Below, piece by piece: positions 1-56,403 of a stretch of DNA of 56,403 nt. Source of the stretch: a virus; the IMG/VR virus record IMGVR_UViG_3300048584_000026, positions 1-56,403 of that record. The stretch is one strand, 5' to 3'. Both the position numbers and the translations under genes were made by a program. Below the pieces are notes generated by a model. The model was given only the letters and a program-made list of their open reading frames with translations, was not told where the DNA came from and made no database searches. Position 1 is the first letter of the stretch. Every line of letters begins with the position of its first letter.

Positions 1-113
1 TCGTGATTGCAGACCATGATCTTGAGTTCCGCGTAGCCAAGCCTGCGCCATTCGGCGCTGGTCTCCCGCTCGTCTACGGACTCCTTCCTCGGGGCTGCCT
101 TGATACGTCTCAC
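1..113 (-). CDS. N-terminal fragment of a leftward gene, function unknown
   Basis: A GTG codon (113-111) overlaps the TGA of the methyltransferase gene in a GTGA arrangement, the usual mark of translational coupling. The 37 visible codons are open to the window edge, begin VRRIKAAPRKESVDERE and are basic and hydrophilic. Too little is present to name a family. A VRR-type nuclease is often found between the polymerase and the SNF2 helicase in phages with this gene order, but no nuclease motif is visible here, so that remains a guess. Confidence 0.5.
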   Translation of the reverse strand, partial: MRRIKAAPRKESVDERETSAEWRRLGYAELKIMVCNH

Positions 114-838
114 AGGCCGCCCATATCCATATCAGCGATATTGACAGGGCATGTCATCAGCCGGTCGATCATGTGCGTGGTGCAGGGTCCGTCGTGGCCG
201 CGAACCCAGACGACCCACATGCAGTCCATGAGCGGGGAGTTGCCTCGCTCCTGCGCAAGGAAAGCCGGACGCCATGTCAGATTCAGTTCCATGTAGGGCT
301 TCGTCTCACGGAAAAGCGCCTTGCGGTTCTTCGTGTTCCAGTACTGGGCTTTGAGGAGCATGACGACCACGGGGGCGACTTCTAGCGCCCGGCGGATGAA
401 CTCCTCGGCTGCCTTGAATGGCGGGTTGGTGATTACGGCGTCGAACGCATGGCCTTCGAACTCAGGGTCCGGGCCATCAGAGGCAAGGAAGTCGATGCCC
501 CCCGTACCCCCTTGAACGTCCGGTCTCAGGTCCGTCCCGATGACACGGTAGCCGAACTCCCGCAACGGGCGAACCATCTGCCCGTCTGCACAAGCCGGTT
601 CAAGAACCAGTGCGTTCGCAGGCAGGAGGGGCGCAATGTAAGGGAGAAGGCTGTAGGTGCAGTCAACCGGCGTCGGGTAGAGGTCAGCGGGCTTGCGCGC
701 CCATTTCGCCATAGCAGCGGCGATAGCGCCTGCGATCCCGCCGTACGTATCGACCGCCTTCTCGGTAACACCGAACTGCTCCAGATCGACGGAGGTATCT
801 TCGCCGGGCATGTCCCAGAAATCGTCGTGCGACATCAT
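110..838 (-). CDS. SAM-dependent DNA methyltransferase (adenine/N4-type)
   Basis: The 242-residue product has the layout of phage DNA amino-methyltransferases. A YPTP element in the N-terminal third is followed by a SAM-binding LEPACADG motif (motif I) and then the catalytic TNPPF tetrad region (motif IV). It probably transfers a methyl group from SAM to an exocyclic amino group of A or C in DNA, for host-range protection or regulation. The recognition site cannot be read from sequence. The ATG at 838 overlaps the polymerase stop by one base, so the gene is the distal part of the leftward replication operon. It ends in DMDMGGL, a tail shared by several other proteins of this phage. Confidence 0.82.
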   Translation of the reverse strand: MMSHDDFWDMPGEDTSVDLEQFGVTEKAVDTYGGIAGAIAAAMAKWARKPADLYPTPVDCTYSLLPYIAPLLPANALVLEPACADGQMVRPLREFGYRVIGTDLRPDVQGGTGGIDFLASDGPDPEFEGHAFDAVITNPPFKAAEEFIRRALEVAPVVVMLLKAQYWNTKNRKALFRETKPYMELNLTWRPAFLAQERGNSPLMDCMWVVWVRGHDGPCTTHMIDRLMTCPVNIADMDMGGL

Positions 839-3012
839 CAATCCTTCTTATATACCTTGCCTTCGTACCCGGCTGCACCCAGAGGCATTGTGCGTAGGAA
901 CTCGAACTGCTCTTGAATAGCCTTTGTCATGCAATGGCGCAATCCGGGGAGACCGTGAACTTCGTCGTCCTCGTCCTCCTCGGAAATGATTTCGTCGTGG
1001 ACGTGGCCGCAGATGTAGTAGCCTGCCGCGTGGGCCGCAAGCATCCCGAAGCCCAGAATATCGCGAGCGAGCGCCTGCACGAAGTTCTCGATGAACTTGC
1101 CGCCGTGGCTTTCGATTCGCTTCCATTGCTGGGTGATCTGGTCCTTGCCCATGTACGAGATATTGGTGCGCCAGTATGTCCCGTACTTGCCTTCTGCCTC
1201 GTACTTCTCGACACGAAGCTGGTAGTACCACATCGACCGGCCAGAGGGGAGGCCGACGCGCAGGAAGGGCTTGACGATCTGGAACTCCAGATGGCCCCAT
1301 TTGACGATCTTGCCGCCCGCCAGCATCGCGCGCTCGATGGTGTCCTCGATCTGGTACCAAGCGTTCTTGATCTCGCTGTAGGTCTCCCGGAACACTTGCA
1401 CGGCCCGGTTGGCCTCCTCACGGGTCATCTGGACGCCCATGCCCTCTGCATAGCCCCAGAGGCCCGTTTTCTCGCCGTCTCGTAGCTCCCCGCCGGACAG
1501 CCGGTACCCGGCACCCAGAACGGCTGGCTTGGCCCCTGACCGCTGAGCCTTGGTGACTTCCTCGTACGGCACTCCGTACATGTCGGTCGCAAAGTCCTTG
1601 TAGGCGCACATGCCGTTGCGAAACACGTTCAGGCCGCGCTCGCAGTCCGTTATCCAGAAGATCACGACCGACTCAATCGACGAGAGGTCGCAGACAACCA
1701 GCTTCTTATCCTGCGACGCCTGAATCGTGGATCGCACACAACCGGCCACGGCGTCCATTTGCTCGCCCGCGAAAACGCCCAGCGTCTCGTAGTCCCCGGT
1801 CTCGATCAGGTGATTGCAGAAGTCGAGCCGGTCGAAGTTGATGTGGTCCTCTGGTTCGAGCCACTTGGGCGTCCGGGGGAGGTTCTGCGGCTGGAGGGCG
1901 CGGCCCGCCCAGCGGTTCGTGCGTGACCCGCCTGCGAACTGGAAACAGTGTCTCAGGCGGTCATCATCCGCCAGACGGTCCATGACCGCCTCGTACTTGG
2001 TCGTAGATGTCTTGCTGGACGCCTGCCGCATCCGCATGACAACCCGGCAGTCCGGCATCAGGGAGCCTTCGCCTTGGACTTGGCCTAGTGCGTCGAGCCG
2101 CGCGTCAGGGTAGCACGGCACCAGCCCTTTGTTGCGCTCCTCTGGGGACGCGGCAAGGTAGCTCCGAACGCCTGCTTCTTCGGCGGCAAGCGTCTTGACG
2201 ATGTTGGCCTTCTGGAGGTTCCCGTATGGGTATCCTCGCTCCTGTAGCCACGGGAGAAGCTGCGCGCCGCTGTTCGAGTTCGCGAGGCCGGTGATACGGT
2301 TCTGCTCGGAAATGAGTTCCGTCTTGCGGCGGTCAGCGATAGCCAGAGCGTTTTCGACGAAGCGCCGGTTGATCGGCAAGCCCCGGTCGTTGATGATCTG
2401 ATCGAGTTCGTAGAGGTCCCACTGGAAATCCGGCACACCGAACCGGATCAGCTTGGACCAGACCTCTTTCTCGGAGTCGTTGTCCCGGATGCAGTACTTC
2501 TTGAAAATCTCCCAGTCCTCGGGATCGCTGTGCTGGTCACGCCAGACGAAAGGCTGATTCTTCGTCGGCTTGTTGGGCATACAGAACTCACGAATGAGCG
2601 CCCGGCCACGGGGGTCCTTCTTGTGCTTGAGTGACATCTGCTCGGCGATGTCGTCAAGGCCGCCCATGAAAGAGAACATGTAGGCGAGCGCCATGGAGCA
2701 ACGCCACGGCTTGTAGTCATGCTCGACCTCCAGCCCGATCTGCCGGGCGAGGACGCGCCAAGTGATCCACCGCTCGAACTGCGCGTTGAACGCGACTTTC
2801 AGGACCTCGGGGTCGCGCATGGCGTCCTTGAGGTCTCTGGGGATCGGCTGGCCTTCGGCAGGCACCCATAGCTGCGTTGCGTCGTCGTCCAGAGACCACG
2901 AACACATGAGAACCTTGGTCGAAGGGTTAGCCGAGTAGAGGTCGATCCCTGCGGTAAGGAGATCGACCTCGCTGGCTACTTCGAAGTCGTGGTGAAGTCT
3001 GGTCTGTGCCAT
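838..3012 (-). CDS. DNA polymerase, family A, with 3'-5' exonuclease domain
   Basis: The product has 724 residues. Exonuclease motifs are visible: DFEV near residue 9 (usually DFET), FNAQFERW near 95 and YCIRDND near 172. Polymerase motif A is CDLSSIE in mid-protein, motif B is the RSGAKPAVLGAGY helix and motif C is HVHDE near 671-674. It lacks a 5'-3' exonuclease domain, as is usual for phage family A enzymes. It should be the replicative polymerase, working with the primase-helicase at 6033 and the DUF2815 protein upstream. The start has only a weak ribosome site. A site of the dispersed palindrome (982-994) falls directly on the motif C codons and is read as EIIS. Confidence 0.95.
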   Translation of the reverse strand: MAQTRLHHDFEVASEVDLLTAGIDLYSANPSTKVLMCSWSLDDDATQLWVPAEGQPIPRDLKDAMRDPEVLKVAFNAQFERWITWRVLARQIGLEVEHDYKPWRCSMALAYMFSFMGGLDDIAEQMSLKHKKDPRGRALIREFCMPNKPTKNQPFVWRDQHSDPEDWEIFKKYCIRDNDSEKEVWSKLIRFGVPDFQWDLYELDQIINDRGLPINRRFVENALAIADRRKTELISEQNRITGLANSNSGAQLLPWLQERGYPYGNLQKANIVKTLAAEEAGVRSYLAASPEERNKGLVPCYPDARLDALGQVQGEGSLMPDCRVVMRMRQASSKTSTTKYEAVMDRLADDDRLRHCFQFAGGSRTNRWAGRALQPQNLPRTPKWLEPEDHINFDRLDFCNHLIETGDYETLGVFAGEQMDAVAGCVRSTIQASQDKKLVVCDLSSIESVVIFWITDCERGLNVFRNGMCAYKDFATDMYGVPYEEVTKAQRSGAKPAVLGAGYRLSGGELRDGEKTGLWGYAEGMGVQMTREEANRAVQVFRETYSEIKNAWYQIEDTIERAMLAGGKIVKWGHLEFQIVKPFLRVGLPSGRSMWYYQLRVEKYEAEGKYGTYWRTNISYMGKDQITQQWKRIESHGGKFIENFVQALARDILGFGMLAAHAAGYYICGHVHDEIISEEDEDDEVHGLPGLRHCMTKAIQEQFEFLRTMPLGAAGYEGKVYKKD

Positions 3013-3029
3013 GACAGGTCAAAGAAGGT

Positions 3030-3081
3030 GGCGGCTCGGGTGATCCTCCCGCCGGGAACCCCCAACAGGTCCCGAGCCGCC
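3030..3081 (-). other. Intergenic hairpin between DUF2815 gene and polymerase gene
   Basis: Perfect 11-bp arms, GGCGGCTCGGG (3030-3040) and CCCGAGCCGCC (3071-3081), enclose a 30-nt loop that holds a smaller CCCG/CGGG helix. There is no T-tract, so a simple intrinsic terminator is unlikely. It may set the relative level of polymerase by partial termination or RNA processing. That role is inference. Confidence 0.5.
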
Positions 3082-3090
3082 GAGCCGCCC

Positions 3091-3741
3091 TTACAGGCCG
3101 CCCATGTCGTCGCCATCATCTCCGCCGAAGCCGCCTTCGTCGTCGTCGTCGAACGACGAGATCGCGGCATCCTTGGAAATCCCGCCTTCGGCGATCAGCG
3201 GACCTTCGCGGCGGAGGCGGACGGCGCGCAGGCTGGCGTTGATACGCTTGCCATGCTCGTTGTCCTGCCACCACGGCTGGATCAGCATGTCGATGTAATA
3301 GCCCGCCTTGATCTCCTTCTTGATCTCCTCGGGCGATTCCATTTCCGACTTGTCCGGGTGGAGGACGGTCGGCTTTTCCGTTTCACGGCTGGCGACGATA
3401 AACGCCCCATCGTATTCCGGCTTCTTGGTCGGCTTGCCGTCACGAACGAACTTGAGGTCGTCCTTGATGTCCGTTCCCTTGTTGCGCTCCTTGAGCATGT
3501 CCATGCAGACATCCAGCAGGAGGTCGATGGCAGGCTGGTGGGTCTTGACAGGGAGGATGCCGGTCATCGAGTACGCCGGGGTGTCCTTCTCGTTCTTGCG
3601 CCACATCTTGTCGATGTGGGGATAGCTGGCGCGAACGTCGGCGATCAGGATGGTGCCATCACTGTACACCTTGCAAATCGTCTGTCCGGCAGCGTTCTTG
3701 GCCGACCGGAGAACGGTACGGGGGGTGCTGGTCTCACTCAT
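3091..3741 (-). CDS. DUF2815-family ssDNA-binding-type protein
   Basis: The ATG at 3741 was chosen because AAGGAA lies 7 bases upstream; an ATG further upstream in frame has no ribosome site. The 216-residue product matches the DUF2815 family, which sits between a Cas4-like DUF2800 nuclease and the polymerase in many phages and is thought to bind single-stranded DNA. The C-terminus is strongly acidic and ends GDDMGGL, like the acidic tails by which SSB proteins contact partners. Identification rests on overall resemblance and gene order, and the biochemical role is inferred. Confidence 0.8.
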   Translation of the reverse strand: MSETSTPRTVLRSAKNAAGQTICKVYSDGTILIADVRASYPHIDKMWRKNEKDTPAYSMTGILPVKTHQPAIDLLLDVCMDMLKERNKGTDIKDDLKFVRDGKPTKKPEYDGAFIVASRETEKPTVLHPDKSEMESPEEIKKEIKAGYYIDMLIQPWWQDNEHGKRINASLRAVRLRREGPLIAEGGISKDAAISSFDDDDEGGFGGDDGDDMGGL

Positions 3742-3757
3742 ATTCAAGTTCCTTGTT

Positions 3758-5044
3758 TCACGAGTTACCGATGGCATCCGTTTCATCATCGAAAGCGGAT
3801 ACCGCTGACGCGATCCCTTCCCGTTTATCGGAACTGGGGATCATCGTCACTTTCCCCGGCGGCTGGTGAACGAAAGGCGCAATGCGCTTGTCGTTCGCCT
3901 TAAGACTGCCGCCGAGAGAAACCCTTAATAGCTGAACTGCCTGCGCAGGGGAAATGAATTTTTGCTCGTACATGTCGAGATCAGTAATACCGCGACCGCG
4001 AAGCATACGACGAGCAGCCGCTTCGTCTGTCCATTTACGGTTTCCGGCCCGGCCCATCCCGAGTTTTTGTCCCGGAACTTCGACATCCATTTCCAACTTC
4101 TTAAGCAAGTAGTCGTACATCTCCCGGAAATACTTCTCCAGAATCGGTCGCCACTCATAAATCTGGGCAAGACGCTCGACCGGGACTTCGCTGTACACTG
4201 GGAGACGTAGTTCGGAAACCATTTCCTGTTCTATCACGGCCACGGCTTGAGCCGGGGACATCTCGTTGTCGTCGAGATCGTCGAAACTGGCCGCCGCGAG
4301 CTTGACGTTTACCGCTGCCAGCGCCGGACAAGTGAACCGGGCAGGGCAGTACTCGCAGGCAATCGGATCGGGGTTGTACGGTGCCTCTGGGTCCCATGCC
4401 TTGTGAGCAGCCGCCCGGTAACGCTCTCCGAACTCAAGAAGCTGGTCGCGCGTGATGGTCCAGACATCGTAATTCTCTCGACGCGGTTGCACGATCTGGA
4501 TTTCGATCTCTTGGAAGTCGTACAGCCAGTCAAGCTCCTCGAACGCGCCAAGCGCGTAAGCCTGCCCCTGTTCGTTGTCCTCTGCATCCACCCAGACCTT
4601 GCCGTATTTGAGGTCCTTGACCCGCAGCTTGCCCCACTCGGCGCTGATGTGGTCCGAAGTCCCGAAGCTCGGAACGGGGGTGTACTTGGATAGATCGACC
4701 TTGACTTCGACGTAGTGCTTGCCCGGCATAGTCGAGACGAGCGAAACGTATTCTTCGACGTAGGAAATCATTTCCTCGGTGATCTCGATCTCGAACCCGT
4801 CCTTGGTGTGAACGGTGCCGAGATACCGATATGGGTTCCCGCTGGTCAGCCACTCCTCGGCAAGCCAGTGAGCGATAGAACCTTCGGCGGCGTAATAGCT
4901 GGGGTTATCGCCCGCCAGATGACCGGCGATCAGTGATCGCGGGCATCGCATCCAACGGTGTGCGCTGGACGGCCCAAAGATCGAGTGACCCGTGGCGTTC
5001 TTGTCCGCGAGCATCTGATCTGTGATAGGATGATGTTCGGACAT
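3758..5044 (-). CDS. DUF2800-family nuclease (Cas4/RecB-like, Fe-S)
   Basis: The 428-residue product has the DUF2800 signature GPSSAHRWMRCPRS near the N-terminus and a C-terminal cysteine cluster CEYCPARFTCPA. Together with the first cysteine (MRCP) these resemble the Fe-S ligands of Cas4/AddB-type PD-(D/E)XK exonucleases. It probably processes DNA ends for recombination-dependent replication, together with the neighbouring DUF2815 protein. The start codon lies five bases after a perfect 24-bp hairpin whose last GGGG is the only plausible ribosome site. Palindrome sites at 4214 and 4763 lie inside the gene and encode EMVS and EMIS. Confidence 0.85.
   Translation of the reverse strand: MSEHHPITDQMLADKNATGHSIFGPSSAHRWMRCPRSLIAGHLAGDNPSYYAAEGSIAHWLAEEWLTSGNPYRYLGTVHTKDGFEIEITEEMISYVEEYVSLVSTMPGKHYVEVKVDLSKYTPVPSFGTSDHISAEWGKLRVKDLKYGKVWVDAEDNEQGQAYALGAFEELDWLYDFQEIEIQIVQPRRENYDVWTITRDQLLEFGERYRAAAHKAWDPEAPYNPDPIACEYCPARFTCPALAAVNVKLAAASFDDLDDNEMSPAQAVAVIEQEMVSELRLPVYSEVPVERLAQIYEWRPILEKYFREMYDYLLKKLEMDVEVPGQKLGMGRAGNRKWTDEAAARRMLRGRGITDLDMYEQKFISPAQAVQLLRVSLGGSLKANDKRIAPFVHQPPGKVTMIPSSDKREGIASAVSAFDDETDAIGNS
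4214..4226. repeat. Dispersed 13-bp palindrome, perfect copy (GGAAACCATTTCC)
   Basis: This matches GGAAAYNRTTTCC at every position. It lies inside the DUF2800 gene, where it is read as EMVS. See the finding on the genome-wide family. Confidence 0.75.
4763..4775. repeat. Dispersed 13-bp palindrome, perfect copy (GGAAATCATTTCC)
   Basis: Perfect copy inside the DUF2800 gene, read as EMIS on the minus strand, 549 bases from the copy at 4214. Confidence 0.8.
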
Positions 5045-5049
5045 GGTAT

Positions 5050-5110
5050 CCCCGGTTTAGTAGGAAGCCGGGTTCGGGTCGCGGAGACCCGGCTTCCTAC
5101 TAAACCGGGG
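5050..5110 (-). promoter_or_regulatory. Perfect 24-bp inverted repeat covering the DUF2800 ribosome site
   Basis: The arms 5050-5073 and 5087-5110 are exact reverse complements with a 13-nt loop. On the minus strand the 3' arm ends in GGGG five bases before the ATG at 5044, so folding would bury the likely Shine-Dalgarno sequence. No T-tract follows. It could be a translational switch or protein-binding site for the nuclease gene, a processing site, or part of a replication signal. Confidence 0.7.
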
Positions 5111-5147
5111 AAGGATCAAGGCTTTGCAGTCCAATCCCCTTCCCCGG

Positions 5148-5217
5148 CCCTCGGTGCGACCCGAGGGGCTGCGCAGGGCGCTCTCCAGCGGGATCAACTG
5201 GAGCAACGCCCTGCGCA
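5148..5217. other. Two further tandem hairpins upstream of the DUF2800 gene
   Basis: CCCTCGG (5148-5154) pairs with CCGAGGG (5161-5167) around a 6-nt loop. TGCGCAGGGCG (5170-5180) pairs with CGCCCTGCGCA (5207-5217), and CTCCAG/CTGGAG (5183-5188 and 5198-5203) pair within it. With the 24-bp repeat, three stable hairpins fill the 187-base gap 5045-5231. Confidence 0.6.
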
Positions 5218-5231
5218 AGGCGGCTGACCTG

Positions 5232-5597
5232 TTACAGGCCGCCGTTATCGTCGCCTTCCGGTTCCTCGGCGAGCTTTTCTTCCGCCGCATCCCAGTAGGT
5301 CTGCCAGTTGGCCGCGTCAGCGATCAGGTTCGCCAGCTTCTCGTGGCCCTGCGCCTTGATAAGGTCCTTGGCAGCGGCATCGCCGAACTTCTGCTGGACC
5401 TCAAGGAACTTGTCGCGAAGCTGTTCCGCCGTGAAGTCCGGCTTGGCGGCCTTGGCTTCGGCGGCTTCGCGCTTCTTCTTCTCGGCGGCAGTTTCCTTCT
5501 TCTCTGCCGGGGCGGCAGCCGCCGGGGCAGCAGCGCCACCCTCAAGCAGCGCCCGGATCGCAGCAACGTCAGCCGCAATCTGTTCAATCATACCCAT
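5232..5597 (-). CDS. Small Ala/Lys/Glu-rich phage protein, function unknown
   Basis: The 121-residue product has a helical N-terminus (MIEQIAADVAAIRALLEGG). A low-complexity Ala/Lys/Glu linker follows (about residues 22-50), then a compact helical C-terminal domain, and it ends PEGDDNGGL. GGAGAAG lies 8 bases before the ATG. Proteins of this shape are found at the head of DUF2800/DUF2815/polymerase operons in other phages. A role as a partner of ssDNA-binding or replication proteins is suggested only by this position and by the acidic GGL tail. Confidence 0.75.
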   Translation of the reverse strand: MGMIEQIAADVAAIRALLEGGAAAPAAAAPAEKKETAAEKKKREAAEAKAAKPDFTAEQLRDKFLEVQQKFGDAAAKDLIKAQGHEKLANLIADAANWQTYWDAAEEKLAEEPEGDDNGGL

Positions 5598-5754
5598 GTG
5601 TGCTTCTCCGTTTGTAGGGTTCGACCGCGCCCCGAATCGGAGCGACGGGGCCTTCCTGCCCGATCCACGGGCTTACTGTCAATAGCAGATCACTTACTTG
5701 CGTTAAATACCAATCTAGGGCAAGTTCCCCCCGAATCGAGGACAAGGCACCCCC
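5598..5754. promoter_or_regulatory. Divergent control region between the two replication operons
   Basis: These 157 bases separate leftward and rightward transcription units, so they should hold two promoters. The stretch from about 5678 to 5720 is clearly richer in A and T (around AATAGCAGATCACTTACTTG) and is the likely promoter core. No clean -35/-10 pair can be assigned by eye on either strand. The small HTH protein encoded at 5755 is a natural candidate regulator. Confidence 0.5.
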
Positions 5755-6024
5755 ATGTCAGCAGAAAAATTTCCCGTTCCCGCTTGGGTAGAGCCGGAAC
5801 AGAGGGCCGAATTTGCCGTTCGTCTGGCGGCCTTCTACCACGATAAAAGCGGGAGCCTCGGGAAACTTTCCGTGGCTCTCGGCGGCTCGTCGTCAATGCT
5901 GCACATGCAGTTGAACACCACCGGGACCATCACCGTAAACACCTGTATCAAGATCGAGGAACTTCTGGGTCGCGAGACCTTCCCGCGCGAATTTTTCCGT
6001 CCTGACATTTTCGTTGCGGAGTAG
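5755..6024 (+). CDS. Small HTH protein, Cro/YdaS-like regulator
   Basis: The product has 89 residues. The segment from LGKLSVALGGSSSMLHMQL to NTCIKIEELLGRE, followed by FFRPDIF, has the shape of YdaS/Cro-type phage regulators. In that family a helix-turn-helix is followed by a CxxIE helix and a terminal LRPD(I/L)F element. It is the first gene right of the divergent control region, as expected for a regulator of early genes. AAGG lies 8 bases before the ATG. The family call is by pattern and its operator is unknown. The genome-wide 13-bp palindrome is one possibility. Confidence 0.6.
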   Translation: MSAEKFPVPAWVEPEQRAEFAVRLAAFYHDKSGSLGKLSVALGGSSSMLHMQLNTTGTITVNTCIKIEELLGRETFPREFFRPDIFVAE

Positions 6025-6032
6025 ACCGAGTC

Positions 6033-8504
6033 ATGGCCGCACGGCGCTACATGGAGGAGTTCGGCGTTAAGATCGCCGGGAACGGGTATGAGGTCATCCC
6101 GATCATTCCCGGCGAAAAACGCCCGGCGGGTAAGAACTGGCAGAAGCTCGCCGGTACGGTAGAGGGGGTCCACGACTACCTCGCCGACGGCAAAGGCGAT
6201 CACGGGATCGGCATTAAGGCCCGTCTATGCCCCAGCGTTGACATCGACGTTCTGGACGAGGCGGTAAACGCTGAAATCCAGCAGATCGTTCTGGATATAG
6301 TCGGTGATACGCCCCTAAAGAGAATTGGTTTCGCGCCGAAGGTCCTTTGGGTCTACCGGGCCGAGAAGGACTCGATGTTCCCGAAGGTCGATACCGGCAT
6401 GTGGGTTGATTCCCAAGGTCGGTCATCGAAGGTAGAAATCCTTGCCGACGGCCAGCAGTTTGTCGCGGCGCACATCCACCCAGACACAGGCAAGCCGTAC
6501 AAGTGGCTGACGGATTCACCGCTGACCCTAGGCCGATCTGATCTGCCGGTGCTTACGCACGAGCAGGCGAACCAGATCAAGGAGAAGGTCCTCCAGCTTT
6601 TCCTAGCGCACGGCTGGACCAAGAAATCCAAGAACGCGATCACGCGGCTGGTCAACCCTCTCGACGACGACGATCCGTTCAGCGCCTACAGGCCCAAGGT
6701 CCAGATCGGCGACCGGGAGCTTGAGCGCAAGCTGTTCCAGATCAAGGACAACACAGACCACGATGTCTGGGTCCAGATCGGCATGGCGCTGTACCACCAG
6801 TACGACGGAAGCGAGCAGGGTTTCGAACTCTGGGATCGTTGGTCCTCCAGCGCACACAATTACAGCGAGGAGGAGTGCCGCAAGCGTTGGCCCAGCTTCT
6901 CGAACAAGGACAATTCGCACACGCCGATGACGTGTCGGATCATCCTCAAGCTCGCCAAGACTTCCGAGAAAGAGGAGATCGAGGAGAAGTCCAAGGACTT
7001 CGCCGACCGGCTGGCTCTGGCGGGCAGCACGGACGAGCTTGTCGCGGTTTGCGACGAGATCAAGGTGACAGAGTTCCCGAACCACGTCCGGGAGCTTATC
7101 ACCGGCAAGGTCCGCGCCAACTGGAAGCGGCTCACCGGGGACAACCCACGTATCGGTTTCATCCGTGAGCTTATCCGGTTCGAAAACCGCGAAATCATTT
7201 CCGCTCCGCCGTGGGTGAAGCCGTGGGTCTACTGCTCGCAGACCGACGAACTGTTCAACATGGTGAACCGCACCCAGCTTGACCGGGCAGCCTTTAACGT
7301 GGCCCACGCCCGGTTCATGCTCACACCGCAAGAGCGGCTGGAGGGCAAAGCGGTCCCGGAGACCCAGCCTGTTGACGCCGTGGTGAACCTGTTCCAGATT
7401 CCGGTCGTCTACAATCGCATGTTCATGCCCGGTCAGCCGACCCTCTACTCCATGGACGGGATCGACTACGCGAACAGCTACACCGAAGAAGGTATCCCGG
7501 AGCTTCCGGGGAACCTGTCCCCGGTCGAAGAAGAAGCGATCCAGATATTCCTCGGCCACTTGGAGCATATCATCGCCAACGAGAACGACCGGCGTATCTT
7601 CCTCGATTTCCTGACCTACATCGTGAAGAACCCCGGACAGCGGATTAACTGGGCGATCCTGTTGCAGGGCGCAGAGGGCGACGGTAAGTCGTTCTTCTCC
7701 GTCGTTCTGGAGGCCGTTCTGGGTACCAACAACATCAACATGATTGCCGGGAACGCGCTGGAGGAAAAGTACAACCCATGGGCCGAGAACGCCCTCGTCT
7801 GCTTCATCGAAGATGTCCGGTTGCATGGCGCTAATCGCTTCGACGCGATCAACACGCTCAAGCCGATGATTACGAACAGCCGCGTCTCGATCCGGCGGAT
7901 GCAGACGAACATCTACACGGTCGTCAACACGATGAATTACATCCTGACCGCGAACGTGAAGGACGCTATGCCGGTCGGCGACGAGGACAGCCGTATCTTC
8001 CCGATCTTTACCCGGTTCCAGCGGTCGAGCGATCTGGACCGCTTCAAGACAGACAACCCGCACTATTACGACCGGCTGTTCGCGATCCTCCAGTTCGCCG
8101 GGGCGCTCCGCCAGTTCTTCTTGCTGCGGAAGATCAGCCCCGACTTCAATCCGAAGGCCCGTGCGCCCAAGTCGAGCTATCGCCGCGAGATGATCCTGCT
8201 GAACAAGTCGGAGGAGGTCACGGCTCTGGAGGACACGCTGGAGGTCAGCGATCAGCCGGACTACAGCGAGTTCCTGCTGGACAGCGGCAAGCTTGCCGAT
8301 CACTTCATGGGAACCGATGCTCTCGCCCCGCGTAGTAAGGCTCTGAGCCGTCTGTTGAGCCAGTATGGGTTCACGCTGCTGGGGCGCTTCAAGGTGAACG
8401 GAGAGAAGCGCCAGTATTGGTCAATGAAACCGTGGGCGTGGCCTGAGGACGACAACAAGCGCGGTGACGCGATTCGGGACTACCTCGATCCGGAGGGCTT
8501 GTGA
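6033..8504 (+). CDS. Bifunctional primase-polymerase/helicase
   Basis: The product has 823 residues. The N-terminal Prim-Pol domain shows the metal-binding SVDIDVLD motif (D70, D72) and SSKVEILADGQQFV. A PriCT-2-like segment follows around residues 240-290 (YHQYDGSEQGFELWDRW). The C-terminal SF3/D5-like helicase has Walker A GAEGDGKS near 546-553 and a Walker B-like ALVCFIED. It should prime and unwind DNA at the replication fork. There is no separate primase or DnaB-type helicase in the window, consistent with this fused form. A one-mismatch palindrome (7190-7202) is read as EIIS. Confidence 0.93.
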   Translation: MAARRYMEEFGVKIAGNGYEVIPIIPGEKRPAGKNWQKLAGTVEGVHDYLADGKGDHGIGIKARLCPSVDIDVLDEAVNAEIQQIVLDIVGDTPLKRIGFAPKVLWVYRAEKDSMFPKVDTGMWVDSQGRSSKVEILADGQQFVAAHIHPDTGKPYKWLTDSPLTLGRSDLPVLTHEQANQIKEKVLQLFLAHGWTKKSKNAITRLVNPLDDDDPFSAYRPKVQIGDRELERKLFQIKDNTDHDVWVQIGMALYHQYDGSEQGFELWDRWSSSAHNYSEEECRKRWPSFSNKDNSHTPMTCRIILKLAKTSEKEEIEEKSKDFADRLALAGSTDELVAVCDEIKVTEFPNHVRELITGKVRANWKRLTGDNPRIGFIRELIRFENREIISAPPWVKPWVYCSQTDELFNMVNRTQLDRAAFNVAHARFMLTPQERLEGKAVPETQPVDAVVNLFQIPVVYNRMFMPGQPTLYSMDGIDYANSYTEEGIPELPGNLSPVEEEAIQIFLGHLEHIIANENDRRIFLDFLTYIVKNPGQRINWAILLQGAEGDGKSFFSVVLEAVLGTNNINMIAGNALEEKYNPWAENALVCFIEDVRLHGANRFDAINTLKPMITNSRVSIRRMQTNIYTVVNTMNYILTANVKDAMPVGDEDSRIFPIFTRFQRSSDLDRFKTDNPHYYDRLFAILQFAGALRQFFLLRKISPDFNPKARAPKSSYRREMILLNKSEEVTALEDTLEVSDQPDYSEFLLDSGKLADHFMGTDALAPRSKALSRLLSQYGFTLLGRFKVNGEKRQYWSMKPWAWPEDDNKRGDAIRDYLDPEGL

Positions 8505-8505
8505 C

Positions 8506-8694
8506 GTGCAAGGGTACAACTTCAATAACGACAAGGGCCGCCGGATCGCTGTCTGGCTGGCCGCGATCCAGAAGGATCGAAACTACGCCCGGATGCTGCT
8601 CGGCCTGCCTCTGGTCGCGCCGGTCAAAACGGAGGTTCGTCTGACAGCGGAGCGGCTGGGGTATCGAGCGCCGGTAGCCAAGCTGGGGGACTGA
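8506..8694 (+). CDS. Small protein downstream of primase-helicase, unknown
   Basis: GTG at 8506 follows the primase stop by one base and has GGAGGG 8 bases upstream. The 62-residue product is basic (NNDKGRRIAVWLAAIQKDRNYARMLLG) and of no recognised family. Its last 71 bases overlap the convergent HNH gene, so one of the two reading frames may be less constrained or mis-assigned. Confidence 0.55.
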   Translation: MQGYNFNNDKGRRIAVWLAAIQKDRNYARMLLGLPLVAPVKTEVRLTAERLGYRAPVAKLGD

Positions 8695-9181
8695 ACCACG
8701 GGATGCCGTCGTTCTCCGGTTCCGGCTCGACCGGCTCAGGCTCTAGGCCGACCTCCACCCTGATCCAGTATAGCTCCCGGTTGACAGACCCCGTGACGGC
8801 CTGTAGATGGTGGACGCATAGGGTGTTCCCGCACTCGTGATCGACCTCCATGCCGTCGATCTCCAGCCCGTGAATGAATCGCGCGGCCCAGCGGTGAACC
8901 CGCCAAGACTTCCCCTCGAACCAGAAGCTCCCGTACCAAGCGGTCTTGCCCCGGCCACGGGTCTTGCCCCCTATCCAGTTGACGCATCCGGTGACAGGAT
9001 CGAACCGGCACTGGGCTAGGAATCGCTCAAGGGCGGTCCGCGTCGAGCAGAACCGCCCTCTGGGGCCTCTGGCAGGCGCTACAGGCCGTTGCAGCCCCTC
9101 AGGAGCCTCCTCAGACGCCGGGAGGCCGCCGGGACCCGCTTCACGACCGACGCTGGCGCATGTCGCATGTGGGATTGCCAT
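8624..9181 (-). CDS. HNH endonuclease
   Basis: The 185-residue product has a typical HNH_3-type core: CVNWIGG, then YGSFWFEGKSWRVHRWAARFIHG, then VDHECGNTLCVHHL. The conserved HR and H...CVxxHL residues are all present. Such free-standing enzymes cut DNA and often act as homing or host-DNA nucleases. The start (ATG 9181, AGAGG upstream) lies inside the preceding gene by 103 bases, and the N-terminal 50 residues are low-complexity. The true start is therefore uncertain. Confidence 0.8.
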   Translation of the reverse strand: MAIPHATCASVGREAGPGGLPASEEAPEGLQRPVAPARGPRGRFCSTRTALERFLAQCRFDPVTGCVNWIGGKTRGRGKTAWYGSFWFEGKSWRVHRWAARFIHGLEIDGMEVDHECGNTLCVHHLQAVTGSVNRELYWIRVEVGLEPEPVEPEPENDGIPWFSPPAWLPALDTPAAPLSDEPPF

Positions 9182-9309
9182 GCCGGGACCTCTAGCACGA
9201 TCTGGAGAATCTGGTAAGCCGTCCTGCGGTCCACCAGCTTCTCGTCTCGCCAGATCGGGTCGAAGGCATCGTGCGCCCGCTTCTTGGGGTTTACCCGTAC
9301 TCGCCGCAT
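9079..9309 (-). CDS. Small phage protein resembling the C-terminal part of DUF3268 proteins
   Basis: ATG at 9309 has AAGGG six bases upstream and overlaps the preceding stop. The 76-residue product contains RAHDAFDPIWRDEKLVDRRTAYQILQ. This matches the AHxxFDPLW...SRxxAYxWL segment that follows the zinc finger in DUF3268-type phage proteins. The zinc-finger half is absent, so this is a short or decayed version. Function unknown. Confidence 0.6.
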   Translation of the reverse strand: MRRVRVNPKKRAHDAFDPIWRDEKLVDRRTAYQILQIVLEVPAWQSHMRHAPASVVKRVPAASRRLRRLLRGCNGL

Positions 9310-9779
9310 CCCGCGCCCTTGTCCGAACGGCCTGCGTGATAGCCGCCTGTAAACGTCTGCCACGGAACCCAACCCTTCGGGCAATGGAATCCCCAGTCCC
9401 GGACCTTCGGGCCGGTCATAAACAGACTGATCGACGGCTGGCCCCCGATAAGCTCCAGCCGGTGAGCGTCGGTCGCCTTGCGAGAGATCACATCGCCCGG
9501 TATCCGGTGTAGCAGGAAGTCCGGCGTGTGTTCGATGTATCCGCCCGCGATCACGAACGATGTGTTATCCCAAGGGTGGTCGTGCATCACGTCGTCGTCG
9601 GACCGCAGGGTCTCGTGGAGGTAGACGTTCAGGCTCTCGTTCCGGGGGATAATGTACCAGCGGCGCATGTAGTCCCCGCCAATCACAAAATCCGGCTCAC
9701 GCTGCATCACGTCAAGCGCCCAGAGGTACATGTCGCCGATATTGGCGTACTGATCGGCGAACCGCTTCATATCGAACAT
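9291..9779 (-). CDS. Cupin-like phage protein
   Basis: The 162-residue product has a VMHDHPWDNTSFVIAGGYIEH motif, a later AHRLELIGG strand and an SLFMTGPKVRDWGF strand. This pattern is seen in small cupin-fold phage proteins in which the HDHPW histidines probably bind a metal. The reaction is unknown. It lies in a tight run of small leftward genes (stop-start distances of a few bases), so it is expressed with them. Confidence 0.65.
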   Translation of the reverse strand: MFDMKRFADQYANIGDMYLWALDVMQREPDFVIGGDYMRRWYIIPRNESLNVYLHETLRSDDDVMHDHPWDNTSFVIAGGYIEHTPDFLLHRIPGDVISRKATDAHRLELIGGQPSISLFMTGPKVRDWGFHCPKGWVPWQTFTGGYHAGRSDKGAGCGEYG

Positions 9780-9780
9780 A

Positions 9781-10059
9781 TCAGGCCCTCCCCTTGCCCC
9801 GGAGACGGCGCTTCTGGCGCTTGGTCAGCGGCTTGGGGGTGTAGATATGATCGACCGCGCCCGCGCGAAGCTGTAGCGGGATCAGGGTCCGCCCAGATCG
9901 GCCTCGGGGTCCTCGGTCTGTCAGGTTTTGCGGACCCGGACCCCCGAACTCGATTGAACATCCTGCTGCGAGCGCGGCAGCCCGCATCAGGTGCATCAGG
10001 CCGACGCCGCCGCCGTGGTGGTGTGCAATCACCGCGACCGGCTTTTCACTCTCAGTCAT
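9781..10059 (-). CDS. Small basic protein, unknown
   Basis: ATG 10059 lies five bases after a perfect AGGAGGT and overlaps the upstream TGA. The 92-residue product begins with VAVIAHHHGGGVGLMHLMRAA and ends in a basic tail (KPLTKRQKRRLRGKGRA), which suggests nucleic-acid contact. No family recognised. Confidence 0.6.
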   Translation of the reverse strand: MTESEKPVAVIAHHHGGGVGLMHLMRAAALAAGCSIEFGGPGPQNLTDRGPRGRSGRTLIPLQLRAGAVDHIYTPKPLTKRQKRRLRGKGRA

Positions 10060-10256
10060 CACAGACCTCCTGTGTTGCGCTTGCCCAGTTCGATGCCAAC
10101 GAACTCGGCGAGATACTGGCCGAAGCTGACCAGAAGCTCCTGCCCTTCGAACATCACGACCGAGTCGCGATCCTGATCCTTGATGACGGTTTGCAGGGCT
10201 TCCAGCCGCTTGCGGTCAAACGGACCGCAGTTGGTCTGTACAGGTTTCTCAGCCAT
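10059..10256 (-). CDS. Small protein with C-terminal GGL, unknown
   Basis: The 65-residue product is charged and helical (RKRLEALQTVIKDQDRDSVVMFEGQ) and ends KRNTGGL. It overlaps the next gene by one base, and its start is two bases after the preceding stop. It has no recognised domain. Confidence 0.55.
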   Translation of the reverse strand: MAEKPVQTNCGPFDRKRLEALQTVIKDQDRDSVVMFEGQELLVSFGQYLAEFVGIELGKRNTGGL

Positions 10257-10258
10257 AG

Positions 10259-10711
10259 TCAGTTTCGCTCCTTGTTTTCGGCCATGGTTTGCATCAGGCG
10301 GGCCGCGTCGATGATGTGGTCCAGATCGAGATCGGCGAGCAGCAGGAACTCGCCCGAGATCGGGTTGCGGATGTACAGGGGCTTAGCGTTCGAGTTCCCT
10401 GTGATCTCCAGCAGCCGGAACCCATAGGCCGCCGCGTTCGATAGCACGACCGCAAGCGGCTCGATCTGGTCCATGCGAACCGGGAGAACGACACGGCCTG
10501 CGCGAATGTCAGCGTCCCCGACGACCTGTTGCTTTTCGAGGAAGGCGCTCAGATCGCGCCGAACCGCCTCGTCGTTCAGGTGCCGCAGGCGGACCTCGTA
10601 CACCGCCTCTTTGTTCAGGTACCGTTTCAGCCGCTCGAACGCCAAACCCATCAGGATCGAGGTCCCCGCGACAGCGGTGCCGAACGCAATGATTTCGGGA
10701 ATCGTTTCCAT
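10259..10711 (-). CDS. Putative membrane-anchored small protein
   Basis: The 150-residue product has one hydrophobic N-terminal segment (about residues 5-25, IIAFGTAVAGTSILMGLAF). A soluble domain follows with mixed helices and a short strand region (GRVVLPVRMDQIEPLAVVLS). AAGAAGGAC lies just upstream. The first codons carry two adjacent degenerate copies of the dispersed palindrome (10697-10709 and 10685-10697). Function unknown. Confidence 0.6.
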   Translation of the reverse strand: METIPEIIAFGTAVAGTSILMGLAFERLKRYLNKEAVYEVRLRHLNDEAVRRDLSAFLEKQQVVGDADIRAGRVVLPVRMDQIEPLAVVLSNAAAYGFRLLEITGNSNAKPLYIRNPISGEFLLLADLDLDHIIDAARLMQTMAENKERN

Positions 10712-10713
10712 GG

Positions 10714-11100
10714 TCAGTCCTTCTTGTCCAGCATATCCGCCAACTGATCGAGGGCCGTGATAGCTTCGGCTCGCTTTGCGCTGTCCGGATTCTTGAGTTG
10801 CTTCACACAGGCTCGGATCATCACAGCCATAGTGGTCCGTTGGGCCTTCTGCAAGGCCATCAGATCGTTATAGCTCTTGGCTACACGCTCAAGGGTCTTT
10901 CTATCAGGTTCGGGGCAAGAGTCGGCTGGTACATCCCGGTCTGCCAGTTCGCGCACTTCATCTGCCGCATATCTTAGGTATCGGCTGACAGCTTCGCACC
11001 GCTGTGCCAAAGCAACTGCGCCTTGACCCCGAAGCGGAGTTGCCTTCTTCGTGTACTCCGTTGCTCGTGTGCGCAAAATATTGATAAGAGCTTCCGTCAT
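10714..11100 (-). CDS. Helical phage protein, unknown
   Basis: The ATG at 11100 follows the stop of the upstream gene by one base, as in the other tightly packed genes here. The 128-residue product is almost entirely helical (RATEYTKKATPLRGQGAVAL, ITALDQLADMLDKKD) with no recognised motif. An earlier in-frame start exists but would run deep into the upstream gene. Confidence 0.6.
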   Translation of the reverse strand: MTEALINILRTRATEYTKKATPLRGQGAVALAQRCEAVSRYLRYAADEVRELADRDVPADSCPEPDRKTLERVAKSYNDLMALQKAQRTTMAVMIRACVKQLKNPDSAKRAEAITALDQLADMLDKKD

Positions 11101-11101
11101 G

Positions 11102-11929
11102 TCAGGCTGCCTTCGGTCGGTTGATGTAGGTGAGGGGTTCCCCGTTCTTGTCGTAGGTATGCTCGACCACGGTTGCCTTGCAACGAGTCTTGCTTCCCCT
11201 GACATAGTGACGAGACCCTTCTTCTCCCTGCCGCAGGAAACCTAGCAGCCGGGGCGACGACTTGGTGGCGATCTTGCAGCCGTTCTCGTCGGTGCAGAGC
11301 GTCCAGTGCGACATGATATGCGGGAACTCGCTGATAAGTCGGCTCTGGGTGTGGATCAGAGTCAATTCGAAATCGCGGCGCTCCTTGATCGTGCCAACAT
11401 GGCGAGCAGCGGCCACTCGGGCGCGTTCCTTCTCGTTGCGCTCGATGATCTGGTTCACGACCTCGATCTGCCGGTCAGTCGGCTCCTTGGCTTCCACGAC
11501 GATACGATCCCGGATCGACTGGAGTACTTCGACCTCACCGTGCGCCAGTTCCGCGTCGATCCGGGCGATGAAACCCTCGTTCCCGGAAATGATTTCCGCC
11601 CGCTGGGCGTCACGGCGCTCCTGCTCGATCCGAGCGGCCTCGGCCCGAGCAGCGGCCTTCTTCGCGGTCCGCTTCTCAGCCGCCGCGTCCAGCCGGGCGT
11701 TCTGCTCCGGGGTGTAGAGCTTATGGGTCTCGTTGACCGGATCAATACCGGAGCCGCCGCAGCGATAGCACTTCCAGCCGGTGTTGCTGCCAGCCGGTCC
11801 CCAAGCATCCGATCCGCCTGCGCCGCCGCAACGAACGCACTTCCGCGAGCAGATGTGCAGCGGCTTACCGTTCTTGTCGGCGTGGGTGGCCCGGAGAGCC
11901 TGACCAGATCGGTTGTAGAGGATGACCAT
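11102..11929 (-). CDS. Phage protein with N-terminal DnaJ-like zinc finger
   Basis: The product has 275 residues. Two CxxCxGxG-type elements, CVRCGGAGG and CYRCGGSG, form a likely zinc-binding module at residues 35-62. A long charged coiled coil follows (about 80-190, rich in Ala, Arg and Glu), then a C-terminal domain ending NGEPLTYINRPKAA. Related zinc-finger/coiled-coil proteins are frequent in phages without known function. It is the first gene of the leftward 8.6-11.9 kb unit and starts 85 bases from the iteron array. A perfect palindrome (11585) encodes EIIS. Confidence 0.65.
   Translation of the reverse strand: MVILYNRSGQALRATHADKNGKPLHICSRKCVRCGGAGGSDAWGPAGSNTGWKCYRCGGSGIDPVNETHKLYTPEQNARLDAAAEKRTAKKAAARAEAARIEQERRDAQRAEIISGNEGFIARIDAELAHGEVEVLQSIRDRIVVEAKEPTDRQIEVVNQIIERNEKERARVAAARHVGTIKERRDFELTLIHTQSRLISEFPHIMSHWTLCTDENGCKIATKSSPRLLGFLRQGEEGSRHYVRGSKTRCKATVVEHTYDKNGEPLTYINRPKAA
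11585..11597. repeat. Dispersed 13-bp palindrome, perfect copy (GGAAATGATTTCC)
   Basis: Inside the zinc-finger protein gene, read as EIIS on the minus strand. Confidence 0.8.
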
Positions 11930-12014
11930 GAACTCGACTCACTTGTTCGGCTTCGACGATCTGGAGGTACGGATTTTCTGATTCATTGTCAAGTTTTGTT
12001 ATGTGAAGTTCACT

Positions 12015-12346
12015 GGGGCAAGATCAGGGGCAAGATCAGGGGCAAGATCGGATCATGCCCCTCGTTTTCGGCCACTTTGGGGGGAAAATGAATCAGAAAT
12101 CCCTTCCCGCGAGGGGCAAGATCGCCCGTGTTTTGATCTTGCCCCTGATCTTGCCCCTGATCTTGCCCCTGAGAAAATACTGAATTTCCTTACTTATTTC
12201 GAGATACCCCCCTAAAGGGGCAAGATAATCTTAAAAACGAAGCTCTGTATACGAGGAAAAACTTGCCGTGTTAAGTGACGAACACATAACTTTGGTGAAA
12301 TTTTTTCCCACAGCCTGAATAAGGGAAAATCGGTCGATCTTGCCCC
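12015..12346. repeat. Iteron array GGGGCAAGATC, candidate replication origin
   Basis: Direct copies lie at 12015, 12027 and 12039 (12-bp period), with another at 12113 and a 10-of-11 match at 12217. Inverted copies (GATCTTGCCCC) lie at 12135, 12147 and 12159 (12-bp period) and at 12336, with a one-mismatch copy at 12051. The blocks 12015-12049 and 12135-12169 are exact 35-bp reverse complements. The adjacent AT-rich DNA fits an unwinding element. An operator array for a repressor is the alternative. Confidence 0.8.
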
Positions 12347-12525
12347 TCGGATGCCTCGTTCATAAAAGTCGGTCAGACTCATTAACAGAAATTCGTTCGA
12401 CCGGGTGCGGCCCTCCAGCACCCGAAAACCGGCATCGCCAAGCTTCGTTTGCACAGATCAGACAGGAACTTGGACCAACTTCGGAAATGATTTCGCGATC
12501 CGGAAATGCCTAGGAGCAGATAACC

Positions 12526-12538
12526 GGAAATCATTTCC
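12526..12538. repeat. Dispersed 13-bp palindrome, perfect copy (GGAAATCATTTCC)
   Basis: Non-coding copy near the candidate origin. A one-mismatch copy lies 43 bases away (12483-12495) and a half site GGAAAT lies between them at 12502. Confidence 0.8.
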
Positions 12539-12685
12539 AATAGCGAGGTCATACGCGAAATCGGGAATGTCAGAAGAAAAGCGGCTCAGCGCCCCCACCC
12601 CCGCTGGCCCGCTCTGCCTATAGTACCTAAAGGGTCTATCGCTGATTCATTATGCCCTAGGCCCCGTTCTGGCGGCCTGTGAGTA

Positions 12686-12724
12686 ATGATTCAGGGCGGC
12701 CCGCTAGGCCCCTAGCTGAATCAT
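12686..12724. other. Nested hairpin in the non-coding region
   Basis: ATGATTCA (12686-12693) pairs with TGAATCAT (12717-12724), and GCTAGG (12703-12708) pairs with CCTAGC (12711-12716) inside it. TTTT follows on the plus strand. It may be a terminator for rightward transcripts or a protein site. Confidence 0.4.
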
Positions 12725-12784
12725 TTTCGTGCAATCCTGAGGCCCTGCACAAGGCCCAGCCGCTCGCCCTTGTTGCGGGCATAA

Positions 12785-12815
12785 GAAAAGGGCCGCCGGG
12801 TTTCCCCAGCGGCCC
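12785..12815 (-). terminator. Intrinsic terminator of the leftward 12.8-18.5 kb operon
   Basis: On the minus strand GGGCCGC (12815-12809) pairs with GCGGCCC (12796-12790). An inner GGG-GAAA-CCC tetraloop helix and TTTTCTT complete the structure. It lies 24 bases after the last small gene of that operon. Confidence 0.75.
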
Positions 12816-12838
12816 TGTTGCGTCCGATTGTCCGGACC

Positions 12839-12976
12839 TCAGGCGTTCAAGCTATCGCATAGGCGGGCCACCTCAGCGGCGGCCCTATCAGCGGCCACGC
12901 TATCCCCTCGCCTCAGGGCCGCCCGCCTGTCCCTGTCCGCCGCTAGGGCGAGGTCCGCTATATGCTGCGAGTTCAC
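12839..12976 (-). CDS. Very small Ala/Arg-rich protein (45 aa), unknown
   Basis: GTG at 12976 overlaps the preceding TGA as GTGA, and the frame stays open to TGA at 12841-12839. The product is helical and charged (VNSQHIADLALAADRDRRAA). It is the last gene of the operon, directly before the terminator. Its reality rests on the overlap and spacing, and no homologue is recognised. Confidence 0.5.
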   Translation of the reverse strand: MNSQHIADLALAADRDRRAALRRGDSVAADRAAAEVARLCDSLNA

Positions 12977-13197
12977 AGGCGGCCCCCTTTATCGCAGGCC
13001 CGGCGGCCCGTGAGGCCCGCCCGTCCGCCGGTTCGCCTGTCCCTGAGGGCGGCCCTGTCCCGCTTATCCCGTTGCCTCAGCCGCAGGGCCTCAGCATAGG
13101 CCGCGATATGCGCGAAAGCGAATCCCCCAAAATAGGCGGCCTCGCCATAGTCGCAACAGGTGGCCGCGTGGCCGCAGGGTTGAATAAAGCGGGCCAC
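12973..13197 (-). CDS. Small protein with Cys pair, unknown
   Basis: GTG at 13197 lies two bases after the upstream stop. The 74-residue product begins VARFIQPCGHAATCCDYGEA and becomes strongly basic toward the C-terminus (RQRDKRDRAALRDRRTGGR). The CGHAATCC cluster could bind metal. No family recognised. Confidence 0.5.
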   Translation of the reverse strand: MARFIQPCGHAATCCDYGEAAYFGGFAFAHIAAYAEALRLRQRDKRDRAALRDRRTGGRAGLTGRRACDKGGRL

Positions 13198-13199
13198 GA

Positions 13200-13415
13200 T
13201 TAGAGACCCCACAGGGCGAGCGATTGCCCCACAGACAAGCCTTGCGCCTTGTCCACTTGATAGGCCCCCCAGATCAGCCCAGCCGTTGCGAGGGCCACGG
13301 CTAACAGGATTGCGATTCCCATTCGGTCCGCATTGCGTTTACGGACCTCAGCCGCAGACAGGCGGGCCTTGCGGACATAGCGGCCACGGGGGGCGGGTTG
13401 CGAGTTATGGCGCAT
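13200..13415 (-). CDS. Small single-pass membrane protein
   Basis: ATG at 13415 follows an AAGGGGGG tract. The 71-residue product has a basic N-terminus (RHNSQPAPRGRYVRKARLSA). A clear hydrophobic helix MGIAILLAVALATAGLIWG spans about residues 33-51, with a short tail. Orientation by charge would place the N-terminus in the cytoplasm. Function unknown. Confidence 0.6.
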   Translation of the reverse strand: MRHNSQPAPRGRYVRKARLSAAEVRKRNADRMGIAILLAVALATAGLIWGAYQVDKAQGLSVGQSLALWGL

Positions 13416-13429
13416 TAGATCAGCCCCCC

Positions 13430-13582
13430 TTAGCAACAGGGACGGACAGGGCCGCCCGCGTAAGGGGAAACGATTGCGGGGCGTACCTCGCGCCCGTGGC
13501 GATTGTACAGGGGGCCTGTGTAGGGCGTGAACCGTTCGGCAATGTCCCCCCAGCGGGGCGAGCGGGTAATGGGAAGGCGCAT
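13430..13582 (-). CDS. Small protein (50 aa), unknown
   Basis: ATG at 13582 is preceded by AAGGAGTC at a good distance, the same extended ribosome site used by several neighbours. The product is basic, proline-rich and ends PVRPCC. No function can be read. Confidence 0.5.
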   Translation of the reverse strand: MRLPITRSPRWGDIAERFTPYTGPLYNRHGREVRPAIVSPYAGGPVRPCC

Positions 13583-13655
13583 AGATGGACTCCTTGTGTG
13601 GCGGGCCACCGTGGCCCGTAGGGCCATGCTACGGGCCACCCTTTAACAAACGGTA

Positions 13656-13685
13656 AAGGCCGCCGGACTCTCGCCCGGCGGCCTT
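13656..13685 (-). terminator. Hairpin, terminator-like, inside the leftward orphan operon
   Basis: AAGGCCGCCGG (13656-13666) and CCGGCGGCCTT (13675-13685) form a perfect 11-bp stem with an 8-nt loop. On the minus strand only TTTA follows, so termination may be partial. Confidence 0.6.
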
Positions 13686-13713
13686 GCCTTGCCCAGTGTT
13701 GCCCCGAACGGGT

Positions 13714-14364
13714 TTAGAGGCCCGGACCTCGCGCGAGGTACTGCACCTTAGCCCCGTGAATCCGGTCCGTCCCGTGGTCCCTATCGCAGACACGGAACTT
13801 GTCGCGCGGGACCTGTACGCCCGCCCTCAGGGCGTCCAAAAGGGACTCTAGGCTGTAGACCTTGCGCCCGCGTCCGTCCGCAAGGCCCGTGAACTGCCAC
13901 GCCCCGGACGGGACGCGCGGCCCATGGGCGTTTTCAGGGCGTGAGATTCCGCCGCAGGCGTGAACCGCAAACCACTCGCCACGCGGCTCGCGTGTTTCTG
14001 TGTACCTGAAAACGACGGGCGAGCCGTTCGCCCATAGGTCCCGCATATAGACCCGGACGACTGGCGAGGTATCGGAATCCCAGTCGTCCGAGTCCCCCAG
14101 TTCGTCCCAGTCGAACGAGGCGAGGGCGTCCGCAAGGGCCTCGCGTCCCCCCGTGTCCGCCCAGTTCGTTATGGCGTCCCGCGCGGCCTGATAGTCGAAA
14201 CCGTCAGGGCGTCCGCAGGATTGCAGGTCCGCCGCAAGTTCCCGCAACACAGCGGCCACTGAGTCCGGGCCTGACGGGTACGCAATCAGGATAAATTCAT
14301 CCTGAGACCGCAGCCGCTCCATTCCGCTCGCAGCCGTGCAAAGGGTTTCCAATCTGTAGCGCAT
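13714..14364 (-). CDS. Orphan phage protein (216 aa)
   Basis: AAGGAGTC lies seven bases before the ATG at 14364. The product is acidic in the middle (SFDWDELGDSDDWDSDTS) and has a beta-rich C-terminal half with VFRYTETREPRGEWFAVHAC. There is no signal peptide or membrane segment, and no recognised domain. It belongs to the compositionally distinct leftward block. Confidence 0.65.
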   Translation of the reverse strand: MRYRLETLCTAASGMERLRSQDEFILIAYPSGPDSVAAVLRELAADLQSCGRPDGFDYQAARDAITNWADTGGREALADALASFDWDELGDSDDWDSDTSPVVRVYMRDLWANGSPVVFRYTETREPRGEWFAVHACGGISRPENAHGPRVPSGAWQFTGLADGRGRKVYSLESLLDALRAGVQVPRDKFRVCDRDHGTDRIHGAKVQYLARGPGL

Positions 14365-14386
14365 TACTTGACTCCTTGTCTGTGAT

Positions 14387-14632
14387 TTAGGCCGCCCAGC
14401 TAGGGCGGGTTCCGTTGAATAGATAGGCCCTGCAATCGTCTGCCATTGCGAGGGCCGCCGGTCCGTCGTCCGCCTCAGGACAATCTGTGTCTACCAGATC
14501 ACCACGCGAGTCGAACTCAAACCAGTAAGCGCGGGACGCCCTGAGGCTTGAACACGGCCACCCCCGGTTAAAGCTCGCAACGCCCGCCGCAGAAACCCGG
14601 ACCTTGTTTCCGGAAATGATTTCTACGCCCAT
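14387..14632 (-). CDS. Small orphan protein (81 aa)
   Basis: The ATG overlaps the upstream stop as TAATG. The product starts MGVEIISGNKVRVSAAGVASF, where EIISG is encoded by a one-mismatch copy of the dispersed palindrome (14612-14624). A short beta-rich fold is likely (AYWFEFDSRGDLVDTDC). Function unknown. Confidence 0.6.
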   Translation of the reverse strand: MGVEIISGNKVRVSAAGVASFNRGWPCSSLRASRAYWFEFDSRGDLVDTDCPEADDGPAALAMADDCRAYLFNGTRPSWAA

Positions 14633-14862
14633 TAGGCGGCCCCCCTTCCATCAATCGTGAGGCGCGCGCGGCGGACGCAATAGGCGTGAAAGTACCGCAG
14701 GCGCGAGCCGTTTGCGTTTTTGGGCCTGCGGTACCGGCGGGCGTCCGCCTGTACTCGCAGGGCGTCAACCTTGGACGAATTGAGGGCGTGGAAATCCGTT
14801 TCCAGATCACAGCCCGCCGCTGTCAGGATTGCGCGCGCGTCCCATGGGTCAAGGCGGGCCAT
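14632..14862 (-). CDS. Small basic orphan protein (76 aa)
   Basis: ATG at 14862 follows the upstream TGA by one base. The product is helical at the start (LDPWDARAILTAAGCDLE) and basic in the second half (ARRYRRPKNANGSRLRYFHA), which might fit nucleic-acid contact. Translation is coupled to both neighbours. Confidence 0.55.
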   Translation of the reverse strand: MARLDPWDARAILTAAGCDLETDFHALNSSKVDALRVQADARRYRRPKNANGSRLRYFHAYCVRRARLTIDGRGAA

Positions 14863-14863
14863 G

Positions 14864-15550
14864 TCAGCGGCCCCCCTTGTTTAGCAGGGCCTCGGGGGCA
14901 TCTATCCCGTAGTGGCCCGCCGCAACGCCCGCCGGGTCCCGTTGCGCCTGTCTGGCAATCCACGACTCAGCCTCAGGGATGCTGGCAAGGCGGGCGAGAA
15001 TAGCGGGGCGGGCCGCGTCCGGGTGGCAGTAGCTAACGGCCACCTTGCCCCGTCCCGCAGCCTTTAACCGGCGGACTCGGCATATCTGCGAGTCGCCCAC
15101 ATTGCGCCCGGACCACGTGGCCCCGTCCGGGCCTGTGAACTGCACAAAATGCACTCGCCCGCCCCAGTTATGGCGGCCCGTCCAATGCACGGACACAGGG
15201 AAAGACAGGCCGCCGGGCCAATCCGTGACTCGCATAGGCTCGCCCGCCTTAGGTTGCAGCCCGAAACACGGAATCCCTGTCAGGTACAACACAGCGTCCC
15301 CATGGGCCAACATGGCCGCCCGTTCCCTGAGGCTCGCGCAATCGTAACACGAAAACGCGGCGGACTCGCCCTCGCCCGTCCGGGCGTACCCGGTACCGCC
15401 ACCCAGCTTGAACGGCTTCACCTGTCCGCAGTCTGCGCAACGGAACCCGGCGGGCATATACTCAGGCAAGAAACGGAACGCGCGGGCGGACTTGCACGGG
15501 TCAAGGGCGCAAGCCGCGTCAAGTTCGGCATAGGTTTCAAATACTCGCAT
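14864..15550 (-). CDS. Orphan protein with CxxC pairs (possible zinc-binding)
   Basis: AAGGAGTCGA lies six bases before the ATG. In the 228-residue product, CADC (near residue 38) and CYDC (near 69) are spaced like a four-cysteine zinc site. The rest is mixed alpha/beta, with no catalytic signature. It is co-transcribed with the flanking orphan genes. Confidence 0.6.
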   Translation of the reverse strand: MRVFETYAELDAACALDPCKSARAFRFLPEYMPAGFRCADCGQVKPFKLGGGTGYARTGEGESAAFSCYDCASLRERAAMLAHGDAVLYLTGIPCFGLQPKAGEPMRVTDWPGGLSFPVSVHWTGRHNWGGRVHFVQFTGPDGATWSGRNVGDSQICRVRRLKAAGRGKVAVSYCHPDAARPAILARLASIPEAESWIARQAQRDPAGVAAGHYGIDAPEALLNKGGR

Positions 15551-15749
15551 TTTTCGACTCCTTGGAAACGGTTTCCGGGCGGGCCTCGCGCGTTGCGGCG
15601 GCCCAGCCGTCTAAAAGGCCCTTTGCGTACCCGCTCGCCCATAGCAGGGCGAGGGCGGGCAACATAAAGGCGAGAAAGTACCGGCGGGCGTACCGTCTAC
15701 AGGCGGCCCAGTTAGCGGCGGATTCCTCGGGCGCGAGGGGCCTCAGCAT
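15537..15749 (-). CDS. Small single-pass membrane protein (70 aa)
   Basis: The ATG overlaps the upstream stop (TAATG). The product has one hydrophobic helix, YFLAFMLPALALLWASGYA, at about residues 24-42. The C-terminal codons ETVSKESKN carry a perfect palindrome site (15564-15576) and the AAGGAGTCGA ribosome site of the next gene. Function unknown. Confidence 0.6.
   Translation of the reverse strand: MLRPLAPEESAANWAACRRYARRYFLAFMLPALALLWASGYAKGLLDGWAAATREARPETVSKESKNASI
15564..15576. repeat. Dispersed 13-bp palindrome, perfect copy (GGAAACGGTTTCC)
   Basis: Variant with C/G at the inner arm positions, read as ETVS inside the small membrane protein gene and 14 bases upstream of the next start codon. 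Confidence 0.65.
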
Positions 15750-17020
15750 TAAGCGGACTCGGCTGAGGTATCACAGGGCAGGGCGGCCACCCCCAGCGAT
15801 TGCGCGAGGGCGTGAATCTCGGGCCAAGCGAACCTATGGCAACCCGCGACAAAATCGCCCGAAGCCTCAACCCGGTTGACGTTGAACTGACCGACTCGGA
15901 TTGTCCGCAGGCCCGCCGGTTCCCATGCCTCGCCCCGTTCCCTGACACAAACAAGGAACTGATAGACCCGGATAGCCTCGCGCAACGGGACCCGCGCGCC
16001 CTGAGAGGTCTCAAGCGTTCCGCCGCTGATCTCGCCCGCCTTGTTCCGCTTGACGCCCGTTGCCCTGATATAGGCCGCCCCGTCAGTCGAACGGGGCAAG
16101 CTATGGGTTGCCACCTTGAGTCCCTCGCGCCATCCCGCGAGTTTTTCCTCAGCGTTTGCCCAGCGCAAGGCTGCGAGCCGTTCCGCGTTCGCCTTACGCT
16201 GTTGCTTTGCAGCCTCGCGCCTCGCCCGTTCCTTAGGCGTCAGGCGGGCGAGGGCGCGGGCCTTGCGGGCCTCACGTTCCGCGATAATCGCGGCGGCCTC
16301 AGCGTCTACGGCTGCGAACGAGTCCGGAAAATCCGCCGGGATATGCAAGGGCGCGAAAAATTCCGCGTAGTCCTGCACCATTGCCCAGCGTTCCCGCAAC
16401 ACAGCGGCCACCTGTTGCGCCTCAGTAAGGCGGGCGGGTTCGCTATCCTCGCCCGGCGTCCACGTATGGCCCGGAACCCATGGGCAATAAATGTCCCCCC
16501 GCTTGTTCCGGAACAAGTCCGCCCGGTCCCGGTAGACCTGAATCAGGTGAGTCAGGTTGCCTGTGTGGTCTACGGCTGAGGGCGTAGGGACCTCGCCCCT
16601 ATCGTCAAGGCCACAGCGGGCCTGCCAATAGTCCGCCCCGGCGGAATAGCCCCCGATATGCGGGACCTCAAAAACGCGGCCACGAGTCCACGGCTCGCCT
16701 TGTTCGCTCGCCCCGACAAGGTGGCGAACCGCGCCAGTAGCGCCTGCAATGTGGCCGCCCGTTGCGGGTCCCCAGTCATTAGGAACGACTAGCAAGCAAA
16801 GGGCCTCGCGCCCATGAATCGGTTCAAGCCGTGCAACGGGGGTTTGGTAGCTGTAGAAGATACGCCCGACAAAACGAACGCGCGGGCAATCTGCGGACGC
16901 GGCCCCGGAACTGAATCCGAAGTAGGAACCTTGACCGGGCGTAGGGGAACGCCCGAACGGCTGCGACTGGGTGGCCCATGCATGGGCAACTTGCGAATGA
17001 GTGCTAAAGACAGTTTTCAT
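15749..17020 (-). CDS. Large orphan phage protein with MKTVFSTHSQVAHAWA N-terminus
   Basis: ATG at 17020 has AAGGAGTCGAACCC directly upstream, so it is preferred over earlier in-frame starts. The 423-residue product opens with a beta-rich domain (GRIFYSYQTPVARL). A helical basic middle follows (EREARKARALARLTPKERAR), then a C-terminal ASGDFVAGCHRFAWPEIHALAQSLGV element. Proteins with this opening and ending recur in phages of alpha- and gammaproteobacteria, in my recollection, but no function is known. It is the largest gene of the leftward orphan block. Confidence 0.65.
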   Translation of the reverse strand: MKTVFSTHSQVAHAWATQSQPFGRSPTPGQGSYFGFSSGAASADCPRVRFVGRIFYSYQTPVARLEPIHGREALCLLVVPNDWGPATGGHIAGATGAVRHLVGASEQGEPWTRGRVFEVPHIGGYSAGADYWQARCGLDDRGEVPTPSAVDHTGNLTHLIQVYRDRADLFRNKRGDIYCPWVPGHTWTPGEDSEPARLTEAQQVAAVLRERWAMVQDYAEFFAPLHIPADFPDSFAAVDAEAAAIIAEREARKARALARLTPKERARREAAKQQRKANAERLAALRWANAEEKLAGWREGLKVATHSLPRSTDGAAYIRATGVKRNKAGEISGGTLETSQGARVPLREAIRVYQFLVCVRERGEAWEPAGLRTIRVGQFNVNRVEASGDFVAGCHRFAWPEIHALAQSLGVAALPCDTSAESA

Positions 17021-17042
17021 GGGTTCGACTCCTTGTTTGATC

Positions 17043-17213
17043 TCAGGCGGCCCGGCGGGCGGCCGCGCGGTAGTTATCGGCTTGTGCATCATAGCGGGCG
17101 GCCCGCTCGCCCCATGCCTCAGCCTCGGGCGAGTAACCGGCGGCCTGATAGGCGGCCCGCGCGGCGAGTTCGGAATAGTGGTCCGCTTTCGCGCTGTAGT
17201 TCGTTGCTTTCAC
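17043..17213 (-). CDS. Small Ala/Tyr-rich protein (56 aa), unknown
   Basis: GTG at 17213 follows AAGGAGTCCAGACT, the standard ribosome site of this block. The open frame runs to TGA at 17045-17043, and the next gene begins 23 bases later. The sequence (VKATNYSAKADHYSELAARA) is a continuous helix with heptad-like alanines. Confidence 0.6.
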   Translation of the reverse strand: MKATNYSAKADHYSELAARAAYQAAGYSPEAEAWGERAARYDAQADNYRAAARRAA

Positions 17214-17230
17214 AGTCTGGACTCCTTGTC

Positions 17231-17464
17231 TCAGTTAGAGGGGGCAAAGTATCGCGCGAGGTCCCGCGCGAAAGTACGGGATTCGATTGCAGCTAGTGCA
17301 AAATCCGAATGGGCAAACGTGAGGCGGGCAAAGGACATATGGTCGCATTGCGAGTCGCAATCCCAGCCGCGCGCGGCCATGGCCGAATCCAGTTCCTCAG
17401 GGTCAAAAGAGACCTCAGGAACCGCAAAGACAGCGGACAGGCCCAAAAGGTCCCCCGCGTTCAC
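17231..17464 (-). CDS. Small acidic orphan protein (77 aa)
   Basis: GTG at 17464 overlaps the upstream TGA (GTGA), so translation is coupled. The product is acidic (VPEVSFDPEELDSAMAARGW) with one DCDSQCD cluster. No domain recognised. Confidence 0.55.
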   Translation of the reverse strand: MNAGDLLGLSAVFAVPEVSFDPEELDSAMAARGWDCDSQCDHMSFARLTFAHSDFALAAIESRTFARDLARYFAPSN

Positions 17465-18510
17465 GCCCGGACCTCACGGGCGAGGGCCGCGCGTCCCTCA
17501 GCGGTGGAATCGTAAATATCGACTCCATATCGGGCGGCCATGGCGCGGGCCGCGCGTTCCGCGTCCGGGTACCGGGGGGCGTATTGGATAGCGTCAACGG
17601 GCGAGCCGTCCGCAGTCTCAGCCGCAACACGATAACAGGGCGAGCCGTCCGCCTCAGCGTCCGCCACTGTGATACGCTCCACGCGGGCGAGCGGGTCCGC
17701 CTCGCAAGGGTCAAGGGCCGCCAGAATGGATTGCACCACGTCCCGCGCGCCACCTGTCAGGCCGCCGCGCGTTTCTCGCGCAATCTGCGCAGCCCTTGCG
17801 ATACGTGAGGCGGGCGAGGGTTCCGCGCCTGCGGTACCGAGGGCCGCGTAAGCCCCTTTGACGGCTGAATCCATTTCATCCCGCGCGCTATCGCCCGCCG
17901 GGCCTATGCAATGCGCAGTCTCATTAGCCACGATTGCGAGGGTTAGCAGGGCCTCGCGCAACCCGTCCGCCTCAGCCTTGAGAGGCGCAAGGGCGTTGCG
18001 TTCGTCCGCAAGGGCGGCCATCCGCCGCAGTTCCTCGCGCGCCATCCGGCGGCCCTCGCCCGTGCCATGCATCAAGGCAATCTCAATAACGCCCGCCGCA
18101 GTTGCCCAGTTCGATTCAATGGAAACGGTTCCCGCAGTCTCAGGCCCGGCGGGTACGGGTTCCGGTTCCGCGCCCTGCGATTCCACGAACGCGGCAAGGT
18201 CCCGCGAAAATTGCCGCCTAATCGCGGCCCGCCACATAACCCGCTGATTTTCAGGCAACGCGCGGCCATGCAACCCGGAACGGGTCCGCAACTCCACGTC
18301 AACGCTGACCCGCTCGCCCGTTGCCGCGTTGCGGTCAAAAGTCCGAACGACTTCCCCCCAGTACTCGCGCCCGCTGTGTTCAAAGCGGAACGCCTGCGAA
18401 TGAGTGCGGCCCCGTTCGCGCCAGTAACCCGAGGCGCGAACGACTGGCCCGAAGTAGACAGTCAAGGACTCGCTGAGGGTCCGCGCGGTTTCATCCCGGT
18501 GAATTTTCAT
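17461..18510 (-). CDS. First gene of the leftward orphan operon (349 aa)
   Basis: ATG at 18510 with GGAG eight bases upstream is preferred. The N-terminal 110 residues look like a beta-rich domain (YFGPVVRASGYWRERGRTHS). The centre is helical and Ala/Glu-rich (residues about 140-290), and a compact alpha/beta C-terminus shows PCYRVAAETADGSPVDAIQY and YPDAERAARAMAARYGVDIY. No known family. Being first in a tight chain of small genes, it is likely made early. Confidence 0.65.
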   Translation of the reverse strand: MKIHRDETARTLSESLTVYFGPVVRASGYWRERGRTHSQAFRFEHSGREYWGEVVRTFDRNAATGERVSVDVELRTRSGLHGRALPENQRVMWRAAIRRQFSRDLAAFVESQGAEPEPVPAGPETAGTVSIESNWATAAGVIEIALMHGTGEGRRMAREELRRMAALADERNALAPLKAEADGLREALLTLAIVANETAHCIGPAGDSARDEMDSAVKGAYAALGTAGAEPSPASRIARAAQIARETRGGLTGGARDVVQSILAALDPCEADPLARVERITVADAEADGSPCYRVAAETADGSPVDAIQYAPRYPDAERAARAMAARYGVDIYDSTAEGRAALAREVRA

Positions 18511-18606
18511 AGTCCAAACTCCACGAATCAAGCGGCGGCCCTTTGCCGCACCCTGTCCGCTGTACCTGACAGAACTTAACAGAGTCTAGCTTTATCACAG
18601 ACAGGG

Positions 18607-18650
18607 CGGACCCCAGCCGCTCGCCCGGCGGACCCCAGCCGCTCGCCCGG
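18607..18650. repeat. 22-bp tandem repeat, two exact copies
   Basis: The unit 18607-18628 (starting CGGACCCCAGCCGCTCGCCC) is repeated exactly at 18629-18650. It lies just upstream of the leftward orphan operon. Confidence 0.85.
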
Positions 18651-18723
18651 TCCGCCGGGATGACGAATCGCGCGGGATTCCATGCCCCCGCGCGCCTAGG
18701 TGACGCGCGCGCCTATACGTACG

Positions 18724-18788
18724 CGGGCGCGCTCGCCCGTGTATACGCGCGCGGGCGCGCTCGCCCGTGTATACGCGCGCGGGCGCGC
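18724..18788. repeat. 28-bp GC-rich tandem repeat, 2.3 copies
   Basis: Copies at 18724-18751 and 18752-18779 are identical, and a partial third copy follows at 18780-18788. The unit contains GTATAC flanked by CG-rich alternating purine-pyrimidine runs, which favour unusual helical forms. There is no spacer variation, so this is not a CRISPR array. Confidence 0.85.
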
Positions 18789-18806
18789 ACACGGGGAACC
18801 GGGAGA

Positions 18807-19015
18807 CCCCCCTGTAGTGGTGTGACAGCACCCCCTCTGTAGTGGTGTGACAGATCGTTCGACCAACCGGCCATCGCGCCGCCGGATCACCACGCTCGCC
18901 CCGTGGCCGATCCTGCCGCGCTCGGTCTCGAAATGATTTCCGCTGCTCGACCTGATCGAACAACCGTAACACCCCCTCTGTAGCGGAGTCAGGGGACCCC
19001 CTCTGTAGCGGAGTC
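18807..19015. repeat. Four copies of a CCCCCTCTGTAG element
   Basis: Copies at about 18807 and 18831 share CTGTAGTGGTGTGACAG. Copies at 18972 and 18997 share CCCCCTCTGTAGCGGAGTC. Pair spacing is 24-25 bp in both cases. Two-plus-two operator-like sites upstream of the rightward operon are the simplest reading. Confidence 0.7.
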
Positions 19016-19028
19016 GGGGCAGCAGGAT

Positions 19029-19057
19029 TGACAGTCTAGGATGTTTCGTGCATCTAA
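19029..19057 (+). promoter_or_regulatory. Candidate promoter of the rightward operon
   Basis: TTGACA at about 19029 matches the -35 consensus exactly. A 17-bp spacer leads to CATCTA, a weak -10. It lies 30-60 bases before the first gene start (19086) and directly after the CTGTAG repeats. Confidence 0.45.
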
Positions 19058-19085
19058 GCAGCCCGAATCAAGGTCGAGGAGTTTC

Positions 19086-19370
19086 ATGCAAGAAGTTTAC
19101 GAGATCGAGCAGCGGGAGAACCGTCAGGCTCAGATAGAGCATATGGACATCGGTGACACGGTGTCCATATCCCGGCGGATCGAGATGATGCACGGGTTTG
19201 CGGAAGGCGCTATTGCTGAACACAACCGCCAGCTTCGCGGCATCGCCGATCAGCAGACGCACCGGGCGCGCAGGCGCTTCAAGGAGCGCAAGTTCAAGGT
19301 CGAGAATGGTTCGTTTATGACGCGGGAAGGGGCGCTGGTAATCACCGCCGCTATCACGCGGGTCGAGTAA
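19086..19370 (+). CDS. First gene of the rightward accessory operon, unknown
   Basis: GAGGAG sits five bases before ATG 19086; an upstream in-frame ATG (19041) overlaps the promoter. The 94-residue product is helical and basic (RARRRFKERKFKVENGSFMT), with a C-terminal strand ALVITAAITRVE. Position and basic character suggest a regulator, but no HTH is evident. Confidence 0.65.
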   Translation: MQEVYEIEQRENRQAQIEHMDIGDTVSISRRIEMMHGFAEGAIAEHNRQLRGIADQQTHRARRRFKERKFKVENGSFMTREGALVITAAITRVE

Positions 19371-19391
19371 CACCGAAGGAGTCGAGATAAG

Positions 19392-19721
19392 ATGGTCGAT
19401 AGGTTCGAAGGATACAAGACGAAGAACGGCAAGCTGTTCTTGTCAGAAGAAGCAGCGATCCGGGAGGAAGTGCTGGACGATCTCTGTGAGATCATGCCTG
19501 AGTTGGTTTTGATCCGGCCAAAGCTGGACAGCAACCTCCGCGCTCTGGCAACCGCCATGGGTCCCATGCTGGACCTCGTAAGGGTCCCATCTGAGGGCCA
19601 TATGCCGTGTTGTGTAAACACCCCGCGCGGTCAGGATAACCACACCAATTGCGCCGCGCACCCGGAACACCAGACGGACGCTGTTGTCGATCTGGCTGAC
19701 AGGCTCGCCGGTCGTGCCTAG
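19392..19721 (+). CDS. Small orphan protein (109 aa) with Cys/His residues
   Basis: AAGGAGTCGA precedes the ATG. The N-terminal half is helical (LSEEAAIREEVLDDLCEI). The C-terminal part contains CCVNTPRGQDNHTNCAAH, which could bind metal. Unknown function. Confidence 0.6.
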   Translation: MVDRFEGYKTKNGKLFLSEEAAIREEVLDDLCEIMPELVLIRPKLDSNLRALATAMGPMLDLVRVPSEGHMPCCVNTPRGQDNHTNCAAHPEHQTDAVVDLADRLAGRA

Positions 19722-19743
19722 GGTCCGGTCAATCACTATCGGT

Positions 19744-19935
19744 ATGGCGCGGACTTACCAGCATCCGCACATCGCGTACGAGAACTTCCGGATCGAGGGT
19801 CAAGTGACCGTCGATCTGGAGGACGACGAGACGCCAGCCGAAGCCGCTGAGAAATCATTTCCGATTCTGCGCGAGCAGATGATCGCCACCTACAAGCAGT
19901 TCAAGCCGAAGGATGGCACAGGAGGTCGAGACTGA
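19744..19935 (+). CDS. Small orphan protein (63 aa)
   Basis: The start at ATG 19744 (MARTYQHP) is chosen over an upstream frame that overlaps the previous gene; its ribosome site is weak. The product has a strand ENFRIEGQVTVDLEDDE and a helix holding the EKSFP codons of a one-mismatch palindrome (19850-19862). The next gene overlaps the stop (TGATG). Confidence 0.5.
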   Translation: MARTYQHPHIAYENFRIEGQVTVDLEDDETPAEAAEKSFPILREQMIATYKQFKPKDGTGGRD

Positions 19936-20240
19936 TGGGAAACACCGTATGGCAACGTCGGCGCAAGGCCGCCGAGATCGCTGGGCGCGAGGCTGCTGAC
20001 GGCGGGCCTGACCGTAGCGAGGAGTTCAAGGCTCTGGGTCTGGATGAATCCTACCACAAGGGCAGGCGTGAACGCGAAAGCGAAATGCAGGCGGCTCAGA
20101 CATACGAGAGCCACCCGCTCCGCCAGATCAGCCACGAGGCGAGCGATCTCTACAACCGAACCGAGAACCCCGAGGTTCGCGAACTGTCCGAGCTTATCGA
20201 GCGGATGGCAGACTATCTGCTGGAAAAGGAAGAATCCTGA
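19935..20240 (+). CDS. Small charged helical protein (101 aa)
   Basis: Coupled start (TGATG). The product begins MGNTVWQRRRKAAEIAGREA and is charged and helical throughout, ending RMADYLLEKEES. No recognised family. It is tightly packed between its neighbours. Confidence 0.6.
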   Translation: MGNTVWQRRRKAAEIAGREAADGGPDRSEEFKALGLDESYHKGRRERESEMQAAQTYESHPLRQISHEASDLYNRTENPEVRELSELIERMADYLLEKEES

Positions 20241-20482
20241 TGCCCAAGAACGCTGAACCCGAGATCAAGCAGCGCCGCATGGCGATGATCGGCAAGGTCC
20301 TCGCTATTCAGGTTGAGCCGGGGACCAAGATTTTCCACCCCCTGACAGAGAAGCTGCTCGGGATCGTGGCAGATCGCCAGCCGGTCATCAATCACGACGA
20401 CAACGCGGTCTACCTGTCCACCGACGACTGGAACGCAGCGCAGGCCGCGCTCCCGGCAGCCCCGAAGCCAGTCAAGCACTGA
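20240..20482 (+). CDS. Small orphan protein (80 aa)
   Basis: The start overlaps the previous stop by one base. The product has a central strand-helix pattern (HPLTEKLLGIVADRQPVINH) and a proline/alanine tail. Function unknown. Confidence 0.6.
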   Translation: MPKNAEPEIKQRRMAMIGKVLAIQVEPGTKIFHPLTEKLLGIVADRQPVINHDDNAVYLSTDDWNAAQAALPAAPKPVKH

Positions 20483-20763
20483 TGCAGCGGGACCAGATCG
20501 AAGCCCGTGTCCGGGAGATACTGGGTCACTACCGAGTGAACCAGAAGTTCATCCGGGGGGCTGGGAAAGCCAACTACGCCTATGCGGTGTACGCGGGGAA
20601 GAACCTCGGGCGCACCACACCGAACCCCGACGTGAAACAGGTCAGCGAGGACCTGACATCGGGCGAAGCCAAAGCCCTCGCCAAGGAACTCACCGTGGCC
20701 GATCTGGTCACTTTCATCGAGAGCATCAAGGAGTCGAACCAAGGTGCGCCAACCGAAGGATGA
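20482..20763 (+). CDS. Small orphan protein (93 aa)
   Basis: Coupled start (TGATG). The product is basic at the N-terminus (REILGHYRVNQKFIRGAGKA) and helical at the C-terminus (SGEAKALAKELTVADLVTFI). It may be a small nucleic-acid-binding protein, but nothing specific is visible. Confidence 0.55.
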   Translation: MQRDQIEARVREILGHYRVNQKFIRGAGKANYAYAVYAGKNLGRTTPNPDVKQVSEDLTSGEAKALAKELTVADLVTFIESIKESNQGAPTEG

Positions 20764-21157
20764 CACAATTCTGCTTGGCTACGATGACAAAGGCCGAGAA
20801 CGGATTCTCGGGGCTGACGGCTACGTGCATCTTAAAGTCGGCTCAGATCATCCGATGGCACACAAAAACGGATGGGCGCGAGAGCACCGGGTCATGATGT
20901 CCGAGCGTCTGGGCCGAGTCCTCAAGCCTTCGGAAGTCGTTCACCACAAAAACGACGAGCGCACAGACAACAGGATTGGCAATTTCGAGCTAAAGGGAGC
21001 CGGGGTTCATACCGGCGAACATAAGCATCGCAAGGGGACTGGCAAACCCACTTGCGGAAAAGGACACCCGTGGACGATTTACCCTTCGGGTCGCCGCCGT
21101 TGCCGAGTTTGCGAAAATGCAGCAGATAGGAGTCGATATCATGTCAACAAAAAGTAA
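20744..21157 (+). CDS. HNH endonuclease with C-terminal zinc-finger-like segment
   Basis: AAGGAGTCGA precedes GTG 20744. The 137-residue product has the HNH core REHRVMMSERLGRVLKPSEV then VHHKNDERTDNRIGNFEL, with the HH and N residues in place. A C-terminal CGKGHPWTIYPSGRRRCRVC segment fits a zinc-binding DNA-contact module. It is typical of free-standing phage HNH homing nucleases and may be mobile within the operon. Confidence 0.85.
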   Translation: MRQPKDDTILLGYDDKGRERILGADGYVHLKVGSDHPMAHKNGWAREHRVMMSERLGRVLKPSEVVHHKNDERTDNRIGNFELKGAGVHTGEHKHRKGTGKPTCGKGHPWTIYPSGRRRCRVCENAADRSRYHVNKK

Positions 21158-22166
21158 TCCGGGGGCTTTTAGAGCTTATGACGCCGCCTTGCCCGACGAG
21201 CCGATCTTCACCATCCTCGGTCGTGATCCAGCCGCACCGGCCACGATGCGCTTCTGGGCCGATACTCGCACGATGCTCGGCAAGACCGAGACAGCGGACG
21301 ACTGTGACCGGATCACCGATGCCCGGCGCGATGCGACCCTCATGGCCCAGTGGCGAGCGTCCAACCTCGATCCTTTTGGCGATGGGCCGACGTGGCACGG
21401 CGTCAACGTGACTGATGAACTGGGCGGCCCGATTCGGGTCGAGCCGGACAACACGGTCTATGTCCCGGCGGAACGTGACGGGGACGAGGCCGTGCGCCTG
21501 AGCATCGAATGGCTCCAGCGCCAGACTGCCGCGCTTGTCGCGGGCGACATCAGCCGGGAGTTCTTCGCCGAACTGATGGGCCACGCTTGCAAGGCACCGG
21601 ATCGTCGGCGTGAGCGCGTGGTGCCGGTGGAGGAGGCAGCCTTCGACGCGGCCAAGCGCGACGACCGGACGATCTCGATGATGAAGGCGATCCAGTACGC
21701 CTTGGGCCTGATCGACACGCTGGCGGTCAACGCTGCACGTCAGAGTCTCTTTGAGCCTGTCCGGAAAGCACTGTTCGACGCGCTCGGCGAGGCCCCCGTG
21801 GGTGTGAGCAAGCCCCAGACGCCCGGCGAACAGGTCGTGGTGGACAGCCAGCCGACCGATCTGGCCCACGCCCCTGAGGTCCCGCCGCACCGCTTCTCGG
21901 TGTTCCATAAGGGCGAGACCTACGCCTACGCGCGCGGGCTGGAGATCAACCCGATGCACTTGCCCACGGCGCTCGATGCCATGGAGAAGGACGGCTGGAG
22001 CCTTGTGGCGATCTTCGGGCAGACCGATAGCCAGCACGTCGGCTTCATCTTCCGTCGGGCGACCGCCGTTCACGTCGTCAACCGGATCGAGGCACCCCCG
22101 GCCACGGGGCCTGCGACCGAGACCCTGCCTGCGTGGGACGACCGTGGCCGGGGGATCATGCCCTGA
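21141..22166 (+). CDS. Orphan phage protein (341 aa) with DUF4177-like C-terminus
   Basis: AGGAGTCGA lies close to ATG 21141. The N-terminal part (PIFTILGRDPAAPATMRFWA) recurs in phage proteins. Near the C-terminus, ALDAMEKDGWSLVAIFGQTD followed by GFIFRR has the helix-GW-strand pattern of small DUF4177-like modules. A helical middle contains MMKAIQYALGLIDTLA. No catalytic motif. The gene is followed by a hairpin (22211-22239). Confidence 0.6.
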   Translation: MSTKSNPGAFRAYDAALPDEPIFTILGRDPAAPATMRFWADTRTMLGKTETADDCDRITDARRDATLMAQWRASNLDPFGDGPTWHGVNVTDELGGPIRVEPDNTVYVPAERDGDEAVRLSIEWLQRQTAALVAGDISREFFAELMGHACKAPDRRRERVVPVEEAAFDAAKRDDRTISMMKAIQYALGLIDTLAVNAARQSLFEPVRKALFDALGEAPVGVSKPQTPGEQVVVDSQPTDLAHAPEVPPHRFSVFHKGETYAYARGLEINPMHLPTALDAMEKDGWSLVAIFGQTDSQHVGFIFRRATAVHVVNRIEAPPATGPATETLPAWDDRGRGIMP

Positions 22167-22210
22167 CAACACGAAGGGGCTTGACCCCTACAGCGGTCTA
22201 GGTTACTCAG

Positions 22211-22243
22211 ATGCCCGGTGATGTCGAGTCGCCGGGCATTTTG
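22211..22243 (+). terminator. Terminator-like hairpin in the rightward operon
   Basis: ATGCCCGG (22211-22218) pairs with CCGGGCAT (22232-22239) and is followed by TTTTGCC. Just upstream a TTGACC/TACTCA pair with 17-bp spacing (22182-22210) could be a promoter, so local attenuation is possible. Confidence 0.55.
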
Positions 22244-22264
22244 CCACCAAGGAGTCGAAGCCCT

Positions 22265-22711
22265 ATGACTACCGCCGCTGCCGCTACTGCCGCTCACCAG
22301 AAGATCGAGTTCTGCTTGCAGATCGGAACCGTCTCCAAGGAACTCGCTGACTGGGCCGAAGTGCAGTTCGCCGCTGGGCGCTCGCTTGACTCTGTGCGCC
22401 AGCAGCTTCGCCGGGTCATCCGCGCCGTCACCCCGCTCCGGGAGGCCGCAGAGCCTATCGCGGATAATGTGACCCGCACGGAGACCGAGTTCAACCTAAA
22501 CTGGGCGCACGAGAACCCCGAGCTTTTCGCGCAGGCCGTCAAGGCTTTCCAGACCAAGGCCCCGATCACCCACTGGGCGCATCACATCGACCTGAGCCGC
22601 GAACAGTTTATGACGCTGATCGCTGTGCGGCGCGACAAGCCGTTCGACTCTGTCATGGATTACGTTATGGCGGACAAGCTCTATCTCCGGGAGACTGGCT
22701 ATGACGTGTGA
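22265..22711 (+). CDS. Orphan phage protein (148 aa)
   Basis: ATG 22265 has AAGGAGTCGA upstream. The product is largely helical (FCLQIGTVSKELADWAEVQF, SVRQQLRRVIRAVTPLREAA). It is followed without a gap by the next gene. Function unknown. Confidence 0.6.
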   Translation: MTTAAAATAAHQKIEFCLQIGTVSKELADWAEVQFAAGRSLDSVRQQLRRVIRAVTPLREAAEPIADNVTRTETEFNLNWAHENPELFAQAVKAFQTKAPITHWAHHIDLSREQFMTLIAVRRDKPFDSVMDYVMADKLYLRETGYDV

Positions 22712-22907
22712 GAAGGAGGCCGATCCGGCTGCACTCGACCGTTGGCATGACGGCTGGTTCGACGGCTACCGGGGCAACCCCGAAGACTCCACCGACCTTG
22801 ACTATCTGCTCGGATACAAGGAAGGGCAGACCCAGCGTGTCGTGATCGTCAACGCTCCCGCCCGCCCGGAAGGCTACTACCACTCGCCCATCGGCACTTT
22901 CGACTGA
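22701..22907 (+). CDS. Small DGWFDGYRG-type phage protein
   Basis: The product has 68 residues. WHDGWFDGYRGNPEDSTDLD followed by YLLGYKEG forms the paired Gly-Tyr helices seen in many small phage proteins of unknown role. It overlaps the previous gene by 11 bases. Confidence 0.6.
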   Translation: MTCEKEADPAALDRWHDGWFDGYRGNPEDSTDLDYLLGYKEGQTQRVVIVNAPARPEGYYHSPIGTFD

Positions 22908-22909
22908 AA

Positions 22910-22922
22910 GGAAATCATTTCC
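22910..22922. repeat. Dispersed 13-bp palindrome, perfect copy abutting a start codon
   Basis: GGAAATCATTTCC ends immediately before ATG 22923, and its left arm (AAAGGAAA) also serves as the only Shine-Dalgarno candidate. A protein bound here at DNA level, or a hairpin in the mRNA, would affect the next gene directly. Confidence 0.8.
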
Positions 22923-23540
22923 ATGTCTACCCGTGAAACCAGCCCGGAGATTGCAAGTCTCGCTGGGCGCATCCTCGCCGCAGGAAACCCGCTCGATAAC
23001 GCTCAGGTCGTAATCTCGATCATCGACGGTCTGGCGGGCGCAAGCACCGGCAAGCAGGCGCAGGAATCGCTCAAGGCGATCCTCGGCTCGTATTTCGAAA
23101 ACATGCTGTCCCTCGCCGGGTCCTGTCTCTCGCAGACCGAGGACGATGACGGCCAGCCGCCGCAAGTGGCAATCACGGCCACGGTGAGCTGGGACAAGAT
23201 CACCAACGCGATCATCGGCGCGTTCGAAGGCGGCTCGACCTACTGGCTCCGGGAGGTCGAGTACACCCACACCCCCGACGGCATCGAGGGCCGCCCGGCG
23301 TACGCAGAGGACGAGTTCTGGGCGAAGGGCGGCAAGATGATGCTGATCTACGACAACCCGGAAGATTCGGATCGCCGCGCGCGCAAGGAAGTCGGCCTGA
23401 TCGAAATCCGCAAGGGCCTGCGCTCCATGGCGGAGAAGTCCTACCGGCACTTCGACGACATGATCTCGGAGAACGACGACGCGATCACCCATGACGTGTT
23501 CATTCAGCACGTCCTGTTCGGCGAAGTTGTCTACGGCTAA
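22923..23540 (+). CDS. Conserved phage protein of unknown function (205 aa)
   Basis: The product carries [29 protein letters not shown] and a C-terminal [18 protein letters not shown]. These elements occur in a common phage family of unknown function, often in early regions. No catalytic motif is obvious. Its start is tied to a palindrome site (22910-22922). Confidence 0.7.
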
Positions 23541-23565
23541 TCTTAACGCAAGGAGAAGTACCACA

Positions 23566-23814
23566 ATGCACCTGTCCACCGAAGAAATGATTTCCAAGGT
23601 CAACCGGATTATCCGGGAGAATCTGGGCGTCGAGGAAAGCAAGATCACCCGCGAAGCCAGCTTCCTTGACGATCTCGGTTGCGACTCGCTCGATATGGTC
23701 GAACTGACCATGGCGTTCGAGGAGGAGTTCACCATCGAAATCCCGGACGACGACGCTGAGAAGGTCAACACCGTCGGCGATGCCTACGACATGCTCAGCG
23801 CCAAACTGACGTAA
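23566..23814 (+). CDS. acpP: Phage-encoded acyl carrier protein
   Basis: The 82-residue product has the complete ACP fold pattern: helix I ([17 protein letters not shown]), the phosphopantetheine site [18 protein letters not shown] with the modified serine in DSL, and a C-terminal VGDAYDML helix. Length equals bacterial AcpP. AAGGAG lies upstream of ATG 23566. It could redirect host fatty-acid or lipid synthesis, or carry acyl groups for a phage enzyme; no acyltransferase is visible nearby. A one-mismatch palindrome (23583-23595) lies in codons EMIS. Confidence 0.93.
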
Positions 23815-23830
23815 GGGGGGCTGGGCCGTC

Positions 23831-23956
23831 ATGCGAGAGAACGACGTAACGAAGGCGGCCCAGCCGCCCCGCGAACCCCGCCGGGGGAGTACGGTCGAGA
23901 TGGTGGACCGTATCAAGGATCAGATCGAAACCAAGGAGCCGCCCCGTGGCCGTTGA
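23831..23956 (+). CDS. Very small basic protein (41 aa), unknown
   Basis: ATG 23831 is preceded by a GGGGGG tract and the frame ends at TGA 23954-23956, overlapping the next gene start by 11 bases. The sequence begins MRENDVTKAAQPPREPRRGS and is basic and flexible. It fills an otherwise empty gap, which is the main argument that it is real. Confidence 0.5.
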   Translation: MRENDVTKAAQPPREPRRGSTVEMVDRIKDQIETKEPPRGR

Positions 23957-25004
23957 AGCCTTTATCCCGAAGAAGTTTTCCAAGGCTCACGAGTGGGTCA
24001 TCCGGCAGGCGAACCAGATTATCACTGAATACATGGAGCAGGGCTACACCCTGACTCTGCGTCAGGTCCACTACCAGTTCGTCGCCCGCGATCTCTACGA
24101 GAACACGCAAGCCAACTACAAGCGTCTCGGCAACATTCTCGACGCGGCCCGTAAGGCGGGTCTGGTGGACTGGGATGCTATCGAGGACCGGACCCGCCTC
24201 CTGCGCCGTATCCCGGTATGGGACGGCCCTGAGCGGGCGCTGGAACGGGTCAGGACGGCCTTCAAACTGGACCCGTGGGACGAGCAGCCTAAGCTCCGCC
24301 GGATCGAGGTCTGGGTCGAGAAGGACGCGGCGGTCGGGATCGTCGAGCCGACGTGCAACGATCTGCGGTTGCCCTACTTCTCGTGTCGCGGCTACTCGTC
24401 GTCCTCGGGGCTGTACGAGGCAGGCAAGCGGCTTGAGGCGTACAAGAACGCCGGGTACGAGACTATCGTGCTGTACCTCGGGGATCACGACCCCAGTGGG
24501 GTCCAGATGACCGACGTGTCGCTGGAGCGAGTGCAGATGTACGCGCGCCACGAGGTTGACTTCCGCCGTATTGCGCTCACCATGTCCCAGATCGAGGCGA
24601 ACCCGATCCCGCCCAACTTCGTCAAGGAGACCGATTCCCGGACCCAGTGGTACGTCGATAAGTTCGGCACGACCGAGTGCTGGGAACTGGACGCTCTGTC
24701 TCCCCGGATCGTGGACCGGATCATCCGCGACGAGATCGAGCCGCTTATCGACCGCGAAGCATGGGACAAGACTCTGGCGACCGAGGAGGAGCATCGCGCC
24801 GTTCTTTCGGAAATCATTTCCGACTGGAACCGTACCAAGGCAGCCCCGGCCATGGCGAAGAAGCTGCACGAGTTCGCGACCGAGTATTCGGTTGAGGCCC
24901 AGCCGATCAATGACGAGGGAGAGTACGAGAGCGAAGACTCGGCGACCCTGAGCCTGTTTATCGACGAGTCGGCACAAGTTCTCAGCGAACATGGGTTGCT
25001 CTGA
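23946..25004 (+). CDS. Toprim-domain protein (Spo11/Topo VI A-like)
   Basis: The product has 352 residues. The N-terminal helical part contains TLTLRQVHYQFVARDLYEN, and a winged-helix-like region is likely. The Toprim core shows WVEKDAAVG (catalytic-type Glu) and YLGDHDPSGVQMT (DxD motif), followed by RIALTMSQIEANPIPPNF and WELDALSP. This family is common in phages and recalls the metal-binding half of type IIB topoisomerase A subunits without the partner B subunit. Its activity is unproven; nicking or primase-like roles are possible. A perfect palindrome (24809) encodes EIIS. Confidence 0.8.
   Translation: MAVEAFIPKKFSKAHEWVIRQANQIITEYMEQGYTLTLRQVHYQFVARDLYENTQANYKRLGNILDAARKAGLVDWDAIEDRTRLLRRIPVWDGPERALERVRTAFKLDPWDEQPKLRRIEVWVEKDAAVGIVEPTCNDLRLPYFSCRGYSSSSGLYEAGKRLEAYKNAGYETIVLYLGDHDPSGVQMTDVSLERVQMYARHEVDFRRIALTMSQIEANPIPPNFVKETDSRTQWYVDKFGTTECWELDALSPRIVDRIIRDEIEPLIDREAWDKTLATEEEHRAVLSEIISDWNRTKAAPAMAKKLHEFATEYSVEAQPINDEGEYESEDSATLSLFIDESAQVLSEHGLL
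24809..24821. repeat. Dispersed 13-bp palindrome, perfect copy (GGAAATCATTTCC)
   Basis: Inside the Toprim gene, read as EIIS on the plus strand. Confidence 0.8.
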
Positions 25005-25264
25005 TGACCGACCGCCGCGAACGCCCGTGGCGTAAGCTGCGCGTGGTGGTGGAGGTCTCCGTACCTCCTACCAGCCGCGCGACCGAGAAGGACTTGCTCT
25101 ATCACGTAGAGCAGGCCATGCCTAAGACGCTCCCGCTGCGTCGAGCCTGTCACGCAAACGCTCAGCAGGCGGCAGTCAGGCTCAAAGGTTTTACCGCGTT
25201 CTGGCCTTGGTTTCTCCGCAAGGAGAAGGGCCTTACAATCAGGAAGAAGGACAACACTGTATGA
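25004..25264 (+). CDS. Small basic orphan protein (86 aa)
   Basis: Coupled start (TGATG). The product has a strand KLRVVVEVSVPPTS at the N-terminus and a basic tryptophan-rich C-terminus (WPWFLRKEKGLTIRKKDN). Unknown function. Confidence 0.55.
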   Translation: MTDRRERPWRKLRVVVEVSVPPTSRATEKDLLYHVEQAMPKTLPLRRACHANAQQAAVRLKGFTAFWPWFLRKEKGLTIRKKDNTV

Positions 25265-25593
25265 CTGACACGACTGAAACCCGTCCGGCAACGCTGGACG
25301 AACTTGCTGCCGCGATCCTCCAATGGGGTATCGACCGCGACTTCCCGAACGGCGCGACGGCAGGCGGACAGGTCAACAAGTTGTTCGAGGAAGGCGGCGA
25401 ACTCTCGGGGGCTGTCACCCGCAACAAAGTGCCGATGATCGTAGACGGGATCGGCGATTGCTTCGTGGTTCTCTGCATGATTGCCTTGACCACGGGCGTC
25501 GATCTCCGCGAATGTATCGCGGCAGCGTACGACGAGATCAAGGACCGCAAGGGTACTATGATCGACGGCAAGTTCGTCCGGGAGGAGAACTAA
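25261..25593 (+). CDS. MazG-like nucleotide pyrophosphohydrolase
   Basis: The 110-residue product shows the MazG all-alpha signature: FEEGGELSGAV (EExxE) followed about 20 residues later by VDGIGDCFVVL (DxxxD). Such enzymes hydrolyse NTPs or the alarmone ppGpp to monophosphates. In phages they are thought to supply precursors or blunt host starvation signalling. ATG 25261 overlaps the previous stop by four bases (ATGA). Confidence 0.85.
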   Translation: MTDTTETRPATLDELAAAILQWGIDRDFPNGATAGGQVNKLFEEGGELSGAVTRNKVPMIVDGIGDCFVVLCMIALTTGVDLRECIAAAYDEIKDRKGTMIDGKFVREEN

Positions 25594-25595
25594 CC

Positions 25596-25910
25596 ATGGC
25601 CGAAGATAAGCGCCCCAACCCATACCCATACCCGACCGCCGAGGAGTTCGAGGCTGCGCCGGGGAGCCGTGAACAGAAGGCCGCCCGGTGTATCGCGGCT
25701 CGCCGGTTCGACGGCATCCCGACTCGTGCTTTCCTCCTCGGGGGCAACGATCACTCGCCGCTGATGCAGGGCCTCGTGGATTTCACGACTGCCGTGTACA
25801 AGCTGATCGACCGGATCGAGGATTCGGGAGCCAAGGTCGAAGAAGTCGAAGCAATCCGTGAAATGATGGAGTCCCATGGATGCCCCTCCGCCGATACGAC
25901 GGAACCGTAA
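25596..25910 (+). CDS. Orphan phage protein (104 aa)
   Basis: ATG 25596 has GGAGGAG upstream. The product contains SREQKAARCIAARRFDGIP and a helical C-terminus (VEEVEAIREMMESHGC). A weak resemblance to small DNA-contact proteins is all that can be said. Confidence 0.55.
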   Translation: MAEDKRPNPYPYPTAEEFEAAPGSREQKAARCIAARRFDGIPTRAFLLGGNDHSPLMQGLVDFTTAVYKLIDRIEDSGAKVEEVEAIREMMESHGCPSADTTEP

Positions 25911-26104
25911 TCGACCCGTTCTGGGTGGACCTAGCCGGGCGGGACGAAGCTACGTTCCCGTCCGGCTTCTACCGCGCCTGCTGCCGTGCGTCTCCGGTGT
26001 TCCAGCTTGGCGACTGGCGGCGTAGGCGGCGAGAGGCCGAAGCGCGAAATGATTTCCGTGCGCTCGATGCCCTCGATCAGGAATATGAAAGGATCGGGAT
26101 GTGA
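25880..26104 (+). CDS. Small orphan protein (74 aa)
   Basis: The start overlaps the previous gene by 31 bases. The product has DPFWVDLAGRDEATFPSGFY at the N-terminus and a basic helix. The segment RNDFR is encoded by a one-mismatch palindrome (26045-26057). Function unknown. Confidence 0.5.
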   Translation: MPLRRYDGTVIDPFWVDLAGRDEATFPSGFYRACCRASPVFQLGDWRRRRREAEARNDFRALDALDQEYERIGM

Positions 26105-26373
26105 GCGACGAAATCGAGGCCAAGAAGGAGTACGTGCGCCGGTCGAAGCAGACTCGGAAGCACCATTGCCATTGGCCCGGCTGTGATGCTCAGGTAGCCC
26201 CGGCCAAGTGGGGCTGCATGAAACACTGGATGCGGCTACCCAAGCGGCTCCGAGATAAGGTATGGGCGACGTTCCGGCCCGGTCAGGAGACAAACTGGAC
26301 GCCCAGCCGGGAATACGTCAAAGTCGCCAGAGAGGTTCAACTATGGATCAGTTGCGAGGAATCGGGTCTGTGA
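26101..26373 (+). CDS. Small phage protein with Cys/His zinc-type motif
   Basis: In the 90-residue product, HHCHWPGCDAQVAPAKWGCM followed by KHW supplies Cys/His ligands for one zinc. The following LPKRLRDKVWATFRPGQE and PSREYVKVAREVQLWI match a widespread small phage family. It may bind nucleic acid. Function unknown. The GTG start overlaps the previous stop by four bases. Confidence 0.65.
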   Translation: MSDEIEAKKEYVRRSKQTRKHHCHWPGCDAQVAPAKWGCMKHWMRLPKRLRDKVWATFRPGQETNWTPSREYVKVAREVQLWISCEESGL

Positions 26374-26549
26374 CAACGAAGAAGCCAAGCAACGCGGCGA
26401 TTGTCATCACCAACCGGAACACGGGCGCGCAAACGGTAAAGCGTGTCAAGAAATCGAGCAAGACGGTCGATCTGGTGACACAGTACCACGCGCGCCATCC
26501 CGACTATTTCGTCTACCGCATCAACATCTATGCAAGGAAAGCAGCATGA
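26343..26549 (+). CDS. Small basic protein (68 aa), unknown
   Basis: ATG 26343 has GAGAGG six bases upstream; GTG 26370, which overlaps the previous stop, is an equally possible start. The product is basic (QTVKRVKKSSKTVDLVTQYH) with a C-terminal strand-helix. It might contact DNA or RNA. Confidence 0.5.
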   Translation: MDQLRGIGSVTTKKPSNAAIVITNRNTGAQTVKRVKKSSKTVDLVTQYHARHPDYFVYRINIYARKAA

Positions 26550-27079
26550 CCATCGCAGTCAACAACCTCTACCAACATGCCGACGGCGGCTTCTACTGCC
26601 TTTTGTCGGACGACGCGGCGCTCAAGGAGCCGACCTCCGTAGGCATCTGGCACGACGCCGTGATCTACATCGGCACAGACGGCAAGATGCGCTCGACGAC
26701 TCAGGCCCGCTGGGCCGGGCGGTTCTCCCCCGTGGCCGAGTACACCGGGGATGACGAGCAAGTCCTGATGATGGTCCGCCGGGCGAATCCGGGCGATACC
26801 AGCTTCGACTTCCTCCGTGTATTCGAGTCGTGGCACGAATCGGAAATGGGCATCACCGGCCACATGCTCGAACTGGCGGTCGCGGCTGCGGTCGAGAAGT
26901 ACGAGTGGCCCCGGAGTTTCCTTGAGGCCCCGACTCGTATGATGGGTGCAACGGATGACGACCCCCAGAGCGTCGAAGTCACTATCTCGACCGAGGACTT
27001 GCAGCGCGTCGTGCAGACCTACGAGATCGAACGTGTCCCGATTCCGCACGGTTTCACATTCCGGATCACGAAAGCCTGA
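26546..27079 (+). CDS. Orphan protein with DUF1653-like N-terminus (177 aa)
   Basis: The N-terminal NNLYQHADGGFYCLLSDDA and later RWAGRFSP resemble the small beta domain of DUF1653-type proteins. The C-terminal two-thirds is helical plus a final strand (HGFTFRITKA). The gene ends the co-directional run before a terminator at 27113. Function unknown. Confidence 0.5.
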   Translation: MTIAVNNLYQHADGGFYCLLSDDAALKEPTSVGIWHDAVIYIGTDGKMRSTTQARWAGRFSPVAEYTGDDEQVLMMVRRANPGDTSFDFLRVFESWHESEMGITGHMLELAVAAAVEKYEWPRSFLEAPTRMMGATDDDPQSVEVTISTEDLQRVVQTYEIERVPIPHGFTFRITKA

Positions 27080-27086
27080 TATTGGC

Positions 27087-27099
27087 GGAAATGATTTCC
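27087..27099. repeat. Dispersed 13-bp palindrome, perfect non-coding copy
   Basis: GGAAATGATTTCC lies between a stop codon (27079) and an intrinsic terminator (27113), 78 bases before the GapR-like gene. Being non-coding, it shows that the motif is kept at the DNA level. Confidence 0.85.
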
Positions 27100-27112
27100 A
27101 GATTCCGGGTTG

Positions 27113-27143
27113 ACATCTGCGTTCAGCGAGCGCAGATGTTTTC
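27113..27143 (+). terminator. Intrinsic terminator upstream of the GapR-like gene
   Basis: ACATCTGCG (27113-27121) and CGCAGATGT (27131-27139) form a perfect 9-bp stem with a 9-nt loop followed by TTTCC. TTGACA overlaps its left arm, so the GapR-like and ParB-like genes may have their own promoter. Confidence 0.7.
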
Positions 27144-27176
27144 CTGTTCTTGAAGGTCGAAAGGTCGAACAATCAC

Positions 27177-27482
27177 ATGACTGGTATGGGTCACAACTCC
27201 GGTACAGGAGATGATACTTTCGCTGTCTCTGAGGAGCAGATGAAAGCTGCCGACGTTGACGCTGAACGCCTTCGCCTGCTGATCGAGCGTATCGAGCGGC
27301 TGGAGGAGGAGAAGAAAGGTGTCGCCGACGACATCAAGGACGTTTACCTTGAGGCCAAGGCCGTTGGTTACGACCCCAAGATCATGCGAAAGATCGTCGC
27401 GCTCCGCAAGATGAAGCCCGACGACAGATCAGAGCAAGACATGCTGCTCGACACTTACAAAAACGCGCTTGGCATGTCGTGA
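27177..27482 (+). CDS. GapR-like DNA-binding protein (DUF2312)
   Basis: The 101-residue product starts MTGMGHNSG and contains [20 protein letters not shown] followed by [20 protein letters not shown] and a C-terminal [12 protein letters not shown]. This is the hallmark of GapR/DUF2312, an alphaproteobacterial nucleoid protein. Caulobacter GapR encircles AT-rich, overtwisted DNA ahead of polymerases and helps gyrase. A phage copy could organise phage DNA or replace or disturb host GapR. It precedes the ParB-like gene by 33 bases, so the two are probably co-expressed. It is also the strongest host clue in the window. Confidence 0.9.
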
Positions 27483-27515
27483 ACGTGAAACCCGGAATCT
27501 AGGAGTACCGATACC

Positions 27516-28757
27516 ATGACTACCACCATCAACCTCCCCGCCGACAAGTTCGACAACACCATGACGTTCGTGCGGCCTGAAAACCCGGCCACGCGCGTTG
27601 CGCTGGACAAGCTGGCTGTGTTGCCCGGCTTCAATACCCGCGTCAAGGACGCGGACTACAACGAGCGTGTCACCGGCATCGCCGAGAGCATCGTCGCCAA
27701 CGGCTTCTTCGATGACAAGCCGTTCGCTGTGACCATGCTGCCCGGCGATGATACGGTCTACATCTACGACGGTGAACACCGTTTCGACGCGGCCAAGGCG
27801 GCCCTGCTCGACGGTGCCGAGTTCCCGGACGGCCTGCCGGTCGCATGGGCGAAGGACGGCGCGACGGTCCGCGACCTGACGATCCACCTTGCCCACGGTA
27901 ACGCAGGCGAGCGGCTGAACATGGTCGAACTTGCTGCGGTCGTGCGCCGTATGCAGGGCCTCGGCATGGAGAAGGGCGAGATCGCCGAAGCTCTGGGCCG
28001 TACGACCCGCCACATCGACAACCTGTTCGTCCTCGCCGAAGCGAACCAGACCGTGAAGCGCGCCGTCGCCAGTGGCAAGATCGCTGGGGCCGAGGCCGTC
28101 AAGCTTGTCCGCAAGCACGGCAGCAAGGATGCGGCGACCGAGATCACGGCCCGGATCAAGAAGGCCGAGGAGCAGGGTAAGGCGAAGGCCACGCCCAAGA
28201 CGGCTATCAGCGCGCCGACCGGCCCAAAGATGAAGAAGGTCAACCTGACCATGACCTTCGGCACTGGCGACGTTATGGCCGATCTGTTGAAGAACATGGC
28301 GAAGGCGATTCGCGCCGAAGTCCAGATCGGCGAAGGCGACAAGCTGGCCGAGGACGGCAAGATCGAGGTCGTGATCCACGTCGTCGATCAGCAGGCCGAG
28401 GCTGCCAAGATCGCGGCAGAGAAGGCCAAGGCCGAAGCTGCGGCGAAGCGTGAAGCCGAGAAGGCGGAAGCTGCGAAGGCCAAGGCCGAAGCCAAGGCCA
28501 AGCGTGAAGCCGAGAAGGCGGAGGCAGCCAAGAAGAAGGAAGCCGAAGCCAAGGCCAAGCGCGCCGCCGAAGCCAAGCTCCTCAAGGAAGCCGCGAAGGG
28601 CAAGCCCGCCAGCGGGGCCAAGACCCCTGCGAAGGACAAGCCCGCGAAGGCCCCTGCGAAGCCCAAGGCTGCGTCGAAGGCTTCGGAGGCCCCAGCAGCC
28701 GCAGAATCGCCGGAAAAGGCCCCCAGCACGGGCGACGACGGCATGGGCGGCCTCTAA
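27516..28757 (+). CDS. ParB/RepB-like DNA-binding protein
   Basis: The product has 413 residues. The N-terminal ParB-N domain has YIYDGEHRFDAAKAALL (equivalent of the nucleotide-binding GERR box). A central helix-turn-helix reads MEKGEIAEALGRTTRHIDNL. A final 150-residue tail is almost only Ala, Lys, Glu and Pro, ending TGDDGMGGL. No ParA partner is visible. It could be a partition-like, transcriptional or ParB-type nuclease protein. It is the best candidate for recognising a palindromic site family, but that is inference. Confidence 0.85.
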   Translation: MTTTINLPADKFDNTMTFVRPENPATRVALDKLAVLPGFNTRVKDADYNERVTGIAESIVANGFFDDKPFAVTMLPGDDTVYIYDGEHRFDAAKAALLDGAEFPDGLPVAWAKDGATVRDLTIHLAHGNAGERLNMVELAAVVRRMQGLGMEKGEIAEALGRTTRHIDNLFVLAEANQTVKRAVASGKIAGAEAVKLVRKHGSKDAATEITARIKKAEEQGKAKATPKTAISAPTGPKMKKVNLTMTFGTGDVMADLLKNMAKAIRAEVQIGEGDKLAEDGKIEVVIHVVDQQAEAAKIAAEKAKAEAAAKREAEKAEAAKAKAEAKAKREAEKAEAAKKKEAEAKAKRAAEAKLLKEAAKGKPASGAKTPAKDKPAKAPAKPKAASKASEAPAAAESPEKAPSTGDDGMGGL

Positions 28758-28760
28758 GCC

Positions 28761-29234
28761 GTGATCGTCGGCGTCACCGGCCACCGGGACGTTGAACAGG
28801 AGCCGGGCGAACTTCTAGCGTTCGCCCGGCTTTCTGTTGCCCTGATGGTCGAGCGAGGCTGTACGGAAATCATTACCGGCATGGCACGAGGCTGGGACCT
28901 CAAGGTCGCTCGGGCTGCCGCCGATCTCGGGGTACCCTTCATCGCTGCCGTCCCGTTCATAGGACAGACGGAGTACTGGGTACCGGCTGACCGGGCAGAC
29001 CACGACTGGGCGCTCGCCAGAGCCAGCCGGGTACACATCCAGTCGAAGGTCGCGCTGAACGTCGCCTACATCCTCCGGGACGAGTGGATCGTGAACCAGT
29101 GCGACGAGCTATGGGCGCTGGACAGCGGCAGGCGATCCGGCAGCCATACGACCGTATTGTATGCGGAGAAGGTCGAGCGTACAGTGAGGTCGCTCTGGGA
29201 GCCGTGGTTGCGCTTCCGAGCAGAAAGGACCTGA
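28761..29234 (+). CDS. SLOG/DUF1273-family protein
   Basis: The 157-residue product starts VIVGVTGHRDVEQEPGE and has ITGMARGWDLKVARAAADLG, then PFIAAVPFIGQTEYW and AYILRDEWIVNQCDELWAL. This is the DprA-like Rossmann fold of the DUF1273/SLOG superfamily, which binds nucleotide-derived ligands. Members are found in phages and defence loci, and the function here is unknown. The GTG start has no clear ribosome site, and a strong terminator-like hairpin lies 40 bases into the coding sequence. Confidence 0.75.
   Translation: MIVGVTGHRDVEQEPGELLAFARLSVALMVERGCTEIITGMARGWDLKVARAAADLGVPFIAAVPFIGQTEYWVPADRADHDWALARASRVHIQSKVALNVAYILRDEWIVNQCDELWALDSGRRSGSHTTVLYAEKVERTVRSLWEPWLRFRAERT
28801..28835 (+). 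terminator. Terminator-like hairpin inside the SLOG gene
   Basis: AGCCGGGCGAAC (28801-28812) and GTTCGCCCGGCT (28820-28831) form a perfect 12-bp stem with a 7-nt loop, followed by TTCTGTT. It lies 44 bases after the ParB-like gene stop. Confidence 0.7.
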
Positions 29235-29235
29235 G

Positions 29236-29391
29236 ATGCCGCATCGCCCCTACCAGACAATGCAGACCAGCCCGAAGCCCCGCATGGCCGAGGAAGCCCC
29301 TATCCAGCGCGTTGTGGGTGCCGGGATCGAGCGCCACATGGGGGCGACCCGTATCCCTCGCCCACGCGCCTTGAAACCCCCGGTCGGTTAG
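29236..29391 (+). CDS. Small proline/arginine-rich protein (51 aa)
   Basis: ATG 29236 follows the SLOG stop by one base and has AAAGGA upstream. The frame ends at TAG 29389-29391. The product (MPHRPYQTMQTSPKPRMAEE...) is flexible and basic with no known domain. It is the last rightward gene before the convergent terminator. Confidence 0.5.
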   Translation: MPHRPYQTMQTSPKPRMAEEAPIQRVVGAGIERHMGATRIPRPRALKPPVG

Positions 29392-29459
29392 ACTATACCT
29401 CGAATCGCTTCTCTGGGAGCGACAGCGCCGGGTTCTCGACCGCCCGCCGCCTGCATCGG

Positions 29460-29505
29460 AAGGCCCTGCGTGTCGGCTTCGACTCCTCGCGCAGGGCCTT
29501 CTTGA
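29460..29505. terminator. Bidirectional terminator between convergent blocks
   Basis: AAGGCCCTGCG (29460-29470) and CGCAGGGCCTT (29490-29500) form a perfect 11-bp stem. Rightward genes end at 29391 and leftward genes end at 29507, so it separates the early and late halves of the genome. Confidence 0.75.
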
Positions 29506-29506
29506 T

Positions 29507-29791
29507 TCAGTCCTTCGGGCAATCCAGATCAGGCATCCCCGTTTCGTCGAAGAACTTGCAGAGCCGGACGCCAGCCGATCTCAGCCGGTCGCCCCAGCTT
29601 TCGACGCGGGCGTTGTAGGTTGCCTCGGCCACGGGGTCGGTCGCGATCTCGTCGCCGGGGACCGGCTTGGCCTCAGTCACCGCCCTCAGGTCGGCAGGCG
29701 GGGGGTACCCGCCCGATCCGGCGCAGGCGCTCGCAAGCAAGAGCGTGGGCAGCAGGGCTGATCTCGCCCCCCGGTGCAGCTTCGATGACAT
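29507..29791 (-). CDS. Outer-membrane spanin lipoprotein (Rz1-like)
   Basis: ATG 29791 follows GGAGGAA. The 94-residue product has a short basic N-terminus and hydrophobic stretch ending in a lipobox, LLLASAC, with the lipidated cysteine at residue 23. A proline-rich segment (GGYPPPADLR) and a short soluble tail ending in LDCPKD follow. As an o-spanin it should pair with the i-spanin and fuse the membranes in the last step of lysis. Its first 119 bases overlap the i-spanin gene in another frame, the classical Rz/Rz1 arrangement. Confidence 0.8.
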   Translation of the reverse strand: MSSKLHRGARSALLPTLLLASACAGSGGYPPPADLRAVTEAKPVPGDEIATDPVAEATYNARVESWGDRLRSAGVRLCKFFDETGMPDLDCPKD

Positions 29792-30059
29792 CTCGCAGTT
29801 CCTCCTCGTTCTGGGCATTGGTGATAGCGTCAGCCGTTCGTTGGTCTGCCGCGTTTTCCCGCGCCGGTCCAGCCGCCGCTTCGCGCTCGGTCTCGTGCTG
29901 CTCGATGACAGAGGCATCGTAGGCGCACTTGCCGAGCGAGAGGACCGCGACGAGCAGGATGGCGAGAGTGATGAACCCGGCGATCCGGGCAGCCTTGTAG
30001 GATAGCTCCTTGCCCAGCAGAGCGGGCAGGAAAGCGCCGATAGAGGCGATCAGTGACAT
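29673..30059 (-). CDS. Inner-membrane spanin (Rz-like)
   Basis: AAGGAGA lies seven bases before ATG 30059. The 128-residue product has a membrane helix (IAGFITLAILLVAVLSL) near residues 26-42. A periplasmic region predicted to be coiled coil follows (EQHETEREAAAGPARENAAD... NEEELRDVIE). Overlap with the lipoprotein gene and its place after the endolysin identify it as the i-spanin. Confidence 0.8.
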   Translation of the reverse strand: MSLIASIGAFLPALLGKELSYKAARIAGFITLAILLVAVLSLGKCAYDASVIEQHETEREAAAGPARENAADQRTADAITNAQNEEELRDVIEAAPGGEISPAAHALACERLRRIGRVPPACRPEGGD

Positions 30060-30120
30060 AGCGTGTCTCCTTGGTCAGGACGCACACTTGTAGCCTAGCC
30101 CCTTGCGCGGGTCTAGCCCC

Positions 30121-30160
30121 GAGAAAAACCCCGCCTATCCGGGGGGCGGACGGCGGGGTT
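30121..30160 (-). terminator. Intrinsic terminator after the endolysin gene
   Basis: On the minus strand AACCCCGCC (30160-30152 read leftward) pairs with GGCGGGGTT (30135-30127) and runs into TTTCT. It lies between the endolysin and spanin genes, so the spanins may have a weak promoter of their own at 30060-30120. A perfect 9-bp hairpin, GAGAGTTTG/CAAACTCTC (30179-30208), lies just upstream. Confidence 0.7.
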
Positions 30161-30313
30161 GATGAGTCTGGGAGAGGAGAGAGTTTGCGTCCGGCCTATC
30201 AAACTCTCGGCGATCCTATCACCCGGCGAGCCGGTCCTTCGGATCACAGCGCCCTAAGCCCTAGGGGCCAGTGCCGTGCTGTCCGATCTACCTAGACCGA
30301 TTCGGCTGTTCCG

Positions 30314-31129
30314 TCAAGCAGGGGGCCGGTACCCACTCTCCAGCAGAGCGGTCTGGAAGTCCATGGCGTACTCGGCGATCAAGTCCTGCCGGTCGCGCCC
30401 GTTGATGATGTCACGGCTGGCGACAAACTGGGCGAGACGTGCAGGCCCAGATGCGGGTAGATCGTCGTCAATGTCGCGCCCAGTGAACCAGCCCTCGCGC
30501 ATACCGGCCACGAGGATTGCGGCGGCAATCGCGGGTTCCATGGCCCGCTCAGGCTGGGCCACCAGATCGACATCGAAGCCCATCTCCCGGAGCTTCTTGG
30601 TCGCCCGGCGATAGTTGGTCAGGCCCGTGAGTTGCACGTAACCGCGACCGGCGAATTTGGCCCCGTCGCCCGGCGTCAGATTGCCAAGCTCGCGGGCCTT
30701 CGCCGGTCGCGCCCCCCTGATGTCGTACATCCGAGTGAAGTAGGCCGGGCCGCCGATCTCCTTGATTGGCTGCATCGTCCCGTTGACCTCGTGATAGGTT
30801 GTCGCCAGCGCATAGGCAACCCACGAGATACCCCAGCCTTGCTTGGCGCAAGCCTTGATGATTCGGTCGCAACCCTCGAACTCGCCAGCCGTGATTTTCG
30901 GACCCAGCATGTCGTTGCCCCGGAGCCAGTCGTAGAAGGCCCCGTAATCCCGGAAAGCGAAGCTGGCGTCCTCTGTTTCGGTCACGGGGGGCGCAGCAGG
31001 CGCAGGAGCCGGTCGCGGAGCCGTCACCACGATCTCGTCCTGTCCTCGGACCATGTTGGCGGCGGCCTGCGCGAAGGCTTGCTCAAGGGCCGTCCAGTCT
31101 TGCGAGCGGAGGGTGATGGTATCAGTCAT
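30314..31129 (-). CDS. Endolysin, GH19 chitinase/lysozyme-like
   Basis: The product has 271 residues. An N-terminal 60-residue extension, partly proline-rich (TAPRPAPAPAAPPV), may be a linker or targeting segment. The catalytic domain shows YALATTYHEVNGTMQPIKEI (catalytic-type Glu after YH) and AKFAGRGYVQLTGLTNYRRA with a terminal INGRD, all typical of GH19-fold phage muramidases. It cleaves peptidoglycan glycan strands. There is no clear signal peptide, so export should depend on the holin-like proteins upstream. Confidence 0.9.
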   Translation of the reverse strand: MTDTITLRSQDWTALEQAFAQAAANMVRGQDEIVVTAPRPAPAPAAPPVTETEDASFAFRDYGAFYDWLRGNDMLGPKITAGEFEGCDRIIKACAKQGWGISWVAYALATTYHEVNGTMQPIKEIGGPAYFTRMYDIRGARPAKARELGNLTPGDGAKFAGRGYVQLTGLTNYRRATKKLREMGFDVDLVAQPERAMEPAIAAAILVAGMREGWFTGRDIDDDLPASGPARLAQFVASRDIINGRDRQDLIAEYAMDFQTALLESGYRPPA

Positions 31130-31553
31130 GGTAGCGGCTCCTCGGGGCAGCGTCAGGCTCGTCGTCAGGGCGCTCAGGGCGTCCGATATGGGTCTCGGCT
31201 TCGGTGACGCGCCCTCCCCGCTCCACGCGGCCCTTGCGGGTCATCTCGACGCCTGAGCGCAGGGTACGGGCCGCTTGGACGATCCGAGTGATCTGCTCGG
31301 CGCTAGGCGCGATCATGTAGTACGTGATCGTGAACCAGAGCAGCAGGCACAGGTAGAGCGCCGCCGTGCGCAGCGAGTCCTGATCGTCCATTTTGTAGAC
31401 GACGAACACCAGTAGCGCCCAGATCGAGACCGTGGCGATATACGAGTACAGCCGCCGCCAGAGGAAATTGCTCTCAGGCAGCGGGTCCTGTACGTCGATC
31501 TCCGCCGTGGCCGGGCTGTTCGTGACCTTGACCTGACTATCGGGCTTGCTCAA
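31122..31553 (-). CDS. Two-TM membrane protein, holin candidate
   Basis: The 143-residue product has two hydrophobic helices, YIATVSIWALLVFVVYKM and AALYLCLLLWFTITYYMIA, and a charged C-terminal tail. The gene lies directly before the endolysin (8-base overlap), the usual place of a holin. Which of the three membrane proteins here forms the lethal hole is not known. Confidence 0.6.
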   Translation of the reverse strand: MSKPDSQVKVTNSPATAEIDVQDPLPESNFLWRRLYSYIATVSIWALLVFVVYKMDDQDSLRTAALYLCLLLWFTITYYMIAPSAEQITRIVQAARTLRSGVEMTRKGRVERGGRVTEAETHIGRPERPDDEPDAAPRSRYHD

Positions 31554-31936
31554 CTCCGCCTCCGCATTTGGTCCACCAGATCAACCGTAGCCGCCCGGAG
31601 CCGGTGCTGCTCCTCGATCTGGGACCGCGTGATTTCGCGCTGATCTTGCAGCGCCTCCACCATGTCGTCAGCCCGGCGCACGAGTTGCCGGACCAGATCA
31701 CGAAGCTCGGCGTTGGCCTGCGTGATCGAGCGCATGGATTCGCTCAAGTCTCTGACCGCCACGGGATCGAGCAACGCAGCAGGCTTGGCCTCGCCAGCCG
31801 GGCCTTCCTTCTTGATCTCTTTGATGCCTTTGTGGATGCCCCCGATGACCGCAGCAACGGCCATGAAGAACACCGTCAAGCTGGTAGCAACCGCCGACAG
31901 GTCAGGCGATGATGCTGTGATGTCTGCGGGCGTCAC
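31550..31936 (-). CDS. One-TM coiled-coil membrane protein in the lysis module
   Basis: GTG 31936 has AAGGAGA at a good distance. The 128-residue product has one membrane helix (SLTVFFMAVAAVIGGI) and a long coiled-coil tail (ESMRSITQANAELRDLVRQL...). It may be a holin partner or antiholin-like regulator. Confidence 0.5.
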   Translation of the reverse strand: MTPADITASSPDLSAVATSLTVFFMAVAAVIGGIHKGIKEIKKEGPAGEAKPAALLDPVAVRDLSESMRSITQANAELRDLVRQLVRRADDMVEALQDQREITRSQIEEQHRLRAATVDLVDQMRRRS

Positions 31937-32402
31937 GGCGGGTCTCCTTTTCGACCTCCCGCTGTTTCTCCGCGTGAACGACATCCACGGCGGCTCGGTA
32001 CGCTGAAAGGAGGTCAGCGATTACGAACCACGGATAGACCACAAGGCCCGTGTTGGGAACCCCTGACTGCCACAAGCCGATCACGATCTGGGTGAAAATG
32101 AACATGGAGATGAAGCTGGCGATAACACGGACCAGCGGTGTGCGGGTCCACGCGCCATTGACGAATAGCGCGATGCCCCGGCAGAGGCCAACGCAGAAGG
32201 CCGCGCCACCCCAGAACAACGCCGGGTAAGGCGTGAAGCGGTCAGAGATCGCCATAAGCCCGCCGAGCAGGGCCGAGGTAGCGGGGTGGTGGAACATCTC
32301 AGGGTGAACCAGAACGTACCAGCCCCACGCGACCAGAATACCCGCCATGAGCCACTCCATTTTGCGAGCGGGCCAGTGAGACCTGAGCGAATCAATAACC
32401 AT
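31902..32402 (-). CDS. Multi-TM membrane protein in the lysis module
   Basis: ATG 32402 is chosen because GAGGAAA precedes it. The 166-residue product has about four hydrophobic segments (WLMAGILVAWGWYVLV, SALLGGLMAISD, ALFWGGAAFCVGLCRGIALFV, VIASFISMFIFTQIVIGLW) and a charged tail. It could be a holin or an accessory membrane protein. It is the first gene of the lysis unit. Confidence 0.5.
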   Translation of the reverse strand: MVIDSLRSHWPARKMEWLMAGILVAWGWYVLVHPEMFHHPATSALLGGLMAISDRFTPYPALFWGGAAFCVGLCRGIALFVNGAWTRTPLVRVIASFISMFIFTQIVIGLWQSGVPNTGLVVYPWFVIADLLSAYRAAVDVVHAEKQREVEKETRRDARRHHSIIA

Positions 32403-32520
32403 AGTCAGTTTCCTCGACTCTTCCATAGCGCGCCCCGTGGACCAGTAAGCCGCGCTTGTAGCCGTTCGGGCGTCAGTTGTCCAGTTTTGCCCCGATCACG
32501 GGAACAAGCTGAGAACAAAC

Positions 32521-32533
32521 GGAAATGGTTTCC
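32521..32533. repeat. Dispersed 13-bp palindrome, perfect non-coding copy
   Basis: GGAAATGGTTTCC lies in the 138-base gap between the tail-appendage gene and the lysis unit, where a leftward promoter for lysis would be expected. Confidence 0.75.
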
Positions 32534-32540
32534 GAGAGGG

Positions 32541-33662
32541 CTAAAGCAGATCGGCCACGGGGGAAGTCAGGCGCGCACGGAAGTTCCGGTAGACATGCCC
32601 GGTGCTGCTGCCGCCGATAGTGCCTTCGACGTAGGCCAGATAGGCTTTTGCGTTTGTCGGGACCGCCCCAGATACGACCTCGATAGGATCGGTCTCGGCG
32701 TACTGCTTGAGCGCCCCGCTCGTCAGAGACGAGATCAGCACGTCTGAGGCATCGAAGAAGTCGATCCCGATCCCTGCATTGAAAGAGACGTTCGAGGACC
32801 GTAGCGAACAGGCAACTTCGGCATTGACGACGTTATCTTCGATAGCGGCGATCTGTGCAGCGGTGAAGCTGGCCTTCTTGCCCCAGCGGCGGCGCGGAGA
32901 CCCTGTGTTCGAGGCGTTGCCGAACCGAACCCCCAAGTGGCCGTAGAAGGTGTTGGCGTACGACGAGGCGTCGAAGATCACATCCGACCCGCCGTAGTTG
33001 GTCCAGTCTGCAAGAGCCTTGGGTTCGAAAAGCGTTGCGCTGCTGACCCCGCTCAGGAGTGTGCGGGAGATGTCGTCAACGAAGATTTCGTGAGCGTTAC
33101 CCCCTGCGCCTCGCGTTGATTCCATCCCGAAGGCGAGCTTACGGGTTCCGGGCGGGAGAGGCAGAGTCAGGTCCTCAAGGGTCCACGCAGACGGGTTCGT
33201 AGCGCGTCCTCTCACTTGCGCCAGAGCTACGTCGCTCGCGTTCAGTGCAGTCAGGGTCGGGCGGCCAAAGTCGTTTACCTTCGTTGTGCCGGTGATGCGG
33301 TACAGGTCAAACCGAGCCGAGACGATCCCGGCGTCAATATCTGCGTGGTACGCGCTGGGGATGCTCTCTGCAAAACCGATCAAGCTGCTGCCGTTGGTGC
33401 TGGTGGCGGTACGGATGTTACACCGCAGGAACCGGCTCCCGGTCCGCGCAGTTCGGCCCCCTGCGCTCGTCGGCGTATCAGGGGTCATGCTCGCAGAGTC
33501 GCCTAGTAGGTATGCCCACGGAGCCGGTACTGCGTCCTCGAACCCGGCGTTCGGGAGCGCCGCGTAACTCACCGGGTAACTTTCAACCGGAGTCGGGATG
33601 GGGTCGTAGGCAGAACCCCCGCTCGAAAGCATAGCCTGCTGTGCGTAGAAACCGATGCCCAT
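32541..33662 (-). CDS. Tail appendage protein with beta-sandwich modules
   Basis: The product has 373 residues. After a short N-terminus (MGIGFYAQQAMLSSGGSAYD) there are two carbohydrate-binding-like beta-sandwich units. One begins YAALPNAGFEDAVPAPWAYL and ends with KLAFGMEST and HEIFVDDI; the second covers about residues 220-360. The order after the tip protein and DUF2793 protein suggests a fibre or receptor-binding part that contacts surface glycans. No enzyme motif is visible. Confidence 0.55.
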   Translation of the reverse strand: MGIGFYAQQAMLSSGGSAYDPIPTPVESYPVSYAALPNAGFEDAVPAPWAYLLGDSASMTPDTPTSAGGRTARTGSRFLRCNIRTATSTNGSSLIGFAESIPSAYHADIDAGIVSARFDLYRITGTTKVNDFGRPTLTALNASDVALAQVRGRATNPSAWTLEDLTLPLPPGTRKLAFGMESTRGAGGNAHEIFVDDISRTLLSGVSSATLFEPKALADWTNYGGSDVIFDASSYANTFYGHLGVRFGNASNTGSPRRRWGKKASFTAAQIAAIEDNVVNAEVACSLRSSNVSFNAGIGIDFFDASDVLISSLTSGALKQYAETDPIEVVSGAVPTNAKAYLAYVEGTIGGSSTGHVYRNFRARLTSPVADLL

Positions 33663-33672
33663 GGCGATGTCC

Positions 33673-34329
33673 TTACGGGTTGGTGTGACCGATCAAGTCA
33701 AAGACATTGACCGCAGCCCGCTTGAGCATGGCAGACATGCCCGGTGCCATGACCAGCGAACCCCCGGCGGGCGGGTTGATCGTGACGCCTGCCCCAGCAA
33801 TCAGGGTGAGGTTCGCAGCGCCAACATTGCGGAGATTCCACTCCCCGTTGTCCGGCAGGGCTTCGGTGCTGTTGGGCCGGACAGTCAGTGACTTGGCGCT
33901 CGTGGCGGTAAACCGGAGATACTGCCCGGCTTGGCTCGCCAACAGGTTTGCGGCGGTGCCGGTAACTTCGGCCACGGTTGAGTAAGGCGATCCGCCAGCC
34001 GTGAAAGGAACCCACGCGGTCCCGTCGAAAAGCAACAGCGCGTTTGCCGCACGGTCGTAGACACGCCACCCCTCCAGCGGCGTGACGTTGATCCAAGCGT
34101 CTGCGTCCCGGATGCCGATCTTGTTGGCCTGCGTCGGGTGTGACGCGCTGAACAGGTAGACCTGACCGTTGGTCGGCGAACTGGGCGTAGTGGAAACGGT
34201 TTCCAAAACCCCGCCCTGAACCAGAACGGACAGCAACAGGAAGTTCAGGCTGACTTCATCGGCCCAGCCGCTTTCGCCGACATCGAAGAAGGCTTGCAGT
34301 CCGAGGTTCGGTAGTGTGCGAGCAGGCAT
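33673..34329 (-). CDS. DUF2793-family tail protein
   Basis: The 218-residue product starts RTLPNLGLQAFFDVGESGWA and continues with VETVSTTPSSPTNGQVYLFS-type and WRVYDRAANALLLFDGTAW segments. This matches DUF2793, found in tail-tip regions of alphaproteobacterial phages and gene-transfer-agent-like elements. It probably links the tip to the distal appendage. A perfect palindrome (34192) is read as ETVS. Confidence 0.8.
   Translation of the reverse strand: MPARTLPNLGLQAFFDVGESGWADEVSLNFLLLSVLVQGGVLETVSTTPSSPTNGQVYLFSASHPTQANKIGIRDADAWINVTPLEGWRVYDRAANALLLFDGTAWVPFTAGGSPYSTVAEVTGTAANLLASQAGQYLRFTATSAKSLTVRPNSTEALPDNGEWNLRNVGAANLTLIAGAGVTINPPAGGSLVMAPGMSAMLKRAAVNVFDLIGHTNP
34192..34204. repeat. 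Dispersed 13-bp palindrome, perfect copy (GGAAACGGTTTCC)
   Basis: Same variant as the copy at 15564. It lies inside the DUF2793 gene and is read as ETVS. Confidence 0.65.
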
Positions 34330-34344
34330 GTCAAAAGTCCTCTG

Positions 34345-36678
34345 TTATCCGCCCCAGTTCTCGCCCCAGCCATAGCCCCAGCCAGAGACAAGAACAACCT
34401 TGAAACGATAGTGGAAGTAGGACGCAACGCCGTCCCGGAGAGATTCGAACTCGATCCAGACGCTCACAGGGCTGCCGTCGGCAGACTGGAGAGCCGTGGT
34501 GTAGGTCCATGTCGCGCCGGAACCCACATCGTCCTCGCGCAGCAGCGTAACGCCGTCTATGTCGTACACGCGCACGTTGTAGGTGGTCCCAGCTTCCGGG
34601 CCGATGCTGCCCTCCCCGTGGCCGACAAGAACGTCTGCCTGTAGCTTGCGATCCCGGTGAGTCCAAGTCAGCACCGGCTCGGGATATTCTACATCACCGA
34701 GCGAGTAGATCGACACACCGTTGACCTTGAGATCGCCCGGCGGATACGGACGGAAAAGGCGCTGGTCTACCTGAACCGAAACTTCGACTGCGTTTTCCGG
34801 GTCCAGCAGATCGGTAGACGTGCGGGTCAAGGCTTTGCCGTACACCGTCTCTCCGTCTTGGTACTCGATCCCGTCCGATCCGATCTCGTCGTCAATCAGC
34901 CAGATAGTCGATTCTGCGGCGTGGGCTGCCGGGATCGTGTCAGCGACCCCCCGCTTGATCGTGGCTACACGGGTCTCGGAGTCGAAGGTCGTGAACTCCA
35001 TTTGCTCGTCGTTCACGAGAACCGCCATCCCGGCTTCAAACTCGGTCAGGAAGTCCCTCAGGTTTGCCTCGGCCACGGTGAGTTCATCGTCGAGCGGGCC
35101 GATGCTGGTGAGCAGCGTCAGCCAGTTCGTAAAGCCGACCGTCGGGTTTTCGTTGTCCGGATACTCCTCGCTGGTGAGGCTCGTCAGCACGTCGAAGCCT
35201 TGCGCCTGTACACCGGCAGGGGCTTTCGCCAAGATCGCGACGTAGCTGGTCGCCGCGTCTACGGCGTCTTGGTCAGCGGTAGAACTGAGCCGGTAGAAGT
35301 CGCGCCAGTTCATCTCGTAGAGAAGGGTCTCAGGGGACGCGGCGGCTACGAAATTAGGCGGAGTCCAGATGTTCGACGGCGGGGCGATGAACTCGGTCTG
35401 CGGCATACCGAAAACATCCTGAACCGCTTTCACGCTGATCCGGCTGTCCTCCAGCGTACCGTCCCGGACCTCGCCCGCGCGCAGGATCATGTTGCTTATG
35501 CCCTTCGCGGGGTCTGATACACGGAAAGGCATACCCGGCGCGATCCGCCAGCCGCGACGGTCGAGCAGCACAGTCATCTTGCGCAGAGGCAACTGCACCT
35601 TGAGTTCGCGCAGAGCTACCCGCGCGCACAGGTTCCGCGTGGGAAGCCCCCGGAACTCGACCGTGTTGGAAATGATTTCGCCTTGCGACTGGATAGCCGC
35701 GAGGTTGTGGACCCGGACCATAATATCTTCTTTGGTCGTCGGATCGAATCCCTTGACGACGATCTCGTTGAAGCTGGTCTCCTCTGTCCCAGCGTCGTCG
35801 TCAATGAGATCGAGCAGCCCGGTTTCCGGCGTGAACAACGGTAAGTCGTTGACATCGTAATCCTCCCGGATCAGGCGAAGCGTCAGCTTCCCGGTCTGGC
35901 GGTCCACGTACTGCACAGCCCCGATGTGGTTAATCACCATGGGGATGAAGTCGTTGATACTCTCCTGCCGGAACCATGGGATGCAGAGACCCAAGCCTTC
36001 CTCGCAAAGCGTGTTGGCAGCCTGAACGAAGCTATTCTCGTCGATGAACTCGACCGGGATGCCGCGCCCCCACTCGGGGTTCGTATTGACCTCGTACAGG
36101 ATGTGCGCCGGGTTCATGGCGCTGATGAACCCGCCGTTCTCGCTCTGGATAAGGATGCGCGCCTTGGCCGGATACCAAGGGTCGTCGTTGTACCAGCCTG
36201 CGTCCCAGCGACGGACTCGGAAGCTCCACTCTTTCGGGTATGGGTTCATGGCGGCCACCATGCCGTCAAACCATAGCGTCACGACGCCCCGGAAATTCGG
36301 TACGTCGCCGCCAAGCTGGCTCGCAATCGCGGGCAGGGTCCGGAGAGTTCTCAGGGAGATGCCGGTAAGCCCGCCCCCGAAGCCTACAGAGACGCCGGTA
36401 GCTGCGCTATACTGCAAAGGCCCTTGGAGTTCTTGGTCAGCGGCTCCGTTGTAGCAGTAAAGCCCGCCGTCGATCCCGCCTTCTTTCTTCTCTCCTCCGA
36501 ACAGTTCAGGCTTCCGGATAGAAACCAGCGACCCGGATTCTTTGAGAGGGATCACGGAGTCGTACGCCGTCAGGTCGCCGACCCGAATCTCGGCGATCTC
36601 GTTAATCGGTCCACGACCCAAACCCATGTGGATCGAGAAGAAATACCGGAAACCGATAGTTTGCTTCTTAGCACCCAT
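34345..36678 (-). CDS. Tail tip/host-specificity protein
   Basis: The 777-residue product opens with GFRYFFSIHMGLGRGPINEI and VGDLTAYDS. A central region with ILYEVNTNPEWGRGIPVEFI and VQYVDRQTGKLTLRLIREDY resembles the hub of J-like tip proteins. The C-terminal region has a fibronectin-like fold (PEPVLTWTHRDRK... TYNVRVYDIDGVTLL). It should form the tail tip hub that touches the cell. A one-mismatch palindrome (35668) is read as EIIS. Confidence 0.8.
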   Translation of the reverse strand: MGAKKQTIGFRYFFSIHMGLGRGPINEIAEIRVGDLTAYDSVIPLKESGSLVSIRKPELFGGEKKEGGIDGGLYCYNGAADQELQGPLQYSAATGVSVGFGGGLTGISLRTLRTLPAIASQLGGDVPNFRGVVTLWFDGMVAAMNPYPKEWSFRVRRWDAGWYNDDPWYPAKARILIQSENGGFISAMNPAHILYEVNTNPEWGRGIPVEFIDENSFVQAANTLCEEGLGLCIPWFRQESINDFIPMVINHIGAVQYVDRQTGKLTLRLIREDYDVNDLPLFTPETGLLDLIDDDAGTEETSFNEIVVKGFDPTTKEDIMVRVHNLAAIQSQGEIISNTVEFRGLPTRNLCARVALRELKVQLPLRKMTVLLDRRGWRIAPGMPFRVSDPAKGISNMILRAGEVRDGTLEDSRISVKAVQDVFGMPQTEFIAPPSNIWTPPNFVAAASPETLLYEMNWRDFYRLSSTADQDAVDAATSYVAILAKAPAGVQAQGFDVLTSLTSEEYPDNENPTVGFTNWLTLLTSIGPLDDELTVAEANLRDFLTEFEAGMAVLVNDEQMEFTTFDSETRVATIKRGVADTIPAAHAAESTIWLIDDEIGSDGIEYQDGETVYGKALTRTSTDLLDPENAVEVSVQVDQRLFRPYPPGDLKVNGVSIYSLGDVEYPEPVLTWTHRDRKLQADVLVGHGEGSIGPEAGTTYNVRVYDIDGVTLLREDDVGSGATWTYTTALQSADGSPVSVWIEFESLRDGVASYFHYRFKVVLVSGWGYGWGENWGG

Positions 36679-36874
36679 TATCAGCCTCCCGGCGCGCGGC
36701 CTCTACCGGACGCAGAGCCATGGGATCGCCGGTCGCAATGAAATCATCCGCCGGTCGGCCAGCGGCCACGAATTGAGACCATGACCAGCCGCGCGCGGCA
36801 AACCACACTCGGGTCCCCTTCGTGCAGAGTTTAGCTTGCCGGATGTGCCGGATGTGAACGACGAGATCGGACAT
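36668..36874 (-). CDS. Small conserved tail-module protein (68 aa)
   Basis: The ATG overlaps the upstream stop (TGATG). The product reads MSDLVVHIRHIRQAKLCTKG, then VWFAARGWSWSQFVAAGRPA and a helical end. This small family regularly lies just before the tip protein in phages with BR0599-type modules. Function unknown, presumably tail assembly. Confidence 0.7.
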   Translation of the reverse strand: MSDLVVHIRHIRQAKLCTKGTRVWFAARGWSWSQFVAAGRPADDFIATGDPMALRPVEAARREADNGC

Positions 36875-37107
36875 CACTTCTTGCCCTTCGACTTGATCTT
36901 GGTCGTGCGGTAGTTGCCGTACCAGAGGACCATCCAGCCTTCGGTCCAACAATCGCCGAAGAACACCGCCTGCGGCGTCCCTTCGTCGGCCTGAGGAAAA
37001 TCGAAGTCCTCCAATGCAGCGGGCTTCTGGTTCTGCGGACGGACGAGGAGCGACTGGATTGCAACCGAAGCGACCAAGAACACCAAGGCCCAAGCAAACA
37101 TCGGCAT
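36874..37107 (-). CDS. Small tail assembly protein (77 aa)
   Basis: AGGAG lies seven bases before ATG 37107. A hydrophobic N-terminus (MFAWALVFLVASVAIQSLLV) is followed by PQADEGTPQAVFFGDCWTEG and VLWYGNYRTTKIKSKGKK. This matches the pattern of small tail proteins that precede the tip gene. Confidence 0.65.
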   Translation of the reverse strand: MPMFAWALVFLVASVAIQSLLVRPQNQKPAALEDFDFPQADEGTPQAVFFGDCWTEGWMVLWYGNYRTTKIKSKGKK

Positions 37108-37117
37108 GGCGAAACTC

Positions 37118-37936
37118 CTAAAAGACTGGCGACCCGTCAAAAGGCGACTTACCCGGTAGGTGCGGGAAGCCGCCGAAATTGGCGAGGTTGTCAAACCGCT
37201 TGCACGAAGCCGTGTCGCGGGAGCAACCCGGATAGAGCGTTACCTCACTCCCGAGCGAAAGTCCACTGGTCGATCCGAAAACCCGGAAATCATTTCCGTT
37301 CTGGAACTCTATCCCGTATCGCTGGAAGCTCCCGTCCTCGCGGATGAACTCAGCGAAGCCCCCGGTAAAGCTCCCTTCGGCGGGGGGAAGGTACGTCGTG
37401 ACGGTGAAGTTGGTCCCGCTCAGGGTCTCGATGGTGTGGGGATAGGCGTGGAGACTCTTGTTCACACGGCAACCGAACTCGGAGTACAGGACGTGGGGAC
37501 ACATCCGCCCCCATGCCAGCCGAAGGCCCTGCCGGTCGTACGACCCCCCTAGAGACCGGCAAGTCATCTGCGCAGCCGCTTGGTTATCGGCCACGGCGGC
37601 GTTCACGACCGTCCCGGACCAGAGCAGCGGTGTCTCCTCGTCCGGGTCGCCGATGTGCCAGCGCCGAACCGAGAGCCAGACTTTACCGGAAAGCTGTCCG
37701 TTCCGGAAGATCGCTGCGACCGGGTTGTCTGCTTGCACGGTGATCTGCAAGTCGTTTTGGTCTGAGCCGCCTTGTGTCACGCCTTCGTCCGAGATCACTT
37801 GCGCAGTCCAGACGTGGCCGTTTACCGTGCGGTCCTCGTCGTCCGTGCAGTAGCGCCAGTACGTGTTTCCATACCGGAACTCATACAGGGCAACCGGGCG
37901 AGCCTGTTGATTGGAGATTTCGAGCGGGCTGAACAC
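37118..37936 (-). CDS. DUF2163/BR0599-family tail protein
   Basis: The 272-residue product starts with a beta domain (ALYEFRYGNTYWRYCTDDED). It ends with PGCSRDTASCKRFDNLANFG and GFPHLPGKSPFDG, the characteristic cysteine-containing end of BR0599-type proteins. Related proteins act in the tail baseplate or hub of siphoviruses and gene transfer agents. A perfect palindrome (37285) is read as GNDF. Confidence 0.85.
   Translation of the reverse strand: MFSPLEISNQQARPVALYEFRYGNTYWRYCTDDEDRTVNGHVWTAQVISDEGVTQGGSDQNDLQITVQADNPVAAIFRNGQLSGKVWLSVRRWHIGDPDEETPLLWSGTVVNAAVADNQAAAQMTCRSLGGSYDRQGLRLAWGRMCPHVLYSEFGCRVNKSLHAYPHTIETLSGTNFTVTTYLPPAEGSFTGGFAEFIREDGSFQRYGIEFQNGNDFRVFGSTSGLSLGSEVTLYPGCSRDTASCKRFDNLANFGGFPHLPGKSPFDGSPVF
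37285..37297. repeat. Dispersed 13-bp palindrome, perfect copy (GGAAATCATTTCC)
   Basis: Inside the BR0599-type gene. Here the codons read GNDF, a frame different from the usual EIIS, which argues for selection on DNA rather than peptide. Confidence 0.8.
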
Positions 37937-37948
37937 GGTGGAATCCTT

Positions 37949-39652
37949 TTAGGGCAGATCGAAGAACCAGCGGAGCGGGAAAATCTCGCCCAGTGTGAAG
38001 TATCCGCCGACGAGGGGCGACATGCTGTGCGACCCGGCTTTGGGGTAGATGATACGGTAGGCGCTATCTCCGAAGCGACGGTACCGTACTCGGGCCTGCG
38101 CGTTCGGGTACGGCCCGAGACTGGTGTTGGCAAACTGCATCTGGAGAGTGAACCCCTGAGGTTCGAGGTCCTGTGAAGTCCAGACAGCTTCGAAAAACTG
38201 CGGCGGATTTCGAGCCGTCACTTCGTCCTCGGGCGGCATGACGAAGTAGAAGTCCGCTGACTCGTCGTCCGTGCGATCAATAGACGGGCCGTCATCCGGG
38301 TCTATGATGAAGCCGAGCGTGGGCAAACTGAGGCCATAGTCGCGCCACTGGACCTGTATCCGGACGTACCACGGCGGGGTCCCGCAGGCGTCCTCGTCCA
38401 TGGCTGCCGTCTGAACCGGAAACGAGATCGGCAGCGGGGCCGAGCGGACATTCTTGAACGTCCGGAACAGCGCCCCGCTTTCGTGGTGTGCGTCAACCCC
38501 GCCGTAATGCACGATCTCGAAATCATCGGTATCGAACCGGGCGGCATCCACGAAGCTGATCCGTTGGACAAGACCCGGCGAGAGGGCTAGACCCAGCGGG
38601 GCGTCTAGGTTCAGGCGCTCCGTGGCGTCGGTCAGGCCGGGCGACACGGATACGATACGGCGGATAAGGGTCCCGGTGCTGTGCTTGATCGCGATGTAGT
38701 TGCGACCGCTCTGCGGGCCTTGGGTGTATCCGTAGCCGACGTTCTCTACCGTGATCTGGCTGGACGCCGACGGCGGAGAGTTCACCAGCCGTAGATCGGC
38801 TTTGAACGTCGGCAGCCAGAACGCGCCCTGACGGCCCCGGTGCCTATAGATAAGATCACGGAACGCCGCAAGCCGTTCCTTGCCGGGCAAGAACCACCTG
38901 TGCGCCTGACCCATGAGCGCGCGCAGCAGCGGGTCAGTCTGGTAGGTCAGGCCGATCCCGGTATCCAACAACTGCACGTCCCGGTCAAGAGTCGCGTCGA
39001 GATCGTCTACCCAGTTGGGTTCTTCCAAGAACACCGGCAGACCCGCGTAGGTCGGCGAAGGATCGGCGGCAGGCTCCCACGGGTTAGCCCCGACGAGTCG
39101 GAACTGGGCCGACACGGTAGCCACCCCGGCTGTCTTGTGCGCCATGTTCCCGAACTGGTCGATCACGGCCCGGCGCAAAGGCAGGAGTTTGGTCCCCAGC
39201 GGCCACGGGCGAGTGACGGGCGCTGCCAGAGTGACGCCTTCGTCGTCCACGGACGCGATCTCGACGACCTCGTAGAAGCGCGCGTCCTTGCCGGTCAGGA
39301 TCGCCAGCTTGCCTTCGTGGTACTGCCACTCACGCAGCCGCGTGTCGAAGTCGATCCGGTCGCTCACCGTGGCCGTGAGAGGCTGGGCGAGGGTCACAGT
39401 CTCCCAGTGCAGGGGTACCGTGACCTCGCCGCCGCCGAGACGGTTCATAAACAGATCGCAGAACGTGCGCTCAGGTCCCCGGAGCAGGAAGTCTGCTTCG
39501 AAGGTGCGCCGGGGCGTGGATCGCAGGGAAAGCCGCTGCTCGGCCCCTTGAGAGGACGTGAGAACGCTGGTGAGGAACGACACGCGCTCCACCATAGGCT
39601 CCCGCCAGTTCGGGCGGAACGAAAAGACAGGGAGATCGCTATCGCTCGTCAC
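37949..39652 (-). CDS. Distal tail/baseplate protein
   Basis: The 567-residue product has an N-terminal RPNWREPMVERVSFLTSVLT segment and RLSLRSTPRRTFEADFLLRG, as in siphoviral distal tail or hub proteins downstream of the tape measure. The C-terminal part has a fibronectin-like region (ARNPPQFFEAVWTSQDLEPQ). The ATG overlaps the tape-measure stop by four bases. Confidence 0.7.
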   Translation of the reverse strand: MTSDSDLPVFSFRPNWREPMVERVSFLTSVLTSSQGAEQRLSLRSTPRRTFEADFLLRGPERTFCDLFMNRLGGGEVTVPLHWETVTLAQPLTATVSDRIDFDTRLREWQYHEGKLAILTGKDARFYEVVEIASVDDEGVTLAAPVTRPWPLGTKLLPLRRAVIDQFGNMAHKTAGVATVSAQFRLVGANPWEPAADPSPTYAGLPVFLEEPNWVDDLDATLDRDVQLLDTGIGLTYQTDPLLRALMGQAHRWFLPGKERLAAFRDLIYRHRGRQGAFWLPTFKADLRLVNSPPSASSQITVENVGYGYTQGPQSGRNYIAIKHSTGTLIRRIVSVSPGLTDATERLNLDAPLGLALSPGLVQRISFVDAARFDTDDFEIVHYGGVDAHHESGALFRTFKNVRSAPLPISFPVQTAAMDEDACGTPPWYVRIQVQWRDYGLSLPTLGFIIDPDDGPSIDRTDDESADFYFVMPPEDEVTARNPPQFFEAVWTSQDLEPQGFTLQMQFANTSLGPYPNAQARVRYRRFGDSAYRIIYPKAGSHSMSPLVGGYFTLGEIFPLRWFFDLP

Positions 39653-42600
39653 TTGAGAACCTGCTTGATGGTGTCCTTGTTCTGCCGAATCACGGTCAGG
39701 ATCGACTTCTGCCCAGACCGGCTCTGCATAGCGTTAGGGACTGCGCCCGGATCAAGCAACAGCACTTGCTTGATGTTGCTGCCGCCGCTGTCTCCGCCGC
39801 CGCCTTTGCCCAGATTCCGGATGTGCCGAGGATCGTCCTCGGTCAGGACCTCCTCGCCCCGCTGGAGGACCGCCTTGTACTCGTCCGGGCGCAGACCCAT
39901 GCCCCCGCCTCCATGGAACTTGGGCGCTCCGAGCCAGCTATTGCTGCCGCCCGTGCGCCGCTGACGGCTGGCCCCGCGACTGCCGACCACGCCGCCGTCG
40001 TGGAACAGGAAGGACAGCAAGCCGCCGCCTCCGCCCCCAGCCGGGACGCCAAGGATCGACTGAGCGATCTGCAAGGCGATCATCTGGATAAGCACTTGGG
40101 CGATGGCCTCAAGGATGCTGCCGAACACACTCAATGCGGTGCGCCCGAGGTTGCCCAGCGCGTCCCCGAAGCTCTCCGTACCCGAGATCAGGCCGAAGAT
40201 AGACTGAGCTACCGCGTTGAACGCCTGCGCCACCCCATTCTGGATCGCCTGAGAGGCCGCTGCGTTGACTTGCTGCAAGCGAGGGTCGATCTGGGCCAGA
40301 CCAGCCTCTACCGCGTCCAGACGGGCCAGCCATGTCGCGTAGGCAATGTCCGTGAGGACCGGCAGATTGGTCAGCGGGTCGATAGTCGCGTTCAGGAGCG
40401 CCGCCTGCTCGCGCAACTTGGTCAGGACTGGCTCAATGGCCGCTGCCTGCTGGGCGTATGCCTCGGTCGTGAGGTCCCGCACTTCGGCGTCCGTACGCAG
40501 GCCAAGCTCGAACAACGCCTGATACGACCGCACGAGTTCGTCCCGCTCGCGAATCAGCGTATCGAGTTCGGCACCAGCCGCCTCGAATCCCGCAAGCCCG
40601 ATGTCTGCCGCAGCGCGGTCGATGGCCTCCCCGGAGATAATGCGTTCGAGAGAAGCGATCCACGAAACCATTTCCGGCGACGGCGTAGCCCCGGCGATAG
40701 CGCGCGCAACGGCCAGTGCCTTTTCAGCAGCGGTCACGATCTGGGGCGACAACCGGCGCGTCACTTCCTCGGCCTGTGCCATAGCCTCCGTCGTCGAGAT
40801 CGCCCCGCGCGCCTGAGCCTCGGAGATACGCTCAAGCTCGGCCACGCGCTGCTTGTCGAGCAGGGCAGCCTGCTCTTGGAAGAACTTGATGCGTTCCTCG
40901 TCTTTGAGGCGCTGCTTGGTGGCTTCGACCTGACGCTCGATGGCCTCGAACGACATGCCGTCCTCGCTCGCGGTCAGACCGAGACCACGCGCCCGCTCAA
41001 GGCTATCGGCGATGTTCTCGTACTTCTCGTCGATAGCCGTCAGGCGCTCCTCCAACGAAGCCGAGACGCCTGCGAAAGCTGCCCGGTTCAACTGGCGAAG
41101 CTGACCCTCCAACTGACGCAGAGCCGATTCACGTTTGCGATCTTCGGCAGCCTGCGCACGGGCCGCCCGGTTCTGCGCCGCTGCTGCTCGGCGGCTGGAG
41201 GCGTTCGCACTACGGGACGACTTCGCATTTTCGTCATTGATCTTGCGCTGCTCGGCAGCCGTCGCCTGCTGGACCGCACGATCCTCCAAGGCTTTGCTGA
41301 CGCCTGCGTTCTGGGCGCGACGGCGGGCGTCTACCTCTACCCGGCGAAGCCGCTCCTCCTTGGTGAGTTCCCGGCTGGACTCAACCTCGTCGTCAAGCTC
41401 CTGCCGGAACCGGCGATCCCGAATCTGCTGATCGCTCGCTCCTCGGGCCGGGGCCGGGGTCAGGCCGCGCTGCTTCCGGATGACCTCGAAAGCGTCCTCC
41501 TGTGCGCCTGCGATGCCTTTACCAGCCAGCAGGCCGGTCAGGAACGTGAAGCCCACAATGGCCGAATTTACCCGGCTCTCGATGCCATCCAGAATAGGGC
41601 CGAAGATACGACCGAGGAAGTCAGCGAAATTGCTGAACGCGCTCTGGAGGTTCTTGACCGCCGGAGTCCACTCGGACTGGGTTGCCTTGGCGATCTGGGC
41701 GTTACGCTCGGCCACGCGGTCAAGCACGAACTGGCGCGCTTCGCCTGCCTTGCCAGCCTCAAACAGAGCTTGCGCGTGATCCAGATCGGCTTCGGTGAGA
41801 TCGTTCGTCCGTTCGGCAAGCTCCAGAACCGCGTCGATCCCGCCTTGCTGGACATCGACGAGCAACTGCGTTGCCTCCACCACGTCGATCCCCAGCCGCT
41901 CTGCCAGCCGCCCGGCGGCCTCGGCGTAGGTCTCGATGGAGTCGGTGTCGAAGCCCTCCTCCACGAGCAGGAGCATGGCGCTGCGGGCCTCGTCAGCGGA
42001 CTTGGCAACCCCCTCCAGTTTCTCCTGTGCATCGGCAAAGCGTTCGGCGTCGATCCCGGCACCCAGCGGCGCGGCAGCAAGGTCCTCCTGCGCCTTCTTG
42101 AGTCGTTCAGCGTCTTGGGCAAGCTCGAAAAACGCAGCGCCGACCGCGACCGCGATAGCGATAAGCGGGAAGAACCGCAGGACCAGCTTAGCGACACTGG
42201 AGATCAGGCCGGGGAAAATCTGGCTGATCTGGGAACCCTGCTGGATAAGAACCGTGAGCGGGTTCTGGCCCGCCTGCAAGCTCACGAAGATGTCTTGAAG
42301 CTGGAAGTTCAGGTTCGCCAGATCATTCGGCTTGAGGCCGAACAAGGCGTTGGTCTCCCGGCCCCCGCGCCCGAGAGACGTGTTGATCCGGTCCGTAGCC
42401 ACGCTAACGCGCTGCGCCGCAGCCTCCAGTCGTGCTTGCTCGTTTGCCAGATCGGCGGTGCTGATACCGGCCCGGCGAAGCGACTGCCCCAACTGGTCGA
42501 GCCGGTTGTCCTCTATAGCCAGAGCGCGCCCGGTTTGCTCCAGACGGGCTTCGGCCTGCCGAAGTGAGTTCGCAAGCTCCTCGGTCGGCTTCTCGGCCTG

Positions 42601-43875
42601 TACCATGGCGAGAGCGAACCGCTGCACGTCTGCCTGCGCCGCCGCAAACTCAGTACGGGCTGCGTCGGTAGCGGCGGCCTGATCGCGGAACTGGTCCACC
42701 AGACTGCCCTGCTGGACCAAGGCCGCCGACGCGGCAGCGAGATCGTTGTACGCTTCGTTCAGCTTCCCGACGTTGGTGACGCCTTCGGCAGAAGCAGCGT
42801 CCGCCGTCGCGATGGCCGCTTCAACCCCATCCAGAGTCTTGAGCGCCGCCTGTCCCGGATCAATGATAGCCCGGAGGCCAGCGGCCACTTGCGAGGACGA
42901 GCCTGCCAGCAGTTGCCCGGACTGGGCAAAGCGGGTCATGTCGTTGCTCGCTTCCAGCGCCATCTGACCGACGGCACGGAACCCGGTCAGGGCGCTAAGC
43001 TGGTTCTCGGCGACCGCGACCGAGTTCACGGAATCGGCGAACAGCTTCACGAACCGGCTGGCGTCCCCGAGGCGCTGAGCTTCGGAGATTTTCGTGTCGA
43101 ACGCCTGCTGCTGGGCAAGCTGCTTTTCGGCCTGAGCGATCTCGGTAATCAGCGCCGCCCGGCGAGCAGCCGCCTCCTGCTGCGCCCGGACCTCACCATC
43201 TGCCAGCGCCTTCCGCTCGGCAGCCTCCAGCCGGGCAAGCTCGGTCTCCTGCCGCTGAGCCTTTGCAGCGTCCTCGCGGGCCTTGGTTTCCCGCTGCTTG
43301 GCAGCCGCGATATTCGCGGCATAGTCCGAGACTGCCGCGTTGACCTGAGACAGCCCTGCGCCGATCTGGCGAGCGGTGTTTACGACGCCAGCCTGCGCAG
43401 AATCGAGATCGCGCGTAGCGATACCGGCGCGGTCCAGCACGGCCACTTGCTCGGCGAGGTCTGCTTTGTTCTTGTCTACGGCTGCCGAAGTCCGGACCAC
43501 GGCATTTTCGAGCCGCTGCATCTGCTGCTCTTGGCGGGCCGTGGCTTCGCCGGACGCAGCGATCTCGGCCTTAAGGGCTGCGAGGTCGGCCTTAGCTTTG
43601 TCCGCTGCTGCCGCCACCTTGTCCGAGGTTGCGGCGAGGCGGGTGTAAGAGTCGATCTGGCCTTGGATCGCCGAGAGGTCACGCCCAGCCTGAGCAAGCG
43701 CCTCCTGCGTCTGCCGCAGTTCTTGGAGGCTGATCTCGCCCGACTGGGCTGCCTTGACCTGTTCTGCGATCTTGCTGTTCAGCGTGTCGATGTTTGCGAC
43801 GACTTGCTGGAAGGAGCGCCCGGTCGTCTCCTTCGCCGAGATCAGCAGTTCAATGTCGCGCCGGGTAGTTGCCAT
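39649..43875 (-). CDS. Tail tape measure protein
   Basis: The 1408-residue product is the largest in the window. It is mostly Ala/Gln/Glu-rich coiled coil, with two hydrophobic stretches (LVLRFFPLIAIAVAVGAAFF and VGFTFLTGLLAGKGIAGA). A lambda H-like C-terminus follows (FNAVAQSIFGLISGTESFGD ... GGVVGSRG). It sets tail length (roughly 1.5 angstrom per residue by family rule, so about 210 nm) and enters the cell with DNA. The start lies six bases after the GT frameshift product stop. Confidence 0.95.
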   Translation of the reverse strand: MATTRRDIELLISAKETTGRSFQQVVANIDTLNSKIAEQVKAAQSGEISLQELRQTQEALAQAGRDLSAIQGQIDSYTRLAATSDKVAAAADKAKADLAALKAEIAASGEATARQEQQMQRLENAVVRTSAAVDKNKADLAEQVAVLDRAGIATRDLDSAQAGVVNTARQIGAGLSQVNAAVSDYAANIAAAKQRETKAREDAAKAQRQETELARLEAAERKALADGEVRAQQEAAARRAALITEIAQAEKQLAQQQAFDTKISEAQRLGDASRFVKLFADSVNSVAVAENQLSALTGFRAVGQMALEASNDMTRFAQSGQLLAGSSSQVAAGLRAIIDPGQAALKTLDGVEAAIATADAASAEGVTNVGKLNEAYNDLAAASAALVQQGSLVDQFRDQAAATDAARTEFAAAQADVQRFALAMVQAEKPTEELANSLRQAEARLEQTGRALAIEDNRLDQLGQSLRRAGISTADLANEQARLEAAAQRVSVATDRINTSLGRGGRETNALFGLKPNDLANLNFQLQDIFVSLQAGQNPLTVLIQQGSQISQIFPGLISSVAKLVLRFFPLIAIAVAVGAAFFELAQDAERLKKAQEDLAAAPLGAGIDAERFADAQEKLEGVAKSADEARSAMLLLVEEGFDTDSIETYAEAAGRLAERLGIDVVEATQLLVDVQQGGIDAVLELAERTNDLTEADLDHAQALFEAGKAGEARQFVLDRVAERNAQIAKATQSEWTPAVKNLQSAFSNFADFLGRIFGPILDGIESRVNSAIVGFTFLTGLLAGKGIAGAQEDAFEVIRKQRGLTPAPARGASDQQIRDRRFRQELDDEVESSRELTKEERLRRVEVDARRRAQNAGVSKALEDRAVQQATAAEQRKINDENAKSSRSANASSRRAAAAQNRAARAQAAEDRKRESALRQLEGQLRQLNRAAFAGVSASLEERLTAIDEKYENIADSLERARGLGLTASEDGMSFEAIERQVEATKQRLKDEERIKFFQEQAALLDKQRVAELERISEAQARGAISTTEAMAQAEEVTRRLSPQIVTAAEKALAVARAIAGATPSPEMVSWIASLERIISGEAIDRAAADIGLAGFEAAGAELDTLIRERDELVRSYQALFELGLRTDAEVRDLTTEAYAQQAAAIEPVLTKLREQAALLNATIDPLTNLPVLTDIAYATWLARLDAVEAGLAQIDPRLQQVNAAASQAIQNGVAQAFNAVAQSIFGLISGTESFGDALGNLGRTALSVFGSILEAIAQVLIQMIALQIAQSILGVPAGGGGGGLLSFLFHDGGVVGSRGASRQRRTGGSNSWLGAPKFHGGGGMGLRPDEYKAVLQRGEEVLTEDDPRHIRNLGKGGGGDSGGSNIKQVLLLDPGAVPNAMQSRSGQKSILTVIRQNKDTIKQVLK

Positions 43876-43880
43876 CTCGC

Positions 43881-44560
43881 TTAGTCCTCAAGCTCGCGCA
43901 GTAGTTTCTCGAACGCCTTTACAGCCTTTTTGCCTCCCATGAAAGAAGCAGACGCGACATGCTGGTCTGCAATCATCTGGAAAGCCATCTCTCGGCGCTT
44001 GACGGTTCGAAGAAGTTCTTCCTCGTTGGCAAGCTTGCCGAGAGCGTATCGGTGTGCGTCCGGGTGGCCGTTTGCCTTTAGGTGGCTGACGGTTTCGCGG
44101 ATGTTGCGATAATAGTCTGCAACGATGTCATCAGGGGTCCCGGCGGAAGGCCGTTTGCCTCCAGCAGACTTGCCACGACCCCCGCGAGCTTTCCCAACTC
44201 GATCCCGCCATCCTCGACCGAGAGCAGCGCGATTGCCTTGAGAGCTTCGATCTGCTTCACGAATGACAGTCGCCGGAACTTCTCAACATCGTCCGGCGAT
44301 TCTGCTTCGGCGCAACGGGAAATGATTTCCACGACCATAGACGGGAAGTCCTTGGCAAGCTCCATGACCAGATCGGCCACGCGGTCCTTCGGGAGGACCG
44401 GGCGCTTACCAGAGTACTTGGAGACGACCTTCTTCATGTCCTCCAGATAGTGCATCGTGAGGAACGTCACGTCCTCCGAGTTCATGCCCCGGACGGTGAA
44501 GAAGCCGCCCTTGGAGCCTACCTCGATCCGGGTAGTCTCGATCTCAAAATTAACTGCCAT
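43881..44560 (-). CDS. Tail assembly chaperone GT fusion by -1 frameshift
   Basis: The T part has no start codon of its own. It is open from the slippery heptamer GGGAAAG (44195-44189) to TAA at 43883-43881. A -1 slip after the G-frame codons for ELGK yields the continuation ARGGRGKSAGGKRPSAGTPD, with the end EKLLRELED. This is the lambda G/GT layout, directly upstream of the tape measure. The fusion should bind both the tape measure and the tube protein. Confidence 0.85.
44078..44560 (-). CDS. Tail assembly chaperone G-like protein
   Basis: ATG 44560 follows AGGAGTCGAT. The 160-residue product begins MAVNFEIETTRIEVGSKGGF and is alpha-helical toward the end. It is located between the tail tube and tape measure genes, as all siphoviral chaperones are. 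A perfect palindrome (44318) is read as EIIS. Confidence 0.85.
   Translation of the reverse strand: MAVNFEIETTRIEVGSKGGFFTVRGMNSEDVTFLTMHYLEDMKKVVSKYSGKRPVLPKDRVADLVMELAKDFPSMVVEIISRCAEAESPDDVEKFRRLSFVKQIEALKAIALLSVEDGGIELGKLAGVVASLLEANGLPPGPLMTSLQTIIATSAKPSAT
44189..44195 (-). promoter_or_regulatory. Slippery heptamer GGGAAAG for -1 frameshift
   Basis: In the zero frame the codons are TTG GGA AAG, so the heptamer is correctly phased (X XXY YYZ). It is identical to the lambda G/T slippery site. Confidence 0.85.
44318..44330. repeat. Dispersed 13-bp palindrome, perfect copy (GGAAATGATTTCC)
   Basis: Inside the tail chaperone gene, read as EIIS on the minus strand. Confidence 0.8.
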
Positions 44561-44585
44561 ATCGACTCCTGTTGGTAACACGGAA

Positions 44586-44612
44586 AAGGCGGCCCCGGAG
44601 GACCGCCTTCCC
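44586..44612 (-). terminator. Terminator-like hairpin after the tail tube gene
   Basis: AAGGCGG (44609-44603 on the minus strand) pairs with CCGCCTT (44592-44586) and runs into TTCC. Partial termination here would keep tube protein in excess over chaperone. Confidence 0.6.
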
Positions 44613-44643
44613 TTTGCGTCCTGCCCTCTGTGGAGCAGGCAGA

Positions 44644-45435
44644 TTACGCGGTGACGGGCCGCCCGTCAATGTAGTGCTTGAACAGCCCTGCCTTGCGCAG
44701 GACTTCCCCGGTGAACGACATCTCGCTCCACGAGTCGGCCTTGAACTCGTAGTCGCCATCCGGCGAGAGTTCGACCAGCGGCCAGTAGTCGTCGCGGTTG
44801 ACGCCTGCGGTGTTGTCCGCGATGTAGCGCAGCGCGCCCCGGATCGTCTCGCCCTTGGAGATGATGACGGTTCGCGAGTGGGCCGCGATGTCGTAGGTGA
44901 CGATGATCGAGTCGCCGTCAGTGATGTCCGGGGCATCTTCCTTGATGTAGATGCGGCCCAGTTCGAGATCGACCTCGTAGTTCGCGCCGCCCGCGCCGCC
45001 GGGGATGGCCGCCGGAGTCGGGGTGGCATCATTGGTCACGGAGTCGATGGTCACGGAGCGCGCGCCGGTCGGGCTGAGCGCCGAAACGCCAAGCTGGTAC
45101 CAGCGGCCACGGAGGACGGTCAGGGTGTCAACCTCGTTGGTCGCGGCAGAGACGGCAAGCTGCTCGGCGGTACCCTTCCAGAGCATCGCGAGGTTTTCCG
45201 GCTGGATGTCGTCCGTGGTGAAGCCGACGGTCTGGTCCGACTGGGTGACAACCGAAGCGTCCTTGTCGCGTTCCTTCTCGTCAGACGAGAAGTGTTCTTC
45301 GCGGGTCTCGTCGGTCGATCCGGTCAAGCTGGTCGTGTTGCCGATGTAGAACTCGCCGGTCAGGTTGTCATTTTCGTCCATGCGGTCGAAATAGAGCTTA
45401 CCAGCCCCGAGAGTGTAGTTCTTCGTGCGCGCCAT
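44644..45435 (-). CDS. Major tail tube protein
   Basis: The 263-residue product starts MARTKNYTLGAGKLYFDRMD and contains GNTTSLTGSTDETREEHFSS and a beta-rich core ending EVLRKAGLFKHYIDGRPVTA. Its place between the completion genes and the G/GT chaperone, with its own terminator-like hairpin, identifies it as the tube subunit. Confidence 0.85.
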   Translation of the reverse strand: MARTKNYTLGAGKLYFDRMDENDNLTGEFYIGNTTSLTGSTDETREEHFSSDEKERDKDASVVTQSDQTVGFTTDDIQPENLAMLWKGTAEQLAVSAATNEVDTLTVLRGRWYQLGVSALSPTGARSVTIDSVTNDATPTPAAIPGGAGGANYEVDLELGRIYIKEDAPDITDGDSIIVTYDIAAHSRTVIISKGETIRGALRYIADNTAGVNRDDYWPLVELSPDGDYEFKADSWSEMSFTGEVLRKAGLFKHYIDGRPVTA

Positions 45436-45437
45436 GG

Positions 45438-45986
45438 TCAATTCTCCTCAACAAAGGGCATAGCAAGGTCAGTCACATTCCCGACTGAGATGGGCATGTA
45501 GAAGTATGCGGTGTCTGATACAGCATCTTTGCCCGGTCGCACAATAGGAATTTGATACCGGACATCAGCGACAAGTCCCCCGAGTCGCCACTCATTCGGG
45601 TAGAGGCCCCCACGGCCTCCGTTTTTCTTCTCCGTGGTGATGCGGGCGAGCCGCATCTGGGTCCACGCCAGAAGCGAGTACGCCGGGTCGAGCGGGTGCT
45701 TCTGATCGTCGTTCGCGAAGCCTTGGATAAGTATGGTCCAGTCCTCGCCCTGTATCAGGCCCACGCCCGCGCCGTTAGGGTCAAGCTGGCGAGGGGCCTC
45801 CAGAATAGCGAGAAACGGGTTCTGCACTTCGTCACCGAACTCAAGCCGACCGCGAAAGACGCTGGAACTCAGATCGTACGGGCAGACAACCCCCTGCATC
45901 TCGTCGGGTAGATCGGTCCAGTCTGGCGTGATCCCCTCAAGATGGGAGGTCAACGCTTTCAGAATTGCGAGCTTCTTGGAAATCAT
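45438..45986 (-). CDS. Tail terminator/completion protein
   Basis: The 182-residue product has KALTSHLEGITPDWTDLPDE at the N-terminus and GLIQGEDWTILIQGFANDDQ, similar to tail terminator proteins that cap the tube. The ATG start itself lies inside a one-mismatch palindrome (45978-45990); the first residues are MISKK. GAGG is nine bases upstream. Confidence 0.65.
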   Translation of the reverse strand: MISKKLAILKALTSHLEGITPDWTDLPDEMQGVVCPYDLSSSVFRGRLEFGDEVQNPFLAILEAPRQLDPNGAGVGLIQGEDWTILIQGFANDDQKHPLDPAYSLLAWTQMRLARITTEKKNGGRGGLYPNEWRLGGLVADVRYQIPIVRPGKDAVSDTAYFYMPISVGNVTDLAMPFVEEN

Positions 45987-45995
45987 TTCACAACC

Positions 45996-46625
45996 TCACT
46001 GACCGCCGCTGAGCCTGACATATTGGCGAACGAACTCTCTCTGGAGGTCGTCCGCGATTCGGGGACTTTCGGCCACGCTGACTTCGCGGAACACCTGATC
46101 CACGGACGGCCCGTACAGCAAATACAGGTCCGGCGCTAGTTGTACACCTTGTCCGCCCTTCTTGCGTCCCCGGAGCGTCTGCCCCGGCTGGAGCCGGATC
46201 GCAAGGCCCACGTTGAACCCGTCGCTGGTATCCCGCCCTCTACGGAGCTTGACGAAGAACGCGCCGCCGATTCGCCTCGCCCCGCCGGTCGGGTTCACCT
46301 TGACCCGGACGCCCCCGGTGCGGCGCGCGCCCTCAGGGCTATCGTTCGAGAACCGAGCCAGTGAGGTCGGCCTGAACCGCGCGATGATACTGGCCGTCAG
46401 ATCAGCGTTTGTCGCCTTCTTGCTCTGGCCGAACCTCTGCGGGTCCTCCAGATAGCCCGGAGGGAAGGCCGCCTCCTTCTTCATCGCCCGGCGAAGCTGG
46501 GGGACGGCCTTGCGGCCTGCCGTGCTGTTGATAGCGATACGGGCCGCCGACCGCGCGGTGTCCGGCTGGGACCGCAGGAAGTCCTCGATGTCGAGAAGGT
46601 TGACGGCGCTGATTCTGGCGGACAT
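45996..46625 (-). CDS. Minor tail/neck protein (gpZ- or HK97 gp10-like)
   Basis: The 209-residue product contains ARSAARIAINSTAGRKAVPQ near the start and a C-terminal LYGPSVDQVFREV element, as in lambda gpZ-type neck proteins. It is basic overall and predicted to join tail and head. Confidence 0.75.
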   Translation of the reverse strand: MSARISAVNLLDIEDFLRSQPDTARSAARIAINSTAGRKAVPQLRRAMKKEAAFPPGYLEDPQRFGQSKKATNADLTASIIARFRPTSLARFSNDSPEGARRTGGVRVKVNPTGGARRIGGAFFVKLRRGRDTSDGFNVGLAIRLQPGQTLRGRKKGGQGVQLAPDLYLLYGPSVDQVFREVSVAESPRIADDLQREFVRQYVRLSGGQ

Positions 46626-46640
46626 GCCCCGCTCCTCGGT

Positions 46641-47048
46641 CTAGCCCCGCTTGCGGGCCACGACCCACACGGTCTCGCCGGGGCCGTCTGGCGGCTGCTG
46701 GGTGTCCAAGACGAAGATCAGGCCCTTGTAGTCCGGGATCGTGACCTCTGCGGCACGGGAGAGCGCCAGAGGGGCCTCTCCGTTGGCTACCAGAGCAGCG
46801 GAAACCTCGGCCACGTTTTCGTCATGGAAAACCAGCCGGTCGATCCCGTCGATGATCTCGGCGTAGTCGTCGGTCAGGCCGCCGGTACGGTCCAGCTTGT
46901 TGTGGTACCGAACCGTGAGCCGGGGGCCAGTATAGTCGTCGGCGAAGATCAGGCCGTCCGGGTGTGCGTCGTCTACCAGAGACGCGGAAACGGCGAGCCG
47001 TCCGTGAACGGCTCGCCGCGCTTTCGCTTTGATGTCTGCGAAAGACAT
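46641..47048 (-). CDS. Head-tail connector protein
   Basis: ATG 47048 overlaps the preceding gene end by four codons or less and has GAGGT upstream. The 135-residue product (MSFADIKAKARRAVHGRLAV... TVRYHNKLDR) resembles small head-tail joining proteins, beta-rich with a helical start. Assigned by position between capsid and gpZ-like genes. Confidence 0.6.
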   Translation of the reverse strand: MSFADIKAKARRAVHGRLAVSASLVDDAHPDGLIFADDYTGPRLTVRYHNKLDRTGGLTDDYAEIIDGIDRLVFHDENVAEVSAALVANGEAPLALSRAAEVTIPDYKGLIFVLDTQQPPDGPGETVWVVARKRG

Positions 47049-47058
47049 CAGGACGACC

Positions 47059-47460
47059 TCAGAGGCCGCCGTCGGGATCGCCCGATTCGTTGTCGCTGGC
47101 GGCTTCGTGAGCGGTCGCCAGAGCAAGCAGATCGGCCTTCTTGGCGTTGGCTTCGAAGGTCACGCCATGGAAGGTCAGGTAGGCGCGGAGTTGATCGACG
47201 GACTTCTTGTCCACCGTCACGTCCTGACCGTCAAAGTCCGGCAGCAGGACGACTTCCGGCTCCGAGGCCACGACCGTACCGCCTTCGCTGATCGGATCGC
47301 GGTAGTGCAGCTTGCCGGTCGCCTTGGACAGGCGGTCGAACAGTTCGATTTCAGAATCGGTCAGGTCCACGACCTTGCCGGGTGCGAAGCGGACGCGGCG
47401 CTTGGTGCCTTCGACTTCGCGGTCCGTGGTGAAAGCCACGAGGAGCAGCTTGAGTGCCAT
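47059..47460 (-). CDS. Small protein with HeH/LEM-like C-terminus in head module
   Basis: The 133-residue product has a beta-rich N-terminus (LLLVAFTTDREVEGTKRRVR). A helix-extension-helix-type segment follows (VDQLRAYLTFHGVTFEANAK then KADLLALA), as in HeH/SAP-like DNA-contact motifs, and it ends NESGDPDGGL. It lies just after the capsid gene, where connector adaptors are found. Confidence 0.6.
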   Translation of the reverse strand: MALKLLLVAFTTDREVEGTKRRVRFAPGKVVDLTDSEIELFDRLSKATGKLHYRDPISEGGTVVASEPEVVLLPDFDGQDVTVDKKSVDQLRAYLTFHGVTFEANAKKADLLALATAHEAASDNESGDPDGGL

Positions 47461-47503
47461 ATTCAGGGTTCCTTGATTCTCTGGGTGGCGGGTAGGCAGG
47501 AAA

Positions 47504-47527
47504 GGGGGGCCGGTCTCCCAGCCCCCC
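47504..47527 (-). terminator. Terminator after the major capsid gene
   Basis: GGGGGGC/GCCCCCC (47504-47510 and 47521-47527) form a perfect 7-bp stem, with TTTCCTG following on the minus strand. Confidence 0.65.
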
Positions 47528-47542
47528 TCCTAGTCCAAGCTA

Positions 47543-48634
47543 TCAGGCGTCGGGATCGTGCGCCTGCAACTTGAAGCTGTTGTTCGGCTCCATGGGAACC
47601 GGCAGCGGTGCCGACTGGGTGAGGGTGTATTCCTTCGCCGGGTCAGCGTTCTTCTGGTCCACGATACGCGGGAACATCCGCATGGCGCGAAGCTGGGCGT
47701 TCGGGTCCTTGATGGCCCCGAAGGTCTGAACACCGTTGAGCTTGTTGCCCACGCCGACGACCGCGTTGGTGTCGATGTAGTGTTCCTCGGTGAGCGCGCC
47801 CGTGGCCGGGTTACGCTCGTGGTAGTACCCGGCGTAGGTCCAGATACGGACTCGGGCTGCCGACTGACCCCCGGCCAGAACGGCCTTGAGTTCGGCTTCC
47901 TTGTCGGTCTCGGCCTGCCCGAGGATCAGCGCGTCGGCAGCGGTGCCGCCGATACGGTAGTTCGTGTCGAGCAGTTCCTTCACGTCGGCGTTCTTGTAGA
48001 AGCGGTCGTACGCTTCTTCGCCCATGATGATGTCGGTGATGCGCCCGCCCGAGAGCTTGCGCGCCAGCTTCATCTTCACGTTCAGGTCGTCGAGCGGAGT
48101 AGCGCCCGATTCGCCCCAGCGCGCGGTGCCGGACAGAACTTCGGTCAGGCCAGCGTCACGGTTGAAGTCGATGGTGACGCGGGGATAGTCCTCGCCTTCC
48201 ACCACGACCGCGCCGTTGACGAGCGCCTGCGAACACATCCAGTTGATCCGGCGCTCGATCATCTCGCGCTCCAGACGGAAGTTCTCGGCGATGGTCGCGT
48301 CGTACCGCTGCTGCGGCGTCAGGTTCCCCGTGCCGATGGATTCACCGGCCCGGCGCTTGAACTGCTGATTGATGTCGATGTCGTGCTTCGGCTTGACATA
48401 GGCAGGCTTGAACGACCGGGTGTCGAAGCCGCCCTTCGCCATGACACGCCCTTCGACGTGCGGGGCGACGAACGGAGCGAGGATGTAGCGATCTTCCGTG
48501 ATCTCGTCGAACATCACCTTCTCGGTCGTGAAGGTGATCTCGTCCGGAAACCACTGGAGGAAGAAAAGCGGGTCGATCTGCTGGCGGTTCTGAACGCCAA
48601 TCAGGGTCATCGTATCATAGAGTTCAACGGCCAT
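47543..48634 (-). CDS. Major capsid protein, lambda gpE family
   Basis: The 363-residue product has the features of phage major capsid protein E: an N-terminal arm LYDTMTLIGVQNRQQIDPLF, a central RRINWMCSQALVNGAVVVEG, then RITDIIMGEEAYDRFYKN and a C-terminal PRIVDQKNADPAKEYTLTQS. It forms the icosahedral shell together with the decoration protein upstream and the protease-scaffold genes. Confidence 0.93.
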   Translation of the reverse strand: MAVELYDTMTLIGVQNRQQIDPLFFLQWFPDEITFTTEKVMFDEITEDRYILAPFVAPHVEGRVMAKGGFDTRSFKPAYVKPKHDIDINQQFKRRAGESIGTGNLTPQQRYDATIAENFRLEREMIERRINWMCSQALVNGAVVVEGEDYPRVTIDFNRDAGLTEVLSGTARWGESGATPLDDLNVKMKLARKLSGGRITDIIMGEEAYDRFYKNADVKELLDTNYRIGGTAADALILGQAETDKEAELKAVLAGGQSAARVRIWTYAGYYHERNPATGALTEEHYIDTNAVVGVGNKLNGVQTFGAIKDPNAQLRAMRMFPRIVDQKNADPAKEYTLTQSAPLPVPMEPNNSFKLQAHDPDA

Positions 48635-48700
48635 GTGGCGTCTCCTTCGCAGGTCCCCCGTTCCTATCTGAACGGCACAGGAAATTGGTTACTTGAAATT

Positions 48701-48725
48701 CCCGGCGGCCACAAGAGCCGCCGGG
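48701..48725 (-). terminator. Hairpin after the head decoration gene
   Basis: CCCGGCGGC (48701-48709) and GCCGCCGGG (48717-48725) form a perfect 9-bp stem with a 7-nt loop. The following bases are AATTTC on the minus strand, so termination is likely weak. Confidence 0.55.
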
Positions 48726-48740
48726 AGGATTGGTCGTGGA

Positions 48741-49196
48741 TCAGAGCAGACGCTTGACCCGGAACGGAGCGCCCCAACGCTCCAGAGCCGCCATGCGGGT
48801 CTCGTAGGTCGTGAGACCAGCGGGCCAGACAAGCAGATCGGGGTTGAAGCAGCCGCCGCAGTAGTACGGGCCGTAGGTGTCGGCGTTGAAGCCGCCCGCA
48901 CGGGTGTCCATATCCGCCGCTGCCACGCCGACCGGGAAAGCAACCGGGCTGGGTGCCGTCTGGCTGCTCGCGCCGCCCGTGACTGCAACAGTCGCGGTCG
49001 GGTCCCACGGAACCAGATCGCCGGTCGCATCCTTGGCGAGGATGGTGAGGACCGCGATGTTCTGGTTCGTCTTGTAGAGGGCCGCCGAAGTCTTGATGTC
49101 ATCTTCGGCGGTGAAAAGCTGGGTCGGGGAGAACGAGCCTTCCAGCGTGTTCCCCTGTGCCTGCCATTCGGTGTTGCTATAGCCGTCAACAGCCAT
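48741..49196 (-). CDS. Head decoration protein, lambda gpD family
   Basis: The 151-residue product has LFTAEDDIKTSAALYKTNQN and a later NADTYGPYYCGGCFNPDLLV. This order fits gpD-type decoration proteins between protease/scaffold and capsid genes. It should stabilise the mature capsid. Confidence 0.8.
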   Translation of the reverse strand: MAVDGYSNTEWQAQGNTLEGSFSPTQLFTAEDDIKTSAALYKTNQNIAVLTILAKDATGDLVPWDPTATVAVTGGASSQTAPSPVAFPVGVAAADMDTRAGGFNADTYGPYYCGGCFNPDLLVWPAGLTTYETRMAALERWGAPFRVKRLL

Positions 49197-49244
49197 GGTG
49201 TGTGTCTCCTTGTGAAATGGTTTCCATGGAGAGCAGGATCAGGC

Positions 49245-49730
49245 TTACGCCTTCGCCTGCTCCAGCTTACGGCCCGTCGCTGCCGCCTGCGCGCCCATGA
49301 TGCGAGCGACATTGGCCGAGACAGCATCGCCATCACCGCCGCCGTCCTTGCCGTCCGGACCGACGTTCGGATGCTTGTCCGTGTCCATGGCCTGCTCGAA
49401 CTGCGACTTGCCCTTGGCCTTGTCGTCAGCGTCGTCGCCTTCCATGTACTCGTCGTCGTCCTCGTCGTCCTTCTTCTTCTTGGACTTCTTCTCGCCGCCC
49501 TTGGCCGCTTCGCCCGAGTCGTCGCCTTCCGGCTCGTCCTTCTTGGCTTCGGCCTTCGGCGAGACCTTGAGCATCGCCACGGCGTCGTCAACCGACATGT
49601 CGGTGTTGTAGGCCAGATGCTCGGCGAGACCTTCACGGCCTGCTGCTTCTTCGTGGGTCATAATGCCCTTGATACGCGCCTTCGTTTCGTTCGCAACGGC
49701 GGCCCGATCCTCGGAACTGATTTCTGCCAT
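49245..49730 (-). CDS. Nested scaffold protein (Nu3-like), internal start
   Basis: ATG 49730 lies in frame inside the protease gene and is preceded by AGGAGG at eight bases, a much stronger ribosome site than needed by chance. The 161-residue product (MAEISSEDRAAVANETKARI...) is highly charged, with a Lys/Asp/Glu-rich middle and a helical end, as expected for a scaffold. This is the lambda C/Nu3 arrangement. Confidence 0.75.
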   Translation of the reverse strand: MAEISSEDRAAVANETKARIKGIMTHEEAAGREGLAEHLAYNTDMSVDDAVAMLKVSPKAEAKKDEPEGDDSGEAAKGGEKKSKKKKDDEDDDEYMEGDDADDKAKGKSQFEQAMDTDKHPNVGPDGKDGGGDGDAVSANVARIMGAQAAATGRKLEQAKA

Positions 49731-50651
49731 GGTTACTTCCTCCTGAGAGTCCTCTACGGTGGGTTCATCTGACTTGCCAAGCTCAGCTACAAACGACGCC
49801 ACCGCCGTCGTTGGAGATTCCGCCGCGTCGATCAGGCCGAGCGACAACGCTTCCGACGGCCTCATTACACGAGCCTCGGTACCCTTGACAACACTTTCTT
49901 CGATGCCTCGAAATTCGGCCACGGCGCGATGAAACTCAGTCGCGCGCTCGTCTACCATGCTTTGCAGATACGCCCGGTCCTCCTCGGACATCGGCTCGTA
50001 CATGTTGCCGCTCGTCTTGAACTTGCCGTTCTTGATGAAATCGGTCTCGATTCCCCAGTCGGCGAGCATCTTGGCGATGTTCATGTGAAGGATGTAGACG
50101 CCGATGCTGCCGACCGATCCGGACGGTGCGCAGACGATCCGGTTGCACGGCGCTGCCAGCCAGAAGCCGCCCGAGGCGGACAGGCTGTTGACGAGCGCCA
50201 TGGTCGGCTTCTCCAGCCCCGCGATCTCGCGCGCAAGCTCGTCACACCCAGCCGCCTCGCCGCCCGGCGAATCGTGATCGAACACGATCAGGGTGACATC
50301 GGGGTCCTTGTCAGCGAGGTTCATCTGCTTCCGGATGAAATCATATCCGGTCACGAAGCCCCAGCAATAGTTGAAGCGGTTAATCAGGATGCCGTGGACA
50401 GGGATCACCGCTACGCCGTCCTGATAGATGAAGGGCTTGGTCGGGCCGTCCGGGCCATCCTCATAGCCCCACGCCCCGGCAACCTCGCCCCGAACCTCGT
50501 TCCAAGCGGCCCCCGGGTCCGTCACCTGTTCGGCTTCGCTGAGAAGCCCCATCAGCATTGATTCGGCGTGACGGTCGCTGATAAGGCAATCGCCTGCCGA
50601 CATGCGGCTAAGGGTTTTCGCCATCAGACCGCGCTTACGCAGCTTCGTCAT
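49245..50651 (-). CDS. Capsid maturation protease, S49 family (gpC-like)
   Basis: The product has 468 residues. The protease part (about 1-300) shows VAVIPVHGILINRFNY, FDHDSPGG and ALVNSLSASGGFWLAAPCNR. The catalytic serine lies in SASGG and a lysine should follow, as in SppA-type enzymes. The last third is the scaffold domain, also made separately. It should cleave portal and scaffold during head maturation. ATG overlaps the portal stop (ATGA) with GGAGG upstream. Confidence 0.9.
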   Translation of the reverse strand: MTKLRKRGLMAKTLSRMSAGDCLISDRHAESMLMGLLSEAEQVTDPGAAWNEVRGEVAGAWGYEDGPDGPTKPFIYQDGVAVIPVHGILINRFNYCWGFVTGYDFIRKQMNLADKDPDVTLIVFDHDSPGGEAAGCDELAREIAGLEKPTMALVNSLSASGGFWLAAPCNRIVCAPSGSVGSIGVYILHMNIAKMLADWGIETDFIKNGKFKTSGNMYEPMSEEDRAYLQSMVDERATEFHRAVAEFRGIEESVVKGTEARVMRPSEALSLGLIDAAESPTTAVASFVAELGKSDEPTVEDSQEEVTMAEISSEDRAAVANETKARIKGIMTHEEAAGREGLAEHLAYNTDMSVDDAVAMLKVSPKAEAKKDEPEGDDSGEAAKGGEKKSKKKKDDEDDDEYMEGDDADDKAKGKSQFEQAMDTDKHPNVGPDGKDGGGDGDAVSANVARIMGAQAAATGRKLEQAKA

Positions 50652-52423
50652 TGTGTGCCTCCATTGCCGCCCAGTACCATGTCGCCGAAGTGCCGCGCAA
50701 GCTCCGAGGGGAGGCGTACCGTGACGCTATCCCCATCGTCGTCCATTTCGGTCTCGTCCTGCTGCTCCTGAGCCTCCTGAGCGTCCTCCTGAGCCTGATC
50801 GCCCCCTTGGCCGGTGTTGCCCTTGTTGGTCCCCATGTCGAACACCAGAGAGCGTTCTGACATGACCCCGGCCTCCAGCGCCTTCTGCTCGAAAATCTCG
50901 CGCCAGTCCTCGCCCAGACGCCCGATCTCGATCTCGTAGGTGGACAGGCCCGCCTTGATCCGGAGGATCGCGGCCTGCGTTTCCTTGAGTTCGTCGATCT
51001 GCCCGGTGCCGGTGCCGATCCACGAGCAACGGCTGAACGCCTCGCGCATCAGGGGCCGGTAGTAGTCGTCACGGGTGAAGCCCGGCGGAAGCGGGACCTC
51101 CCCCTGCGAAATGAACTCCTCAAGCACGTTGCCGTAGATCGCGTTCGCCAGACGATCCGCGACCATCTTCTTGCGCGCGCGCATCGACCGGCGAGTGTTC
51201 TCCGTAGAGAGCTTCGCGGTCGCGTAGGACATCCGCGAATAGTCGCGGCTGAACTCGGCATAGTCCAGACCGAGAGCGGCGGCTGTGTGCCGAAGCAGCG
51301 AAGCCTCGAAATCAGTTCCGACTCCGCCGGGCGTACCGAGCGTTTTCATGTTCAGCTTGGTGCCGGGGTACAGGTGCGGGATCATCGCGCCGTCGAGCGC
51401 GATGTTCTCTGCCCCGGACAGGTACTTCTGCAAGCCCGCCAGATAGGCCCCGATGGCATCGTTCAAGGATTCCGCGTTCGAGGCGTCTCCGCCCATGGCG
51501 ACAATCATTTCCGCCGTCGGCATCTCCGATTCGATGGCAGCGCAGTAGGTCGCATTGATGACCGCGTTCTGGAGAACCACGTCCTGCAAGTGCTTGGTCA
51601 TCCGCATACGCTTGAGGGCTGCGACCATATCGGCCACGCCGCGATGCTGATCCGGGAAAAGCTGCTCGATGATATGGACGACTTGCGGACGACCCCACGG
51701 CTTGTAGCGAGGGACGTAGGCGAAATCGAGCATGTCGTATGCGCCGGGCCAGAAGGCGTTCGGGTGGTTCCGCTGGAAGTAGTATCCAACGGGCTTGCCC
51801 CGTGCATCGACCTTGACCCCGCGCCGCATATCGCGCGTGTCGCTTTGCCAGTCCGGGTTACGGAGACGGCTGGGATCGACCGACTGGAAGCATGTCTTGA
51901 TCGGTCGCCCGGCGGAGCGATCCCACTCCGAGGTCTCGATGATCTCCCCAGTCATCACGAACCCGGCTACGCCGAGCCTGATCTTGCCGGTGAACGTGTT
52001 CATGCCTGCCGCGTCAAGGTAGCAGGCTTCGCTCTCGGCGATCAGGTGGAACCGATCTTCGATCACTCGCTGGGCCGCGTCCGCCCACTCTTTCGTCGCG
52101 CCGGGGATCATCTTCCACGCGATCTTGGCGTTCAGCCGGTACTGCGCGCCAACAATCGAATCCATGTGCGTCTGGATCGCGCCACGGGCATAGCCATCGT
52201 TGATGACCATATCCTTCGCCCGCGCGTCAGCAGGCTCCTTGACCGAGTTGATAGCCCGGTCAGGCGGGACCGCAGCCACGTCCCAGTTGTGGGTCTCCCG
52301 GCTGGTACGTTCTGCGCCCTCCAGTCCGCCGCCGAGCGCCTGCTCGCTGCTACGGTAAATCTGGATGTCGGTCCGGCCACGGGTTGCTTTGCCGAAGTCG
52401 AAAATCTGCTGTTCAGCGTTCAT
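50648..52423 (-). CDS. Portal protein, lambda gpB family
   Basis: ATG 52423 (MNAEQQIFDFGKA) has GGAGGA upstream. The 591-residue product shows RAKDMVINDGYARGAIQTHM, DSIVGAQYRLNA, TSEWDRSAGRP and GVGTDFEASLLRHTAAALGL followed by DYAEFSRDYSRMSYA, all typical of lambda-type portals. The dodecameric ring at one vertex admits DNA and joins the tail. Confidence 0.93.
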   Translation of the reverse strand: MNAEQQIFDFGKATRGRTDIQIYRSSEQALGGGLEGAERTSRETHNWDVAAVPPDRAINSVKEPADARAKDMVINDGYARGAIQTHMDSIVGAQYRLNAKIAWKMIPGATKEWADAAQRVIEDRFHLIAESEACYLDAAGMNTFTGKIRLGVAGFVMTGEIIETSEWDRSAGRPIKTCFQSVDPSRLRNPDWQSDTRDMRRGVKVDARGKPVGYYFQRNHPNAFWPGAYDMLDFAYVPRYKPWGRPQVVHIIEQLFPDQHRGVADMVAALKRMRMTKHLQDVVLQNAVINATYCAAIESEMPTAEMIVAMGGDASNAESLNDAIGAYLAGLQKYLSGAENIALDGAMIPHLYPGTKLNMKTLGTPGGVGTDFEASLLRHTAAALGLDYAEFSRDYSRMSYATAKLSTENTRRSMRARKKMVADRLANAIYGNVLEEFISQGEVPLPPGFTRDDYYRPLMREAFSRCSWIGTGTGQIDELKETQAAILRIKAGLSTYEIEIGRLGEDWREIFEQKALEAGVMSERSLVFDMGTNKGNTGQGGDQAQEDAQEAQEQQDETEMDDDGDSVTVRLPSELARHFGDMVLGGNGGTQ

Positions 52424-52674
52424 CGGGGGGTCCTCCGCCCAAACAGAAACCGGATTGGCCCGCGATACTGGGCGAAGGCCGACCCTGTACACTGGGCCTT
52501 CTCGTTTTCCAACTGGCTGATGTAGGAGAGAAGGCTGTTGATCGAGACCTTGGAGTAAGACACGCTCTCCCCGTTCTGGTCAACGATCCTCGAAACCATC
52601 TGGCCGGTCATAAGCTCGTCGTACGCCTTGCGGGCAGCGGCGAGGCGCGCGTCGATAGTGTTGCAGTCTGCCAT
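52420..52674 (-). CDS. gpW-like head-tail joining protein
   Basis: ATG 52674 has GAGGA seven bases upstream. The 84-residue product has TIDARLAAARKAYDELMTGQ and VSYSKVSINSLLSYISQLEN, the two-helix plus hairpin pattern of gpW. It sits between terminase and portal exactly as in lambda. Confidence 0.85.
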   Translation of the reverse strand: MADCNTIDARLAAARKAYDELMTGQMVSRIVDQNGESVSYSKVSINSLLSYISQLENEKAQCTGSAFAQYRGPIRFLFGRRTPR

Positions 52675-52684
52675 GGGCCAGTCC

Positions 52685-54883
52685 TCAAGCAATCTTGGAA
52701 GCGATTTCGCTCAGGTCATAACGGGTTTTCTTGCGCTCTGCAAATGCTTCGCTGCCCTGCCGGATGATAAACGGGTTGTCGGGGTCGTCCGGATCGGCCC
52801 AGACCGGAACTCGGTTCCAAAAACTAGGCCGCTCGCAGCGGATGTACTTGGTCATACATAGACCAATGGCGTAATACAGCAAGTCCCATGCTTCGTTGTT
52901 CCTGACGCCGGGTGCTTTGACCCAGCCCTTTTCTTTCAGGACCTCGGAGCAGAACTCCTTGAACAGCCAAGCCGGGTTCCACTTGGGGATTCTTACCATG
53001 CCTTTATTAGGCACTTCGGAGGAAAGTCTGTTGTTCGCTTCGTTCTTCAACTGATTCGAGTTCAACTGCCAGACCGGAACGTCACCGCGCGCCGTGGCAA
53101 GGTTCTTCCTGTCACTGGCGTCAGGGAAAGTCTCCCGGACCTGAGGCGCGTTGGGCGTACCCGTACCCTTGAGCAGCAGGAAACGATTTCCGAGTCCAAC
53201 AGCCTTGAGGGTGCGCCAGAACGCATAAGCGTTCGCAGTCACGCCAGCCTTACCCCCGGAGTCGCAACCCGCGATCCGGATAGCCATACGCGTATCACGA
53301 CCCTGCATAGGGTAGCTGCGCTTCACGACTTGATCTGTCAGGAGGTCCCAGTCCTCTAGGTAGGTCCCCGGCTTGACCCACTGGACATCGCCATCCTCGT
53401 CCTTGCGCTTCGACTTGCGAATGTCGAACCGCTCCACCAGCACGAGGTCATAAGGCTCGCCGGGAACAACGCCCCAGACCTGTACGACGAACATGTTCTT
53501 CTGCACGTCGATAGTAGCCAGAAGAAAAGCGATCTCGGAAATGATTTCAATCTCGCCGGTCTCAGGGTTGCGTCCGAAGTCCTCCGCCCGAGAGATCAGG
53601 TCCTCTGGGGTGCGTTCGGCTTCGGCAGCCTTCGGCTTATAGGGCCGCCCCAAGTCGGTGTTGTAGAACTTGCGCAGCGGCTCCTCGTTCAGTGTGGAGT
53701 CAAACTCCTCCTCCGCTGTCAGGTATGCTGCGACCAGTTTCGGCCAGTTGGTGAAGGCCGCAGAGCATCCCTCCAGCCAATAGCTCGCATACTTCGACCG
53801 GCGGGGATTGCCGATGACGCGGCCTGCCTCGATCCGGCAGCCGTCAGGCAGCCAGAGACCGTTCTGGGCGAGCGTGAACCGCTCGTCAGGGTGAATCTTG
53901 CCCTCGCAAACAGGACACTTGAGGCGGACGGTCTCGGCGGCATCAAGGCCGTTCGCAAACGGGTCCCACTCCAGCAGTTCAAACCGAGGCTCGAAATACT
54001 CGCCACATCTGCCGCAAGGAATGTACCAGCGCCGACGGTCGCCGCGATTGTACAGGGCCAGAATCCCCGTGGTCGGGGGTGCCTCGTGCGCTGTCTTGGG
54101 GACGTAACGAAAGTCCGTAATCGCGCGGCTGGGGGAGGACTCGCAGAGGGTCATCGCGAAAGAGCCGTACGAGGTCGTGCGCTTGGTCGCCAAGTCGAAA
54201 GGGTCGCCTTCCCCGTCGATGTCATCCTCCATGCGGTCGCGGTCAGTCAGCGCGATCCGGGGGATAGGCTTACCGGCGAGTTCGGCTTTCGTCGGCCACG
54301 CGAGGCCAAGGATCGTTCCGTTCTTGTAGTGCTTGTCGAACTTGTTGTCCGCGTCACGGCTCTCCAGAAGCTCTTTGCCCACAAGCTCAGAGTCCCGGTG
54401 CAAGCGGTCGATACGCCGGTTTGAGAAGTCGCGGGCGTTGCCCTGCGTCGGGGAGAAGATGGTCATGTCCGACGGCTCTGCGCGAACCGAGTAGCCTGCC
54501 CAGTTCAGGATCAACTCGGTTTTGCCGCACTGGGCCGGACCCACAAAGATAACCGCATCAAGCTCCGGGTCCACCAGCTTGTCCAACGGCTCCCGAAGGT
54601 ACGGCGCATACGAAAAGCGCCAAGGCCCGACGTAGCCCGGCGCGTTGTTCAGGTAGCGTTCTTGCTCCGTCCATTCAGACGGCTTACGGTGATCGGGATC
54701 GAGCCATATCTGCTCGACGGTCCGGCAGACTACATCACCGAGATCGCTATAGCCCGTTATACTGGTCCTCGGTTTCCGGGGAGCCAAGAAGGCCAGTTCC
54801 TCGCTCGTCAACCGGCTCGTGTTCACGAACGAGGAGAGGGCCGTCAGGTCCATGTCCTGCGTCGTACTCGGGGCCGTCGCCAT
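52685..54883 (-). CDS. Terminase large subunit, GpA family
   Basis: The product has 732 residues. The N-terminal ATPase has Walker A GPAQCGKT (115-122) and a following SVRAEPSDMTIFSPTQGNAR. A zinc-type cluster CGRC (near 285) and CPVC (near 320) is typical of gpA-type enzymes. The C-terminal nuclease has ATIDVQKNMFVVQVWG and AGCDSGGKAGVTANAYAFW. It packages DNA into the prohead and cuts it at the ends. Two palindrome sites lie in the gene (53179 perfect, 53538 with one mismatch). Confidence 0.93.
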   Translation of the reverse strand: MATAPSTTQDMDLTALSSFVNTSRLTSEELAFLAPRKPRTSITGYSDLGDVVCRTVEQIWLDPDHRKPSEWTEQERYLNNAPGYVGPWRFSYAPYLREPLDKLVDPELDAVIFVGPAQCGKTELILNWAGYSVRAEPSDMTIFSPTQGNARDFSNRRIDRLHRDSELVGKELLESRDADNKFDKHYKNGTILGLAWPTKAELAGKPIPRIALTDRDRMEDDIDGEGDPFDLATKRTTSYGSFAMTLCESSPSRAITDFRYVPKTAHEAPPTTGILALYNRGDRRRWYIPCGRCGEYFEPRFELLEWDPFANGLDAAETVRLKCPVCEGKIHPDERFTLAQNGLWLPDGCRIEAGRVIGNPRRSKYASYWLEGCSAAFTNWPKLVAAYLTAEEEFDSTLNEEPLRKFYNTDLGRPYKPKAAEAERTPEDLISRAEDFGRNPETGEIEIISEIAFLLATIDVQKNMFVVQVWGVVPGEPYDLVLVERFDIRKSKRKDEDGDVQWVKPGTYLEDWDLLTDQVVKRSYPMQGRDTRMAIRIAGCDSGGKAGVTANAYAFWRTLKAVGLGNRFLLLKGTGTPNAPQVRETFPDASDRKNLATARGDVPVWQLNSNQLKNEANNRLSSEVPNKGMVRIPKWNPAWLFKEFCSEVLKEKGWVKAPGVRNNEAWDLLYYAIGLCMTKYIRCERPSFWNRVPVWADPDDPDNPFIIRQGSEAFAERKKTRYDLSEIASKIA
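53179..53191. repeat. Dispersed 13-bp palindrome, perfect copy (GGAAACGATTTCC)
   Basis: Inside the terminase gene, read as GNRF, again a frame different from EIIS. Confidence 0.7.
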
Positions 54884-55421
54884 ATCCTTCGAACTCCTTC
54901 ATAATCGCTTTGCGTCCCTCCACCAGCGCGCCTTCGACGACGCGGCGAACAACGGCCTTCTGCTCTCGGCTCAGGCCCGCTTCGCGCTCGATTGTGTCAG
55001 GTAGCAGCAGGAGGATCATACGGACGCTGTTGAACAGCACTGAGATCAGCCGCACAACGCGGCTGGTGCGCCAGAGATCACCGATCATCTCCTCGTACGA
55101 CGCACGGGTTTTTTGGGCGCTCCAGAAGGCGTTCTGGAGCATCGGCGGGAGGTCTGAGTGGTTCATGTTCATAATGACGCGCTCGATGTCGTAGCCCGGC
55201 TTGACAAGCCGGGTAGCGGCCTCTGGGACCGAGTAGATCGGCGTACCCCGGCGGCGACCGACCGGCACAAGGCTGGAGACCTTGCTGGTGACGACCTTAG
55301 GGTCCATTTTGAACATGATGGCAAGCTGACGGATAGTCGCGCCCTCGTAGATGATCGCCGAGCTTTCGGGATCGTCCGACCGGACCAGATTTTCGTCTTG
55401 CTTACGTGCCGCCGAAGCCAC
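54747..55421 (-). CDS. Terminase small subunit-like protein (DUF1441 type)
   Basis: GTG 55421 follows the upstream stop TAA directly, with AAAGG in range. The 224-residue product has an N-terminal HTH (GATIRQLAIMFKMDPKVVTSKV) for DNA recognition and a helical oligomerisation region (REAGLSREQKAVVRRVVEGA). It ends in an acidic tail (ETEDQYNGL). It overlaps the large-subunit gene by 137 bases. It should recognise packaging sites and load the large subunit. Confidence 0.8.
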   Translation of the reverse strand: MASAARKQDENLVRSDDPESSAIIYEGATIRQLAIMFKMDPKVVTSKVSSLVPVGRRRGTPIYSVPEAATRLVKPGYDIERVIMNMNHSDLPPMLQNAFWSAQKTRASYEEMIGDLWRTSRVVRLISVLFNSVRMILLLLPDTIEREAGLSREQKAVVRRVVEGALVEGRKAIMKEFEGYGDGPEYDAGHGPDGPLLVREHEPVDERGTGLLGSPETEDQYNGL

Positions 55422-55661
55422 TTATAGACCTTTCCAGATTTTGTATCGCGCGTTGTGAATCGCGTCCTCGACCGTAGGACCTTCTGCACAGGCATACAGG
55501 GTACCGGGCGACAACACAACCGACGGACCGTCGCCGGGAGCATAGAGCGAGCAATAGAACGGCCCGCTCTCCCCTCCGTTGATGGCGAACAATGCGCTGA
55601 TGTAGGTACGCTCGCTAGTCAAAAGCCGCAGCAAGTGAGGCTCGATCTGAGGTCTGGGCAT
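55422..55661 (-). CDS. Small orphan protein before the terminase genes (79 aa)
   Basis: AAGGAGTCGAGAC precedes ATG 55661. The product has a helical start (EPHLLRLLTSERTYISALFA) and a beta-rich middle (GPSVVLSPGTLYACAEGPTV). It overlaps the helicase end by 47 bases. Function unknown. Confidence 0.6.
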   Translation of the reverse strand: MPRPQIEPHLLRLLTSERTYISALFAINGGESGPFYCSLYAPGDGPSVVLSPGTLYACAEGPTVEDAIHNARYKIWKGL

Positions 55662-56403
55662 GTCTCGACTCCTTGGGCTGGCCGGTTATCTCGGCCCGCA
55701 TATCCATGATGTAGCGGAAAAGCGCGTTCTGTGCATCCTCTTTCGATTGCAGGCGCTTGACGGCAACCTCGTCAGCAGAACCAGAGACGACCAGCGGCCA
55801 CGAGCGGACCGGGCGCGTCTGGCCTTGGCGGGCAAGGCGCTTGTGAATCTGGTACCACTTCTCGTAGCTCCAGAACATGTCGAAGATCGCGATGTCGTGG
55901 CCCGGCCCCTTTTGGAGGTTCAGGCCGAACTCGCTGCCCTGCGGGTGCGCCGCAAGCAGGCCGATCTTGCCCTTGTTCCATGCCTCCTGCTGGCTTCCCT
56001 GCCGGTCCATGACTTGCATTTTCGGAAATGCTTTCTTGAGCCGGGCGAGGCTTGACTGCCACCAGTACACCAGAAAAATCGGCTCGCCATGAAGCTCGTC
56101 GATTAGCTGCCGTAGCTCCTCGATCTTATGGTCATGGATCAGGCGGGCCTTCTTCTTGTCGTCGTAGACCGATCCGGAGCAGAACTGGAGGAGCTTCTGG
56201 CTCAGGCTCGCCGGACTGTCTGCGTCGATAAAGTCCTCGGGGCTGTCCGGGAGCCTGCTGAAATCAGCGTCAGGCCGCAGCCGCAGGATTCGGCTCTCGA
56301 TGAACTGGCGCTCCATTTCACGAAGCTCGGGGCCTAGCTCGATCTTGCGCGTCAGGTCCGCCCAGCCAGTCGCGACCGGAGGTAGGTGATCTTCTGCTTT
56401 CGC
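55615..56403 (-). CDS. SNF2/SF2-type helicase, C-terminal part (truncated by window)
   Basis: The open frame runs to the window edge; 262 codons are visible. They contain EPIFLVYWWQSSLARLKKAF (motif IV region), GSEFGLNLQKGPGHDIAIFD (motif V region) and YQIHKRLARQGQTRPVRSWP (motif VI with the arginine finger). This is the second RecA lobe of a phage SNF2-like helicase. The ATP-binding lobe lies beyond the window. The family usually acts in recombination-dependent replication next to a Cas4-like nuclease and a VRR-type nuclease. Confidence 0.85.
   Translation of the reverse strand, partial: AKAEDHLPPVATGWADLTRKIELGPELREMERQFIESRILRLRPDADFSRLPDSPEDFIDADSPASLSQKLLQFCSGSVYDDKKKARLIHDHKIEELRQLIDELHGEPIFLVYWWQSSLARLKKAFPKMQVMDRQGSQQEAWNKGKIGLLAAHPQGSEFGLNLQKGPGHDIAIFDMFWSYEKWYQIHKRLARQGQTRPVRSWPLVVSGSADEVAVKRLQSKEDAQNALFRYIMDMRAEITGQPKESRHAQTSDRASLAAAFD

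Follow-up and report, generated by a model that had tools for sequence, protein, structure and literature searches.

A 13-bp palindrome is dispersed across the genome of the phage studied here, and among related phages it co-occurs and covaries with a ParB-like protein that the phages themselves encode. We think it probable that this protein binds the palindrome as its DNA site and is loaded from it genome-wide. The motif, selection for it at the DNA level, and its even spread are established computationally. The window analyzed is a 56,403-nucleotide stretch of viral DNA (positions 1 to 56,403 of IMG/VR record IMGVR_UViG_3300048584_000026).

Every copy listed by a sequence-only reading of this DNA, 13 perfect and 17 with one mismatch, was recovered on rescanning the window, with one start corrected by a single base (53537, not 53538) (Table 1). 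These 30 copies with at most one mismatch compare with 0.27 expected from shuffled sequence (standard deviation [SD], 0.55; maximum, 2; n = 100 shuffles). The same reading counted seven noncoding copies; our gene caller, which is rough and weak at 12 to 19 kb, left 9 of 30 outside called genes, including 5 perfect ones. Its description of the sites as mostly intragenic is accurate, though noncoding DNA is overrepresented (511 sites, 16 genomes). The doubled density it saw in 1 to 29 kb applies to the set with up to one mismatch (20 versus 10), core sites showing a smaller excess (16 versus 10).

Table 1. Copies of the palindrome and the two neighboring genes discussed in the text (window positions)
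Feature	Position	Strand	Context
Perfect copy	4214..4226		Within exonuclease gene
Perfect copy	4763..4775		Within exonuclease gene
Perfect copy	11585..11597		Coding
Perfect copy	12526..12538		Outside called genes
Perfect copy	15564..15576		Outside called genes
Perfect copy	22910..22922		Gap preceding start at 22923
Perfect copy	24809..24821		Within gene 23946-25004 (phrog_6247)
Perfect copy	27087..27099		Upstream of gapR-parB; candidate autoregulatory operator
Perfect copy	32521..32533		Outside called genes
Perfect copy	34192..34204		Coding; not retained in G001
Perfect copy	37285..37297		Within gene 37118-37936
Perfect copy	44318..44330		Coding; retained in Carli, altered form in R16L
Perfect copy	53179..53191		Within terminase large subunit gene
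One-mismatch copy	982..994		Within DNA polymerase gene
One-mismatch copy	2308..2320		Within DNA polymerase gene
One-mismatch copy	7190..7202		Within primase gene
One-mismatch copy	10697..10709		Coding
One-mismatch copy	12483..12495		Outside called genes
One-mismatch copy	14612..14624		Outside called genes
One-mismatch copy	18121..18133		Coding; not retained in G001
One-mismatch copy	18929..18941		Outside called genes
One-mismatch copy	19850..19862		Coding
One-mismatch copy	23583..23595		Within acyl carrier protein gene
One-mismatch copy	26045..26057		Coding
One-mismatch copy	28865..28877		Coding
One-mismatch copy	35668..35680		Within tail protein gene
One-mismatch copy	40663..40675		Within tape measure gene
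One-mismatch copy	45978..45990		Spans 5′ end of gene 45438-45986
One-mismatch copy	49213..49225		Outside called genes
One-mismatch copy	53537..53549		Within terminase large subunit gene
GapR-like (DUF2312) nucleoid-associated protein gene	27186..27482	+	PF10073 GapR_DNA-bd, 1.9e-34; directly upstream of parB
ParB-like protein, 413 aa	27516..28757	+	phrog_1033; proposed palindrome binder

Most coding copies in the window share one reading frame, as they would if the array were an artefact of peptide or codon usage (EIIS or EMIS). The earlier proposal that selection acts on DNA and not on peptide is nevertheless borne out. After synonymous-codon shuffling within genes, the window had on average 5.12 perfect copies instead of 13 (at most 7; n = 400 shuffles); as DNA outside genes was left unchanged, the 5 perfect copies there could not be shuffled, and nearly all coding copies vanished. 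In two close relatives, synonymous codons within sites were conserved in 65 of 69 and 46 of 47 cases (94 to 98%), versus 64% elsewhere. Relatives that keep the peptide and lack the motif were named by the sequence-only reading as a refutation. In the motif-less phages compared (AH2, G009, and G005), this check favored the motif, residue identity at the sites being low (8/32, 8/29, and 12/37, respectively, versus 39 to 40% elsewhere). Together with the noncoding enrichment, these results leave a peptide artefact with practically no chance of being correct; codon shuffles and synonymous conservation rule out peptide selection. Copied repeats, which we dismiss with the same assurance, are ruled out by weak flank conservation: two bases on either side are weakly preferred in most genomes, and of the six flanking bases in G044, none shows a preference above 0.5. 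An RNA hairpin is disfavored, as GGAA and the inner T..A are fixed while a single pair varies.

The frame GGAA-X-T-N-A-X′-TTCC is common to the window and 15 Casjensviridae-like relatives, which include BcepNazgul, Sphingomonas phage Carli, and Erythrobacter phage R16L; each genome has 17 to 72 copies. X, the one variable base pair, is A, A/G, G, or C depending on the genome; G010 is mixed (A, 0.65; G, 0.29). Carli, with 38 sites, belongs to the A class, R16L and Nazgul to the G class, and G016 to the C class. What chiefly characterizes the arrays across these 16 motif-bearing genomes is their regularity: the median coefficient of variation of site spacing was 0.61, compared with 0.91 to 0.98 for random placement, so that sites are more even than chance. 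The combined test gave a P value of 2e-18 over 15 genomes taken as independent, with P values of zero set to 0.0005, the near relatives G000, G001, and G004 included, and G002 left out; individually, evenness was nonsignificant in 4 of 16 genomes (G011, G013, Nazgul, and G045). G002, whose site spacing matches that of a 58-kb phage contig from a Marinobacter metagenome-assembled genome (MAG) and which is apparently a fragment of it, does count toward the 511 sites, the set of 16 genomes, and the five A-class rows below. With the rough gene caller, 211 of the 511 sites touched noncoding DNA, versus 59.8 expected (about 3.5 times random placement). Divergent gaps were not enriched (14 sites versus 20.8 expected). 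Late genes and tandem gaps contain many of the sites, and in tandem gaps the site centers often fall 5 to 15 bp past a stop codon (53 of 139 tandem sites). Positions turn over, only 1 of 12 alignable coding sites being retained in Carli, while even spacing persists.

Palindrome scans of the motif-less relatives gave no strong array of the GGAA frame; G051, with eight mixed GAA-N5-TTC palindromes, is borderline and was counted as motif-less. Weaker repeats were seen in some of these genomes, namely CAAC-N5-GTTG in SS2019XI, G005, G057, and G008 and GACAC-N9-GTGTC in AH2 and G005. Two phages of other groups with ParB-like genes, RG-2014 and STGO-35-1, which stand outside the 16-versus-16 comparison, had no array. 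No near DNA match to the first 25 kb of the window was found in the phage collection, and searches of IMG/VR found no relatives of the R16L ParB or the Carli terminase; the Nazgul ParB query returned one locus, Nazgul's own record. In a 3.4-Mb MAG, two phage contigs held 33 of 37 perfect copies.

The ParB-like gene was present in 16/16 motif-bearing genomes and in 5/16 motif-less genomes. Fourteen window genes occur in all motif-bearing genomes, and 13 of them (structural, packaging, and helicase genes) also occur in 15 or 16 of the 16 motif-less ones; the ParB-like gene is the only one not near-universal there. All motif-bearing contigs longer than 30 kb in our scans carry ParB, those without it being fragments of at most 27.5 kb. 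Since AH2, G009, G051, G057, and SS2019XI have a ParB-like gene (with a partial match in G012), possession of ParB is not sufficient to predict the motif. Lys replaces Arg165 in AH2 and G009, and likewise in motif-bearing G039. The motif variants follow ParB residue 169, which is Asn in 5/5 A-class genomes and Asp in 11/11 others, G010 having Asp despite its mixed A/G motif. This residue lies within the predicted recognition helix (residues 164 to 175) of the helix-turn-helix (HTH) and, in sequence alignments, falls on the Asn of the SRxxVxN motif; it is putatively equated with N178 of Caulobacter ParB, which contacts parS (PMC7383237). What separates ParB from Noc in specificity is a small number of residues in the DNA-binding domain (PMC7383237). 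Twelve further alignment columns also split A from non-A. The A class occupies two places on the ParB tree, four of its five ParBs forming one clade, and a single origin of the class is compatible with the well-supported branches of this tree alone. We regard binding of the palindrome by the ParB-like protein as very likely.

The protein consists of a ParB/Srx-type N-terminal domain, an HTH_ParB domain (PF17762; 24.3 bits against a cutoff of 22.6), and a long Lys/Ala-rich tail, and it has matches in 224 of 50,697 records. Its predicted model matched KorB (8qa9; Z = 13.1), Caulobacter ParB (6t1f; Z = 12.5, a tie), and Noc (Z = 11.9), with KorB as the top Foldseek match; by sequence alone, chromosomal ParB is closer than KorB. 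The model matches Noc (6y93) and KorB (1r71) over their DNA-binding domains; its residues 23 to 135 align with the N-terminal domains found in ParB (7bm8) and KorB (8qa8), and residues 23 to 126 align with sulfiredoxin (6ky4). G86, R89, and N129 are invariant in 11 rows and coincide with the GERR and EN of solved ParBs. The product of 27516-28757 is thus predicted to have a KorB/ParB/Noc-type fold and to belong to the ParB/Noc/KorB superfamily.

Of three candidate binders named by the sequence-only reading, the evidence favors the gene at 27516 and disfavors those at 27177 (GapR-like) and 5755. The GapR-like gene occurs in 11/16 motif-bearing and 0/16 motif-less genomes, and as it was not found in 5 motif-bearing genomes, its product was rejected as the binder. 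A methyltransferase was rejected because it is found in only 11/16 motif-bearing genomes. The product of 5755-6024 is disfavored because its gene is found in motif-bearing (12/12) and motif-less (10/12) records alike. A site lies 403 to 435 bp ahead of the ParB start in 8/16 genomes and 357 bp ahead in a ninth. This site upstream of gapR-parB probably lets ParB regulate its own expression.

In the mechanism we propose, ParB dimers would dock at sites averaging about 1 to 3 kb apart genome-wide and, like other members of the family, would probably form closed CTP-dependent clamps before spreading. Every stretch of the phage genome would thus lie near a loading point, and the outcome would be a genome-wide nucleoprotein coat serving to organize, condense, protect, or mark the phage DNA within the infected cell; the operator-like site upstream of gapR-parB would add autocontrol of ParB. 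We lean toward clamp loading and spreading, and whether the main role is whole-genome coating rather than transcription control we would put at about even. For KorB-CTP, no condensation of DNA is reported in vitro (PMC11790492). A more tentative possibility, which we do not favor but consider worth stating, is a phage-built chromatin in which ParB, in many genomes beside a GapR-like protein, is loaded from the evenly spaced array and coats the replicating phage DNA, marking it as self, protecting it, and keeping it distinct from host DNA. In this reading, ParB might dock to the replication machinery through a C-terminal tag common to it and the phage SSB.

Alternatively, the sites could serve as operators: ParB would slide away from them and silence promoters or set their timing, in the manner of KorB at its OB sites on RK2. 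The tied top structural match, the conserved site upstream of gapR-parB, the preference for noncoding DNA, and the ability of KorB to repress across more than 1 kb by sliding (PMC11790492) would all fit such global transcription control. We nonetheless judge it unlikely, given that divergent gaps are unenriched, that many sites sit within late genes or in tandem gaps, often just after stops, and that positions turn over while even spacing persists. Another binder, either a host protein or a phage protein of replication, recombination, or packaging, is improbable. The DNA polymerase gene does track the motif (15/16 versus 4/16 genomes, the single miss being a 36-kb fragment), but the DNA-contact residue that follows the motif sits in ParB. 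Against a host protein, BcepNazgul (18 copies) and AH2 (none) infect Burkholderia cepacia and B. cenocepacia, Nazgul and Erythrobacter phage R16L have the same motif despite unlike hosts, and the motif is scarce in the cellular contigs of one MAG, which may not be a host. We give very little credence to parS sites of a plasmid-like prophage with ParABS: a ParB-family protein with palindromic sites is what such a system would have, but ParA (PF13614) was found in 0/16 motif-bearing records (control positive in 14/14 genomes), and dozens of evenly spread sites contrast with a centromere-like cluster. We give no more credence to stoperators, the many repressor sites that serve immunity of mycobacteriophage prophages. 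The analogy, drawn by the sequence-only reading, holds for dispersal and genome-specific drift: cluster A stoperators are likewise dispersed, with a 13-bp core and motifs that differ among related phages (PMC6550527). It fails in that stoperators are asymmetric, mostly in one orientation (PMC6550527), and bound by an immunity repressor, whereas the phage sites are palindromic and assigned to a ParB-like protein, are regularly spaced, and turn over in position; an integrase (PF00589) was found in 0/16 motif-bearing records, with AH2 positive in the same search.

Among known systems, RK2 has some dozen dispersed OB sites with the core TTTAGCSGCTAAA, from which the phage site of the 16 genomes differs. 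The phage arrays also have more copies, regular spacing, and many in-gene sites, do not favor divergent gaps, and belong to a phage in which ParA and integrase were not found. MatP/matS of the Escherichia coli Ter region resembles the phage array in that matS is a dispersed palindrome of 13 bp whose central base is free and in that it serves genome organization; its binder and sequence are unrelated, and it is restricted to one chromosome region. The Noc-binding sites (NBS) of Bacillus subtilis differ in sequence from the phage palindrome, and Noc is a cellular protein with a role at the membrane in controlling division. The phage sites are scattered over the genome, their putative link to ParB being drawn from co-occurrence and covariation. 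KorB/OB of RK2 (IncP) resembles the proposed phage system in pairing a protein of the ParB family with operators on a mobile replicon, where KorB acts at a distance by sliding (PMC11790492). Noc, which nucleates at genome-scattered sites and then spreads as a CTP clamp (PMC8429893), would resemble it in this mechanism.

ParB-like proteins are annotated in many phages. Titles and abstracts from phage-, KorB-, and Noc-directed literature searches, with most subscription journals and preprints outside their scope, described no such arrays. The accessible portion of a 2025 fold survey mentions phage members and names no such sites (PMC12704722), and a paper on Erythrobacter phages suggests the host chromosome as the target of the ParB-like protein (PMC12185513). 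For one phage ParB-like group, likely sites have now been identified from sequence alone. As the arrays occur in the sequenced isolates BcepNazgul, Carli, R16L, and R22L, the role of a ParB without ParA is directly testable. A shift in specificity would need dozens of sites to change together, and the motif, drifting together with a helix residue that matches it, offers a natural series for the evolution of DNA-binding specificity.

The palindrome GGAAAYNRTTTCC occurs in the window (the entire IMG/VR record, 56,403 bases) in 13 perfect copies and a further 17 with one mismatch, exactly as the sequence-only reading had claimed, where dinucleotide shuffles of the window predict 0.27 copies. Its copy coordinates also held, except that the copy placed at 53538 starts at 53537. 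An unbiased scan of the window returned GAAAT-N-ATTTC as the top palindromic core (19 copies versus 0.025 expected). The same reading had proposed selection on the DNA and not on the peptide, and this was borne out. When synonymous codons were permuted within genes, with the remaining DNA held fixed, the count of perfect copies averaged 5.12 in place of 13, and none of the 400 shuffles exceeded 7. We then considered degenerate codons that encode the same amino acid in the window and a relative, scoring each as identical or not. Identity inside sites versus elsewhere was 65/69 versus 6985/10967 in the related phage G001, 46/47 versus 4417/6903 in G002, and 26/36 versus 3617/6698 in the more distant G004. 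The excess was absent in Carli (a Sphingomonas phage; 7/15), R16L (an Erythrobacter phage; 7/15), AH2 (2/7), G009 (4/7), and G005 (4/11), which fits sites lying elsewhere or lacking in these genomes. In motif-less relatives, residues encoded at the sites matched in 8/32 cases in AH2, 8/29 in G009, and 12/37 in G005, no higher than the 39 to 40% identity seen elsewhere.

One frame, GGAA-X-T-N-A-X'-TTCC, is shared by 16 whole or large genome records including the window, with a genome-specific fifth base: A in G000, G001, G002, G004, and Carli (A class); A or G in G010; G in G011, G013, G030, BcepNazgul, R16L, G039, G041, and G045 (G class); C in G016 (C class); and mixed, mostly G, in G044. Copies per genome range from 17 (G045, a 36-kb fragment) to 72 (G039), and R22L, an Erythrobacter phage outside this set, has 25 exact G-class copies. 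The center base is preferably G or C in the A class and mostly A or T in the G and C classes, most weakly in G011. We scanned terminase loci of at least 12 kb (first locus set) for any palindrome and those of at least 4 kb (two locus sets) for four exact frames. The array was absent from 16 motif-less relatives (G009, G012, SS2019XI, phiAxp-2, FoX4, MA12, G005, G023, G029, G057, G053, G050, G062, G018, G051, and AH2), and a check of PM87 for the G-class pattern found none. The motif-less SS2019XI, G005, G057, and G008 have 10 to 12 copies of a different and weaker dispersed palindrome, CAAC-N5-GTTG. The motif differs between BcepNazgul and AH2 although their hosts are related Burkholderia. In a 3.4-Mb Marinobacter-labeled metagenome-assembled genome, 33 of 37 perfect copies lay in two contigs (18 and 15) and 4 in all others. 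We take these two to be phage contigs of this group (PBRG01000011.1 and PBRG01000048.1); they appear to overlap, the shorter being part of the longer, because their sites are identically spaced.

The window terminase shares 45 to 50% identity with terminases of Casjensviridae and related phages, e.g., BcepNazgul, AH2, and Carli (best 30 of 757 records). Replication genes encode a DNA polymerase, an SSB/annealing protein, an exonuclease, and a primase. The GapR-like gene, together with the Sphingomonas and Erythrobacter relatives, suggests an alphaproteobacterial host. Comparison with the gene order in R16L suggests that roughly 1 kb, with the helicase start and a VRR-NUC gene, is missing from the record.

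Coordinates of genes discussed in the text
Record	Positions	Feature
Window	110-838	Gene product ending in -GGL
Window	838-3012	DNA polymerase gene
Window	3091-3741	Gene product ending in -GGL
Window	5232-5597	Gene product ending in -GGL
Window	10059-10256	Gene product ending in -GGL
Window	27186-28757	GapR-like gene, then ParB-like gene
Window	27516-28757 (+)	ParB-like gene; product ending in -GGL
Window	47059-47460	Gene product ending in -GGL
Window	55615-56403; 1-110	Record ends: helicase gene cut by the right end; about 1 kb apparently missing
G039	61628-63229	Second, distant ParB-like gene
G041	1112-2581	Second, distant ParB-like gene

To find genes that co-occur with the sites, we searched the 16 motif-bearing and 16 motif-less genomes with profiles of 66 genes called in the window plus 10 additional frames. 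Fourteen window genes were present in all motif-bearing genomes, and 13 of these (structural, packaging, and helicase) were near-universal in the motif-less set as well (15 or 16 of 16). The other, the ParB-like gene, was found in 16/16 versus 5/16, leaving out a partial match in the motif-less G012; the DNA polymerase gene was found in 15/16 versus 4/16. No motif-bearing contig without a ParB match exceeds 27.5 kb; all of these are fragments, and the ParB search covered some of them. G039 and G041, both among the site-richest genomes (72 and 43), carry a second ParB-like gene.

The window ParB-like protein matches PF17762 (HTH_ParB) above the cutoff. A model of residues 1 to 275 (11 sequences; mean pLDDT, 82.7) best resembled KorB (8qa9; Z, 13.1), tied with Caulobacter ParB (6t1f; 12.5), followed by Noc (7nfu; 11.9), and Foldseek on the predicted structure also ranked KorB first; searching with sequence only, chromosomal ParB chains were best (4umk, 2e-8) and KorB lower (9e-5). 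None of 11 alignment rows departs from G86, R89, or N129, which align with the GERR and EN of solved ParBs. The Glu preceding N129 is mostly missing, and therefore CTP hydrolysis may differ. The tail spans 119 to 193 residues in the 16 motif-bearing genomes versus 52 to 94 in seven array-less records.

Thirteen alignment columns split the 5 A-class ParBs from 11 others, and only column 169 has one residue per side, Asn in the A class and Asp in the others. Asparagine-adenine contact is classical chemistry. Residue 169 falls within a predicted helix (164 to 175) and aligns, against chains 4umk and 6sdk, with the Asn of the SRxxVxN motif. Column 162 also divides the classes (R or M versus V, I, or C), and in Caulobacter numbering we would place residue 169 at N178 and column 162 at K171. 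In Caulobacter ParB, N178 and K171 contact parS (PMC7383237). Lys replaces Arg165 in AH2 and G009 and likewise in the motif-bearing G039. The ParB tree requires two changes for the A class, which is never recovered as a single group among 200 bootstrap trees (0%); the starred branches alone are compatible with one origin. Carli stands beside G016, a long branch, with support of 84/95.

A C-terminal -GGL, in most cases preceded by an acidic stretch, is common to six unlike window proteins, among them a methyltransferase, SSB, and ParB. Related phages have their own shared endings, e.g., -DDL in G010, -AGL in BcepNazgul, and -IDI/-DDI in R16L, where the ending is also on a DUF2815 (SSB-like) gene. 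The shared ending may be a docking tag.

Across the 16 genomes, 211 of 511 sites touch noncoding DNA versus 59.8 under random placement, a figure that rests on a rough gene caller and would be inflated by any small genes it missed. By gap orientation, site centers numbered 139 in tandem gaps (131.3 expected by length), 14 in divergent gaps (20.8), and 13 in convergent gaps (13.9). In tandem gaps, 53 of the 139 centers lie 5 to 15 bp past a stop codon, 20 lie at most 10 bp from a start, and only 5 lie 10 to 20 bp before one; one reading is that sites are placed where harm is least. Spacing is more even than random (coefficient of variation, 0.38 in Carli, 0.54 to 0.66 in eleven genomes, 0.71 to 0.73 in G039, BcepNazgul, and G011, and 0.97 in G013; combined P = 2e-18 with 15 genomes treated as independent). 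Coding sites were retained with at most one mismatch in 16 of 20 cases in G001 and in 1 of 12 alignable cases in Carli; therefore, positions turn over while the array persists. Searches of the window phage for ParA (PF13614) and integrase (PF00589) found none. A role across the whole genome is favored over control of individual genes or partition by four features: the even spacing, the turnover, the lack of preference for divergent gaps, and the failure to detect ParA or integrase.

The best-supported reading is that the ParB-like protein would bind the palindromic sites and spread outward from them, like Noc, ParB, and KorB, yielding a coat over the entire phage genome. Dispersed ParB-family sites are already known for Noc and KorB; phage-directed searches of an open-access library gave no report of such sites in phages without ParA. 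The coat could serve DNA condensation, protection, marking, or segregation. One site is an exception to positional turnover: eight genomes, three of which are closely related, have it 403 to 435 bp before the ParB start, and a ninth has it 357 bp before. The gene in between, 94 to 108 codons long, is GapR-like where directly checked (window, R16L, and R22L). This upstream site suggests that ParB would, in addition to coating the genome, regulate its own expression.

Follow-up and report, generated by a model that had tools for sequence, protein, structure and literature searches.

The window, a 56,403-nucleotide stretch covering the whole of the IMG/VR record IMGVR_UViG_3300048584_000026, is judged from its sequence to be a Casjensviridae-like (Chi/Nazgul-type) phage, because the nearest named relatives of its primase, Sphingomonas phage Carli, Erythrobacter phages R22L/R16L and Burkholderia phages BcepNazgul/AH2, include Nazgul, which is classified in Casjensviridae. 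The closest contig found, IMGVR_UViG_3300034072_000679 (G001), is collinear with the window at ~70–89% DNA identity, and comparison with G001 indicates that ~1.6 kb is absent between the contig ends (1 and 56403), leaving the genome nearly, not fully, complete. Megablast and distant blastn searches of the window against named phages were uninformative, matching only a cysteine-dioxygenase fragment; the corresponding gene (9291–9779) has DNA-level similarity to Gordonia/Mycobacterium phage genes, unlike the remaining stretch searched. The replication genes encode a family A polymerase, a Gp2.5-like SSB, a DUF2800 exonuclease and a PrimPol-PriCT_2-SF3 helicase (DUF5906) protein (6033–8504, plus strand; PF09250, PF08707 and PF19263), the candidate initiator considered below. 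Immediately 5' of this primase gene, in a position like that of orf56 in pRN1, lies the gene of an 89-AA HTH-like protein without a PHROG match (5755–6024, plus strand). The minus strand carries the genes of a 275-AA zinc-finger-like protein (11102–11929), which opens a leftward operon adjoining the repeat array described here, and of the terminase small subunit (54750–55421, phrog_141).

The array occupies positions 12015–12346. All eight exact copies of GGGGCAAGATC in the 56.4-kb record fall within these 332 bp, in which 0.0002 copies are expected, and a search of the whole record found none outside the array. Four copies are on the plus strand (12015, 12027, 12039 and 12113) and four on the minus strand (12135, 12147, 12159 and 12336). 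Cluster A (12015–12049, plus) consists of three head-to-tail GGGGCAAGATC iterons with a 12-bp period, and cluster B (12135–12169, minus) of three copies that form the exact reverse complement of cluster A, in full agreement with the 35-bp inverted repeat, the 12-bp triplet period and the 85-bp spacer of the original prediction. The other exact iterons are a single copy at 12113–12123 (plus) and an outlying one, the closest to cos, at 12336–12346 (minus). Two further iterons have one mismatch each, GGGGCAAGATA with a GATA end (12217–12227, plus) and the degenerate GGGGCATGATC (12051–12061, minus); nine copies had originally been counted, of which eight are exact and the ninth, at 12217, is the mismatched GGGGCAAGATA. 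Between the opposed clusters lies a non-iteron spacer element, GTTTTCGGCCACTTTGGGGG (TTTTCGGCCACTTTGGGG; 12064–12083, plus), and like elements occur, with variations, in about ten relatives, among them L016, L026, L030, L035 and R22L. Copies of TGATTCA/TGAATCA are dispersed around the array.

A candidate DNA unwinding element at 12174–12323 is 63% AT, against 38% AT for the genome. The segment following the triplets tops the whole window for AT content at the 100-, 150-, 200- and 300-bp scales, as had been noticed earlier. Across relatives, the locus-wide AT-richest 120 bp fell inside the array span in 33 of 37 loci, where ~3% would be expected given that the span makes up ~3% of the locus. 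GC skew, which had been proposed as a check, showed no inflection at the array in the window and thus neither supports nor weakens an origin reading.

A candidate cos overhang, GGGGCGCTGAGC, was placed by homology at 12584–12595 (minus strand), and its ~75-bp flank is near-identical in G001. The cos of phage Chi, determined experimentally, is 12 bases, GGTGCGCAGAGC (PMC4342425); the annotated cos of Nazgul reads AGGGCGCAGAGC on the matching strand, and the Carli record starts, at its terminus, with GGGGCGCGGAGC. By this homology, 12584–12595 is taken as the cos of the window, which would put the array 237–569 bp from cos, inside the end leading to the primase, an adjacency absent from the original prediction. 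Beside cos, inverted repeats GGAAATGATTTC / GAAATCATTTCC at 12480–12540 are kept in G001. The region beyond cos (12600–13713) is apparently a non-coding right chromosome end with dense GGCGGCCCT/AGGGCCGCC-type repeats, and comparable GC-rich repeats occupy the same place in L016 and R22L.

A search for the repeat in related phages, as originally suggested, found comparable arrays of similar geometry, but the word itself differs by lineage. G001, whose proteins are 71–83% identical, matches the window in its triplets, outliers and AT-rich stretch, all in the same place; R22L has the same layout made of GGAACCGATT, and the AH2/Nazgul relatives one made of AGGTCCGAAT. Phage Chi contains seven GGTTACAAA-type sites 225–496 bp from cos, with an AT-rich peak at 264–383. 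Overall, primase-to-cos arrays with changed repeat sequences were called in about 40 of the 80 viral loci that have primase homologues. In these arrays the cluster orientation alternates over ~500 bp, and neighbouring iterons on the same strand are mostly 9–13 bp apart. Opposed clusters are kept in the relatives and the perfect inverted repeat mostly is not, and a cruciform extruded from the 35-bp repeat, which the original prediction had allowed for, thus appears not to be required. In 22 of the 32 loci with an identified cos, the cos-proximal 600 bp had the highest repeat score of all 600-bp windows tested in that locus, and dinucleotide shuffles almost never came near the cos-proximal score. 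A significant array was absent in L036, L057 and FoX4. In L259 (Aeromonas phage A18P4), the HTH-primase cassette is apparently inverted relative to the exonuclease genes; no clear array follows its primase, and only a weak repeat was seen on the other side of the cassette.

Where these arrays lie bears on what might bind them. In the window and in G001 the array is directly upstream of the operon that runs leftward from 11929, as an operator bound by a repressor of that operon would be. In Nazgul, however, the annotated genes of both flanks, the primase and, past cos, a set of leftward genes, converge on the array, so the array is not generally an operator; in many relatives (including L021, L022, L027, L034 and L086) it directly follows the primase stop codon, and in the window the repeats are found nowhere else in the genome. 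We regard an operator as very improbable.

Also in loci where other genes come between the array and the primase, the array is on the terminase-gene side of cos and within ~50–650 bp of it. In the window the distance from the primase gene to the array is 3.5 kb, i.e. the iterons are not directly downstream of the helicase gene, and here, as in L015, L016, L030, L176 and L097, genes intervene between primase and cos and the array remains by cos. Because the array stays with cos in such loci, a cosB-like packaging site was first suggested, at which a Nu1-type small terminase subunit would bind the repeats and place terminase at cos. In phage lambda, the cosB repeats beside cos are read with the small terminase Nu1; likewise, the repeats of the window are near a candidate cos, and its small terminase, of the same family as that of Nazgul, has an N-terminal HTH that is Nu1-like by eye only. 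The array is nevertheless unlike lambda cosB in its extent, in its AT-rich core, the extreme composition of which would be unexpected at a packaging site, and in its persistence with unrelated terminases. Comparable arrays stand right after the primase in L086, L084, L087 and the Vibrio phages LP.1 and 1.017.O, together with AT-rich DNA in the first three, whereas the packaging genes, in the three of these in which they could be typed, belong to other PHROGs (TerS phrog_1482 and TerL phrog_38 in L086, TerS phrog_606 in LP.1, TerL phrog_2 in L084). Since arrays persist beside the primase despite other terminase families, the array appears to follow the replication module.

The original prediction had recognised no initiator and expected a new binding protein. 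Indeed, no Rep_3-type initiator was present among the subset of ORFs scanned with Pfam and PHROGs, but the best candidate is encoded close by, and the neighbouring primase-helicase is probably the initiator, the earlier statement being in that case wrong. Its SF3/D5-type helicase was confirmed by sequence and fold matches in the PDB to NrS-1 and SaPI5, Foldseek aligning the model of the window primase with the C-terminal region of NrS-1 polymerase and with the SaPI5 primase-helicase. The AF2 model (pLDDT 88), computed from an alignment of the window and the viral loci of the primase set only, predicts a C-terminal winged helix at AA 727–798 (codons 8211–8426, plus strand), with helices at 727–738, 751–758 and 768–778, the last being the putative recognition helix, and wing strands at 781–788 and 791–797. 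The C-terminal domain modelled alone by AF2 also adopted a winged-helix topology. With this domain alone as query, Foldseek gave no match with E below 0.1, and VIA-align gave weak matches (Z ~4–5, best 5.0), mostly to winged helices (Fur, PadR, PerR and Orc1); P4 alpha and SaPI Rep were not listed among the VIA-align matches, which excludes nothing. A ParB-like protein (27516–28757) was also considered as array binder, and R22L is annotated with a ParB/sulfiredoxin-domain protein too.

Alignment of the primase C-termini against the repeat sequences revealed that QT at the start of the helix goes with CCGAAT, YG mostly with CGAT-type iterons, and RS/RG with CAAGAT/CACGAT. When 731 alignment columns were ranked over 20 non-redundant loci by mutual information with two iteron bases, residue 768 came first and residue 767 second, in a test whose label was picked after viewing the recognition-helix region, and for that reason two further checks were made. 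For the first, a residue-to-iteron rule was fixed in writing before new arrays were called, with mixed results overall: it agreed for L190, L208, L258, L254, L195 and L260, several of which are closely related to training loci, and for L176, L135, L097, L257 and L256 it either failed or gave an ambiguous outcome. The second was frame-free and corrected for the divergence of residues 1–700; in 41 loci, the sliding windows 769–780 and 766–777 ranked first and second of 269. When the protein was divided into 34 segments of 48 residues, the winged helix came top, with a modest partial r of 0.24 (permutation p 0.0005), other segments also reaching p ~0.01–0.02 because of shared ancestry.

Compared over matched loci, the winged helix (0.29) exceeded whole TerS, the distances of which likewise track those of the iterons (partial r 0.21), as well as whole PolA, SSB, exonuclease, helicase and VRR; short single windows of PolA, SSB and TerS came near or above it, those of PolA up to 0.39. 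The evidence that the repeat sequence covaries best with the recognition helix of the primase winged helix is therefore good but not conclusive. Together with the arrays that accompany other terminases, it leaves a packaging site bound by the small terminase unlikely. A different binder for an origin would be the small HTH protein (5755–6024), which most relatives encode together with the primase, much as orf56 accompanies orf904 in pRN1 (PMC4234260), and which could bind the iterons and recruit the primase-helicase. Against this, L086 and L084/L087 have similar iterons, yet the small proteins encoded upstream of their primases seem unrelated, by eye MerR-like in the former and Cro-like in the latter, and the whole-protein correlation of the HTH protein on the matched loci is only 0.10, below that of the winged helix. 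Such recruitment is improbable in our assessment, and the analogy with pRN1 makes the HTH protein more likely a regulator of the operon than an iteron binder.

Similar arrangements are known from other replicons. SaPI Rep and SCCmec Cch2 each use the C-terminal domain to bind iterons close to the gene that encodes them, SaPI Rep apparently acting as two hexamers (PMC7581432), and the model of the window primase matches the SaPI5 primase-helicase structure; those systems are staphylococcal islands and cassettes, whereas the window is a tailed phage with a fused AEP PrimPol and an array by cos, 3.5 kb from the gene. P4 alpha is likewise a single primase-helicase whose winged helix binds the ori repeats (PMC4234260), but its primase is of the TOPRIM type and that of the window an AEP. 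In pRN1, an element downstream of the HTH-PrimPol operon is required (PMC4234260), and the order of an HTH-type regulator gene, a PrimPol-SF3-winged-helix gene and then a downstream element is like that of the window, although in pRN1 that element is a stem-loop and has no iterons. The BIP-1/BPP-1 proteins, for which an origin has been proposed (PMC4234260), contain PriCT_2 as does the window primase. NrS-1 PrimPol, with a homologous helicase region, uses a specific recognition sequence for priming, which at 8 nt has two copies only in the NrS-1 genome and forms no array (PMC7102993, PMC8718748).

The array and AT-rich element are conserved across many relatives and stay by the primase in phages with other terminases, and the repeats covary with the primase winged helix; on these grounds the candidate iteron origin of the original prediction is supported. 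We consider it likely that the array is an iteron origin beside cos and that the winged helix at the C-terminus of the phage's own PrimPol-SF3 helicase binds it, the helicase then melting the AT-rich element. What the sequence itself shows is the array, how it is conserved and arranged, the AT-rich element, the surroundings of cos and the recognition-helix covariation; iteron binding, melting and initiation in vivo are what we infer. The ~10-bp iterons, arranged in opposed clusters about one helical turn apart, would be bound by the winged helix; binding in both orientations may bring two helicase rings into a face-to-face arrangement, these rings would melt the adjacent element at 12174–12323, and the PrimPol domain could then prime. 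More tentatively, Casjensviridae may rely family-wide on a private, fast-recoded origin word that their own PrimPol-helicase recognises through its winged helix, the word being kept by cos in a similar geometry of alternating orientation, with lock-and-key co-evolution of initiator and origin, and a site at the chromosome end may couple the start of replication with packaging.

Within the open-library literature that was searched, no origin is described for Casjensviridae or Chi-like phages. As a putative member of the SF3 primase-helicase iteron origins, the array would be new in combining an AEP PrimPol, a link to cos and lineage-specific words in a conserved geometry. This reading gives exact, testable origin coordinates for many genomes, the textbook phage Chi included, and names a likely initiator; dozens of natural initiator-origin pairs could serve for working out the code by which an AEP PrimPol-SF3 helicase recognises DNA. 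No second array was found in the window, unlike L089, an Algicola sagamiensis element with near-identical GGTACC-iteron arrays 8 kb apart (4134–4400 and 12120–12390), of which one follows the primase and the other is close to genes for endolysin and terminase, a pair that recalls ori/crr of P4 by resemblance only.
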